From the NCBI GenBank assembly GCA_022376515.1, contig WTXI01000062.1, positions 1 through 64,000 of the forward strand: 64,000 nucleotides of DNA. Direction: 5' to 3'. The notes below the pieces were generated by a model that ran no database searches, was not told the origin of the DNA, and saw only the letters and a program-made list of their open reading frames with translations. This DNA is from Lactifluus volemus. Lineage: Eukaryota > Basidiomycota > Agaricomycetes > Russulales > Russulaceae. A program made the position numbers and the translations under genes. Shown piece by piece: positions 1 through 64,000 of this stretch (positions within the stretch are counted from its first letter, which is position 1; each line of letters opens with the position of its first letter).

Positions 1-137
1 GGGGGGCGAGGTAAGAGAAAGAGTGAGTGAGTGACTGAGCGAGTTGAGGGGGAAAAAGTCTTGAGCCGCTCAATTTATTCATTTATTTTTTCTTTACCCT
101 TTTTCTTATTTCACCACTACCGTCGACTTCGCTCACC
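1..137 (+). promoter_or_regulatory. 5' flank of the transcription factor gene
   Basis: Only sequence upstream of the first unit. It holds a GAGTGAGTGA-like purine stretch, then a pyrimidine-rich tract (runs of TTTCTT) up to the start codon, as is common in fungal promoters and 5' leaders. The start context is CTCACCATGG, a good eukaryotic initiation context. No homologous sequence precedes the TF copies in the later units, which are instead preceded by the GUP1 remnant. Confidence 0.5.
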
Positions 138-2582
138 ATGGCTGGCGACCACAAATGTTCTGTCTGTCAAGCCACTTTCACTCGTCCACAACATGTAGCT
201 AGGCATATGCGCTCCCGTAAGCTCTCCCGCTCCTCCTCCTCCTCCTCCCCCACACCATCTCCACCGACCCCTGTCTGTGAAACTGACTATTCCTCCCTCC
301 ACTCCAGATACCGGAGATCGTCCATACAAGTGTCAGCATTGTGGAGATCAGTTTGCTAGAAGGTCAGTCTCCGCCTTATCAATCTTTTTTTTGCCTATTT
401 TCTTTGCATCATTCCCCTGCCCCACTCTCGCTTATACCCCATCATACCCACTTAGTGATCTCCTCTCGAGACACGTCAATAAATGCCACCCTAATGAGAA
501 ACCTCTTGTTTCCTCAACTCCTTCACGTCGCAAAGGTTCCGCATCGGCGAGCAGAGCCACTACTTCAAAGCAGGCATGCGACCAATGTGTTCAGTCCAGT
601 TTGCCATGCGATGGTGCCAATCCTTGCTGTTCGTCCTCAATATCTTTTCTCTCTTGCCCCATTCATTCTCACTCTTATATCTAGCAAAGTGTGTCCATAG
701 AAAGATGAGATGCACTTATGTCAAATTCCACCGTCAGACCGCTCCCCTCGGTCCTGGTCACCCAGCCCGTCCCTCTCACGACACTTCCAACTCGGGCCTG
801 CCACCTCTTCCCATTCTTCAATCGGGTCCAAATCCATACCGTCTCTCAGATCCACCATTCTTTCTCGGCAACAACGGCCCTGGACTCCATCCCACCGCTG
901 TTTCCCAACTAACCACCTCTGTTGCCAATCCTCTTTATGCAAACCATCAATTCACCTTCCCCCCGCCTCTGCAAACCACCGCACCATATGATAATTCTCT
1001 TGACTATTCTGCCCGCTACCGTGCTCAGGCGGAACTTCTTTCCCGGACAGGTGTGATCCCATCGGACCGTGCTCCACCACTCCCAGCCATATATCAAGAT
1101 ACGCAGGTTCCACATGATCACAGTACCGTTGCACGCTATGCCCAATCTTACAACTTACGCGGCGATCCCCAAGACTATCCCGTCCCGCCGTCACCTATCG
1201 GGGTCGACTATGGCTATAATGTCGACAACAAGGTGCGCTGCATTTTTGACTCTTCGCGCCGCCGGTCTGTCGATTGACTCGCGACCCGGAAGTCCGAGTC
1301 TTACTCGAACAATCATCCGGGATATACAAATGGATACAATCACCACCCACTTACGTTGAGCTTTGACACACAAAGCCACCAAAGATGCGAATCGAGCGCA
1401 AGCGAGACAGGTAGCACCACGAGCCGCAGCCAACCTTCTTCGGCTACCTCATCAAGCGTGCATCTTCCCTTGCCTCCGGATTACCCGCAATCGTTCTCCC
1501 GCCCCGCAACGGCCGACGGCGCGGTCACGGACCGTGAGGGCTTTTCGTCTGCCTTTGGACTCATGTCTCTTGACGAACCTGAAGTTCTCGCTGGTTTTGG
1601 TGAGGGCACACCCTTCTTTGACAGTTCGATTACCCACGGGAGTGGCTCCGTTCATCATAATCCAACATGGGGCGATGGCCCCACACCTCGTGCAAACCCG
1701 TGCGATGCTCCCCGTTCCACTGGAAAGAAGGGCCCTCAGCAGCAGCAATCGCAAGGACAAGCGGGAAATGCAACTGCCACAACGCCGGCGAGTCTCAAAG
1801 AATTGAAGGAAATATGGAAACAGTACATGAGAACACCCCTCTCTGGCTCTGGCCAACCCCCCGCCGCAAACGACCATCCCCCAAATGGGAGCCCAAAACG
1901 TGAGCGCGGGCTTACACGAGTCGCGAGCCTGCCGAGTGTCAAGACGCCTTCTGCTGGCACTGCCGGTTGGGGTGATCCCATGCGTGGCCAGAACGGCGGT
2001 CAGCCGCAGCCACAGAACGGTGCCGGGGTTAACAATGTACAGTATGGAGGACAAGCTGCATACTCGCGGGGACATAACCATACGGATGATTTGCATAGCT
2101 ATGAGCAAGCTATACTCGCACGCCGCGCACCACTCACCCTTCACCTTGCACCTCGCCGGCGCGGTAATACTACGTCGACAGGACCACCGGCAACCGTACC
2201 ACCCTCTGCCACCACTACTACCTCACCCCCTTCTGCGCCAGCTTCGGATAAGGGTGCTCGGTCGAGCCCTGCGGGAAGCGGTAGTGGTAGCGACCGGAGT
2301 ATGAGCGTGTTCACGGATGACCACGCGACTAGCTCGAGGGGCTCTCCAGGGATTGACGACGTGTCGCGACCGGCGTTTAAACGTCTTCCTTCGCAGACGC
2401 TTGGGCCAGAGTATAGGAAGCGTCCGGCGACAGCGAATTTGCTGTCTGGTGGGCGTGAGGGGTTCATTGGTATGACCGGTGAACAGGAAATGCAGCAAAG
2501 AAGTCTCGTAATGGCCGTTGAGCGCACGAGACGGATGAGCTTCCCAAGTGGACGCGCGGGTCTCGTCGCGCTTCAGGATTAA
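138..2582 (+). CDS. C2H2 and Zn2Cys6 double-type transcription factor (intact copy)
   Basis: Predicted nuclear DNA-binding regulator. Exons that fit GT-AG rules: 138-216, 308-362, 456-628, 685-1232, 1293-2582, giving 714 aa with no internal stop. Two C2H2 fingers lie at the N-terminus: C7, C10, H23, H27, then a TGDRPY linker, then C35, C38, H51, H56. They are followed by a fungal Zn2Cys6 cluster with C86, C89, C96, C102, C105, C112. Introns interrupt the first finger, the second finger and the Zn2Cys6 cluster, so correct splicing is needed for each. The rest is low-complexity, rich in Ser, Pro, Gly, Gln and Thr, as in activation or repression regions; no fungal_trans middle domain is evident. 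Combined C2H2 plus Zn2Cys6 regulators are known in fungi; the target genes cannot be told from sequence. This is the only intact copy of five in the window. Confidence 0.85.
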
Positions 2583-3072
2583 AGTGGTGCCCTCGGGAAT
2601 GAGAGAGATGAGATTATAGGCGAGCACAGTCATGATATAATGGATGACTGAATGTGTCGTACTACTTTCCTTTCTTTTATCTAGTTTCTTGACAAAGGGT
2701 ATATTCCGCATAGCTCTTATTACGGTGACCCTTTTTCCTATTTGTTTCTTGCTACGGTAAACACGATGTTCTTGTCACTAATTTACGTCTGGCTGCCGTT
2801 ACCCTTCGTACGGTGTTTCCTTTTTTTTTTTCGCCGATGACGATTTTACGATTGATGATACGGCATTTTTGCCCCTATAGCTTTCTTCCTCTGTTTTCCT
2901 GTGTCTGTTGTATTGTACAAAGTGACAAGATTATGTATACCAATATGGCCGGTCTCTACGGCCTATTTTTGTAAATCCCCACGTGAGATTTTATTTGTTC
3001 GAGCCAAATAAGACTGCTGCAAAACAGACAACGTGGCGCGCATATAATTTTACTCATTTACTCGCGTTTGTC
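2583..3072 (+). promoter_or_regulatory. TF 3' flank and HSP10 promoter region (U1)
   Basis: Non-coding stretch of about 490 bp between the TF stop and the HSP10 start. Conserved landmarks recur in later units: a poly-T run near 2820, TGTACAAAGTGACAAG near 2915, and CACGTGAGATTTTATTTG near 2980, which contains a CACGTG E-box-like palindrome. I see no convincing heat-shock element. These conserved blocks also mark where unit 6 begins. Confidence 0.4.
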
Positions 3073-3591
3073 ATGGTACGTTGATGACCCCTCGTTCATT
3101 CTGTCCTTTTTAACCCATTTCGCAAAAAGGCTGCCCAGGCTACCTTCAAGTCGATCAGGTCTCTCGTCCCCCTCCTCGACCGCGTCCTCGTCCAACGCTT
3201 CAAACCTGAAACCGTACTTTTTTTTTTCTTCTTTGGGCTCCTCCCACTCTCTCATGACACACACACAATATATATTAGAAAACTGCTACTGGAATCTTCC
3301 TCCCGACTTCTGCCACGTCGAGTCCACTTCCAGAAGCTACCGTGATCGCGGTCGGACCTGGCGCACCGGATAAAGAAGGTCGGATCGTGCCTACGTCGGT
3401 CAAGGCGGGTGATAGGGTATTGTTACCTGGTTGGGGAGGGAATGCGATCAAAGTAGGCGAGGATGTGCGTTTCTTTTTCTTTTTTTTAATTCTTTTTCCC
3501 TTCCACTCTCTCAACGTCGAGGCTGATGATGGCCATATAGGAATATCATCTGTTCAAGGATTCGGAGATTTTGGCAAAGATTGAAGAGTAG
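3073..3591 (+). CDS. HSP10: Mitochondrial 10 kDa chaperonin (HSP10/GroES/Cpn10), intact
   Basis: Co-chaperonin that caps HSP60 in the mitochondrial matrix during ATP-dependent protein folding. Exons: 3073-3075 (the start codon alone), 3139-3213, 3279-3464, 3541-3591; 104 aa, the normal Cpn10 length. The protein starts MATFKSIRSLVPLLDRV, has the mobile loop TATGIFLPTSA that contacts HSP60, the GPGAPDKEG and VKAGDRVLLPGWGG strands of the Cpn10 fold, and ends EYHLFKDSEILAKIEE. The start is chosen because ATG is followed at once by a GT donor and the intron's AG joins exactly to GCT ACC TTC, restoring the usual Cpn10 N-terminus. Introns are 63, 65 and 76 bp. The other five units carry only damaged copies. 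Confidence 0.93.
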
Positions 3592-4471
3592 AGAGGACCC
3601 TTTTATTTAGGCGTCGACACGCTCATACTTATTCGTATGAGCGAGCGATGGAAAAAAGACAAGACAAAAGACAACACGTTTGTCGTGAAATTCATATTTC
3701 TTTCATGGGTCTTTAATGTTTCCCTTCAATCCCCTCCTCTCCCCCCCTCCTATCCTACCCCTACCTCCTAACCCCCATTGCATATATTTACCGCATGGCA
3801 ATCTATAGCATCACCACTCATCATACTTTCTTCGTTGACAGTGCGTCAGCATTCCACCAAGCAGCTGGCATAGCCTATCTTCGTCTTGGTTATCCACGCC
3901 GACAGTAAGTGAAAGTATACGAGTGGGTGAAAAAACCGAGCAGCGCTTAAGCAGCCCGGGTCACCCCACATCAGACCTTCCAGGACGTTAAGACTTGGAG
4001 GCGCATTCGAATGAGCACGTTTTATTAAACCCCGTCGCCACTACCTACCGACACTGGTCCTTGTTCGCAGTCTCGCGCGCGCGTATAGTTAGAATTGAGG
4101 TCCCTTAGGTCAAGCGGTTGGTTTTGTCTGCCGTCATCGCCGTGGTGTGTGTGGGTTTGTCCATGGATGCTCTCTGGCAGCATGAACCTGAATCCCTGGC
4201 CTAATGAGCTGCACGTGAAATGGCTCCATGTAGCGCCCAGTTGGAGGTTTTCGGCGCCCTCCGATCGCAGTTTTCACGCTTTTCAGATCATGCAGCATAG
4301 CACCTCAAACCTGTCAGTTATTAAGTTCAATTTGACGCCGTTCCGATTCTCCGTGCTAACTTGAGGAGCCATGGCGGCGCTTATCTTCTATCAAAGCATG
4401 CCCACGCCACCATCACTCTCCACACTCTTCATCGATGGTTTTCCACCTTCCCCTACAACACTCTTGTCTTC
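3592..4471 (+). promoter_or_regulatory. HSP10 3' flank and NLR1 upstream region
   Basis: About 880 bp without a supported gene. Blocks conserved in most units include GCATATATTTACCGCAT near 3779, CCGGGTCACCCCACATCAGA near 3956, and CAGTTATTAAGTTCAA near 4314, which lies 150 bp before the NLR start and could hold promoter or leader elements. An in-frame ATG at 4361 would add 37 residues to NLR1; it is not used here because the ATG at 4472 is the one shared by all six NLR copies. Confidence 0.4.
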
Positions 4472-7400
4472 ATGTCATCCACAACACAGATCTCCTCCTC
4501 CAATCATCGATTGATTCTCGACGCTTTAGACGACTATGCCAAGCAGACCGGAATAGATCTCACAAAAAATCCCTTCACCTATCAGTTCCAGAATTGCGTC
4601 TCTCCAAGAGCCATCCTTGATCTACTTGAAAAAAGGGCAATGGCCTTCAAAGAGTACCGGGATGGAAATCGGAACTTGATCAAGTGGCTTAACCCCGTAA
4701 TAAAAGTTCTCCATGGGCTTGTTGGCGTCCTTGGCCCAGCCACTAGTCTGGTACGTCAGAGGCCATCGATTCGTCTTATCTGATTGTTTTCTTACCCTAA
4801 TGTCTACAGGTGCCATTGCCACATGCAAAACCTGCAAGAGCAGTCCTTTGTGGCGTGGAGGTACTCCTCGTGGTAGGTATTTCGTTCGGTCTTCTTCCGC
4901 GTCATTGTAATATTGGAGTATATCAGACGGCTGTTGAAGTTGGCGCAAGTTATGACGCACTCGTTGACCTCTTCGAATGTGTTGCAAATTTCCTTCAACG
5001 CCTCCGTATATATACGAGGGTGCCATTCAACTCTGCAATGACCGATATAATCGTCAAGATATTGGTCGAGGTGTTGTCCGTTCTCGCCCTCGCGACTAAA
5101 CAAATCAAGCAAGGTCGATTTAGTAAGTCTTCACTTTCCCACACATTCCCAAAGTACGAACATGGCATAGAGAAATTCGCGAAGAAGCTATTGGGAGAGA
5201 GAGAGATCGAAGCTGTGCTCCGGAGGATGGACCGCCTCACTCTGGATGAGACTCGAATGACGGTAGCTCAAACGTATGAGCTCGTCCATGGTCTCGTCAA
5301 TGATATGAAAGTAGTTATGGATGGTACGCAACCCTCGTTTGGGTGGGTGTGAAACAATTGACCAAGGCTATTGTGCGAGTAGAGGGCAAGGCGTCAACCA
5401 GTCACATGCAGCAAGCTTTGGGTATGTTCACATGCGTGACCTTATCACTGCTTAGATTCTCAGGCCCTCTCCTTACCAGTTACGGCGCAAGAGACGACAG
5501 TCGAGATGAACAAGATGAATCGTCTGTTCTAGGTTAACTAATTACCGCCATTAGACTCAACATACATCCTAGGTGATCAATTGCATAGGGATATTCGAAT
5601 GTGGCTCTCCCCTCCCGATCCATCGACAAACCACAACATCGCACGCACAGCTCACCACAATGGAACTGCTGCCTGGTTTATCCAAAGTGAGACCTTCCAG
5701 AAATGGAAAACAAGGGGTTCCCTATTGTGGATACATGGTATACGTGCGTATTGTGCCCCATCTTCCATCCTCGTTCTTCTGAAAACAACATACTGCTCAT
5801 CTTCGTAGCGGGCTCAGGAAAGAGCGTGCTGTGGTATGTGTCATCCTCACATCTCTCGTCCAAGTCATTCATATTATGAAATAGTTCCAGTATCATACAA
5901 GACGCCAAAGCAAAATGCGCATCAGGATCGGCCCTGTTGGGGTATTTCTATTTTGATTTCAGGGATATTGCCAAGCAGGACGTCCACGGCCTGCTCACCT
6001 CTCTCCTCGTCCAGCTCGGCGCCAAATCCTATCCTTGCAATACCACCCTTTCTCAGCTATATTCGCAACACAATCCAGGATCCCACCCGCCTGATGATCA
6101 GGCACTTACAGAATGCCTCAAGAAAATGCTCAAGCTCCCAGGACTGCCTGATGTTTACATAATCGTGGATGGACTCGACGAATGTCCGAATACATCTGGA
6201 TTTCCGACCGCACGCGAGAGGGTGCTCGATCTCGTGGACGAGCTTGTTCACTTTCCAAATCTACGAATTTGTGTAACCAGTCGCCCGGACGCCGACATCA
6301 GAACGGCTCTGAGACCTCTAACGTCTCTCCGTGTGTCTCTTCACGATGAAAAAGGACAAGGGGAGGATATTCTTGATTACATCATCACCGTCGTCGTTTC
6401 AGATCGGACGATGCGGGAATGGAGTGCAGAGGACAAGCGACATGTATTTGATGTTCTCTCTGCGAGAGCAGGCGGAACGTGAGTCATGGACATGATCGTG
6501 TCTTACGACGGTGTCTTATCTGACTTCACCGGACAGGTTCCGCTGGGTAACTCCTCAGCTGGACACTCTGCGTCGTAGCCCTCCCGCGGCAATTCGGCGT
6601 ATTCTGGATGAGATGCCTGGGCCCTTGGACGCGACTTATGAGCGGACTTTGCTCGGGATCGAGAAGAAGAAACGAGAGTACGCTCGTCGCCTTTTCCAAT
6701 GTCTCTTGGCTGCCGTTCGCCCTCTTCGTGTTGAAGAGCTCGCAAACATTTTTGCGGTTCGATTTGAGGCCAATAAGCTTCCCCGATATTACGAAGATTG
6801 GTGCCCAGAAGACGCCCACGCTGTTTTATCCGCATGTTCAAGTTTGATCGTCACTGTGAATGTCCACGGATCGCCAGTCATCCAGTTCTCCCATATCTCT
6901 GTCCGGGAGTACTTGACATCGGATCGCCTGGCCAATGCGGGAAGGAATCTTTCCCGCTATCACGTCTCTCTCCAGTCTGCGCATACCATGCTCGCACAGG
7001 CCTCTCTCGGCATCCTACTCCATCTAGATGATCACATTGACAAGAAGATTATGGAGAAGTTCCCATTTGCTGACTACGCTGCTCGCCACTGGGTCGACCA
7101 CGCTCGGTTCGAAAACGTAGTGGATAATATCCAGGACGCGATGGAGCGTCTCTTTGACTGGTGCAAGCCACATTTTCGAACATGGATCTGGATATACGAC
7201 ATTGACCGCCCTTTCCGTGAGCACATGTCCGCGACTCACCCAACAACCGAATGGGCTACCCCGCTATACTATGCCACACTTTGTGGTTTCCGCAGCCTTG
7301 TTGAGCATCTTCTCGTCATCGATTCAGAAGATGTCAATACCGTGGGAGGCTTCTACGGTACTTGTTTGCATGCTGGGCTCGCCAAGGGAAATGTCGATAT

Positions 7401-9150
7401 CGTGCTGCTCCTCCTCAATCACGGTGCAGACGTGAATTCCCCTGGCCAGTCCGAATGGTCTCCATTACACAGCGCATTAATACGCGGACGTCGTGACCAT
7501 GTGGAGCTTTTACTCGAACACCACGCAGATGTCAACATACGGGGCAAAGATGGATCAACCCCACTCTACTGTGCGTCGGCAAAGGGAGAGCTTGAGATCG
7601 TACAAGCATTACTACGGCATGGTGCAGATGCAGGTCGTCGTAGCAACGGCGGCTTGACCCCATTGCATGCAGCATCGCGAAGTGGATACCTGGTTATCGT
7701 ACGGGAGCTACTTCGCCACAGTGCAGATATAGATGTACAAGAAAATAACTTTTGGGCCTTACTGCACCTTGCATCACGTTTTGGGCATCTCGATGTCGTA
7801 GAATTTCTCATCCATTCCGGTGCAGCCGTGGACACGAAAAAATGGAAGGGAAAAACTGCCTTGTTTCGTGCATGTGGCAGGGACGGGAGTGTCGAGGTTG
7901 TACGCTTCTTGATCGATCACGGTGCAGATCCCAATTCCCAGGACAACAAGGGAGATTTTCCCTTCCATGAAGCATTATCCAACGGGCATCTCGACATCAT
8001 TTGTTTACTACTGGACTTTATCCCAGACATCGACGTGCGTGGCGAGGGTGGAAGAACGCCATTGATGCTAGCATCGTGGAACGGAATGCTCGAGGCTTCA
8101 CGCTTCTTGATTGAGAATGGTGCAGACGTGAACTCTACTTCTGTCCATGGCTGGACTGCGTCACACTTTGCATCCCAAGGTGGACATTCCGATGTTCTCC
8201 TACTTTTGCTTGACCATGGCGCAGATATAAATCGTCGGACAAACGACCTCGAAACGCCACTGCATGTCGCATCAGCGAAGGGGCACCTCGATGTTACCAA
8301 ATTGCTGATTGAACGTGGTGCAGCTATTGATAAGCTGAATGTGGCTCAAAAAACTCCATTGCACTTGGCAGCTCGCAACGGAGAACTCGAGCTTGCCCGC
8401 TTACTAATCCGATGTGGCTCGAATCTGAACGCAGAAGCCAGAGACGGTCGGACCCCGTTGCATACAGCGGCAAAATACGGGCATCTTGACATCGTGGAAC
8501 TGTTACTGGACTCGGGCGGAGATGTCAACGCGAGGGATAGCAAAAACAAGACTGCCTTAGATCTGGCGCTTGACAATGGGAAGCTCAATATTGCCAGGCT
8601 CCTTGCCGAGCGTATGGGACGCGTAGATTCTCTGCGCCGCATTGAAGCTGCAGATGCGCTTCGCAGAGAACAGGGGACTTCATTATTTTCCGCATTGGAA
8701 TCGAAGGACCTTGATCTCTTACAGTCATTAGTTGACCGCGGCGCGGATGTCAATGGGCGAGATAGAGATGACTTGTCACCCTTGTACGTGGCCTCACAGT
8801 ATGCCTGGCTGGAAGGCGCCAAATTTTTGGCCAAGCACGGTGCGAGAGTAGATTCCCGGGACAACACTGGATGGACTCCATTGCATTGGGCATCATCACA
8901 GTCCGGACATTTGAAAGTCGTCCGGTTGTTGCTTGACCATGGCGCCGACGTGAACGCGACAGATCCGAACCATTGGACGTCGTTGCATCTCGCATCAGCT
9001 AACGGTTATCGTGAGACCGTTAAGCTGCTACTTGAACGAGGTGCAGATATCCATGTTCTCAATGAAGATGGCCGGACAGCATCTCAAGAAGCATCACGAC
9101 ATGGACTTCGAGGGATTGTAAAGTTATTGTCGGAGTATGGCTATAACTGA
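4472..9150 (+). CDS. NLR1: Goodbye-NACHT-ankyrin STAND receptor
   Basis: Predicted cytosolic signal-transduction NTPase of the fungal NLR type. Exons: 4472-4750, 4810-4872, 4927-5122, 5171-5323, 5380-5421, 5480-5521, 5573-5743, 5809-5833, 5885-6478, 6537-9150; 1392 aa. Residues about 10-250 match the fungal STAND N-terminal Goodbye domain, ending in the WLSPPDPSTNHN linker typical before a NACHT. The NACHT has Walker A GIPGSGKS (about 314-321, built from exons 7 and 8), Walker B VYIIVDGLDE (about 414-423) and a TSRP motif. A winged-helix-like linker (LDATYERTLLGIE, VRPLRVEELA) follows. About 19 ankyrin repeats fill residues 760 to the end, the predicted ligand-sensing part, with a short linker after repeat 14. 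It lacks two residues (Leu-Asp) in ELVHLDLPN. Donor of intron 6 (C|GTCTGT) is unusual but is conserved in all six copies, and it gives normal 51-58 bp introns. Confidence 0.88.
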
Positions 9151-10034
9151 ATACACCATCGAACAGGTACTGTAATCACTTTTTACGCCTAATTGTTGCA
9201 CTTACTGGCTCTTCGCCTTTCTGTTCGATACAGTACAATCGCAGCATAGCCAGTACAACCTCAGATTGCGGGGATCTTCGCTCTTTACAGCTGAAGCACT
9301 GGTTCGTCTCGAGTCGAACGCTACAATATCTATATCTTGTGCCATTTCCCCTCCCAAATTATTTTATTCCTTCGTTCAATTGTAGAGCTGAAGCCGTGGG
9401 ATACCACCTCGAGCTTCTCACTCAACCGCAGGGTTCAATTTCCCACTGTACGTTATATTAGGTGGTTCTTCCTAGACCAACAAAGTTTCTATAAACCCGG
9501 AGAAAAGACGGCGTTGACACGGTGTTACAGCACAAGCCTGAATATCTCATACTAGTTACTACCTCTTTATGCCTCAGCTTGTCATCAGTCATGGATAATA
9601 CTACTCCCATTCGTTGTCGCAGGAGGAAGATACATACGAGGATGGAAAGAAATAAGACTCGGAGGGAAACAGGCCCATATGGTACGCGTGCGTAACCTTA
9701 ACACATCACGAGACATACGGACAACGGAGAGCTGCCACCTGCTCAAGACTGCAAGGATACAGTACTACTATTCAGTAATGTAGTTCGCGTCGAAGCAAGG
9801 GCCCGGAGCGTCTTTGCGAGGACGAATAAAGGGGCGAAGCATGATGCATGATCCGCAGGCATAATGTTACTGTCATTTGGTCGAAAAAGTAGCCCTCCAT
9901 TAAAGCCAAGCCAATCAGGGCCAAGTATCATCCATATTGATGGTGAAGGGTATGAATCGTTGCGCAAATCTCAATGGTTTTAAGTAGGTAGTTAGTTCTC
10001 ATCTGCATCCACCCAACATCGTCGTTGTATCCAT
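9151..10034 (+). other. NLR1 3' flank, no gene seen
   Basis: About 880 bp between NLR1 and the convergent GUP1 remnant. It begins with a CATCGAACAG/GTACTGTAAT segment that resembles a splice donor site, so the transcript may carry a 3' UTR intron ending near TACAG at 9235. A short open frame starting near 9592 is conserved between units but changes length and is probably not coding. Confidence 0.4.
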
Positions 10035-11490
10035 CATGATCGACGCAATTCTTCCTCCCTGGTGAAGTTCAACAGAATCAGTGCTACTCCTGTGGGATCC
10101 AATGGCAAACATACCAATACTCGAACATGGGTTGTACGCCAACAAATAAACACGCGCAAGTGACGAAGAGAAAGCGAATTCCTGAGGTACCTCGATCAAC
10201 GAAAATAGCGTTAGAAAGATCTCTGAGTGAGACTTACCGCTCCAGCTACCAATCAGTTCATGCATAAAGTACTGCGCACCATCCACACCGAGGACAAAAT
10301 TGATGAGATTTGGGCCCATCCATAGCAAGATCATGGTGTTGAAGACACCACCGGCCGCATATACATGGCGCTCCCACCACGTTTCCCCAAACTACATCTT
10401 AGAAAAAGAAATGGGGTGTCACTTCTAGATATTAACCACGCCCCGCAGAGTTGAAAGGCACACGAACTAAGGATGCAGGTATCACTTTCCTTGCCCTGAC
10501 ATCGGGCAAAATGACAACCGCGGCGAGTCAACCCCATGCCAAGAGTCTCAGGCTGACGCCATGCCAGAGGGCAACGAAGGTGAATGCAAGGATGTTGGTC
10601 GCAGCGAGCCGATGCGTGCCACCAAATGGAATGTAGATGTAGCGTACAAATCCAAAGGCTATAATATCGACGCTATGGGCGGCAGAAGCCGAGGGGTGGG
10701 TAGTTGTTTTCCTTGCAGCGTACCATGTTTTCCGGTGGGTCCTTTCCATCCGCCAGAGCCCACAGAAGAAAGGAGCACTAGGGGAGGAGTAGCTGAAAAT
10801 CGAAGCATGGTCAATGTAGATGTGGATCATGGCTTGTCGATAGGAAGACATACCTTGAGCTAGATGAAGATGAGGTTCCAGAAGCCAACCATGGACTCGG
10901 ATAACTTTGAGGTGCTCATACCGCTCTACGCGGATCCTTGATGGCGACGAAGTGCATCACATAAATGAGAATCTCCATCGTAAGAAGTGAGATGAGGAAG
11001 TGCAGCACATATAGCACCGTCTCCCGGGGCGTGATATCTTTGGGATGTGTGAGCCTAATGAAAAAGAGACAAGCGCCATCAGCGCCATGCATGTCGAAAA
11101 AGAATGAGATGACCCTCGCCCACCTACTACATAAAGTCATTGAAGGTGGTTATGGTCTCGCGATGTAGAGCGAGGGATAGGGTGCGTAGGCAAGATAGAT
11201 TTGAAAGGTGTACGTGGCACGCGGATGAAACACGGCGGCGCGCTTCTTGTGTGCCACTGTGTTGCCCGGCTGCAGTGAGTGAGTAGATGATCCCGACATA
11301 CATAAAAAGGAGAATATGTGATGCCGGGCGCATGACGATGTTGAGGCTAACATGCCAGCACGGGTATAACAGACCCCTACACTCATCCTGTGCAGGAACG
11401 ACTTTCGACGTACAACTTGAAGAAGGTTGTGCGTTGAAAAGCCACGTGACAGGTACACACTCCCGGGCCGGTGCTTTCTGTCTCGAGAAA
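10035..11490 (-). pseudogene. GUP1-like MBOAT O-acyltransferase remnant (U1)
   Basis: Reads as the C-terminal two-thirds of a GUP1-type membrane-bound O-acyltransferase; intact GUP1 proteins act at the ER in GPI-anchor lipid remodelling. Recognisable blocks on the minus strand, 5' to 3': WLFNAQ and a YPCWHVSLN-like block near 11350-11450, ITTFNDFM near 11127, a DITPRETVLYVLHF block near 11020, MVGFWNLIFI near 10870, ALADG near 10760, VRYIYIPFGGTHR near 10630, FTFVALWHG with the MBOAT histidine near 10580, and FLFVTCACLFVGVQPMFEYW near 10160. It is dead: TAG at 10860-10862 where GUP1 proteins have Trp, another TAG just after the next acceptor, a frameshift before VRYIYIP, and TGA after LLAWG. 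The N-terminal third is absent and replaced by the next TF copy. Confidence 0.75.
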
Positions 11491-11495
11491 GGCCT

Positions 11496-13080
11496 TCCAA
11501 GTTCCAACTCGAGCTTGCCGCCTCTTGCCGCCCTTCATTTGGGTCCTAATCCATACCCTCTCTCGTTTGTTGGCAAGAACGGCCCTGGACTCCATTCGAC
11601 CGCTATTCACCAAACTCCCCCCCCTGCTGCCAATCCTCTTTACGCAAATCATCAGTTCACCTTTCCCCCGCCTCTGCATCATATGATAACTCTCTTGACT
11701 ATTCTGCCCGCTCAGGCGGAGCTTCTTTCCACAGGTGTGATCCTATCGGACCGTGCTCTACCACTCCTGGCCATATATCAAGATACGCAGGTTCCACATG
11801 ATCACAGAACCGTTGCACGCTATGCTCAATCTTACAACTTGTGCGGTGACCCCCAAGACTATCCTGTTCCGCTGTCACCTATTGGCGTCGACTATGGCCA
11901 TAATATCGACAACAGGTACGCTCCATTTTTGACTCTCCGTGCCGCCCGCCTGTGGATTGACTCGCTATCCGGAAGTCCGTGTCATACTCGAACAATCATC
12001 CGGGATACACAAATGGATACAATCACCACCCTCTTACGTTGAGCTTTGACACACAGAGCCAACAAAGATGCGGATCAAGCGCAAGCGAGACAGGTAGCAC
12101 CACGAGCCGCAGCCAACGTTCTTTGGCTACCTCTTCGAGCGTGCATCTCCCCTTGCCAATGGATCACCGGCAATCGTTCTCCCGCCCCGCAACGGCCGAC
12201 GGCGCGGTCGCGGACAGTTCGTCTGCCTTTGGACCCATGTCTCTTGACGAATCTGAAGTTCTCGCTGGTTTCGGTGAGGGTGCACCCTTCTTTGACAACT
12301 CGATTACCCACGGGAGTGGCTCCGTTCATCATAATCCAACATGGGGCGATGGCCCTACACCTCGTGCGAGCCCGTGCGATGCTCCCCGTGCCACTGGCAA
12401 GAAGAGCTCTCAGCAGCAGCAACAGTGAGGGTAACCGCAAGGACAAGCGGGAAATGGACCTGCCATGACGCCAGCCAGTCTCACAGAGCTGAAGGAAATG
12501 GGATCAATACATGGTAACATCCCTCTCTGGCTCTGGCCAACCGACCGCGGTACACGAGCATCTCCCAAATGGGAGCCCCACGTGCGCGCGGGCTTACACG
12601 AGTGTCAAGACGCCTTCTGCTGGAACTGCCCGTTGGAATGATCGCATGCATGGCCAGAACGGCAGTCAGCCTCAGCCACAGAGCGGTGCAGGGTTAACAA
12701 TGTACCGTACGGAGGACAAGCTGGATACTCGCGGGCACATAACCATACGGATGACCTGCGTCGCTATGAGCAAGCTGTGCTCGCACGGCGCGCACCACTC
12801 ACGTTTCACCTTGCACCTCGCCGGCCCGGTAATACTACGACCACCAGCATCTGCCAACGCTACCATCTTACCCCCTTCTACCCCAGCTTCAGATAAGGGT
12901 GCTCTGTCGAGCCCTGCGGGAAGCGGTAGTAGCAGCGACAGGAGTATTCACGAGTGACCACTGGACTAGCTCGAGGGGCTCTCCAGTATCTGGCCTTGGC
13001 GGCAGCGGATGGCTCAAGGTTGACGAGACGGATGGGCTTCCCAAGTGGACGTGCGGGTCTCGTCGCGCTGTAGGATTAAA
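11496..13080 (+). pseudogene. Transcription factor pseudogene 2 (zinc fingers deleted)
   Basis: Starts inside exon 4 of the TF at AGTTCCAACTCGAGC and runs to the equivalent of the stop at GGATTAA. Both C2H2 fingers and the Zn2Cys6 cluster are gone, so no DNA-binding function remains. Exon 5-like sequence is also disrupted, with a TGA after the glutamine codons at about 12428 and several deletions, for example near 12590 and 12990. The exon 4/5 donor site has changed from AACAAG/GTGCG to AACAG/GTACG, which breaks the phase seen in unit 1. Confidence 0.85.
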
Positions 13081-13533
13081 CTGGTCTCTCCGAGGAATGA
13101 GAGATATGAGATCATGGGCGAGCAGTCACGATATATGGTTGACTTTATGAGTAGTTCTATTCTCTTTACCTTTTATCTAGTTTCTTGACAACAGGTATAA
13201 TCTGCGTGGGTCTTATTGCATTGAGCCTGTTTCCTATCAATTTCTTGTTACGTCAAACACGATGTTCTTGTCACGACTCACGACTTTACTACAGTACCCT
13301 CTTTGATGGATTTTTTTTTTTTTTGCCTCAATGATGACAAACATTTCACGATTGATGATACGCCGTTTTTCCCCCTATAGCTCTCCTCCTCTGTTTTCCC
13401 GTGCTTTTGTTGTACTGTAACAAGTGACAAGTTTAAGTGTGCCAACCTCCCAGTGAGATTTTATTTGCTCGAACCAAACAAGCTTTGACGTGGCCCGCAT
13501 ATAATTTACTCATTTACAGTCCTCCCGTCTGTC
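13081..13533 (+). other. TF to HSP10 spacer, unit 2
   Basis: Diverged copy of 2583-3072 with the same poly-T run (near 13310) and GTGAGATTTTATTTG block; the CACGTG palindrome has become CCCAGTG. I see nothing else in it. Confidence 0.4.
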
Positions 13534-14030
13534 ATGTTGATGTGCACTCGTTCATTTTGTCCTTTCTAACTCATGTTGCAAAAAGTCTGCCTAGGCTATC
13601 TTCAAGTCGATCAGGTCTCTCGTCCCCCTCCTCGACCGCGTCCTCGTCCAACTGAAACCGTACTTTTTTTTTTTGGGCTCCTCCCTCTCTCTCATGACAC
13701 ACACACAATATATATTAGAAAACTGCTACTGGAATCTTCCTACCGACTTCTGCCACGTCGAGTCCACTTTCCAGAAGCTACCGTGATCGCGGTCGGACCT
13801 GGTGCACCGGATAAAGAAGGTCGGATCGTGCCCACGTTGGTCAAGGCGGGTGATAGGGTGTTGTTACCTGGTTGGGGAGGGAATGCGATCAAAGTAGGCG
13901 AATATGTGCGTTTTCTTTTTCTTTTTTAATTCTTTTTCCCTTCCACTCTTTCAACTCGAGGATGATGATGGCCATATAGGAATATCATCTGTTCAAGGAT
14001 TCGGAGATTTTGGCAAAGATTGAAGAGTAG
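13534..14030 (+). pseudogene. HSP10 pseudogene 2
   Basis: The ATG at 13534 is no longer followed by a GT donor (ATGTTGATG instead of ATGGTACG), and exon 2 has lost 10 bp (CGCTTCAAAC in unit 1), which shifts the frame after VLVQ. Exons 3 and 4 are still open and end EYHLFKDSEILAKIEE, so decay appears recent. Confidence 0.85.
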
Positions 14031-14859
14031 AGAAGACCCTTCTTGTTAGATGTCGACACGCTCATACTTATTTGTATGAGCGAGCGATGAAAAAAGATAA
14101 AACGTTTGTCGTGAAATTCGTATTTCTTTCATGGGTCTTTCATGTTTCCTTTCAATCCCCTCCCCTCCCCCCTCCCATCCCTACCTTCCTAACCCCCATT
14201 GCATATATTTACCGCATAGCAATCTATAGCATCACCACTCATCATGCTTTCTTCGTTGACAGTGCGCCGGCATTCCACCAAGCAGTTGGCAAAGCCTATC
14301 TTCGTCTTGGTTATCCATGCCGACAGTAAGTGAAAATATACGAGTGGTGAAAAAACCGAGCCGGGTCACCCCACATCAGACCCTCCAGGACTTGCATTTA
14401 GGAAAGTCCGCGGGACGTTAAGACTTTGAGGCGCATTCGAATGAGCACGTTTTTACCAAACCCCGTTGCCACTGCCTACCCACACTGGTCCTTGTTCGCA
14501 GTCTCGTGCGCGTGCATAGTTAGAAGTGAGGTCCCTTGAGATCAAGTGGTTTGGTTTTGTCTGCCGTCATCGTCGTGGTATGTGTGGGGTTGTCCATGGA
14601 TGCTCTCTGGCAGCATGAACCTGAATCCGCCTGGTACATTCCCTAAATGAGCTGCACGTGGAATGGCTCCTCCATGTAGCGCCCAGTTGGAGGTTTCCGA
14701 CGGACCCTCCGATCGCACGCTTTTCAGATCATGCAGCATAGCACCTCAAGTCTGTCAGTTATTAAGTTAAACTTGACGCCGTTCCGCTCCATACCGACTT
14801 GGGAGTCATGGCCTGAACAGGCACGGCGCTTATCTCCATGCCCACACGCCACTACTTAT
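14031..14859 (+). promoter_or_regulatory. Upstream region of NLR2, left part
   Basis: Counterpart of 3592-4471. It keeps the GCATATATTTACCGCAT block near 14203 and CAGTTATTAAGTTAAA near 14756. No gene is supported. Confidence 0.35.
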
Positions 14860-15142
14860 CAGCCATCACCTGACCCATCAAGCATCAGATACGAATCCAA
14901 TGGGGGCATGGGAGGAAAAATTCACATCACGTGTATATTACATGTACATAGCTACAAGCAAGTCTAGTCCATTCTTGGGTCTGCGACTCCGCGAGCATCG
15001 TCAAGAACATGTAACGCTCACCTTTTTGGAAGGAGGAGTATCTCACATTGCCTGATGTATCAGGCGTTGATGTGATGATTTTGGGCATCAGATGCTGAGT
15101 TTCATCAGATGCCGGGTCAGACCTGGCATCATGACAACCCTG
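14860..15142. mobile_element. 283-bp insertion with CAG...CTG ends upstream of NLR2 (MITE candidate)
   Basis: Present only in unit 2, between CACGCCACTAC and TATTTCTCACC, which are nearly adjacent in units 3-5. It begins CAGCC and ends CCCTG. Both ends carry a related CTGACCC...GCATC(A/T)GAT block in inverted orientation, and the interior has a perfect hairpin, GCCTGAT-GT-ATCAGGC, near 15050. A clear target duplication is not visible; TTA flanks both sides. It has no coding capacity. It lies about 50 bp before the NLR2 start codon, so it replaces most of the proximal promoter. Confidence 0.55.
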
Positions 15143-15193
15143 TTAATATTTCTCACCTAGTTTTCCACCACCTCCTACAACACCCTTGTCTTC

Positions 15194-18100
15194 ATGTCAT
15201 CCACAACACAGATTTCGTCCTCCAACCACCGATTGATTCTCGACACTTTAGACGACTATGCCAGGCAGACCGGAATAGATCTCACAAAAAATCCCTTCAC
15301 CTATCAGTTCCAGAACTGCGTCTCACCTCGAGCCATCCTTGATCTACTTGAAGAAAGGGCAATGGCCTTCAAAGAGTACCGGGAAGGAAATCGGAACTTG
15401 ATCAGGTGGCTTAACCCCATAGTACAAGCTCTCCTTGGGTTTGTTGGCGTCTTTGGCCCACCCGCCAGTCTGGTACGTCAGAGGCCATCGGTTCGTCTTA
15501 TTGTTTTCTTATACTTATGTCTACAGGTGCCATCGCCACATGCAAAACCTGCAAGAGCAATCCTTTGTGGCGTGGAGGTACTCCTCGTGGTAGGTATTTC
15601 GTTCGGTCTTCTTCCGCGTCATTGTAATATTTGAGTATATCAGACGGCTGTTGACGTTGGCGCAAGTTATGACTTGCTCGTTGACCTTTTCGAATGTGTC
15701 GGAAATTTCCTTCAACGCCTCCGTATTTATACCAGGGTGCCATTCAACTCTGCAATGACCGATATAATCGTCAAGATATTGGTCGAAGTGTTGTCCGTTC
15801 TCGCCCTCGCGACTAAACAAATAAAGCAAGGTCGGCTTAGTAAGTCTTCACTTTCCCACACATTCCAAAAGTACGAACATGGCATAGAGAAATTCGCCAA
15901 GAAGCTATTGGGAGAGAGAGATATCGAAGCTGTGCTCCGGAGGATGGACCGCCTCACTCTGGATGAGACTCGAATGACAGTAGCTCAAACATTTGAGCTC
16001 GTCCATGGTCTCGTCAATAATATGAAAGTAGTTGTGGATGGTACGCAACCCTCATATGGGTGGCTGTGAAACAATTGACCAAGGCTACTGTGCGAGTAGA
16101 AAGCAACGCGTCAACCAGTCACATGCAGCAAGCTTTGGGTATGTTCACATGCGTGACCTTATCACTGCTTAGAATATCAATCCCACTCACTCCTTACCAG
16201 TTACGGCGCAAGAGACGACAATCGAGATGAACAAGATGAAACGTCTGTTCTAGGTTATCTCATCGACCGCTATTAGACTCAACATACATCCCAGGTGATC
16301 AATTGCAGAAGGATATCCGAATGTGGCTCTCCCCTCCCGATCCATCGACAAACCACAACATCGCACGCACAGCTCACCACAATGGAACTGCTGCCTGGTT
16401 TATCCAAAGTGAGACATTCCAGAAATGGAAATCGTCGGGTGCCCTTTTATGCATACATGGTATACGTGCGTATTGTGCCCCATCTTCCATCCTCGTTCTT
16501 CTGAAAGCAACATGCTGCTCGTCTTGCAGCGGGCTCGGGAAAGAGTGTGCTATGGTATGTGTCATCCTCACATCTCTTGTCTAGCTCATTCATATTATGA
16601 AATAGTTCCAGTATCATACAAGACGCCAAAGTGAACTTCGATTCAGGATCGGCCCTGTTGGGGTATTTCTATTTTGATTTCGGGGATATCGCCAAGCAGG
16701 ACGTCCGCGGCCTGCTCACCTCTCTCCTCGTCCAGCTCAGCGCCAAATCCGATCCTTGCAATAACACCCTTTCTCAGTTGTATTCGCAACACAATCCAGG
16801 ATCCCACCCGCCTGATGATCAGGCACTCACAGCATGCCTCAAGCAAATGATCAAGCTCCCAGGACTGCCTGATATTTACATAATCGTGGACGGACTCGAC
16901 GAATGTCCAAATACATCTGGATTTCCGACCGCACGCGAGAGGGTGCTCGATCTCGTGGATGAGCTTGTTCACTTAGACCTTCCAAATCTACGAATTTGTG
17001 TAACCAGTCGCCCGGACGCCGACATCCTAACGGCTCTGAGACCTCTAACGTCTCTCCGTGTGTCCCTTCATGATGAAATAGGACAAGGGGAGGATATTCT
17101 TGATTACATCAGCGCGGTCGTCCATTCAGATCGGACGATGCGGGAATGGAGTGCAGAGGACAAGCAACATGTAATTAATGTTCTCTCTGCGAGAGCAGGC
17201 GGAACGTAAGTCATGGACATGATCATGTCTTGCGACCGTGTCTTATCTGACTTCACCGGACAGGTTCCGCTGGGTATTTTCTCAGCTGGACACTCTGCGT
17301 CGTAGTCCTCCCGCGGCAATTCGGCGTATTCTGGATGAGATGCCTGGTGCCTTGGACGCGACTTATGAGCGGACTTTGCTCGGGATCGAGAAGAAGAAAC
17401 GAGAATACGTTCGTCGCCTGTTCCAATGTCTCTTGGCTTCCGTTCGCCCTCTTCGGGTTGAAGAGCTCGCGAACGCTTTTGCGGTTCGATTTGTCGCCAA
17501 TAAGCTTCCCCGATATTACGAAGATTGGTACCCAGAAGACCCCCACGCTGTTTTATCCGCATGTTCAAGTTTGATCGTCACTGTTAATGTCGACGGATCG
17601 CCAATCATCCAATTCTCCCATATCTCTGTCCGGGAGTACTTGACATCGGATCGCCTGGCCAATGCAGGGAAGGATCTTTCCCGCTATCACGTCTCTCTCC
17701 AGTCTGCGCATACCATGCTCGCACAGGCTTCTCTCGGCATCCTACTCCATCTTGACAATCACATTGACAAGAAGCGTATGGAGAAGTTCCCATTTGCAAA
17801 TTACGCTGCTCGCCACTGGGTCGACCACGCTCGGTTCGAAAAGGTAGTGGAGAATATCCAGGACGCGATGGAGCGTCTTTTTGACCGGGGCAAGCCACAT
17901 TTTCGAACATGGGTCTGGATATACGATATTGACAACCCTTTCCGTGAGCACATGTCCGCGACTCACCCAAGACGACCGCCGGCTACCGGGCTATACTATG
18001 CCATACTTTGTGGTTTCCGCAGCCTTGTTGAGCATCTTCTCGTCATCAATTCAAGAGATGTCAATACCGTGGGAGGCTACTACGGTACTTGCTTGCAAGC

Positions 18101-20147
18101 TGGCCTCGCCAATGCCGATATCGTGCTGCTGCTCCTCAATCACGGTGCAGACGTGAATTCCCCTGGCCGGCCCGGGAGTTCTCCATTACACTTCGCATCA
18201 GAACGCGGACGTCGTGACCACGTGGAGGTTTTACTCGAACACCACGCAGATGTCAACATACGGGACAAAAATGAAATGACCCCACTGTACCTTGCGTCAT
18301 GTCGAGGCGAGTTTGAGATCGTACAAGCATTACTACGATATGGCGCAGATGTAAATTGTCGCGACAAATCCGGTTTCACCCCATTGCATGCAGCATCGAT
18401 AGGTGGATCTCTGGCTATCGTGCGGGAGCTACTTCGCCACGGTGCAGGTGTAGCTATACAAGACCGTCGCCTTCGGACCGCACTGCACATGGCATCAATT
18501 TTTGGGCATCTCAATGTCGTAGAATTTCTTATCCAATCCGGTGCAGCCGTAGACACGAAAACGTGGAATGGAGACACTGCCTTATCTTCTGGATGTGGCA
18601 GCGACGGGAGTGTCGACGTTATACGCTTCTTGATCGATCACGGTGCAGATCCCAATTCCCAGGATAACAGGGGATATATCCCCTTCCATCAAGCATCAGC
18701 CAAAGGGCATCTCGACATCATCCGCTTACTACTGGACCTTATACCAGACATCGACGTGCGTGGCGAAAATCAAATGACGCCATTGATGCTGGCATCGTCC
18801 AACGGAATGGTCGAGGCTTCACGCTTCTTGATCGAGAATGGTGCAGACGTGAACTCTGCTGCTGACCACGGCTGGACTGCATCACAATTTGCATCCCAAA
18901 GTGGACATTCCGATGTTCTGCTACTTTTACTTGACCATGGCGCAGATATAAATGGTCAGACAAAACACCTCGAAACGCCACTGCATATCGCATCAGCGAA
19001 GGGGCACCTCGATGTTACCAAATTGCTGATTGAGCGTGGTGCAGCTATTGATAAGCGGAATGTGGATCAAACGACGCCACTGGGTGGTGCAGCTCGTTAC
19101 GGAGAACTCGAGATTGCCCGCTTACTAATCCGATGTGGCTCGAATCTGAACGCAGAAGCCAGAAACGGTCGGACCCCGTTGCATACAGCGGCACAATACG
19201 GGCATCTGGACATCGTGGAACTGTTACTGGAGTCGGGCGGAGATGTCAACGTGAGGGATAACAACAACAAGACTGCCTTAGACCTGGCGCTTGACAATGG
19301 GAAGCTCAATATTTCCAGGCTCTTTGCCGAGCGCATGGGAAGCGCAGATTCTTTGCGCCGCATTGAAGCTGCTGATGCGCTTCGCAGAGAACAGGGGACT
19401 TCATTATTTTCCACATTGGAATCGAAGGACTTTGATCTCTTACAGTCATTAGTTGACCGCGGCGCGGATGTCAATGAGCGAAATAGTTATGGCCAGTCAC
19501 CCTTGAACTTAGCCTCAGAGGACGGATGGCTGGAAGGCACCAAGTTTTTGGTCAAGCACGGTGCGAGAGTAGATTCCCAGGACAACGACGGACGGACTCC
19601 ATTGCATTGTGCAATACAGTCCGGACATTTGGAAGTCGTCCGTTTGTTGCTTGACCATGGCGCCGATGTGAACGCGAAAAAGAGGGGCCTTTGGACGTCG
19701 TTGCATGTCGCATCATCATGTATTGGTCACCCGGCAGCTCATATGGTCGTCAAGCTGCTACTTGAACGAGGTGCAGATATCCATGTTCTCAATGAAGATG
19801 GCCGGACACCGTCTCAAGAAGCATCACGACATGGACTTCGAGGGATTGTAAAGTTATTGTCGGAGTATAGCCATAATACACCATCGAACAGGTACTGTAA
19901 TCACTCTTCACGTCTAAATGTACCGCTTACTGGCTCTTCACTTTTCCGTTCGATACAGTACAATTGCCGCATAGCCAGTACAACTTCAGATTGCGGGGAT
20001 CTTCTGGTGTCGAAAACGAATGTGGGGGCGCAGAGAACGAACGCGCGCGGAGACAAAAGGAGCGAGGGGACGAAATCACACGGGGGAAAAGATTGGGGAA
20101 GCGCTTATGTGTCTCAGGCTTCGTATTTTGGTATATATGTAGATTAG
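15194..20147 (+). CDS. NLR2: Goodbye-NACHT-ankyrin STAND receptor with LTR-derived tail
   Basis: Exons: 15194-15472, 15537-15599, 15644-15839, 15888-16040, 16097-16138, 16201-16242, 16295-16465, 16530-16554, 16606-17205, 17264-20147; 1484 aa, the longest of the six. Walker A is GIPGSGKS and Walker B is YIIVDGLDE. Here the alternative acceptor CTCAG of intron 5 is destroyed, leaving only CCTTACCAG, which supports the exon 6 model used for all copies. A 4-bp loss removes the stop used by NLR1, so translation continues for 89 residues past SEYSHN; the last 47 are read from the inserted LTR and stop at TAG 20145-20147. Repeat 18 is enlarged (VASSCIGHPAAHMVV) compared with its paralogues. The altered tail may be tolerated or harmful; the remainder of the protein is open. 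Confidence 0.83.
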
Positions 20148-20463
20148 AGTGTGTGCTAAGGACTGAATAGATTTGTGTGGGTCAGAACGGCCGCTCGGTC
20201 TTGGCATGCACGAGGCAGGCTAGTGCCATGTGCTCAGAGGGACTAAGTATGCTAATGCTAAGTAAAAGGGGTCTGGGCAAGAATATGAATGGTATCTTAA
20301 TGAACGGCTGTGGGCGATCGCCCCCAACGGGGAGCGATCGTTGTCCACGCCGGCGGGCCCTCAGGGAGCCGCAGGCGTTGGAAATCCCGTCTCATGGTCC
20401 CAGTGCACGCTGCACGCCGTTCTCGGCTGCCAGCCTAGCTCCGTTCCGATTTGAATTTCCCCA
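20005..20463. mobile_element. Solo LTR candidate (459 bp)
   Basis: Found only in unit 2. The element starts TGGTGTCG and ends TTTCCCCA (TG...CA ends as in LTR retrotransposons) and is flanked on both sides by ATCTTC, a 6-bp target duplication; the empty site in units 1 and 5 reads GGGGATCTTCGC. Inside are a TATA-like GGTATATATG near 20130 and no long ORF of its own. Family assignment needs a repeat library. It supplies the stop codon and the last 47 residues of NLR2. Confidence 0.65.
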
Positions 20464-21060
20464 ATCTTCACTCTTTGCAGCTGAAACACTGCAGTGGCAC
20501 GTCTCGAGGCGAATGCTACAATATCTTGTGCCATTTCCCCTCCCAAATTATATAATGCCTTCATTCAGTTGTAGAGCTGAAGCCGTGGGACACAACCTCG
20601 AGCTTCTCACTCATCCGCACTGTATGATATTTTAGGTGGTTCTTCCAAGACCAACAAAGTCTCTACAAACCCGGAGAAAGGTTGACACGGTGTTACAGCA
20701 CAAGCCTGAATATCTCCTCATACTACCAATTCATTGCCTCTATGCCTCAGCTTGTCGTCAGTTTCGGTTGTCATGGATAATGCTACTCCCATTCGTTGTC
20801 GCAGGAGGAAGATAGATACGAAAATGGAAAGGAATAGGATCTGGAGAGAAACAGGCCCATTATGGTACGCGTGCATAACCTTAACATATCACATAACATA
20901 CGGGCAGCGGAAAGCCGCCACCTGCTCAAGACTGCACGTATACAGTACTACTATTCAATAATGAAGTTCGCGTCGAAGCAACGGCCCGGAGCGTCTTTGC
21001 AAGGACGAATAGAGCGGGGAAGCATGATCCATGATCCACAGGCATAACGTTACTGTCATT
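20464..21060 (+). other. NLR2 3' flank, no gene seen
   Basis: Diverged copy of 9290-9890. Near 21070 the sequence jumps from the TGTCATTCCGTCGAAAA block, which lies 3' of the GUP1 remnant, straight into AGAAGAAAGGAGCACC from the middle of that remnant, marking a deletion of about 0.9 kb relative to unit 1. Confidence 0.4.
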
Positions 21061-21850
21061 CCGTCGAAAAGAAGAAAGGAGCACCAGGGAAGGAGCAGCT
21101 GAAATCGAAGCACGGTCAATGTAGATGTAGATCATGGCTCGTCGATAGGAAGACATACCTTGAGCTAGATGAAGATGAGGTTCCAGAAGCCAACCATGAA
21201 CTCGGTGTGTGGGGCTCATACCACTCTATGTGCGCGCATGTTTGACATGAATTACAATTTCCATCGTAAGAAGTGAGATGAGGAAGTGCAGCACACATAG
21301 CACTGTCTCCGGCGGCGTGATAACTTTCGGATGTGTGAGCTTCATGTTAAAGAGAGGCGCCATCAACGCCATGCACGGCAAAGAATGAGATTACCCTCGC
21401 CCACCTGCAACATAAAGTCATTGAAGGTGCTTATAGTTCTCGCGATGTAGGGCGTGGGGTAGAGTGGGTAGGCAAGATAGTTTTGAAAGCTGTACGTGAC
21501 GCCCGGATGAAATACGGCGGCGCGCTTCTTGTCGGCAACTGTGTCCCCCGGCTGCGGTGAGTGAGTAGATAATCCCGCCATACATAAAAGGAGAAGCTGC
21601 CATACGTATGCGATGGCGGGGGATTACACGCCCAGTGAAAGAAATGCGTAGCATGGTGATGCTGGAACTAACATGCCAGCACGGGTATAATACACCCCTC
21701 CACCCATCCTGTGGAGGTTATCGGCATTACAGATAGCGAAAATGCGAGAACAACCTTCGACGTACAGCTTGAACACGGGTTTGCAAATTGTGGCGTTGAA
21801 AGGCCACGTGACAGGTTCACAAAGCCCAGGCCGTTTCTTTCTGTCTAGGG
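21061..21850 (-). pseudogene. GUP1-like remnant, unit 2 (3' half deleted)
   Basis: Keeps only the part from the WHV-like block and YSFQNYLAYPLYP to LLLPWCSFLL; the block with the catalytic histidine and the C-terminal membrane segments are deleted. The TAG common to the array is at 21165-21167. Confidence 0.75.
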
Positions 21851-21928
21851 AAAGGCCGACAGAGGGAGGTGATGGTTCGTCTCTTGTGGAAAGAGGCTGA
21901 GATGAGGAACAGGGAAAAGCCTGCAGTG

Positions 21929-24256
21929 ACCACAAGGTGTTTCTGTCTGTCAAGCCACTCTCACCCATCCACAACATGTAGGATATTCACTCCCGTAAGT
22001 CTCACACACCATCTTCACCGACCCCTGTCAGTGAAACTGAATATTTCTCCCTCCACTCCAGATACCGGAGATTATTCTTTTCTCATCACTCCCTCTGCCC
22101 CACCCTCGCTTACACTCCCATCATTCTCACTTAGCGATATCCTCTCAAGACACATAAATAAATGCCACCCTAATGAGAAACCTCTCGTTTCCTCAACTCC
22201 TTTACGTCGCAAAGGTTCCGCATCGGCGAGCAGAGCCACCACTTCAAAGTAGCCATGCGACCAATGTGTTCAGTCCAGCTTGCGATGCGATGGTGCCAGT
22301 TATTTCTGTTAGTCTTCAATCTCTTTCTCTTGCCCATTCTCACTCTTATATCTAGCAAAGTGTGTCCACAGAAAGGCAGATGCACATTCCACCTCCAGAC
22401 CGCTCCCCTCGGTCCTGGCCACCCAGCCCGTCCCTCTCACGACACTTCCAACTCGAGCTTGCCGCCTCTTGCCGCCCTTCAATCGGGTCCTAATCCATAC
22501 CCTCTCTCAGATCCACCATTTGTTGGCAAGAACGGCCCTGGACTCCATTCGACCGCTATTTCCCAAACTCCCGCCCCTGCTGCCAATCCTCTTTACGCAA
22601 ACCATCATTTCACCTTTCCCCCACCTCTGCAAGCCTCTGCACCATATGATAACTCTCTTGGCTATTCTGCCCGCTACCTTGCTCAGGCGGGTCTTCTTTC
22701 CCGGACAGGGGTAATCCCATCAGACTGTTCTCCATCACTCCCGGCCATATATCACGATACGCAGGTTCCACATGATCACAGCACCGTTGCACGCTATGCC
22801 CAATCTTACAATTCGTGCGGCGACCCTTAAGACTATCCTGTTCCGTCGTCACCTATCAGCGTCGACTACGGGTTTGATATAGACAACAAGGTGCGCTCCA
22901 TTTTTGACTCTCTGCACTGCCTGCCTGTCGATTGACTCACTACCCGAAAGTCCGTGTCACACTCGAACAATCATCCAGGATACACAAATGGATACAATCA
23001 CCATCCACTTACGTTGAGCTTTGACACCCAAAGCCACCAACGATGCGAATCAAGCGCAAGAGAGACAGGTGGCACCACAAGCCGCAGCCAACCTTCTTTG
23101 GCTACCTCTTCAAGCGTGCATCTCCCCTTGCCAATGGATTACCCGCAATCATTCTCCCGCCCCGCAACGACCGACGTTGCGGTCCCGGACCGTGAGGGCT
23201 TTTCGTCTGCCTTTGGACTCTTCTCTTGACGAACTCGAAGTTCTCGCTGGTTTTGGTGAGGGTGCACCCTTCTTTGACAGCTCGATTACCCACGGGAGTG
23301 GTTCCATTTATCATAATCCAACATGGGGCGATGGCCCTACACCTGGTGAGAACCCGTGCGATGAAGGACAACAAACCAGCGCATCAACCACGAGCCAGGG
23401 CCCTCCCCGTGCCACTGGAAAGAAGGGACCTCAGCAGCAGCAACAGGGAGGGAGACCGTAAGGACAAGCGGGAAATGTACCTGCAATGACGCCGGCGAGT
23501 CTCAAGGAGTTGAAGGAAATATGGAATCAATATATGAGAACACCCCTCTCCGGCTCTGGCCAACACCCGCCGCACACGAGCATCACCCAAATGGGAGCCC
23601 AAAACGTGGGCGTGGGTTTACACGAGTCTCAAGCCTGCCGAGTCTCAAGCGCCTACCGCCGGATGGGGTGATCCCATGCGTGGCCAGAACGGCAGTCAGC
23701 TTCAGCCACAGACCGGTGCCGGGGTTAACAATGTACAGCACGGAGGACAAGCTAGATACCCGCGATCACATAGGCATATGGACGATCTGCGTAGCTGTGA
23801 CAAAGCTGTACTCACACGGCACGCACCACTCACGCTTCACCTTTCACCTTGCCGGTGCGGTGATACTACGTCGACTGGACCACCGGCAACCGCACCATCC
23901 TCTGTCAACACTACCACCTCACCCCCTTCTGTGCCAGCTTCGGATAAGGGTGCTCGGTCGAGCCCTGCGGGAAGCGGTAGTAGTAGCGACCGGAGTATGA
24001 GAGTATTCACGGACGACCACGCGACTAGGTGGCAGCGGATCGCTCGGGGTTGACGACGTGTCGCGACCGACGTAAAAACGTATTCCCTCGCAGACACTTG
24101 GGCCAGAACATAGGAAGCGTCCGGCGACAGCGAATTTGCCGTACGGTGGGCGTGAGGTGATATGCAACAAAGAAGTCACGTGATGCTGCTGGCCGCGCGA
24201 GACGGATGACTTGCCAAGTGGACGCGGCCCGGGGTCTCGTCGCGCTGCTGGATTAA
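21929..24256 (+). pseudogene. Transcription factor pseudogene 3
   Basis: Full-length but dead copy. The start codon is replaced (CTGCAGTGACCAC instead of ATGGCTGGCGACCAC), most of finger 2 is deleted after GATACCGGAGAT near 22070, exon 3 has CATAAATAA in place of the finger histidine region, and TAG occurs before the Zn2Cys6 cysteines near 22250. Exon 5 carries further frame breaks. Confidence 0.88.
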
Positions 24257-24700
24257 TGTGATGCCCTCGGGAATGAGAGATATTAGACCATGGGCGAGCC
24301 GTCATGATATATGGTTGACTGCATGAGTCGTGCTACTCTCTTTTCCTTTAAACTATTTTCTTGATAAAAGGTATACTCCGCATGGCTCTTAGTACTGTGA
24401 CCCTTTTTCCCACTTGTTTGCTATGTTAAACACGATGTACTTGTCATACTAATTTACGTTGGCTGCCTTTACCCTTCTTCGTACGGTGTTTCTTTCTTTT
24501 TTTTTGGCCGAGGACGGTTTCACTATTGATGATACTGCATTTTTGTCCCTATCTCTCTCCTCTTCTATTCTCCTGTGCTTTTTTGTACTTATAAAGTGAC
24601 AAGTTTTATGTGTACCAACATGGCTGGCCTACTGTCTATTTAGTCGATCGCCACGTGAGATTTTATTTGCTCGAACCAAACAAGAGTGAAGCTCGCGTCT
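24257..24700 (+). other. TF to HSP10 spacer, unit 3
   Basis: Copy of 2583-3072 retaining the poly-T run and CACGTGAGATTTTATTTG (near 24652). Nothing else is seen. Confidence 0.4.
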
Positions 24701-25192
24701 GTCATATCATATTGATGTCCATGTCCACTCGTCCATTTTGTCCATTTTGACCCATGTTTCAAAAAGGCTGTCCAGGCTACCTTCAAGTCGATCAGGTCTC
24801 TCGTCCCCCTCCTCGACCCCGTCCTCGTCCAACGTTTCAAACCTGAAACCGTACTTTTTTTTGTCGCTCCTCCCTCTCTCTCATGACACAATATATTAGA
24901 AAACTGCTACTGGAATTCTCCTCCCGACTTCTGCCACGTCGAGTCCCCTTCCAGAAGCTACCGTGATAGCGGTCGGACCTGGCGCACCGGACAAAGAAGG
25001 TCGGATTGTGCTCTCGTTGGTCAAGGCGGGTGATAGGGTGTTGTTACATGGTTGGGGAGGGAATGCGATCAAAGTAGGCGAGGATGTGCGTTTTTTTTTC
25101 ACCTTCACACACACACTCTGATGATGGTGATGGTGATATAGGAATATCATTTGTTCAAGGATTCGGAGATTTTGGCAAAGATTGAAGAGTAG
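24701..25192 (+). pseudogene. HSP10 pseudogene 3 (only the start is lost)
   Basis: Best preserved of the HSP10 copies. Exons 2, 3 and 4 are all open with good splice sites and end EILAKIEE. The single clear lesion is at the 5' end, where GTCATGGTACG has become GTCATATCATAT, so both the ATG and its donor are gone. It also has DPV for DRV in exon 2, LSLV for PTSV and LHGWGG for LPGWGG. A new upstream start by alternative splicing cannot be excluded. Confidence 0.75.
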
Positions 25193-25726
25193 AGAGGACC
25201 CTTTTTTTAGATGTCGACATGCTCATACAGTCATACTTATTCGTATGAGCGAGCGACCTCGCATCCCTACCTTCCTAATCCCATGGCATATATTTACCGC
25301 ATAGTGATCTATAGCATCACCACTCATCATACTTTCTTCGTTGACACTGCGTCGGCATTCCACCAAGCAGCTGGCATAGCCTATCTTTGTCTTGGTTATC
25401 TACGCCGACAGTAAGTGAAAGTATATGACTGGGTGAAAAAAACCGAGCAGCGCCTAAGCAGCCCGGGTCACCCCACATCAGACCTTCCAGGACTTGTATT
25501 TAGGAGCGCGGGACGTTAAGACTTGAAGGCGCATTCGAATGAGCACGTTATTACTGAACCCCGTTGCCACTGCCTACCCACACTGGTCCTTGTTCACAGT
25601 CTCGCGCGTGCGTATAGTTAGAAGTGAGACCCCTTGAGGTCAAGTGGTTTGGTTTTGTCTGCCATCATCGCTGTGGTGTGTGTGGGTTCGGCATGAACCT
25701 GAATCCGCCTGGGTACATTCCCCTAA
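25193..25726 (+). promoter_or_regulatory. Upstream region of NLR3, left part
   Basis: Counterpart of 3592-4190, interrupted at 25726 by the Helentron-type element. No gene is supported. Confidence 0.35.
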
Positions 25727-27274
25727 CTAGGGAAATGCCGACGTTGTCGTCGGCCACCTTGCTTGCGGACTGTGCAGGTTGCAAGTAGTGTGTGACAGAA
25801 CTTTACTATTTGTACATTAACATACACTCTTTGGAGTTGGTACAAATACCCCGGTCGTTCTCGTCGTCTGTACCGTGAGTCTTGCCACCCACCTCCGCCT
25901 CCTTCATGCGCCGGACGCGGTCGCCGTTCCCGATGCCCTCTGCAACACGTCAAAGCTTCCTTACGACACCGTCACCACTTAGTTTGCCCGGTCCACGTAC
26001 ACGCCAACAGTACCCTCCATGTTGGTAACGCCCACTTCTTCTTTCAGGACACAACTACCATACATTTCACGGGCAGCGAAGGATGGTGTACTGCAACAGT
26101 GGGCGTGAGCCTGACGGGTCACGCCGATGGTGTCGATCGAAATAACCTACAGAAACCCATGAGAGAAGGAGGAAAAAACATTAGTAACAGGTCACAAAAC
26201 ATCTCGTCAATCGATGGGTGTAATGATCTGTGATGGAGATGGTGAGGAGGCCGTTGGGGAAGCGGGAGACATGGGACAAAGCTCACCTAAACTGGTCGTA
26301 TCCTGGCCAAGTTCGGGAGGCCAAGATGCCGCAAGCCTCATTTCACCGGAGGGGTAAGTGATCCATCGCCAGCACCCCTTGAGAGATTCGAGAGTAGATA
26401 TATCCTGAATGTCCCGGTAAACGATCTTCTCAGCCCCGACCTGTTTTGGGATCATCAATGAAAAAAAAAAACCCAGTCGGATGCAAGGTAAAGCCCGCAT
26501 GCATTCGTACCTTCCCCTCGCGCATGTACTGGAAGCCACTGACATCTGGCAGATCACATGGAGGATGTTCGACGTTTTGCGAGAGTATAGTGCACGTGGA
26601 CGATCTCCACAATAACATAACCGTGGAATCCGTGGCTGTCGCCACGGGAGGACGGGTAGAGTAAGGTGCGCCGCTGTGTGAAGCAGGGTTCTTGAGGTCG
26701 AGCACGCGCATGGGGTGGAGGGGTGGTATCGGTTGCCACGGGCTTTCATCACAAAAACGTCCGTTCTGCGTAAACTGCCTTCCCAACACTGGCACAAGGA
26801 CGAAACTGCCACGTACCACAAAGCACAGCTGATGCACTTTGGACTGAAGTCCTTCAAGACTAAGCCAGCACTGTTTGGGTTCGGAAGGAGCAAGACGATC
26901 AAAGTGTGACCCAAGAGCTTTCTGACTCGGATACAGTAGCAACAGTGTTCGGCTTGATGTTGCCACATCCGGGTGTGAATGTCCCCCTTATTTTTGACTC
27001 GTCGCTCTTCCATGTAGTACTGTATGTGACCTGTTGCCGAATCTGTGAAGATGTCACAGTTAACTCACTAATTGTTATGTTCACGAGCATCGTCACCTCA
27101 ATCTCTTCGAGGAACCCATCCCTGACCACTGTGAGGAGGCGCCAGGTCCCGTTTCCACCAAACGCCCATGCAACATCATTCTATGATTCAAGAAAGTGAA
27201 TACCGACAAAGAAAGGACTTGGAAAATGCAATGCCACGGCTGGCGTGCCCAACCTGGCGTGCCAAGCAAGGTAA
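25727..27274 (-). mobile_element. Non-autonomous Helentron/Helitron2-type element (1.55 kb)
   Basis: Unit 3 only; the empty site in unit 4 reads CCCCTAATGA. Read on the minus strand the element starts TTACCTTGCTTGG at 27274 and ends ATTTCCCTAG at 25727. The 3' end has the marks of rolling-circle transposons: the final CTAG, preceded by a perfect hairpin (GCCGACG-TTGT-CGTCGGC on the plus strand, about 25738-25755). Just inside the hairpin is GCAAGCAAGGT, the inverse of the 5' terminal ACCTTGCTTG; such asymmetric terminal inverted repeats are typical of Helentrons. There is no target duplication; insertion lies at an A/T or T/T step. No RepHel protein is encoded, so it would need help in trans. 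Confidence 0.72.
26207..27130 (-). pseudogene. Unrecognised coding-like fragment carried by the Helentron-type element
   Basis: The minus strand has overlapping open stretches. One begins MVRDGFLEEIEVTMLV near 27129, another covers 26966-26430 and includes HPTGFFFF at a ten-base homopolymer, and a third covers 27013-26207 and ends SPSQIITPID. Switching frame at the homopolymer, or splicing, could connect them. I do not recognise a family. Capture of a host gene piece is common in Helitrons, which is the reason for this call; it may also be chance ORFs. Confidence 0.3.
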
Positions 27275-27539
27275 TGAGCTGCACGTGAAATGGCTCCTCC
27301 ATGGAGCGCCCAGTTGGAGGTTTCCGGCACCCTCCGGTCGCAGTTTTCACGCTTTTCAGATCATGCAGCATAGCACCTCAAGCCTGTCAGTTATTAAGTT
27401 CAACTTGACGCCGTTCCGATTCTCCGTACTGACTTGGGAGCCTGGCCTGAACAGGTACGGCGCTTATCTCCATGCCCACACGCCACTACCATTATTTCTC
27501 ACCTAGTTTTCCACCACCTCCTACAACACCTTTGTCTTC
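27275..27539 (+). promoter_or_regulatory. Proximal upstream region of NLR3
   Basis: Resumes the unit sequence at TGAGCTGCACGTGAAATGG and includes CAGTTATTAAGTTCAA near 27388. The Helentron insertion separates it from the more distal upstream blocks. Confidence 0.35.
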
Positions 27540-30500
27540 ATGTCATCCACAACACAGATTTCGTTCTCCAACCACAGATTGATTCTCGACGCTTTAGACG
27601 ACTATGCCAGGCAGACCGGAATAGATCTCACCAAAAATCCCTTCATCGATCAGTTCCAGAACTGCGTCTCTCCAAGAGCCATCCTTGATCTGCTTGAAGA
27701 AAGGGCAATGGCCTTCAAAGATTACCGGGATGGAAATCGGAACTTGATCAAGTGGCTTAGCCCCGTAGTACAAGTTCTACATGTGTTTGCTGGAGTCCTT
27801 GGCCCAGCCACCAGTCTGGTACGCCAGAGGCTATCGGTTCGTCTTATCTCATTGTATACCCTTATGTCTACAGGTATTCAAACCTGCAAATGCAATCGTT
27901 TGTGGCGTGGATATACTTCTCGTGGTAGGTAATTCTTCCGGTTTGCTTCCGTATCATTTGTAACATTTGAGTATATCAGACAGCTATTGAAGTTCGCGCA
28001 AGTTATGACGCACTCGTTGACCTCTTCGAATGTGTCGCAAATTTCCTTCAACGCCTCCAAATTTATACCGAGGTCCCATTTAACGCTGCAATGACTGATA
28101 TCATCGTCAAGATATTGGTCGAAGTGTTGTCCGTTCTCGCCCTGGCGACTAAACAAATCAAGCAAGGTCTATTAAGTAAGTCTTCAGTTTCCCACGCATT
28201 CCCAAAATACGAACATAGCACAGAGAAATTCGCGAAGAAGCTATTGGGAGAGAAAGAGATCGAGGCCGTACTGCAGCGATTGGACCGCCTCACTCTGGAT
28301 GAGGCTCGAATGACGGTAGCTCAAACGTTTGAGGTCGTCCATGGCCTTGTCAATAATGTGAAAGTGGTCATGGACGGTACGCAACCCCCGTTTGAGTGGC
28401 TTTGAAACAATTGAACAAGGGTATTGTGCGAGTAGACGGCAAGGCGTCAACCAGTCACATGCAGCAAGCTTTGGGTATGTTCACATGCATGACCTTATCA
28501 CTGCTTACATTCTCAGGCTCTCTCCTTACCAGTTACGATGCAAGAGACGACAATCGAGATAAACAAGATGAAACGTCTGTTCCATGTTAACTAGTAACCG
28601 CCATTAGACTCAACATACATCATAGGTAATCAATTGCAGAGGGATATTCGAATCTGGCTCTCCCCTCCAGATCCATCGACAAACCACAACATTGCACGCA
28701 CAGCTCACCACGATGGAACTGCTGCCTGGTTTATTCAAGGTGACACTTTCCAGAAATGGAAAATAAGGGGCTCCCTTTTATGGATACATGGTAAACGTGC
28801 GTATGTGCCCCATCTTCCATCCTTTTTCTTCTTCTGATAACAACATCCTGCTCGCCTTCGCAGCGGGCTCAGGAAAGAGTGTACTGTGGTACGTGTCATC
28901 CTCACATCTCTCATCCAGGTCATTCATATTATGAAATAGTTCCAGTATCATTCAAGATGCCAAAGCAAAATTTGATTCAGGATCGGCCCTGTTGGGGTAT
29001 TTCTATTTTGATTTCAGGGACATTCTCAAGCAGGACGTCCACGGCCTGCTCACCTCTCTCCTCGCCCAGCTCAGTGCCAAATCTGATCCTTGCAATAACG
29101 CCCTTTCTCAGCTGTATTCGCAACACAACGCAGGATCCCACCAGCCTGATGATCAGGCACTTACAGAATGCCTCAAGGAAATTCTCAGGCTCCAAGGACT
29201 GCCTGATGTTTACATAATCGTGGATGGACTCGACGAATGTCCGAATACATCTGGATTTCCGACCGCACGCGAGAGGGTGCTCGATCTCGTGGACGAGCTT
29301 GTTCAGTTAAACCTTCCAAATTTACGAATTTGTGTAACCAGTCGCCCGGAGACCGACATCCGGACGGTTCTGGAACCTCTGACGTCTCTTCGTGTGTCAC
29401 TTCATGATGAACGCGGACAAGGGCAGGATATTCTTGATTACGTCAGCACGGTCGTCTATTCCGATCGAAGGATGCGGAAATGGAGAACAGAGGACAAGCA
29501 ACATGTAATTGATGTCCTCTTTGCGAGATCAGACGGAATGTAAGTCATGAACGTGGTCGTGTCTTGCAATGGTGTCTTATCTGACTTCACCGGACAGGTT
29601 CCGCTGGGTGTTTTGTCAGCTGGACACTCTTCGTCGTAGTTTTCCCGCGGCAATTCGTCGTACTCTGGATGAGCTGCCTGAGACCTTGGACGCGACTTAT
29701 GAGCGGACTTTACTCGGGATTGAGAAGGAGAAAAGAGAATACGCTCATCGCCTGTTCCAATGTCTCTTGGTTGCCGTTCGCCCTCTTCGCGTCGAAGAGC
29801 TCGCGAATGTCCTCGCGATTCGATTCGACGTCCATGAACTTCCCCAGTATTGCGAAGATTGGTGCCCAGTAGACGCCCAAGACGCCGTTTTATCCGCATG
29901 TTCGAGTTTGATCGTCATATTGAATGTCGATGAATCGCCAATCATCCAGTTCTCCCATTTCTCTGTCAGGGAGTTCTTGACATCCGATCGCCTAGCCAAG
30001 GCGGGAAAGAATCTTTCCCGCTATCACGTCGCTCTCCAGTCTGCGCATACCATGCTCGCACAGGCCTCTCTCAGCATCCTACTCCATCTCGATGATCACG
30101 TGGACAAGCAGCGTATGACGAAGTTCCCATTTGCGAACTATGCTGCCCGCCACTGGGTCGACCACGGTCGGTTCAAAAACGTAGTGCGGAATATGGACAT
30201 CCAGCATGCGATGGAGCGTCTTTTTGACCGGGACAAGCCACACTTTCGAACATGGGTCTGGATATACGATATTGACCTCCCTCTCCGTCAGCACATGTTC
30301 GCGACTCACCCAACACCACCGCTGGCTACCCCGCTATACTATGCCACACTCTGTGGCTTCCGCAGCCTTGTTACGAGTCTTCTCGTCCTCAATTCAGGTA
30401 GTGTTGCCGCGGCTCGTGGGCCGCTAGGCCAAAATCGGCCAAAATCGGCTTGGCTCGGCCGATTTTGGCCTAGCGGCTCACGAGCCGCGGCAACACTAGA

Positions 30501-32325
30501 TTCAGGAGATGTCAATACCGTTGGAGGCCACTACGATACTTGTTTGAAGGCTGGGCTCGCCAAGGGACATGTCGATATTGTGCTGCTCCTCCTCGACCAC
30601 GGTGCAGACGTGAATTCCCCTGGCGGGTCCGACGAGTCACCATTACAAGTAGCATCAGGATTGGGACGTCGTGACCATGTGGAGTTGTTACTCGAACACC
30701 ACGCAGATGTCAATATACGGGACAAAAATGGAATGACCCCACTGTATCATGCGTCAGGTCGAGGAGAGCTTGAGATCGTACAGGCATTACTACGGCATGG
30801 CGCAGATGCAAATTGTCGCGGCAACGACGGCAGGACCCCATTGCATGCGGCATCGATATGTGGATCTCTGGCTGTCGTGCAGGAGCTGCTTCGCCACGGT
30901 GCAGATATAGATGTACAAGACGATCGCCTTCAGACCCTACTGCACGCTGCATCAAATTTTGGGCATCTCAATGTCGTAGAATTTCTCATCGAATCCGGTG
31001 CAGCCGTGGACACGAAGTCACGGGAGGGAAAGACTGCCTTATATTTTGGATGTGGCAAGGACGGGACTGTCGAGGTCGTACGCTTCTTGATCGATCACGG
31101 TGCAGATCCCAATTCTCAATCCGGTGCAGATATCCCGTTCCATGAAGCATCATATAACGGGCATCTCGACATCCTCCGTTTACTACTGGACTTTATCCCA
31201 GACATCGACGTGCGTGGCGAGGGTCAAATAACGCCATTGATGGTGACATCGCGCAACGGAATGCTGGAGGCTTCACGCTTCTTGGTCGAGAATGGTGCAG
31301 ACGTGAACTCTGCTGCTGACAACGGCGGGACTGCATTACACTTTGCATCACAATATGGACATTCCGATATTCTGCTACTTTTGCTTGACCATGACGCAGA
31401 TATAAATCGTCAGGCAAAACGCCTCGAAACGCCACTGCATATCGCATCAGGGAGGGGGCACCTCGATTTTACCAAATTGTTGATTGAGCGTGGTGCATCT
31501 ATTGATAAGCGGAATATGGATGAAGAAACGCCACTGGACAGTGCAGCTCGTAACGGAGGCCTCGAGATTGCCCGCTTACTAATCCGATGTGGCTCGAATC
31601 TGAACGCAGAAGCCAGAAACGGTCGGACACCGTTGCATACAGCGGCACAATACGGGCATCTGGACATCGTGAAATTATTACTGGAGTCGGGCGGAGATGT
31701 CAACGTGAGGGATAACGAAAACAAGACTGCCTTAGACCTGGCGCTTGACCATGGGAAGCTCAATATTTCCAGGCTCCTCGCAGAGCGCATGCGAAGCGTA
31801 GTTTCTCTGCGCCCCATTGAAGACGCAGATGCGCTTAACAGTGATCAGGGGACTTCGTTATTTTCCGCATTGGAATCGAAGGACCTTGGTCTCTTACAGT
31901 CATTAGTTGACCGCGGCGCGGATGTCAATGGGCGACGTATACATGGCCAGTCACCCATGTCAATGGCCTCATACGATGGATGGCTGGAAGGCGCCAAGTT
32001 TTTGGTCAAGCACGGTGCGAGAGTAGATTCCCGGGACGACAATGGATGGACGCCATTGCTTTATGCATCACGGCTCGGACATTTGGAAGTCGTCCGGTTG
32101 TTGCTTGACCATGGCGCCGACGTGAATGCGATAAACCACCGCCATCGGACGTCGTTGCAGTCCGCATCAGCTAACGGTTATCGTGAGATCGTTAAGTTGC
32201 TACTTGAACGAGGTGCAGATATCCATGTTCTCAATGACCAGGGCCAGACACCGTCTCAAGAAGCATTACGAATGGGACATCGAGGGGTTGTGAAGTTATT
32301 GTCAGAGTATGGTTGTAATACATGA
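27540..32325 (+). CDS. NLR3: Goodbye-NACHT-ankyrin STAND receptor with intron-like hairpin insert
   Basis: Exons: 27540-27818, 27874-27924, 27980-28175, 28224-28376, 28433-28474, 28533-28574, 28626-28796, 28864-28888, 28940-29539, 29598-32325; 1428 aa if the hairpin element is translated, 1394 aa if it is spliced out. Exon 2 is 12 nt shorter than in copies 1, 2, 4 and 5 (VFKPANAIVCGV instead of VPLPHAKPARAVLCGV), a subtype shared with NLR6. Walker A is GKPGSGKS; Walker B VYIIVDGLDE is intact. The last exon contains the 102-bp element between ankyrin repeats 1 and 2. Other length changes (for example DAQDAV and NMDIQHAM) are whole codons. The stop follows YGCNT. Confidence 0.85.
30398..30499. 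mobile_element. 102-bp hairpin MITE inside NLR3, GT...AG bounded (introner-like)
   Basis: Two 43-bp arms pair at 41 of 43 positions around a 16-nt loop. It is flanked on both sides by ATTCAG (target duplication), and paralogues have a single GATTCAG/GATTCCG. The element begins GTAGTG and ends CACTAG, so its ends are potential splice donor and acceptor. If retained it adds 34 codons with no stop (VAAARGPLGQNR... to ...GSRAAATL); if removed as an intron only the 6-nt duplication remains, also in frame. Confidence 0.8.
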
Positions 32326-33153
32326 TTGAACAGGTACTGGAATCACTTTCACGTTTAAATATACCACTTACTGACTCTTCACCTTTCCGTTCAATACAGT
32401 ACAATCGCCGCATAGCCAGTATAACTCCATGTTCTTCGCTCTTTACAGCTGAAGCACTGGCACGTCTCCAGTCGAACGCTACAATATCTTGTGCCATTTC
32501 CCCTCCCAAATTATATAATGCCTTCGTTCAATTGTAGAGCTGAAGCCGTGAGACACAACCTCGAGTTTCTCACTCACCCGCCGGGTTCAATTTCCCACTG
32601 TACGTTATACTAGGTGGTTCTTTCTAGACCAACAAAGTTTCTACAAACCCGGAGAAAAGACGGCGTTGACACGGTGTTACAGCAAAAGCCTGAATATCTC
32701 CTCATACCAATTATTTACCTCTTTATGCCTCAGCTTGTCATCAGTTTCGGTTGTCATGAATAATGCTACTCCCATTCATTGTCGCAGGAGGAAGGTACAT
32801 ACGATGATGGAAAGAAATAAGATTCGGAGGGAAACAGGTCCATTATGGTATCACATAACACGGACAGCGGAAAGCCGCCAGCTGCTCAAGACTGCAAGTA
32901 TATAGTACTACTATTCAGTAATGAAGCTCGCGTCGAAGCAAAGGCCCGGACCATCTTTGCGAGGACGAATAAAGCGGCGATGCATGGTGCATGATCCGCA
33001 GGCATAACGTTACTGTCATTCCGTCGAAAAAAGTAGCCCTCCAATAAAGCAAGCCAATCAGGGCCAAGTATCATCCATATTGGTGGTGAAGGGTATGATC
33101 ATTGCGCAAATCTCCATAGATTTAAGTAGGAATTAGTTGTCATCTGCATCCAC
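32326..33153 (+). other. NLR3 3' flank, no gene seen
   Basis: Copy of 9151-10034 with the same TTGAACAG/GTACTGG potential 3' UTR donor just after the stop. No supported gene. Confidence 0.4.
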
Positions 33154-34690
33154 CTAACATCGTCGTTGTATCTCTCGACGCAATTCTTCCTCCCTCGTTA
33201 AGTTCAACAGAATCAGCGCTGCTTCTGCGGGATCCAATGGCAAAAACACCAATACTCGAACATGGGTTGAACGCCAACAAATAAACGCGCGCATGGGACG
33301 AAGAGAAAGCGAATTCCTGGGGTACCTCGATGGACGAAAATAGGGTTAGAAAGATCTCTGAGTGAGACATACCGCTCCAGCTACCAATCAGATCATGCAC
33401 AAAGTACTGTGCACCGACCACACTGAGGACAAAACTGATGAGATTTGCGCCCATCCATAGCAAGATCATGATGTTGAAGACACGATCGGTCGCATATACG
33501 TGGCGGTCCCACTACGTTTCCCCAAACTACACCAAGAAAAAGAAATGGGGTGTCGCTTCCGGATATTAACCACGCCCCGCAGAGTTGAAAGGCACACGAA
33601 CTAAGGATGCAGGTATCACTTTCCCTGCCCTGACCTCGGGCAAAATGACAATCGCAGCGAGCCAACCCCATGCCAAGAGTCTCAGGCTGATGTCATGCCA
33701 GAAGGCAACGAAGGTGAATGCAAGGATGTTGGTCGCAGCGAGCCGGTGCGTGCCACCAAGTGGAATGTAGATGTAGCATACATATCCAAAGGTTATCAGA
33801 ACGATACTATGGGCGCCAGAAGCCGAGGGTCGGATAGTTGTTTTCCATGCAGCGTACCATGTTTTCCGGTGGTCCATTCCATCCGCCAGAGCCCACAGAA
33901 GAAAGGAGCACCAGGGAAGGAGCAGCTGAAATCGACGCACAGTCAATGTAGATGTGGATCATGGCTTGTCAATAGGAAGACATGCCTTGAGCTAGATGAA
34001 GATGAGGTTCCAGAAGCCAACCATGGACTCGGATAACTTTGGGGTGCTCATACCGCTCTACGCGGATCCTTGATGGCGACGACGTGCATCACATAAATAA
34101 GAATCTCCATCGTAAGAAGTGAGATGAGGAAGTGCAGCACATATAGCACCGTCTCCAGCGGCGTGATAACTTTCGGATGTGTGAGCTTAATGTAAAAGAG
34201 AGAGAAGCGTCATCAACGTCATGCATAACGACAAAGAATGAGATGACCCTCACCCACCTGCAACATAAAGGTGATTATAGGTCTCGCGTCATAGAGCGCG
34301 GGGTAGAGTGGGTAGGCATGATAGTTTTGAAAGCTGTACGTGACGCGCGGATGAAACACGGCGGCGCGCTTCTTGTCGGCAACTATGTTCCCTGGCTGCA
34401 GTGAGTGAGTAGTTAATCCCGCCATACATAAAAGGCGAAGCTGCCATACGAATGCGATGGCGGGGGATTACATGCCCAGTGAAAGAAACAAGGTGTAGCA
34501 TGGTGACGTTGAAGCTAACATGCCAGCACGGGTATAATACACCCCTCCACCCATCCTGTGCAGGTTATCGGCATCACAGATAGCGAAAATGCGAGAATAA
34601 CCTTCGACGTACAGCTTGAAGAGGGTTTGCAAACTGTGCGTTGAAAGGCCACGTGACAGGTACACTTTGAGCCCTGTTTTGGCTTCTGTC
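33154..34690 (-). pseudogene. GUP1-like remnant, unit 3
   Basis: Most readable of the remnants: VRYIYIPLGGTHRLAATNILAFTFVAFWHD (given as two blocks, GGTHRLAATN and FTFVAFWHD) with the catalytic-position histidine, followed by RLLAWGWLAAIVILPEV. It still has the array-wide TAG at 33992-33994 and frame breaks upstream, and the N-terminal third is missing. Confidence 0.75.
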
Positions 34691-34750
34691 TCGGGAAAGG
34701 CCGACACTTACCGGAGTGTTGAGGCTGAGATGAGGAAAAGGGAAAAGCCT

Positions 34751-36964
34751 GCAGTGTCAAGCCACCTTCACTCGCTAGGCATATGCGTTCCGTAAGTCTC
34801 CCCTGCTCTTCCTCCTGCCCCCCCACACCATCTCCACGGACTCCTGTCAGTGAAACTGAAAATTTCTCCCTCCACTCCAGATACAGTACCGGAGACGGTC
34901 CATACAAGTGTCGGAATTGTGGAGATCAGTTCGCGAGAAGGTCAGTTATCAATTTCTTTTTTTTGCCTATTCATTTTTCATCACTCCCCCTGCCCCACTC
35001 TCGCTTAGACTCCCATCATTCTCAATTAGCGTTCTCTCTGGAAGATATAATGCCACCGTAGTGAGAAACTTCCCGTTTCCTCAACTCCTTCACGTCGCAA
35101 GGGTTCCGCATCGGCGAGCAGAGCCACCACTTCAAATCAGGCATGCGGTCAATGTGTTCAGTCTAGCTTGCCATGCGATGGTGCCAATCCTTGCTGTTAG
35201 TCCTCAACCCTCTTTCTCTCTTGCCCCATTCATTCTCACTCTTATATCTAGCAAAGTGTGTCCACAGGAAGACGAGGTCAAATTCCACATCAGACCGCTC
35301 CCCTCGGTCCTGGCCACGCAGCCCGTCATTCTCACGACACTTCCAACTCCGGTTTGCCGCCTCTTCCCTCCAATCGAGTCCCAGTCCATATCGTCTCTCA
35401 TATCCACCATTAACGGCCTGGACTCTATCCAACCGCGGTTTCCCAACTAACTGCTCCTGTTGCCAGTCCTCTTTACGCAAACCATGATTTCACCTTCCCC
35501 CGCCTCTGCAAGCCTCTGCACCATATGATAACTCTCTTGGCTGGGTGGATCTTTCCCGGACAGGGGTGATCCCATCGTGACCGTGCTCCCCACTCCCGGC
35601 CACTCCCGGCCATGTAAGTTCTCAAGATACGCAGGATCCACATGATCACATACCGTTGCACGCTATGCCCAATCTTACAACTTGCGCGGCAACGCACAAG
35701 AATACCCTGTTCCGCCGTCACCTATCGGCGTCGACTATGGCCATGAAATCGACAACAGGTACGCTCCATTTTTGACTTCCGCGTCGCCCACCTGTGGATT
35801 GATTCGCGACCCGAAAGTCCGTGTCATACTCGAACAATCATCCGGGATACACAAATGGATACAATCACCACCATCTTACGTTGCTTTGACACACAAGCCA
35901 CCAAAGATGCGAATCGAGCGCAGGCGAGACAGGCGGCACCACGAGCTGCAGCCAACCTTCTTCGGCTACCTCTTCGACTGTGCATCTCCCTTGCCTCCGG
36001 ATTACCCGTAATCGTTCTCCCGCCCCGCAACGGCCGACCGCGCGGTCCCGGACCGTGAGGGCTTTTCGTCTGCCTTTGGACTCTTCTCTTGACGAACCTG
36101 AAGTTCTCGCTGGTTTCGGTAAGGGTGCACCCTCCTTTGACAACTCGATTACCCACGGGAGCGGCTCCGTTCATCATAACCGAACATTGGGCGATGGCCC
36201 TACACCTCGTGCGAACCCGTGGGATGCTCCCGCGCCACTGGCAAGAAGAGCTCTCAGCAGCAGCAACAGGGAGGGCAACCGCAAGGACAAGCGAGAAATG
36301 GACCTGCCATGACGCCAGCCAGTGTCACGGAGGGGAAGGAAATATGGAAACAATACATGAGAACACCCCTCTCTGGCTCTGGCCAACCTACCGCGGCACA
36401 CGAGCATCACCCAGCGGCGTGAGCCTCCCGAGTGTCAAGACGTGTTCTGCTGGAACTGCCGGTTGGGGTGATCTCATGCATGGCCAGAACGGCAGTCAGC
36501 CGCAGCCACAGACCGGTGCCGGGATCTACAGTACGGAGGACAAGCTGGATACTCGCGGGCACATAACCAATCTGATGACCTGCGTTGTTATGAGCAAGTT
36601 GTGCTCGCACGGCGCGCATCACTCACGCTTTACCATGCACCTCGCCGGCGCGGTAATACTACGTCGATTGGACCACCAACAATTAGACCACCCTCTTCCA
36701 ACGCTACCCCCTTACCCCCTTCTTTCCCAGCTTCAGATAAGGGTGCTCGGTCGAGCCCTGCGGGAAGCGGTAGTAAGCAGCGACAGGAGTATGAGCGTAT
36801 TCACGGATGACCACTCGTGAGGCTCTCCAGTATCTGGTCTTGGCGGCAGCGGATCGCTCGGGGTTGACGAAGTGTCGCGACCGGCGACAGGGAATTTGCT
36901 GTCCGGCGGGCGTGACGGATGAGCTTCCCAAGTGGACGCGCAGGTCTCGTCGCGCTGTAGGATC
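34751..36964 (+). pseudogene. Transcription factor pseudogene 4
   Basis: Start codon lost (CTGCAGTGTCAAGCC). Finger 1 has an internal deletion joining TTCACTCG to CTAGGCATATG. Finger 2 is largely kept (TGTCGGAATTGTGGAGATCAG), but exon 3 has a deletion in its first part with loss of the finger histidines. A TAA interrupts exon 5 near 36009 (TTACCCGTAATCG). Confidence 0.87.
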
Positions 36965-37383
36965 ACACTGGTGTCTCTAAGGAATGAGAGATATGAGATC
37001 CTGGGCGAGCAGTCATGAGATATGGTTGACTGAATGAGTCATGCTACTCTCTTTTCTTCTAATCAAGTTAAACACGATCCTCTCGTCACTAATTTACGTC
37101 TCGCTGCCTTTACCCTTCATCGTACAGTGGTTCTTTCTTTTATCTTTGCAATGACCATTTCACGATTGATGATACAGCATTTTCGCCCCTATAGCTTTCC
37201 TCGGTTTTCCCCTGCCTGTGTTGTACTGTACAAAGTGACAAGTTTATGTATACCAATGGCCGGCCTATACGGCCTATTTAGTAAAATCGCCACGAGATTT
37301 TATTTGTTCTAACCAAACAAGATTGCTACAAAGCAGACAAACGTGGCGCGCGCAAATCGTTTACTCATTTCCTCGCGTCTGTC
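36965..37383 (+). other. TF to HSP10 spacer, unit 4
   Basis: Shortened copy of 2583-3072; the CACGTG palindrome is reduced to CACGAGATTT near 37291. Nothing else is seen. Confidence 0.4.
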
Positions 37384-37886
37384 ATGTTGATGTGCACTCG
37401 TTCATTTTGTCCTTTTTGACCCATATTGTAAAAAGGCTGCCCAGGCTACCTTCAAGTAGATCAGGTCCTTCGTCCCCCCCCTCGACCGCGCCCTCGTCCA
37501 ACCCTTCAAACCTGAAACTGTACGATTTTTTATTTAAATTCTTTGATTCTTCATGACACACACACAAAATATATAGAAAACTGCGACTGGAATCTTCCTC
37601 CCGACTTCTGCTCCGTCGAGTCTACTTCCAGGAGCTACCGTGATCGCTGTCGGACCTGGTGCACCGGATAAAGAAGGTCGGATCATGCCCACGTCGGTCA
37701 AGGCGGGTGATAGGGTGTTGTTATCTGGTTGGGGAGGGAATGCGATCAAAGTAGGCGAAGATGTGCGTTTTCTTTTTCTTTTTTTATTCTTTTTCTCCTC
37801 CACTCTCAACCTCGAGGCTGATGATGGTCATATAGGAATATCATTTGTTCAAGGATTCGGAGATTTTGGCAAAGATTGAAGAGTAG
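37384..37886 (+). pseudogene. HSP10 pseudogene 4
   Basis: The ATG has no donor behind it, and the first lysine codon after ATF is followed by TAG at 37457-37459 in place of TCG. A further base change in exon 2 gives SF in place of SL. Exons 3 and 4 remain open to the normal TAG. Confidence 0.85.
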
Positions 37887-38795
37887 AGAGGGACCCTTTT
37901 TTTTTAGGTGTCGACACGCTCATACCTATGTGTGAGCGAGCGATGGAAAAAAGACAAAAGACAAAACGTTTGTCGTGAAATTCGTATTTCTTTCATAGGT
38001 CTTTAATGTTTCCTTTCAATCACCTCCCCTCCCCCCCTCCCATCCCTACCTTTCCTAACCCCATGGCATATATTTACCGCATAGCAATCTATAGCATCAC
38101 CACTCATCACGCTTTCTTCGTCGACAGTGCGTCAGGATTCCACCAAGCAGCTGGCATAGTCTGTCTTCGTGTTGGTTATCCACGCCGACAGTAAGTGAAA
38201 GTATACGAGTGGGTGACAAAACCGAGCAGCGCTTAAGCAGCCCGGGTCACACCACGGCAGACCCTCCAGGACTTGCATTTCGGAAAGTCCGCGGGATACG
38301 GATACGTTAAGACTTGGAGGCGCATTCGAATGAGCATGTTATTACCGAACCCCGTTGCCACTGCCTACCCACACTGGCCCTTGTTCGCAGTCTCGCGCGC
38401 GCGTATAGTTAGAAGTGAAGCCCCTTAGGTCAAGTGGTTTGGTTTTGTCTGCCGTCATCGCCGTGGTGTGTGTGGGTTTGTCCGTGGATGCTCTCTGGCA
38501 GCACGCCTCCTGGGAGCGGTACATTCCCCTAATGAACTGCACGTGAAATGGCTCCTCCATGTAGCGCCCAGTTGAAGGTTTCCGGAAACCTCCGATCGCA
38601 GTTTTCACGCTTTTCGGATCATGCATAGCACTTCAGGCCTGTCAGTTGTTAAGTTCAACTTGACGCCGTTCCGATCCTCTGTGCTGACTTGGGAGCCATG
38701 GCCTGAACAAGCACGGCGCTTATCTCCATGCCCACACGCCACTACTATTATTTCTCACCTAGTTTTCCACCACCTCCTACAACACCCTTGTCTTC
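37887..38795 (+). promoter_or_regulatory. Upstream region of NLR4
   Basis: Counterpart of 3592-4471 without insertions. It keeps GCATATATTTACCGCAT near 38066 and CAGTTGTTAAGTTCAA near 38643, the latter about 150 bp upstream of the ATG as in unit 1. Confidence 0.35.
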
Positions 38796-41700
38796 ATGTC
38801 ATCCACATCACAGATTTCGTCCTCCAACCACCGATTGATTCTCGACACTTTAGAAGACTATGCCAGGCAGACCGGAATAGATCTCACCAAAAATCCCTTC
38901 ACCTATCAGTTCCAGAACTGCGTCTCACCTCGAGCCATCCTTGATTTACTCGAAGAAAGGGCAATGGCCTTCAAAGAGTACCGGGATGGAAATCGGAACT
39001 TGATCAAGTGGCTTAACCCCATAGTACAAGTTCTCCATAGGTTTGTTGGGGTCCTTGGCTCAGCCACCAGTCTGGTACGTCAGAGGCCATCGGGTCGTCT
39101 TATCTCAATGTTTTCTTACCGTTACTGTATGTCTACAGGTGCCATCGCCACACGCAAAACCTGCAAGAGCAGTCCTTTGTGGCGTGGATGTACTCCTCGT
39201 GGTAGGTGTTTCGTTGGTCTTCTTCCGCGTCATGTAATATTGGAGTATATCAGACGGCTGTTGAAGTTAGCGCAAGTTATGACTTGCTCGTTGACCTCTT
39301 CGAATGTGTCGGAAATTTCCTTCAACGCCTCCGTATATATACGAGGGTGCCATTCAACTCTGCAATGACCGATATAACCGTCAAGATATTGGTCGAAGTG
39401 TTGTCCGTTCTCGCCCTGGCGACTAAACAAATCAAACAAGGCCGACTTAGTAAGTGTTCAGTCTTCCTACACATTCCAAAAGTACGAACATGGCACAGAG
39501 AAATTCGCAAAGAAGCTATTGGGAGAGAGAGATATCGAGGCTGTGCTGCGGAGGTTGGACCGCCTCACTCTGGATGAGACTCGAATGACGGTAGCTCAAA
39601 CATTTGAGCTTGTCCATGGTCTCGTCAATAATATGAAAGTAGTCATGGACGGTACGCAACCCTCGATTGGGTGGCTGTGAAACAATTGACCAAGGGTATT
39701 GTGCGAGTAGACGGCAAGGCGGCAACAGATCACATGCAGCAAGCTTTGGGTACGTTCACATGCGTGATCTTATCACTGCTTAGACTCTTAGGCACTTTCC
39801 TTACCAGTTACGGCGCAAGAGACGACAATCGAGATGAACAAGATGAAACGTCTGTTCCACGTTAACTAATAACCGCCATTAGACTCAACATACATCCTAG
39901 GTGATCAATTGCAGAGGGATATTCGAATCTGGCTCTCCCCTCCAGACCACAACATTGCACGTACAGCTCACCACAATGGAACTGCTGCCTGGTTTATCCA
40001 AAGTGAGACCTTCCAGAAATGGAAAACATCGGGCTCCCTTTTGTGGATACAAGGTATACGTGCGTATTGTGTCCCATCTTCCATCCTCATTCTTCTGAAA
40101 GCGACATGCTCCTCGTCTTGCAGCGGGCTCAGGAAAGAGTGTGCTGTGGTATGTGTCATCCTCACATCTCTCGTCTAGCTCATTCAAATTATGAAATAGT
40201 TCCAGTATCATACAAGACGTCAAAGCGAAATGCGATTCAGGATCGGCCCTGTTAGGAAATTTCTATTTTGATTTCGGGGATATTGCCAAGCAGGACGTCC
40301 ACGGCTTGCTCTCCTCTATCCTCGGCCAGCTCGGCGCCAAATCTGATCCTTGCAATAACACCCTTTCTCAGTTGTATTCGCAACACAACGCAGGATCCCA
40401 CCCGCCTGATGATCAGGCACTCACAGAATGCCTCAAGCAAATGCTCAAGCTCCCAGGACTGCCCGATGTTTACATAATCGTGGATGGACTCGACGAATGT
40501 CCCAATACATCTGGATTTCCAACTGCACGCGAGAGGGTGCTCGATCTCGTGGACGAGCTTGTCCACTTGGACCTTGGAAATTTACGAATTTGTGTAACCA
40601 GTCGCCCGGAGGCCGACATCCTAATGGCTCTGAGGCCTCTGAGGCCACTTCGTGTGTCTCTTCATGATGAAAAGGGACAAGGGCAGGATATTCTTGATTA
40701 CATCCGCACGGTCGTCCATTCAGATCGGACGATGCGAGAATGGAGTGCAGAGGATAAGCAACATGTGATTGATGTTCTCTCTGTGAGAGCAGGCGGAACG
40801 TAAGTCATGGACATGATCATGTCTTGTGACAGTGGCTTATCTGACTTCGCGGACAGGTTCCGCTGGGTATTTTCTCAGCTGGACACTCTGCGTTGTAGTC
40901 CTCCCGCAGCAATTCGGCGTACTCTGGATGAGCTGCCTGGTGCCTTGGACGCGACTTATGAGCGGACTTTGCTCGGGATCGAGAAGAAGAAACGAGAATA
41001 TGCTCATCGCCTGTTCCAATGCCTCTTTATTGCCATTCGCCCTCTTCGTGTTGAAGAGCTCGCGAACGTTTTTGCGATCCGATTTGACACCAATAAGCTT
41101 CCCCGGTATTACGAAGATTGGCGACCAGAAGACACCCACGCCGTCTTATCCGCATGTTCGAGTTTGATCGTCACTGTTAATGTCCACGGATCGCCAATCA
41201 TCCAGTTCTCCCATTGCTCTGTCCGGGAGTACTTGACATCGGATCGCCTGGCCAATGCGGGAAAGGATCTTTCCCGCTATCATATCTCTCTCCAGTCTGC
41301 GCATACCATGCTCGCACAGGCCTCTCTCAGCATCCTACTCCATCTAGATCATCACATTGACAAGAAGATTATGGAGAAGTTCCCGTTTGCGAACTACGCT
41401 GCTCGCCACTGGGTCGACCACGCTCGGTTCGAAAACGTAGTGGATAATATCCAGGACGCGATGGAGCGTCTCTTTGACGGGTGCAAGCCACATTTTCGAA
41501 CATGGGTCTGGATATACGACATTGACCACCCTTTCCGTGAGCACATGTCCGCGACTCACCCAACACGACCGCCGGCTACCCCCCTATACTATGCCACACT
41601 TTGTGGCTTCCGCAGCCTTGTTGAACATCTTCTCGATGATTGTGGAGGCTTCTACAGTACTTGTTTGCATGCTGGGCTCGCCAAGGGACATGTCGATATT

Positions 41701-43443
41701 GTTCTGCTCCTCCTCGACCACGGTGCAGACGTGAATTCCCCTAACCGGTTTGAACGGTCTCCATTACACGTAGCATCAGAAAGCGGACGTCGTGACCATG
41801 TGGAGTTTTTACTCGAACACCACGCAGATGTCAACATACGGGACAAAAATGGAATAACTCCACTGCACCTTGCGTCAGAGCTTGAGATCGTACAGGCATT
41901 ACTACGGCATGGTGCAGATGCAGACTGTCGTAGCAACCGCGGCATGACCCCATTGCATGCAGCATCGCAAAGTGGATCCCTGGCTGTCGTGCGGGAGCTA
42001 CTTCGCCACGGTGCAGATATAGATGTACAAGACCATCGCCTTTGGACCATACTACACACTGCATCAAGTTTTGGGCATCTCAATGTCGTAGAATTTCTCA
42101 TTCAATGCGGTGCAGCCGTGGACACGAAAACACGGAAGGGAGAGACTGCCTTATATCTTGGATGTGGCAGCAACGGGAGCGTCGAGGTTGTACGCCTCTT
42201 GATCGATCACGGTGCAGATCCCAATTCCCAGGACAACTCGGGAGATATCCCCTTCCATAAAGCATCATTCAATGGGCATCTCGACATCATCCATTTACTA
42301 CTGGGCCTTATACCAAATATCGACGCGCGTGGCAGGGATCAAAAAACGCCATTGATCCAGGCATCGTGGAACGGAATGCTCGAGGCTTCACGCTTCTTGA
42401 TCGAGAACGGTGCAGACGTGAACGCTGCTACTGACCAAGGCTGGACTGCAACACATCTCGCATCAGAAATTGGACATTCCGATACCCTGTTACTTTTGCT
42501 TGATCATGGCGCACATATAAACGGTCGGACAAAGAACCTCGAAACGCCACTGCATGTCGCATCAAGGATGGGGCGCCTTGATGTTACCAAATTGCTGATT
42601 GAGCGTGGTGCATCTATTGATAAGCGGAATGTGACTCAAAAAACGCCACTGGACGGTGCAGCTCGCAACGGAGAACTCGAGGTTGCCCGCTTACTAATCC
42701 GATGTGGCTCGAATCTGAACGCAGAAGCCAGAGACGGTCGGACGCCGTTGCATACAGCGACACAATACGGGCATCTGGACATCGTGGAACTGTTACTGGA
42801 GTCGGGCGGAGATGTCAACGTGAGGGATAACAACAACAAGACTGCCTTAGACCTGGCGCTTGACAGTGGGAAGCTCAGCATGGCCAGGCTCCTTGCCGAG
42901 CGCATGGGAAGCGTAGACTCTCTGCGCCGCATTGAAGACGCAGATGCGCTTAGCAGAGATCAGGGGACTTTATTATTTCCCGCATTGGAATCGAAGGACC
43001 TTGATCTCTTACAGTCATTAGTTGACCGCGGCGCGGATGTCAATGGGCGGGATGTATATGGCCGGTCACCCTTGTACGTGGCCTCAATGGATGGATGGCT
43101 GGAAGGCACCAAGTTTTTGGTCAAGCACGATGCGAGAGTAGATTCCCAGGATAACAGTGGATGGACTCCATTGCATCGTGTATCACAGTTCGGACATCTC
43201 GAAGTCGCCCGGTTGTTACTTGACCATGGCGCGGACGTGAACGCGAAAACGCCGGACCTCTGGACGTCGTTGCATCTCGCATTAGCTAGCGTTCACCGTA
43301 AGATCGTTAAGCTGCTACTTGAACGAGGTGCAGATATCCATGTTCTCAACGACGAGGGCCGGACACCGTCTCAAGAAGCATCACGAAATGGACGTCGGGG
43401 GATTGTAAAGTTATTTTCAGAGTATGGCAGAGGTAGAAAGTAG
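38796..43443 (+). CDS. NLR4: Goodbye-NACHT-ankyrin STAND receptor
   Basis: Exons: 38796-39074, 39139-39201, 39254-39449, 39499-39651, 39708-39749, 39808-39849, 39901-40059, 40124-40148, 40200-40799, 40857-43443; 1381 aa, the shortest copy. All of its deletions are whole codons: four residues (PSTN) removed from the linker to the NACHT in exon 7, seven near the start of the ankyrin domain (LLDDCGGFY), and three in repeat 4 (LASELEIV). The residue before the P-loop is Gln instead of His (WIQGIPGSGKS), and the strand after it reads LLGNFYF instead of LLGYFYF. Intron 3 is 49 bp here, so unlike unit 1 reading through it would shift the frame; splicing is required. The C-terminus is YGRGRK, shared only with NLR6. 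Confidence 0.87.
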
Positions 43444-44310
43444 TACATTATCGAACAGGTATTGTAATTACTCTCCACGACTAAGTGTACTTCTTACTGA
43501 CTCTTCACATTTCCATTGGATACAGTACAAACGCCGCATAGCCAGTACAACTTCATATTGTGGGGATCTTCGCTCGTTACAGCTGATCCGTCGTCAAGCA
43601 CTGGAAAGTCTCGAATCGAACGCTACAATATTTCCCCTCCCAACTTATATCCCTTCGTTCAATCGTAGAGCTGAAGCCGTGGGACACAACTTCGAACTTC
43701 TCACTCATCCGCAGCGTTCGATATCCCACTGTACGTTATATGATGTGGTCTTCCTAGCCTTCTACAAAGCCGGAGAAAAGACGGCGTTAGCACGGTATCA
43801 CAGTAGCCTAGTACAAGCCTGAGTATCCCCTCATATCTATTTTCTCGCTCGTCATCAGTTCCGGTTGTCGTATGGGTAATAATACTCTCATTCGTTATGG
43901 AAGGAGAAAAATACATACAAGAGATGGAAAGAAATGAGACTCAGAGGGAAACAGGTTGACATATCACATGATATACGGACAGTTCCCACCTATTCAAGAC
44001 TGCAAGTATACAGTACTACTAGACAGTAATGAAGTTCGCGTCGAAACACGAGCCCGGAGCGACCTTGCTATGACTGCAGGAAATGCCGGGCAAGAAACAG
44101 CGAAGCATGAACCGGATCATGATCCGGTTGGCATAATGTGTACTGTCATTCCGTCGAAAAACGTAGTCATCTATTACAGCGAGCCAATCAGGCACCCAAA
44201 TCCCGCCAAGTTTCATCCATATTGATGGCGAAGGGTATGTATTATTGCGCAAATCTCCATAGGTTTGAGTAGGTAGTTAGTTGCCATCTGCACCCACCTA
44301 GCATCGACGT
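43444..44310 (+). other. NLR4 3' flank, no gene seen
   Basis: Similar to 62951-63885 in unit 6 more than to units 1, 2, 3 and 5 (for example GGGTAATAATACTCTCATTCG in place of GGATAATACTACTCCC). No supported gene. Confidence 0.4.
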
Positions 44311-45775
44311 TGTATCCCTCGACCAGTTCTTCCTCCCAGGTTATAAGTCCAGTAGCGTTAGCAAGATTATCTGAGTCAGACATACCGCTCCAGCTACCAA
44401 TCAGATCATTCACAAAGTACTGCACACCGTCCACACTGGGGACATAACCGATGAGATTTGCACCCATAAATAGCTGTTGAAGATACCACTGGCCGCATAT
44501 ACGTGGCGGTACCACCGAACTACACCAAAAAAAAAAGGAATGGGGTGTCGCTTCCGGATGTTAACGACTCCTCGCAGAGTTTGAAAGGCACACGAACCAA
44601 AACACCTTCCTTGCCCTGCCCTGACCTCACAATCGCGGCGAGCCAACTACATGCCAAGAGTCTCAAGGCCGACGTCATGCCAGAGGGCAACGAAGGTGAA
44701 TACAAAGATATCGGTCGCAGAAAGCGATGCATGCCACCAAGTGGAATGTAGATGCAGTGTACAATCCAAAGGTTATCAGATCAATACTATGGGTGCCACC
44801 GGCCATGTATCGTAGATTACCGTCTTGTCGCTTCCTATGTGGGGACAATAAACACCAATTCAGAAAAAATAAATACTATGGGTGCCAGAAGCTCAGGGGT
44901 GGATAGTTGTCTTCCATGCTGCGAGGACCATTCCACCCTCCAGAGCCCACAGAAGAAAGGAGCGCCAGGGAAGGAGCAGCTGAAATCGACGCACGGTCCA
45001 TGTAGATGTAGATCATGGCTCGTCGATAGGAAGACATACCTTGAGCTAGATGAAGATGAGGTTCCAGAAGCCAACCATGGACTCGGATGACTGTGTGAGA
45101 CTCATACCACTTTACGTGTGGGCATCCTTGATGGCGAGGACGTGCATCACATTAATGAGAATCTCCATCATAAGAAGTGAGGTGAAGAAGCAGGGCATAT
45201 TGCACGTCTCCCGCGGCGTGATAACTGTCGGATGTGTGAGCTTAATGTAAAAAAGAGAGAAGCGTCATCAGCGCCATGCATGACGACAAAGAATGAGACG
45301 ACCCTCACCCACCTGCTACATAAAGTTATTGAAGGTGATTATAGGTCTCGCGATGTAGAGCGTGGGATAGAGTGCGTGGGCAAGATAGTATTGCAAGCTG
45401 TACGTGACGTGCGGGAGAAATACGGCGGGGTTCTTCCTTCTTGTGTTCCACTGTATTTCCCGGCTGCAGTGAGTGAGTCGTTAATCCATAATCCCGCCAT
45501 ACATAAAAGGAGAAGCTGCCATACGTATGCGATGGCGGGGGAATACATGCCCAGTGAAAGAAACAATGCGTAGCATGGTAATGTTGAAGCTAACATGCCA
45601 GCACGGGTATAATACACCCCTCCACCCATCCTGTGCAGGTTATCGGCATCACAGATAGCGAAAATGCGAGAACAACCTTCGACGTACAACTTGAAGAAGG
45701 GTTTGCAAAATGCAAACTGTGCTTTTGACTGGCCACGTGACAGGTTCACGTTGCTTTCTGTCTCGGGAAAGGCCG
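44311..45775 (-). pseudogene. GUP1-like remnant, unit 4
   Basis: The array-wide TAG is at 45046-45048. The C-terminal part is more degraded than in unit 3: the segment equivalent to VPQEFAF...MFEYW is mostly deleted near 44340, and an extra stretch with ATACTATGGGTGCCA repeated at about 44785 and 44875 interrupts the region of the YIYIPLGG block. Confidence 0.7.
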
Positions 45776-45799
45776 ACAGGGAGGGACAGGGAAAGGCCT

Positions 45800-48156
45800 G
45801 CAGTGGCCCCAAGTGTTCTACCTTCATTCGTCCATAACATGTAGCTAGGCATATGCGCTCCCGTAAGTCTCCCCGCTCCTCCTCCCCCACACACCATCTT
45901 CACCGACCCCTGTCAGTGAAACTCCCTTAGATACCGGAGATCGCCCATAAAATTGTCAGCATTGCGGAGATCAGCTTGCTAGAAGGTCGGTCTCTACCTT
46001 ATCAAATCTTTTTTTTTGCCTACTTTTTTCATCACTCCCCCTGCCCCACGCTCGCTTATACCCCATCATTCCCACTTAGCGATCTCCTCTCGAGAGACAT
46101 AAATAAATGCTACCCTAATGAGAAACCTCTCGTTTCCTCAACCCCTTCACATCGCAAAGGTTCTGCATCGGCGAGCAGAGCCACCACTTCAAAGCAGGCA
46201 TGCGACCAATATGTCCAGTCCAGCTTGCCATGCGATGGTGCCAATTATTTCTGTTAGTCCTCAATCTCTTTCTCTTGCCCATTCATTCTCACTCTTATAT
46301 CTAGCAAAGTGTGTCCACAGAAAGACGAGTTACAGTTATGTCAAATTCCACCGTCAGACCGCTCCCCTCGGTCCTGGCCACAGCCCGTCCCTCTCACGAC
46401 ACTTCCAACTCGGGCCTGCCATCTCTTCCCATCCTTCAATCCCAATTCATACCGTCTCTCAGATCCACCATTCTTTCTCGTGGACTCCATGCCAACGCTA
46501 TTTTCCGCCCCTGCTGCCAATCCTCTTTACGTAAACCATCAGTTCATCTTTCCCCCGCCTCTGCAAGCCTCCGCACCATACGGCAGTGCTCTGTACTATT
46601 CTGCCTGCTACCATCCTCAGGCGGAACTTCTTTCCCGGACAGGTGTGATCTCATAGGACCGTGCTCCTCCACTCCCGACCATATATCAAGATACGCAGGT
46701 TCTCATGATCACAGCACCGTTGCACGCTATGCCCAATCTTACAACTTGCGCGGCGACCCCCAAGACTATCCCGTTCCGCCGTCACCTATCGGCGTCGACT
46801 ATGGCCATAAATATTGACAACAGGTATGCTCCATTTTTGACTCTCCGCGCCGCCCGCTGTCGATTGACTTGCTACCTTGAAGTCCGAGTCATACTCGATC
46901 AATCATCCGGGATACGCAAATGGATACAATCAGCTATCTTACGTTGAGCTTTGACACACAAAGCCGACAAAGATGCGAATCGAGCGCAAGCGAGACAGGT
47001 AGCACCACGAGCCGCAGTCAACCTTCTTCGGCTACCTCTTCGAGCGCCTATCTCCCCTTGCCTCCGGATTACCCGCAATCGCTCTCCCGCCCGCAACGGC
47101 TGATGGCACCGTCCAGGACCGCTTCGTCTGCCTTTGGACTCTTATCTCTTGACGAACCTGAAGTTCTCGCTGGTTTTGGTGAGGCACACCCTTCTTTAAC
47201 AACTCAATTACCCACGGGAGTGGCTCCGTTCATCATAATCCAATTTGAGGCGATGGCCCTGCACCTCGTACAAACCCGTGCGATGCTCCCCGTTCCACTG
47301 GGAAGAAGAGCTCTCAGCAGCAGCAACAAGAAGGACACCGTAAGGACAAGCGGGAAATCGACCTGCCATGACGCCAGCCAGTCTCACGGAGTTGAAGGAA
47401 ATATGGAAACAATACATGAGAACATCCCTCTCTGGCCAGAGCCAACCTACCGCGGCACACGAGCATCACCCAGCGGGCTTACACGAGTCGTGAGCCTCCC
47501 GAGTGTCAAGATGCCTTCTGCTCGAATTGCCGGTTGGGGTGATCGCATGCATGGCCAGAACGGCAGTCAGCTGCAGCCACAGAGCGATGCCGGGTTAATA
47601 ATGTACTGTACGGAGGACAAGCTTGATACTCGCGGGCACATGACTAATCGGATGACCTACGTAGCTATGAGCAAGCTGTGCTCGCACGGCGCGCACCACT
47701 CGCGTTTCACCTTGCACCTCGCCGGCCCGGTAATACTACGACCACCAGCAACCACACCACCCTCTGCCAACGCTACCGCCTTACCCCCTTCTACTTCAGC
47801 TCCGGGGTGTGAGGTCGAGCCCTGCGGGAAGCGGGAGTAGCGGCGACAGGAGTATTCACGGGTGACCACTGGACTAGCTCGAGGGGCTCTCCAGTATTTG
47901 GTCTTGGCGGCAGCGGATGGCTCAGGGTTGACGAGGTGTCGTGACCGACGTTCAAACGTCTCCCTCGCAGATGCTTGGGCCAGAGTATAGGAAGCGTGTG
48001 GCGGCAGCGAATTTGCCGTCCGGCAGGTGTGAGGGGTTCATTGGTATGACCGGTGAACAGGATATGCAGCAAAGAAGTCTCGTGATGGTTGCTGGGCGCA
48101 CGAGACGGATGAGCCTCCCACGTGGACGCGCGGGTCTCGTCGCGCTGTAGGATTAA
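45800..48156 (+). pseudogene. Transcription factor pseudogene 5
   Basis: Start replaced (CTGCAGTGGCCCC), exon 1 scrambled around TCTACCTTCATTCG with loss of the first cysteines, and finger 2 altered at AAAATTGTCAGCATTGC. The Zn2Cys6 region is partly readable (QACDQYVQSSLPC, with Cys to Tyr). Exon 4 stops at TAG near 46655, and exon 5 has frame breaks. Confidence 0.87.
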
Positions 48157-48560
48157 ACTGGTGTCTCCGAGTAATGAGAGATATGAGATCATGGGCGAGC
48201 AGTCACGATATATGGTTGACTTAATGAGTCGTGCTATTCTCTTTTCCTTCTATCTAGTTCCTTTATTTATTTCTTGTTATGTTAAACACGATGTTCTCGT
48301 CACGGCCTTCTTCATCTCGAGTTTCTTTTTTTTGGCCTGAACGATGATGAACATTTCACGATCGATGATCAGCGGTTTTTCTCCTATAGCTCCTCTGTTT
48401 TCCCGCGCTTTTGTTGTACTGTACAAAGTGACAAGTTTATGTATACCAACATACAATGCCTACATAACTTAGTAAATCCCACGTGAGATTTTATTTGCTC
48501 GAACCAAACAAGATTGCTACGAAACAGATCGTGGCACGCATATAATTACTCGCGTCTGTC
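48157..48560 (+). other. TF to HSP10 spacer, unit 5
   Basis: Copy of 2583-3072 with deletions; keeps CACGTGAGATTTTATTTG near 48480. Nothing else is seen. Confidence 0.4.
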
Positions 48561-49069
48561 ATGTTATGTTGATGTGCACTCGTTCATTTTGTCCTTTTTG
48601 ACCCATGTTGCAAAAGGGCTGCCCAGGCTACCTTGTCGATCAGGTCTCTCGTCCCTCTCCTCGACCGCGTCCTCATCCAACGTTTCAAACCTGAAACCGT
48701 ACTTTTTTTTTTGTCTTTGGGCTCCTCCCTCTCTCATGAAACACACAATATATATTAGAAAACGGCTACTGGAATCGTCCTCCCGACTTCTGCCACGTCG
48801 AGTCCACTTCCAGAAGCTACCGTGATCGCGGTCGGACCTGGCGCACCGGATAAAGAAGGTCGGATCGTGCCGGGTGATAGAGTTTGTTACCTGGTTGGGG
48901 AGGGAATGCGATCAAAGTAGGGGAAGATGTGCGTTTTCTTTTCTTTTCTTTTCTTTTTTTCTTTTCCTTTTTTTAAATCCTCCTTCCCTCAACCTCGAGG
49001 CTGATGATGGTCATATAGGAATATCATGTGTTCAAGGATTCGGAGATTTTGGCAAAGATTGAAGAGTAG
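48561..49069 (+). pseudogene. HSP10 pseudogene 5
   Basis: No donor after the ATG. Exon 2 lost one codon (ATLSIRS). Exon 3 lost 15 bp after GRIV and one further base in the GTATTG of unit 1, so the frame is shifted before the GWGG strand. Exon 4 is intact. Confidence 0.85.
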
Positions 49070-49946
49070 AGAGGACCCTCTTTTATAGACGTCAACACGC
49101 TCATACATTTTTGTATGAGCGAGCGATGGAAAAAAGACAAAAGACAACATGTTTGTCGTGAAATTCGTATTTATTTCATGGGTCTTTAATGTGTCCTTTC
49201 AATCCCCTCCCCCCTCCCGTCCCTATCTTCCTAACCCCCATGGCATATATTTACCGCATAGCAATCTATAGCATCACCACTCATCATACTTTCTTCGTTG
49301 ACAGTGCGTCGGCATTCTACTAAGCAGCTGGCATAGCCTATCTTCGTCTTGGTTATCCACGCCGACAGTAAGTGAAAGTATACGAGTGGTGCCTAAGCAG
49401 CCCGGGTCACCCCACATCAGACCCTCCAGGACTTGCATTTAGGAAAGTCCGCGGGACGTTAAGACCTTGAGGCGCATTCGAATGAGCACGTTATTACCGA
49501 ACCCCGTTGTCACTGCCTACCTACACTGGTCCTTGTTCGCAGTCTCGCGCGCGCGCATAGTTAGAAGTGAGGTCCTTTGAGATCAAGTGGTTTGGTTTTG
49601 TCTGCCGTCATCGCCGTGGTGTGTGTGGGGTTGTCCATGCATGCCCTCTGGCAGCATGAACCTGAATCCGCCTGGGTACATTCCCTATGAGCTGCACGTG
49701 GTATGGCTTCTCCATGTAGCGCCCAGTTGGAGGTTTCCGGCACCCTCCGATCGCACGCTTTTCAGATCATGCAGCATATCACCTCAAGCCTGTCAGTTAT
49801 TAAGTTCAACTTGACGCCGTTCCGATTCTCCGTACTGACTTGGGAGCCAGGGCCTGAACAGGCACGGCCCTTATCTCCATGCCCACACGCCACTACTATA
49901 ATTTCTCGTCTAGTTTTCCACCACCTCCTACAACACCCTTGTCTTC
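49070..49946 (+). promoter_or_regulatory. Upstream region of NLR5
   Basis: Counterpart of 3592-4471 without insertions; has a CGCGCGCGCG run near 49546 and CAGTTATTAAGTTCAA near 49793. No gene is supported. Confidence 0.35.
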
Positions 49947-52900
49947 ATGTCATCCACAACACAGATTTCGTCCTCCAACCATCGATTGATTCTCGATACT
50001 TTAGATGACTATGCTAGGCAGACCGGAATAGATCTCACCAAAAATCCCTTCACCTATCAGTTCCAGAATTGCGTCTCTCCAAGGGCCATCCTTGATCTAC
50101 TTGAAGGAAGGGCAATGGCCTTCAAAGAGTACCGGGATGGAAATCGGAAGTTGATCAAGTGGCTTAACCCCATAGTACAAGTTCTCCATGGGTTTGTTGG
50201 CGTCCTTGGTCCAGCCACCAGTCTGGTACGTCAGAGACCACAGGTTCGTCTTATCTCAATGGTTTCTTACCCTTATGTCTACAGGTGCCATCGCCACATG
50301 CGAAACCTGCAAGAGCAATCCTTTGTGGCGTGGAGGTACTCCTCGTGGTAGGTATTTCGTTCGGTCTTCTTCCGCGTCATTGTAATATTGGAGTATATCA
50401 GACGGCTGTTGAAGTTCGGGCAAGTTATGACTTGCTCGTTGACCTCTTCGAATGTGTCGGAAATTTCCTTCAACGCCTCCGTATTTATACCAGGGTGCCA
50501 TTCAACTCTGCAATGACCGATATCATCGTCAAGATATTGGTCGAAGTGTTGTCCGTTCTCGCCCTGGCGACTAAACAAATCAAGCAAGGTCGACTTAGTA
50601 AGTCTTGACTTTCCCACACATTCCCAAAGTACGAACATGGCATAGAGAAATTCGCGAAGAAGCTATTAGGAGAGAGAGATATCGAGGCTGTGCTGCGGAG
50701 GATGGACCGCCTCACTCTGGATGAGACTCGAATGACGGTAGCTCAAACGTATGAGCTCGTCCATGGTCTCGTCGATGATATGAAAGTCGTCATGGACGGT
50801 ACGCAACCCTCGTTTGGGTGACTGAAACAATTGACCAAGGCTGTTGTGCGAGTAGACGGCAAGGCGTCAACAGATCGTATGCAGCAAGCTTTGGGTATGT
50901 TCACATGCGTGATCTTATCACTGCTTAGACTCTCAGGCCCTTTCCTTACCAGTTACGACGCATGAGACGACAATCGAGATGAACAAGATGAAACGTCTGT
51001 TCCACGTTAACTAATAACCGCCATTAGACTCAACATACATCCTAGGTGACCAATTGCAGAAGGATATCCGAATGTGGCTCACCCCTCCCGATCCATCGAC
51101 AAACCACAACATCGCACGCACAGCTCACCACAATGGAACTGCCGCGTGGTTTATCCAAAGTGAGACCTTCCAGAAATGGAAAACATCGGGTTCCCTGTTG
51201 TGGATACATGGTATACGTGCGTATTGTGTCCCATCTTCCACCCTCGTTTTTCTGAAAGTAACACGCTGCTCGTCTTCGCAGCGGGCTCAGGAAAGAGTGT
51301 GCTGTGGTATGTATCATCCTCACATCACTCGTCTGCTCATTCATATTATCAAATAGTTCCACTATCATACAACATACCAAAGCAAAATTCGATTCAGGAT
51401 TGGCCCTGTTGGGGTATTTCTATTTTGATTTCGGGGATATTGCCAAGCAGGACGTCCGCGGCCTGCTCACCTCTCTCCTCGTCCAGCTCAGCGCCAAATC
51501 AGATCCTTGCAATAACATCCTTTCTCAGTTGTATTCGCAACACAATCCAGGATCCCACCCGCCTGATGATCAGGCACTTACAGAATGCCTCAAGCAAATG
51601 CTCAAGCTCCCAGGACTGCCTGATGTTTACATAATCGTGGATGGACTCGACGAATGTCCGAATACATCTGGATTTCCGACCGCACGCGAGAGGGTGCTCG
51701 ATCTCGTGGACGAGCTTGTTCACTTAGACCTTCCAAATTTACGAATCTGTGTAACCAGTCGCCCGGAGGCCGACATTCTAACGGCTCTGAGACCTCTGAC
51801 ATCTCTTCGTGTGTCCCTTCATGATGAAAAGGGACAAGGGCAGGATATTTTCGATTACATCCGTACGGTCGTCCATTCAGATCGGACGATGCGGGGATGG
51901 AGTGCAGAGGACAAGCAACATGTAATTGATGTTCTCTCTGCGAGAGCAGGCGGAACGTAAGTCATGGACATGATCGTGTCTTGCGACGGTGTCTTATCTG
52001 ACTTCGCCGGACAGGTTCCGCTGGGTATTTTCTCAGCTGGACACTCTGCGTCGTAGTCCTCCCGCGGCAATTCGACGTATTCTGGATGAGCTGCCTGGTG
52101 CCTTGGACGCGACTTATGAGCGGACTTTGCTCGGGATTGAGAAGAAGAAACGAGAATACGCTCGTCGCCTGTTCCAATGTCTCTTGGCTGCCGTTCGCCC
52201 TCTTCGGGTTGAAGAGCTCGCGAACGTTTTTGCGGTTCGATTTGTCGCCAATAAGCTTCCCCGATATTACGAAGATTGGCGCCTAGAAGACGCCCATGCT
52301 GTTTTATCCGCATGTTCAAGTTTGATCGTCACTGTTAATGTCGACGGATCGCCAATCATTCAGTTCTCCCATTTCTCTGTCCGGGAGTACTTGACATCGG
52401 ATCGCCTGGCCAATGCGGGAAAGAATCTTTCCCGCTATCACGTCTCTCTCCAGTCTGCGCATACCATGCTCGCACAGGCCTCTCTCAGCATCCTACTCCA
52501 TCTAGATGATCATATTGACAAGAAGCGTATGGAGAAGTTCCCATTTGCGAACTACGCTGCTCGCCACTGGGTTGACCACGCTCGGTTCGACAACGTAGTG
52601 GAGAATATCCAGGACGCGATGGAGCGTCTCTCTGACCGGGCCAAGCCGCATTTTCGAACATGGGTCTGGATATACAATACTGACCTCCCTTTCCGTGAAC
52701 ACATGTCCGCGTCACGCCCAACACCACCGCCGGCTACCCCGCTATACTATGCCACACTTTGTGGCTTCCGCAGCCTTGTTGAACGTCTTCTCGTCATCGA
52801 TTCCGGAGATGTCAATACTGTGGGAGGCTACTACGGTAGTTGTTTGCATGCTGGGCTTGCCAAGGGACATGTCGATATCGTGCTGCTACTCCTCGACCAC

Positions 52901-54625
52901 GGTGCAGACGTGAATTCCCCTGGCCTGTTCGGAAGGTCTCCATTACACGACGCATCAGAACGCGGACGTCGTGACCATGTGGAGCTATTACTCGAACACC
53001 ACGCAGATGTCAACATACGGGACAAACATGGATCAACCCCACTCTACGTTGCGTCGGTTTCAGGAGAGCTTGAGATCGTAGAGGAATTACTACGGCATGG
53101 TGCAGATGCAGACTGTCGTGACAACGACGGCTTGACCCCATTGTATACAGCATCGCAAAGTGGATCTCTTTCTATCGTGCGGAAGCTAGTTCGCCACGGT
53201 GCAGATATAGATATACAAGACCATCGCCTTTGGACCTTGCTGCACACTGCATCAAGATTTGGGCATTTCGATGTCGTAGAATTTCTCATCCAATCCGGTG
53301 CAGCCGTGGACACGAAAACACGGGAGGGAGAGACTGCCTTATTTCTTGGATGTGGCAGCGACGGGAGTGTCGAGGTTGTACGCTTCTTGATCGATCACGG
53401 TGCAGATCCCAATTCCCAGGACAACTCGGGAGATATCCCCTTCCATGGAGCATCATTCAACGGGCAACTCGACATCATTTGTTTACTACTGGACCTCATT
53501 CCAGACATCGACGTGCGTGGCGAGGATCAAAGAACGCCATTGATGCTGGCATCGTACAACGGAATGCTCGAGGCTTCACGCTTCTTGATCGAGAATGGCG
53601 CAGACGTGAACTCTACTGCTGACCAAGACTGGACCGCATCACACTTTGCATCAGCCACCGGACATTCCGATATTCTGCTACTTTTGCTTGACCATGGCGC
53701 AAACATAAATGGTCGGACAAAAGACCTCGAAACGCCACTGCATGCCGCATCATGGAAGGGGCACTTCGATGTTACCAAATTGCTGATTGAGCGTGGTGCA
53801 ACTATTGATAACCGGACTGTGGCTCAAAGAACGCCACTGCACTGTGCAGTTCATTACGGAGAACTCGAGATTGCCCGCTTACTGATCCGATGTGGCTCGA
53901 ATCTGAATGCCAAAGATAGCAGCGGTCGGACGCCGTTGCATACAGCGGCAGAATACGGTCATCTGGACATCGCAGAACTGTTACTAGAATCGGGCGGAGA
54001 TGTCAACGTGAGGGATAACGAAAATAAGACTGCCTTAGTCTTGGCGCTTGACCATGGGAAGCTCAATATTTCCAGGTTCCTTGCCGAGTGCATGGGAAGC
54101 GTAGATTCTCTACGCCGCATTGAAGACGCAGATGCGCTTAGCAGAGATCAGGGGACTTCATTATTTTCCGCATTGGATGCTAAGGACCTTGATCTCTTAG
54201 GGCCATTAGTTACCGGCGGCGCGGATGTCAATGAGCGGGATGTATATGGCCAGTCACCCTTGACAGTGGCCTCAAGGGATGGATGGCTGGAAGGCGCCAA
54301 GTTTTTGGTCAAGCACGGTGCGAGAGTAGATCCCCAGGACAACAGTGGATGGACTCCATTGCATCGTGCATCATCGTCCGGACATTTGGAAGTCGTCCGG
54401 TTGTTGCTTGACCATGGCGCCGACGTGAATGCGACAAAGCAGGACCATTGGAGGTCGTTGCATCTCGCATCAGCTAGCGGTTACCGTGAGATCGTAAAGC
54501 TGCTACTTGAACGAGGTGCAGATATCCATGTTCTCAATAACGATGGCCGGACACCGTCTCAAGAAGCATCACGAATTGGACGTCGAGGGATTGTAAAGTT
54601 ATTGTCGGAGTATGGCTATAACTGA
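49947..54625 (+). CDS. NLR5: Goodbye-NACHT-ankyrin STAND receptor
   Basis: Exons: 49947-50225, 50285-50347, 50402-50597, 50646-50798, 50853-50894, 50953-50994, 51046-51216, 51282-51306, 51357-51956, 52015-54625; 1393 aa. Walker A GIPGSGKS, Walker B VYIIVDGLDE. Exon 9 begins CSTIIQHTKAKFDS where other copies have CSSIIQDAKAK. The ankyrin domain has its own set of substitutions at the hairpin positions (for example DNRTVAQRTPLHCAVHYG in repeat 12). Intron 3 contains TGA, and intron 2 shifts nothing, so splicing is confirmed for at least intron 3. It ends YGYN like NLR1. Confidence 0.88.
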
Positions 54626-55490
54626 ATACACCATCGAACAGGTACTGTAACCACTCTTCACACCTAAATGTACCACTTATTGGCTCTTCACCTTTCCGTT
54701 CAATACAGTACAATCGACGCATAGCCAGTACAACTTCAGATTGCGGGGATCTTCGCCCTTTACAGCTGATCCGTCGCCAAGCACTGGCATGTCTCTAGTC
54801 GAACTCTACAATATGTCGTGCCATTTCCCCTATAATTCCCTCGTTCAATTGTAGAATTGAAGCCGTGGGACACAACCTCGAGCTCCTCACTCATTTGGGA
54901 TTCAATTTCTCACTGTATGTTATATTAGGTGGTCCTCCTAGACCAACAAAGTTTCTACAAACCCGGAGAAAAGTTGACACGGTGTTACAGCATAAGCCAG
55001 AATATCTCCTCATACCAATTAATTGCCTCTTTATGCCTCAGCTTGTCGTCAGTTTTGGTTGTCATGGATAATACTACTCCCATTCGTTGTCGCAGGAGGA
55101 AGATAGATACGAAAATGGAAAGGAATAAGATTTGGAGGGAAACAGGCCCATTATGCCAGTGGTACGCGTACGTAACCTTAACATATCATATAACATACGG
55201 GCAGCGGAAAGCCGCCACCTGCTCAAGACTGCAAGTATACAGTACTACTATTCAATAATGAAGTTCTCGTCGAAGCAAAGGCCCGGAGCGTCTTTGTAAG
55301 GACGAAGAAAGCGGCGAAGCATGATGCATGATCCGCAGGCATAACGTTACTGTCGTTCTGTCGAAAAAGTAGCCCTCCAATAAAGCAAGCCAGTCAGGGC
55401 CAAGTATCATCCATATTGATGGTGAAGGGTATGAATCATTGCGCAAATCTCCATAGATTAAAGTAGGTAGTTTGTTGTCATCTGCATCCA
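54626..55490 (+). other. NLR5 3' flank, no gene seen
   Basis: Copy of 9151-10034; closest to unit 1 just after the stop (ATACACCATCGAACAG). No supported gene. Confidence 0.4.
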
Positions 55491-56343
55491 CCTAACATCG
55501 TCGTTGTATCTCTCGACGCAATTCTTCCTCCCTCGTTAAGTTCAACAGAATCAGCGCTACTTCTGCGGGATCCAATGGCAAACATACCAATACTCGAACA
55601 TGGGTTGTACACCAGCGAATAAACACGCGCATGGGACGAAGAGAAAGCGAATTCCTGGGGTAACTCGATCAACTAAAACAGCATTAGAAATATCTCCGAG
55701 TGAGACATACCGCTCCAGCTACCAATCAGTTCATGCATAAAGTACTGCGTACCATCCACACTGAAGACAAAATTGATGAGATTTGGGCCCATCCATAGCA
55801 AGATCATGGTTCTGAAGATACCACCGGCCGCATATACGTGGCGGTCCCACCACGTTTCCCCAAACTACATCAAGAAAAAGAAATGGGGTGTTGCTTCTAG
55901 ATATTAACCACGCACCGCAGAGTTGAAAGGCACACAAACCAAGGATGCAGGCATCACTTTCCTTGCCCTGACATCGGGCAAAATGACAATCGCAGCGAGT
56001 CAACCCCATGCCAAGAGTCTCAGGCTGACGCCATGCCAGAGGGAAACGAAGGTGAATACAGGATGTTGGTCGCAGCGAGCCGATGGGTGCCACCAAGTGG
56101 AATGTAGATGTAGCGTACAAATCCAAAGGTTATAAGATCGATACTATGGGTGCCAGAAGCCGAGGGGTGGATAGTTGTTTTCCATGCAACGTACCATGTT
56201 TCCCGGTGGGTCCATTCCATCCGCCAGACCCCACTGAAGAAAGGAGCACCAGGGAAGGAGCAGCTGAAATCGATGCACAGTCAATGTAGATGTAGATCAT
56301 GGCTCGTCGATAGTAAGACATACCTTGAGCTAGATGAAGATGG
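55491..56343 (-). pseudogene. GUP1-like remnant, unit 5 (5' part cut away)
   Basis: Retains the C-terminal half, including GGTHRLAATN and the MFEYW-type ending, and the array-wide TAG at 56330-56332, beyond which the copy is truncated by the unit 5/6 junction. An early frameshift also disrupts the FTFVALWH block near 56050. Confidence 0.73.
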
Positions 56344-56497
56344 GTTCCCGGCGTTTTTTCCCCTATGGCTCTCCTCTGTTTTCCCGTGCTTTTGTTGTAT
56401 TGTAGTTTATGTGTACCAACCTTGATACCAACCGGCCAGCCTACATCACTTAGTAAATGCCACGTGAGATTTTATTTGCTCGAACCAAACAAGATTA

Positions 56498-56885
56498 CTA
56501 GGGAAATGCCAGCGTCGTCGTCGGCGACCTTGCTTGCCTGCGATCTTATCCTACCTGTCCTACCATCATATAATGCACCTCTCACCTCTCATCCGTAGCA
56601 GTTGTACCAGTGTGGCGGAGAGCGGTAGTACGTCACGGTGAGTCTCACTCTCCGCTGTTTCTGTTTCTTGTATTTGTCCGAGATAAAAGAGGTTGAGAGG
56701 TGGCGACAGCCATAGATTGTCCCCACGTGAACATTCAAAATGTTCCGAGATCAAACAAATCTAAAGATCATTGCAAAATGAGGAGTGTATTCTCGGAAAA
56801 CATCAAACGGGCAAGGAAGGAAAAAAGGTTACGTAAACTTTTGATGGGCGCGGCGAATACAGTATAGACCTTGCAAGCAAGGTAA
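56498..56885 (-). mobile_element. Short Helentron-type element (388 bp), unit 6
   Basis: Shares both ends with the element at 25727-27274: the left end CTAGGGAAATGCC followed by an imperfect hairpin (GCCAGCG-TCGT-CGTCGGC) and ACCTTGCTTGC, and the right end GCAAGCAAGGTAA. The interior is unrelated and non-coding. It splits the TF to HSP10 spacer between AAGATTA and CGAAACA, sequences that are nearly adjacent in unit 5 (AAGATTGCTACGAAACA). Confidence 0.65.
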
Positions 56886-56919
56886 CGAAACATTCATTTA
56901 CAGTACTCGCGTCTGTCGT

Positions 56920-57410
56920 CTTATGTTGATGTCCACTCGTTCATATTGTCCTTTTTGATCCATGTTGCAAAAAGGCCGCCCAGGCTACCTTCAAGTCGAT
57001 CGGGTCTCTCGTCCCCCTCCTCGACCGCGTCCTCGTCCAACTCTTCAAACCTGAAACCGTACGTGTTTTTTTTTTCTATTTCTTCATGACACACACACTA
57101 CACAATATATAGAAAATTGCCACTGGAATCTTCTTCCTCCCGACTTCTGCCACGTCGACTCCACTCCAGAAGCCACCGTGATCGCGGTCGGACCTGGCGC
57201 ACCAGATAAAGAAGGTCGGATCGTGCCCACGTCGGTCAAGGCGGGTGATATGCTGTTGTTACCTGGTTGGGGAGGGAGTGCGATCAAAGTAGGCGAGGAT
57301 GTGCGTTTATTTGTTTTTTCCCCTTCACACACACTCTGATGATGGTGATGGTCATATAGGAATATCATTTGTTCAAGGGTTCGGAGCTTTCGGAAAAGAT
57401 TGAAGAGCAG
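56920..57410 (+). pseudogene. HSP10 pseudogene 6
   Basis: The start region reads GTCGTCTTATG with no ATG/GT junction. Exon 2 is open. Exon 3 has lost one base at CCACTCCAG (unit 1 CCACTTCCAG), which shifts into a TGA within a few codons, and gained three bases at ATCTTCTTCC. The terminal codon TAG has become CAG. Confidence 0.85.
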
Positions 57411-58263
57411 AAAGGACCCTTTTTTTAGATGTCGACGCGCTCGTAGTTTTCTTGTATGAGTGAGCGAGGAAACAAAAGGACAAAAGTTTGTCTTGAAATT
57501 CGTAGCTCCCTTCCTACGCCTACTCCCCCATTGCATATATTTACCGCATAGCAACCTATAGCATCACCATTCGTCATGCTTTCTTCGCTGATAGCCCGCG
57601 GCCGTCTTTGAGTTCCAACAAACAGCTGGCGTAGCCTATGGCAAGGGTCGGCACACTGGCGTGCTAAGTTACTTTGATCTTCGTAGTCTGCGAGTGAGTG
57701 AAAAAACCGAGCAGCCCTTAAGCAGCCTGGGTCACACCAAGGCAGACCCTCCAGGACTTGAATTGAGCCCAGTCCAGGGGATACGACTTAGACTTGGAGA
57801 TGCACGCGAATGAGCACTTCATTCCCGAACCCTCCCTACGAGAAGCGCACATGGTCTAGACATGGAAGTAAAGTTAGAAGTGAGGTCAAGTAGTTGAGTT
57901 TTGTCTGCCGTCATCGCCGTGGTGTGAGTGGGAGGGTTCGTCCATGATGCTCTCTGGCAAGCATGAGCCTGAATCCGCCTCTTCGTGGGAGCGGACATTC
58001 CCCTAATAAGCTGCACGTGAAATGGCGCCTCCGTGTGATTTCATCCCCCACAGTTGGAGGTTTCTGGCACCCTTCGGTCGCATTTTTCACGCCTTTCAAA
58101 CCATGCAGTAAAGCACCTCAGATTCTCCGTGCTGCCTTGGGGAGCCATGGCATGAGTAGGCACGGCGCTTATCTAGTGTCAAAGCATGACCGCGGCGCCA
58201 CGCCACCATCATTCCTCCGAGTCATTGATCAGTTCCACCTTCTCATACGACACTCTTGTCTTC
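57411..58263 (+). promoter_or_regulatory. Upstream region of NLR6
   Basis: The most diverged upstream region in the array. The GCATATATTTACCGCAT block is kept near 57532, but the CAGTTATTAAG block found in the other five units is missing from its usual place near 58110. Its promoter may therefore behave differently. Confidence 0.35.
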
Positions 58264-61200
58264 ATGTCATCCTCAACAAAGATCTCCTCGTCCAATCATC
58301 GATTGATTCTCGACGCTTTAGACGACTATGCCAGGCAGACCGGAATAGATCTCACCAAAAATCCCTTTACCTATCAGTTCCATAACTGCGTCTCTCCTCA
58401 AGCTATCCTTGATCTACTTGAAGAAAGGGCAATGGCCTTCAAAGATTACCGGGATGGAAATCGGAATTTGATCAAGTGGCTTAGCCCCGTAGTACATGTT
58501 CTACATGGGTTTGCTGGAGTCCTTGGCCCAGCCACCAGTCTGGTACGCCAGAGCCTATCGGTTCGTCTTATCTCATTGTATACCCTTATGTCTACAGGTA
58601 TTTAAACCTGCAAATGCAATCTTTTGTGGCGTGGACGTACTTCTCATGGTAGGTAATTCTTTCGGTTTGCTTCCGTATCATTTGTAACATTTGAGTATAT
58701 CAGACGGCTATTCAAGTTCGCGCAAGTTATGACGCACTCGTTGACCTCTTCGAATGTGTCGAAAATTTCCTTAAACGCCTCCAGATTTATACCAAGGTCC
58801 CACTCAACTCTGCAATGACCGATATCATCGTCAAGATATTGCTCGAGGTGTTGTCCGTTCTAGCCCTGGCGACTAAACAAATAAAGCAGGGTCGATTTAG
58901 TAAGTCTTCAGTTTCCTATGAATTCCCAAAATACGAACATGGCACAGAGAAGTTCGGGAAGAAACTCTTGGGAGAGAAAGAGATCGAGGCCGTGCTCCAG
59001 AGATTGGACCGCCTCACTCTGGATGAGGCTCTAATGACGGTAGCTCAAACGTTTGAGGTCGTCCATGGCCTTGTCAATAATGTGAAAGTGGTCATGGACG
59101 GTACGCAACCCTAGTTTGAGTGGCCGTGAAACAATTGAACAGCTCTATTGTGCGAGTAGACGGCAAGGCGTCAACAGATCAGATACAGCAAGCTTTGGGT
59201 ATGTTCACATGCGTGACCTTATCACTGCTTACATTCTCAGGCTCTCTCCTTACCAGTTACGATGCAAGAGACGACAATCGAGATAAACAAGATGAAACGT
59301 CTGTTCCACGTTCAAGTTAATTAATAACCGCCATTTGACTCAACATTCATCATAGGTAATCAATTGCAGAGGGATATTCGAATCTGGCTCTCCCCTCCCG
59401 ATCCATCGACAAACCACAACATCGCACGTACAGCTCACCATGATGGAACTGCTGCCTGGTTTATCCAAAGTGAGACCTTCCAGAAATGGAAAACATCGGG
59501 TTCCCTTTTATGCATACATGGTATACGTGCGTATGCGCCCCATCTTCCATCGTTTTTCTTCTTCTGATAACAACATGATGCTCGTCTTCGCAGCGGGCTC
59601 AGGAAAGAGTGTACTGTGGTACGTGTCATCCTCACATCTCTCGTCCACGTCATTCGTATTATGAAATAGTTCCAGTATCATTCAAGATGCCAAAGCAAAA
59701 TTCGATTCAGGATTGGCCCTGTTGGGGTATTTCTATTTTGATTTCAGGGATATTGCCAAGCAGGACGTCCGCGGCCTGCTTACCTCTCTCCTTGGCCAGC
59801 TCAGTGCCAAATCTGATCCTTGCAATGCAACCCTTTCTCAGCTGTATTCGCAATACAACGCAGGATCCCACCAGCCTGATGATCAGGCACTTACAGAATG
59901 CCTCAAGCAAATGCTCAAGCTCCCAGGACTGCCTGATATCTACATAATCGTGGATGGACTCGACGAATGTCCAAATACATCTGGATTTCCGACCGCACGC
60001 GAGAGGGTGCTCGATCTCGTGGACGAGCTTGTTCACTTAGACCTTCCAAATTTACGAGTGTGTGTAACCAGTCGCCCGGAGGCCGACATCCGGACGGTTC
60101 TGGAACCTCTGACGTCTCTTCGGGTATCTCTTCATGATGAAACCGGACAAGGGCAGGATATTCTCGATTACATCCGCACGGTTGTCCATTCAGATCGGAG
60201 GATGCAGGGATGGAGAGCAGAGGACAAGCAACATGTGATTGATGTTCTCTCTGCGAGAGCAGGCGGAATGTAAGTCGTGGACATGATCGTGTCTTGCGAC
60301 GGTGTCTTATCTGACTTCGCCGGACAGGTTCCGCTGGGTGTTTTGTCAGCTGGACACTCTTCGTCGTAGTCCTCCCGCGGCAATTCGTCGTACTCTGAAT
60401 GAGCTGCCTGAGACCTTGGACGCGACTTATGAGCGGACTTTACTCGGGATCGAGAGGGAGAAACGAGAATACGTTCATCGCCTGCTCCAATGTCTCTTGG
60501 TTGCCGTTCGCCCTCTTCGGGTTGAAGAGCTCGCGAACGTTTTTGGGATTCAATTTGACGCCAATAAGCTTCCCCGGTATTACGAAGATTGGCGCCCAGA
60601 AGACGCCCAAGCTATTTTATCCGCATGTTCAAGTTTGATCGTCACTGTTGATGTCCACGGATTGCCAATCATCCAGTTCTCCCATTTCTCTGTCCGGGAA
60701 TTCTTGACATCGGGTCGCCTGGCCAATGCGGAAGAGAATCTTTCTCGCTATCACGTCGCTCTCCGGTCTGCGCATACAATTCTCGCACAGGCCTCTCTCA
60801 GCATCCTACTCCATCTAGATGATCACATTGACAAGAAGAGTATAGAGAAGTTCCCATTCGCAGAATACGCTGCTCGCCACTGGGTCGACCACGCTCGGTT
60901 CGAAAATGTAGTGGAGAATATCCAGGACGCGATGGAGCATCTTTTTGACCGGGACAAGCCACACTTTGCGACATGGGTCTGGATATGCGATATTGACCGC
61001 CCTTTCCGCGAGCACATGTCCGCGTCACGCCCAACACTACCGGAGGCTACCCCCCTATACTATGCCACACTTTGTGGCTTCTGCAGCCTTGTTGAGCATC
61101 TTCTCGTCATCAATTCCGGAGATGTAAATACCGTGGGAGGCTACTACGGTACTTGTTTGCACGCTGGGCTCGCCAAGGGAAATGTCGATATCATGCTGCT

Positions 61201-62950
61201 CCTCCTCAACCACGGTGCAGACGTGAATTCCCTTGACGGGTCCGTACAGTCCCCATTACACATAGCATCAGAAAGCGGACGTCGTGACCATGTGGAACTA
61301 TTACTCGAACACCACGCACTTGTCAATATACCGGACAAAGATCGATCAACCCCACTCTATCTTGCGTCGGAAAGAGGAGAGCTTGAGATCGTACAAGCAT
61401 TACTACGGCATGATGCAGATCCAGACTGTCATGACAACGACGGCTTGACCCCATTGCATGCAGCGTCGCAACGTGGATCTCTGGCTGTCATGCGGAAGCT
61501 ACTTGGCTACGGTGCAGATATGGATGTACAAAGCCATCGCCTTTGGACGTTACTGCACACTGCATCGTTTTTTGGGCATCTCAATGTCGTAGAATTTCTC
61601 ATCCAACACGGCGCAGCCGTAGACACGAAGACACGGGAGGGAGAGACTGCCTTATATCTTGCATGTTGCAGCGACGGGAGTTTCGAAGTTGCACGGTTCT
61701 TGATCGATCACGGTGCAGATCCCAATTCCCAGGACAACACTGGAGATTCCCCCTTCCATAAAGCATCAGTCTACGGGCATCTCGACATCCCCCGTTTACT
61801 ACTGGACCTTATACCAAACGTCGACGTTCGTGGCGAAAATCAATCGACGGCATTGATGCAGGCATCCTCCAACGGAATGCTCGAGGCTTCACGCTTCTTG
61901 ATCGAGAATGGTGCAGACGTGAACTCGAACGCTGCTGGTGACGAGGGCATGACTGCATCACACTATGCATCAGCCTCTGGACATTTCAATATTCTGCTAC
62001 TTTTGCTTGACAATGGCGCAGATATAAATGGCCAGACAGAACACCTCGAAACGCCACTGCATATCGCATCAGCGGCAGGGCACCTCCATGTTACCAAATT
62101 GCTGGTTGAGCGTGGTGCAGCTATTGATAAGCGGGGGGTGGATCAACAAACGCCATTGCACATGGCAGCTTATGGTGGAGAACTCGAGATCGCTCGTTTA
62201 CTAATCCGATGTGGCTCGAATCTGAACGCAGAAGGCAGCGACGGTCAGACGCCGTTGCATATAGCGGCTCTATTCGGGCATCTGGACATTGTGGAACTGT
62301 TACTGGAGTCGGGCGGAGATATCAACGTGAGGGATAACAACAACAAGACTCCCTTAGACCTGGCGCTTGAGAATAGGAAGCTCAATATTTCCAGGCTCCT
62401 TTCCGAGCGCATGGGAAGCGTAAATTCTCTGCGCTTGATTGAAGACGCAGATGCGCATAACAGAGATCAGGGGACTTCATTATTTCTCGCATCGGCATTG
62501 GAAAACCTTGATCTCTTACAGTTCTTAGTTGACGGCGGTGCGGATGTCAATGGGCGGGATGTATATGGCCGGTCACCCTTGAACATAGTCTCGAGATATG
62601 GATGGCTGGAAGGCGCCAAGTTTTTGGTCAAGCACGGATCCAACGTAAATTCCCGGGACAACGATGGATGGGCTCCATTGCATCGTGCATCACAATTCTA
62701 CCATTTCGATGTCGTCCAGATCTTGCTTGACCATGGAGCCGATGTGAATGCGAAAATGCAAAACCTTTGGACGTCGTTGCATTTCGCATCAGCTAAGGGT
62801 TACCATGAGATCGTCAGGTTGCTACTCGATCGAGGTGCAGATATCCGTGCTCTCAATGACGAAGGCCGGACACCAGCTCAAGAAGCATCACGAATTGGAC
62901 GGCGAGGGATTGTAAAGTTATTGTCAGAGTATGGTAGAGGTAGAAAGTAG
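58264..62950 (+). CDS. NLR6: Goodbye-NACHT-ankyrin STAND receptor (mosaic copy)
   Basis: Exons: 58264-58542, 58598-58648, 58704-58899, 58948-59100, 59157-59198, 59257-59298, 59356-59526, 59594-59618, 59670-60269, 60328-62950; 1393 aa. The N-terminal half is like NLR3 (short exon 2, LSPVVHVLHGFAGVLGPATS, VFCQLDTLRR, ETLDATYE), while the C-terminus (YGRGRK) and the 3' flank are like NLR4. Walker A is GIPGSGKS and Walker B YIIVDGLDE. The start MSSSTKISSS differs slightly from the MSSTTQISSS of the others. Ankyrin repeat 10 is two residues longer (SNAAGDEGMTASHYAS). No stop or frame break in any exon. Confidence 0.87.
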
Positions 62951-63884
62951 TACATTATCGAACAGGTATTATGATTGCTCTCCACGACTAAGTGTACCAC
63001 TTACTGACTCTTCACCTTTCATCGGATATAGTACAAACGCTTCAACTCCATATTTCGGGGATCCCCGCTCTTTACAGCTGATCCGTCGTCAAGCACTGGC
63101 AACTTGAAGTTTAGAGTCGAACGCTACAATATGTTGTGCAATTTCCCTCCCAAATTATATCATTCTTTCGTTCAATCGTAGAGCTAAAGCCTTGGGACAC
63201 AACTTCGAGCCTGAGCTTCTCACTCATCCGCAGCGTTCGATTTCCCACTGTACGTTGGAATGGGGGATAGAGGACAGGCGGAAAAGGAGAGGGAGACAGG
63301 CACGGAGTGGCTGAGGATGTAACTAGACCGCTGATGTAATGGTTGAACGACGACTCGAGTGGTAGGAGACGCCCTCCAATTGAACGTAATATGATTTGGT
63401 CTAGAAACGACGGCGTCGACACGGTATCACAGTAGCCTAGTACAAGCTTGAGTATCCCCTCATATCGATTATCTCGCTCGTCATCAGTTCCGGTTGTCAT
63501 GGGTAATAATACTCTCATTCGTTGTGGAAGGAGGAAGAAACATACAAGGGATGGAACAAAATGAGACTCGGAGGGAAACAGGTTGACACATCACATGATA
63601 TACAAACAGCACAATGCTGCCACCTGTTCAAGACTTCAAGTGTACAGTACTACTATACAATAATGAAGTTCGCGTCGAAGCACAGGCCTGGAGCGACCTT
63701 GCTAGGGCATGATCCGGTTGGCAAAACGTGTACCATCATTCCGTCGAAAAAAAGTAGTCCTCTATTAAAGCGAGCCAATTCGGCACCACATCCCCCCAAG
63801 TATCATCCATATCGACGGTGAAGGGTATGTATTATTGCGCAAATCTCCACAGACTTAAGTAGGTAGTTAGTTGCCATCTCCACC
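62951..63884 (+). other. NLR6 3' flank, no gene seen
   Basis: Similar to unit 4 over most of its length, but with an extra stretch of about 130 bp near 63257-63390 (GGAATGGGGGATAGAGGACAGG...) not seen in the other units. No supported gene. Confidence 0.4.
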
Positions 63885-64000
63885 CACCTAACATCGACGT
63901 TGTATCCCTCGGCGCAAATTTCCTCCCTGGTGAAGTCCTGCAGAATCGGCGCAACTCTTGCGGGATCCAACGACAAACATACCAGTACTCTAACATGTGT
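63885..64000 (-). pseudogene. GUP1-like remnant, unit 6 (cut by window end)
   Basis: Matches the last part of the GUP1 remnant of unit 1 (10010-10125), including the GAGGAAATTTGCGCC-type ending on the minus strand. Only the 3' tip is visible, so its state cannot be judged. Confidence 0.55.

Follow-up and report, generated by a model that had tools for sequence, protein, structure and literature searches.

An array of ankyrin-repeat NLR genes in Lactifluus volemus with open receptor frames, decayed passengers and a probably diversifying repeat face

The stretch of DNA analysed here (the window) comprises bases 1-64000 of C579, a 191,626-bp contig of Lactifluus volemus of which it forms one end, and searches covered the assembly at 62.4 Mb and 628 contigs. 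Lying in tandem on the plus strand are six NLR genes, which are 85-91% identical to one another and have their exon boundaries in common. By exon model and translation, copies 1 (4472..9150), 4 (38796..43443) and 6 (58264..62950) are open, as is copy 3 (27540..32325), which carries a MITE within its ankyrin region; copy 5 (49947..54625) is open only with exon 6 skipped, and copy 2 (15194..20147) is open in a nine-exon reading, its intron-5 acceptor and its stop being lost. In the ten-exon form of copy 1, the copy submitted to the Pfam scan, Goodbye (PF17109) scores 44.2 bits against a cut-off of 24.8 and is joined by NPHP3_N (131.4 bits), NACHT (46 bits) and ankyrin repeats, likewise above their cut-offs, and the P-loop G-x-PGSGKS together with IVDGLDEC is present in 6/6 window copies. 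With a Goodbye N-terminus, a NACHT domain bearing P-loop and Walker B, and C-terminal ankyrin repeats, these genes have the makeup of fungal NLR (STAND) proteins.

A preliminary description of this DNA had seen one uninterrupted ten-exon frame in all six receptors. While the shared exon boundaries agree with this, the ten-exon reading, which was the one tried first, fails in two of them: exon 6 of copy 5 contains a TGA (50963..50965, plus strand; exon model and sequence check), and intron 5 of copy 2 is missing its AG acceptor. On inspection, an AG farther upstream would preserve the frame of copy 2 and add four codons. A nine-exon reading that skips exon 6 leaves 6/6 window copies open, the frame surviving because this exon is 69 nt long and lies between equal phases. 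Dispensability of exon 6 is also argued for by the copy-7 clade (C579:75618, C249b, C164a), in which it is two bases longer and has GC replacing its GT donor. The public model of copy 3 (P0003, BGW80DRAFT_1447974), equal to our copy 3 over the first 786 of 794 residues, includes the exon; a loose peptide pattern for it matched P0003 (hence copy 3 itself) and P0083, and a pattern for the region occurred in 36 of 120 listed proteins. Single copies have further flaws. The stop codon of copy 2 is gone via a 5-nt deletion and reading continues for about 90 extra codons, and a 291-bp dispersed repeat (14857..15147) ends 46 bp upstream of its start. The MITE of copy 3 (30399..30498), with inverted arms of 42 nt, sits in frame; it has an identical sequence in C105 and weaker relatives on 8 other contigs. 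Judged from the sequence, the flaws in copies 2, 3 and 5 may leave some of these receptors weak or non-functional.

Three passenger genes accompany the NLRs: a transcription factor (TF; C2H2 + Zn2Cys6) and HSP10 on the plus strand, and an MBOAT gene on the minus strand. Intact TF and HSP10 mark the left edge of the array, where TF copy 1 (138..2582; domain scan of the N-terminus, translation) encodes 714 residues in five exons and HSP10 copy 1 (3073..3591; domain scan, alignment) an open Cpn10. The four other TF copies are broken, as had been described, copies 2 (11502..13085), 3 (22077..24274), 4 (34774..36973) and 5 (45820..48163) carrying 14, 12, 23 and 16 frameshift-size indels, respectively, besides lost starts. 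Alignment and inspection by eye likewise uphold the breakage of the five other HSP10 copies, all of which lack the start and first donor (ATG followed by GTACGT). This is the one clear lesion of copy 3 (24739..25256), whereas private further ones are found in copy 2 (13558..14126; a stop codon and a 10-bp deletion), copy 4 (37408..37990; TAG), copy 5 (48590..49172; 1-bp and 15-bp deletions) and copy 6 (56947..57504; a 1-bp deletion and loss of the stop). The genome has ten Cpn10 matches, every one of them on a contig that carries the array (C579, C603 or C105).

The MBOAT passenger is broken after NLRs 1 (10236..10919), 3 (33371..34051), 4 (44384..45099) and 5 (55709..56269), reduced to a broken remnant after NLR 2 (21147..21215), and represented after NLR 6 by its start (63751..64000), from which it runs beyond the window, with stops seen past the window end. 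One exon stop is common to five copies (units 1-4 and 6, in unit 6 just past the window end); the unit-5 match, which starts past that codon, contains other stops. At C579:79.3-82 kb, the right edge of the array, another MBOAT copy has long open exons without the shared stop and is apparently intact. These shared HSP10 and MBOAT lesions suggest that the multiplied unit probably carried dead HSP10 and MBOAT already, so the five HSP10 losses do not amount to five independent events, and the losses of the neighbours cannot all be counted as independent.

Of the single arguments for selection on the NLRs, the conservation of their frames is the strongest. Relative to copy 1, the exons of copies 2-6 show 24 indels in total, with lengths of 3, 6, 9, 12, 21 and 108 nt, and none of frameshift size occurs in the alignment, which was counted to ten bases short of the end of exon 10, the stop lying within these ten. 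That length changes come in whole codons is thereby borne out for all 24, although the 36 codons noted earlier in copy 3 are in fact the MITE. Neighbouring DNA has 925 gaps of non-multiple-of-three length per 57,000 pooled aligned sites, a rate that would predict about 67 frameshift-size gaps per NLR pair. Because the pairs pooled there have a common history and homopolymers occur in noncoding DNA, the TF coding regions, with 12-23 such indels each, are the fairer yardstick.

NLR copies at least 86% identical number 15 genome-wide, with seven on C579, two on C603, three on C105, two on C249 and one on C164. Open are the six window copies, C105c, C249b and C164a, and the codon alignment covers these nine loci, the selection models the six window copies only. 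Outside the alignment are C249a, which has a late frameshift, C105b, which is open over the stretch read, and C603a, C603b, C105a and C579:75618, to which we return below. The preliminary description had named dN/dS among the checks on its view that selection kept the receptors open. Simple counting over whole genes turned out to be undecisive, giving 0.57 for the six NLRs, 0.64 for dead TF and 0.44 for dead HSP10, and was set aside as a test, as the dead neighbours, too, fall below 1. Codon models with transition bias were used in its place and separate the genes better; here, in the fits with omega = 1, the transition ratio was not left free and took three set values close to the optimum. 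Omega is 0.47 for the pre-ankyrin NLR (2dL 71 vs omega = 1), being 0.44 in Goodbye, 0.30 in the linker, 0.42 in NACHT and 0.64 in the middle part, and 0.78 for the whole NLR; a model without transition bias puts the whole gene at 0.635. For the dead TF copies, omega is 0.89 and compatible with 1 (2dL 1.25). The dead HSP10 copies, at 0.53 (2dL 5.1, 106 codons), make a poor neutral yardstick. Short length or a shared functional history may lie behind this value and, given the value, bias or a common functional past may also account for part of the apparent NLR constraint. Of the neighbours, proposed as an internal neutral control, TF is compatible with that role; the HSP10 value speaks against using that gene in it, and some of the passenger lesions are shared.

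For the ankyrin region, we set the register by hand for 14 repeats, of 17 found by profile in copy 1, and it is kept between copies in 418/420. The face was defined before counting as positions 2, 3, 5, 13, 14 and 33, the ones randomised in DARPins. Over the 14 repeats, amino-acid changes concentrate at positions 1, 2, 3, 5, 10, 13 and 14, positions 6-8, 11, 12 and 15-31 are quiet, and the excess at the face has a permutation p of 5e-5. By counting, the face ratio is 1.36 (bootstrap 1.04-1.84). The codon model gives a face omega of 2.63 (2dL 24.9), a value that, like our other omegas, comes from a model without recombination, which can inflate tests for positive selection. Nearest partner copies do switch along the NLR gene in sliding windows, and a mosaic ancestry of the copies is possible from their sequences. 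The remaining repeat, at 0.84, does not depart significantly from 1 with transition bias (2dL 2.4); without it, 2dL is 11.8. Another face set, with positions 1 and 10 and without 33, gives an omega of 3.43; having been picked post hoc, it is not relied on. In the copy-1 ankyrin structure predicted without an alignment (mean pLDDT 83.7, pTM 0.62), positions 7-14 form the first helix and 17-25 the second, consistent with the face positions, and top Foldseek matches of the predicted model include ankyrins and DARPins. Beyond the window copies, the pair C249b/C164a shows a face excess (60 nonsynonymous, 12 synonymous; ratio 1.23 vs 0.46 for the framework), and the close pair copy 3/C105c (2 nonsynonymous, 1 synonymous) shows none.

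Could the face simply be free to change, in receptors whose frames are otherwise kept by selection? Such relaxed constraint would fit the ankyrin region taken as a whole, where omega is 1.16 (2dL 3.7 vs omega = 1), and the face is also the most variable part in other species: among linked paralogs from other Russulaceae, it differs more in 23/23 usable pairs (31 compared, ten of the pairs from one Lactarius indigo contig), which fits a diversifying face as well, these being amino-acid counts that alone do not prove selection. Relaxed constraint cannot, however, raise omega above 1, as is seen at the face with 2.63 (2dL 24.9), nor does it explain a nonsynonymous rate of 0.32 there against a synonymous rate of 0.15-0.24, and we consider it unlikely.

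That the array was produced by the assembly, with units misjoined or wrongly multiplied, strikes us as very improbable, even though the assembly has its own peculiarities. A search for the Rpb2 family returned two equal full hits, on C1 and C95, and other hits once, suggesting that both nuclei are partly represented, i.e. that two haplotypes are partly uncollapsed. The left flank of the array is found on two contigs, as is the right one, probed at C579:88 kb, yet the array ends exist in three versions, which indicates that the haplotypes are incompletely phased. Moreover, dense one-sided single-base deletions at C603a, C603b, C105a and C579:75618 suggest poor consensus, for which reason these loci were dropped from the codon alignment; they may instead reflect real decay. 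What speaks against misassembly of the window is that its NLR copies differ by 9-15% and have private insertions, and that copies 2 and 3 have near-matches of 98.6% and 98.8%, respectively, on another contig, C105. Hardly credible at all is an array so young that its NLRs, still 85-91% identical, are open merely for lack of time to break, as neighbours in the same units carry many frameshifts and the mean dS of the NLRs (0.18) is about the pS of dead TF (0.17), where a recent replacement of the NLRs by conversion would call for a lower value than in the neighbours.

The claim that selection has kept the receptors open, in a locus of receptor diversification, is supported by the pre-ankyrin omega, by that of the face and by frames conserved where those of TF are broken. 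In our opinion, the locus is very probably a birth-and-death NLR array, whose chassis is under purifying and whose ankyrin face is under positive selection. A TF-HSP10-NLR-MBOAT unit would have been copied head to tail repeatedly, internal units keeping only the NLR, while TF and HSP10 survive in the leftmost unit and MBOAT, it appears, at the opposite edge. Past the window and between copies 6 and 7, the unit at C579:66.5-70.4 kb has lost its NLR down to an ankyrin remnant, which lies beside a reading frame that resembles an ATPase and has a weakly crinkler-like start; the array is thus able to lose receptors, and the window stops before that unit. Purifying selection would maintain Goodbye, linker and NACHT, and positive selection would alter the predicted concave face of the ankyrin solenoid at loop positions 2, 3 and 5, at inner-helix positions 13 and 14 and probably also at 1 and 10. 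The array, its open frames, the decayed neighbours and the pattern of selection are what the sequence shows; from what the family suggests, we infer that each copy may sense a different ligand via its ankyrin face, that the NACHT ATPase would then drive assembly and that Goodbye would relay a defence or cell-death signal. Receptors and three passengers that duplicated together amount to a natural experiment, with the passengers as a local neutral standard, and exact candidate specificity residues are indicated in every repeat, at its loop and inner-helix positions. The case is one of an ectomycorrhizal lineage in which receptors diversify with their repeats unshuffled. Should different copies bind different ligands, swaps of the ankyrin face would offer a direct route to what mushrooms sense.

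Our searches, with most subscription journals outside their coverage, found no paper that describes this locus and none that deals with the NLRs of Lactifluus volemus. Fungal NLRs are numerous and mostly without known ligands. The variable positions seen here are largely those that engineers randomise in DARPins; this solenoid differs in being natural, longer and part of a receptor, with position 10 strongly and position 33 only slightly variable. Plant NLR clusters, too, consist of tandem paralogs with a conserved ATPase part and a diversifying ligand face that undergo birth and death, although they use LRR and TIR/CC where this fungus uses ankyrin and Goodbye. It is possible, if a little short of an even chance in our estimate, that the array works as a germline binder library, in which a constant chassis carries in-register point changes over a long ankyrin face in the manner of plant LRR clusters and not of Podospora shuffling; copy number and content might then differ between nuclei, doubling the repertoire of a dikaryon, and the same mode might span Russulaceae.

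Closest to the present genes are the fungal ankyrin NLRs, including Pa_3_8560 of Podospora anserina, for which Dyrka et al. 2014 (PMC4986451) describe diversifying selection at sites on the inner helices and loop of the concave ankyrin face. Both sets combine NACHT with ankyrin, have Goodbye as a common N-terminal domain and show selection at the concave face, here with an omega above 1 (2.63), so that the fungal NLR architecture and ankyrin-face selection are already known. In that account, however, the repeats of one gene resemble each other at more than 85%, and recombination alters their number, whereas ours, compared over 14 repeats per copy in all six copies, are on average 36% and at most 64% alike within a copy and stay in register, which points to change by point substitution between tandem paralogs. 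HET-E and HET-D of Podospora (PMC12222747) are similarly fungal NLRs with a hypervariable repeat face, but one made of WD40 repeats in place of ankyrin, shuffled by unequal crossing-over and with a role in incompatibility. Compared with these systems, the mode of diversification in Lactifluus volemus appears, from its sequence, to be a different one, with no repeat shuffling seen and with point changes accumulating between paralogs that sit beside co-duplicated pseudogenes.

When the genome of Lactifluus volemus was itself searched with NPHP3_N, the best 150 of 1154 candidates were scored and all 150 of these lay above or near the cut-off, so the NLR set of this fungus is very large. Much of it is clustered, for instance on contigs C112, C323, C523 and C24.

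Not every stretch of the array can be read with equal trust. One-sided single-base deletions are dense, relative to the closest copies, below about 20 kb on C603 and beyond about 56 kb on C105 (two further contigs carrying array members) as well as at about 75-79 kb on C579, the contig of the window. Judged by this pattern the consensus there is probably poor, and no reliance should be placed on gene models in these stretches. On C105, a search of the roughly 24 kb separating array members (20-43 kb) for close NLR, HSP10 and TF matches found none.

In the unit that separates NLR copies 6 and 7 (L082, C579:66490-70400) all that is left of the NLR is a short ankyrin remnant. Adjoining it are two ORFs. 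One (813-2147 of L082) is ATPase-like and has a crinkler-like N-terminus that stays below its cut-off (18.5 against 24.6 bits); the other (2463-3230), 256 residues long, belongs to no clear family.

Within the window, about 1.5 kb preceding NLR copy 3 is without homologue in other units and holds an open frame of 285 residues (26207-27064, minus strand), for which there was no Pfam match. A MITE with 42-nt arms (30399-30498) has related sequences on contigs C412, C200, C258, C168, C614, C1, C46 and C229, and the 291-bp dispersed repeat upstream of NLR copy 2 (14857-15147) finds at least 43 matches across the genome.
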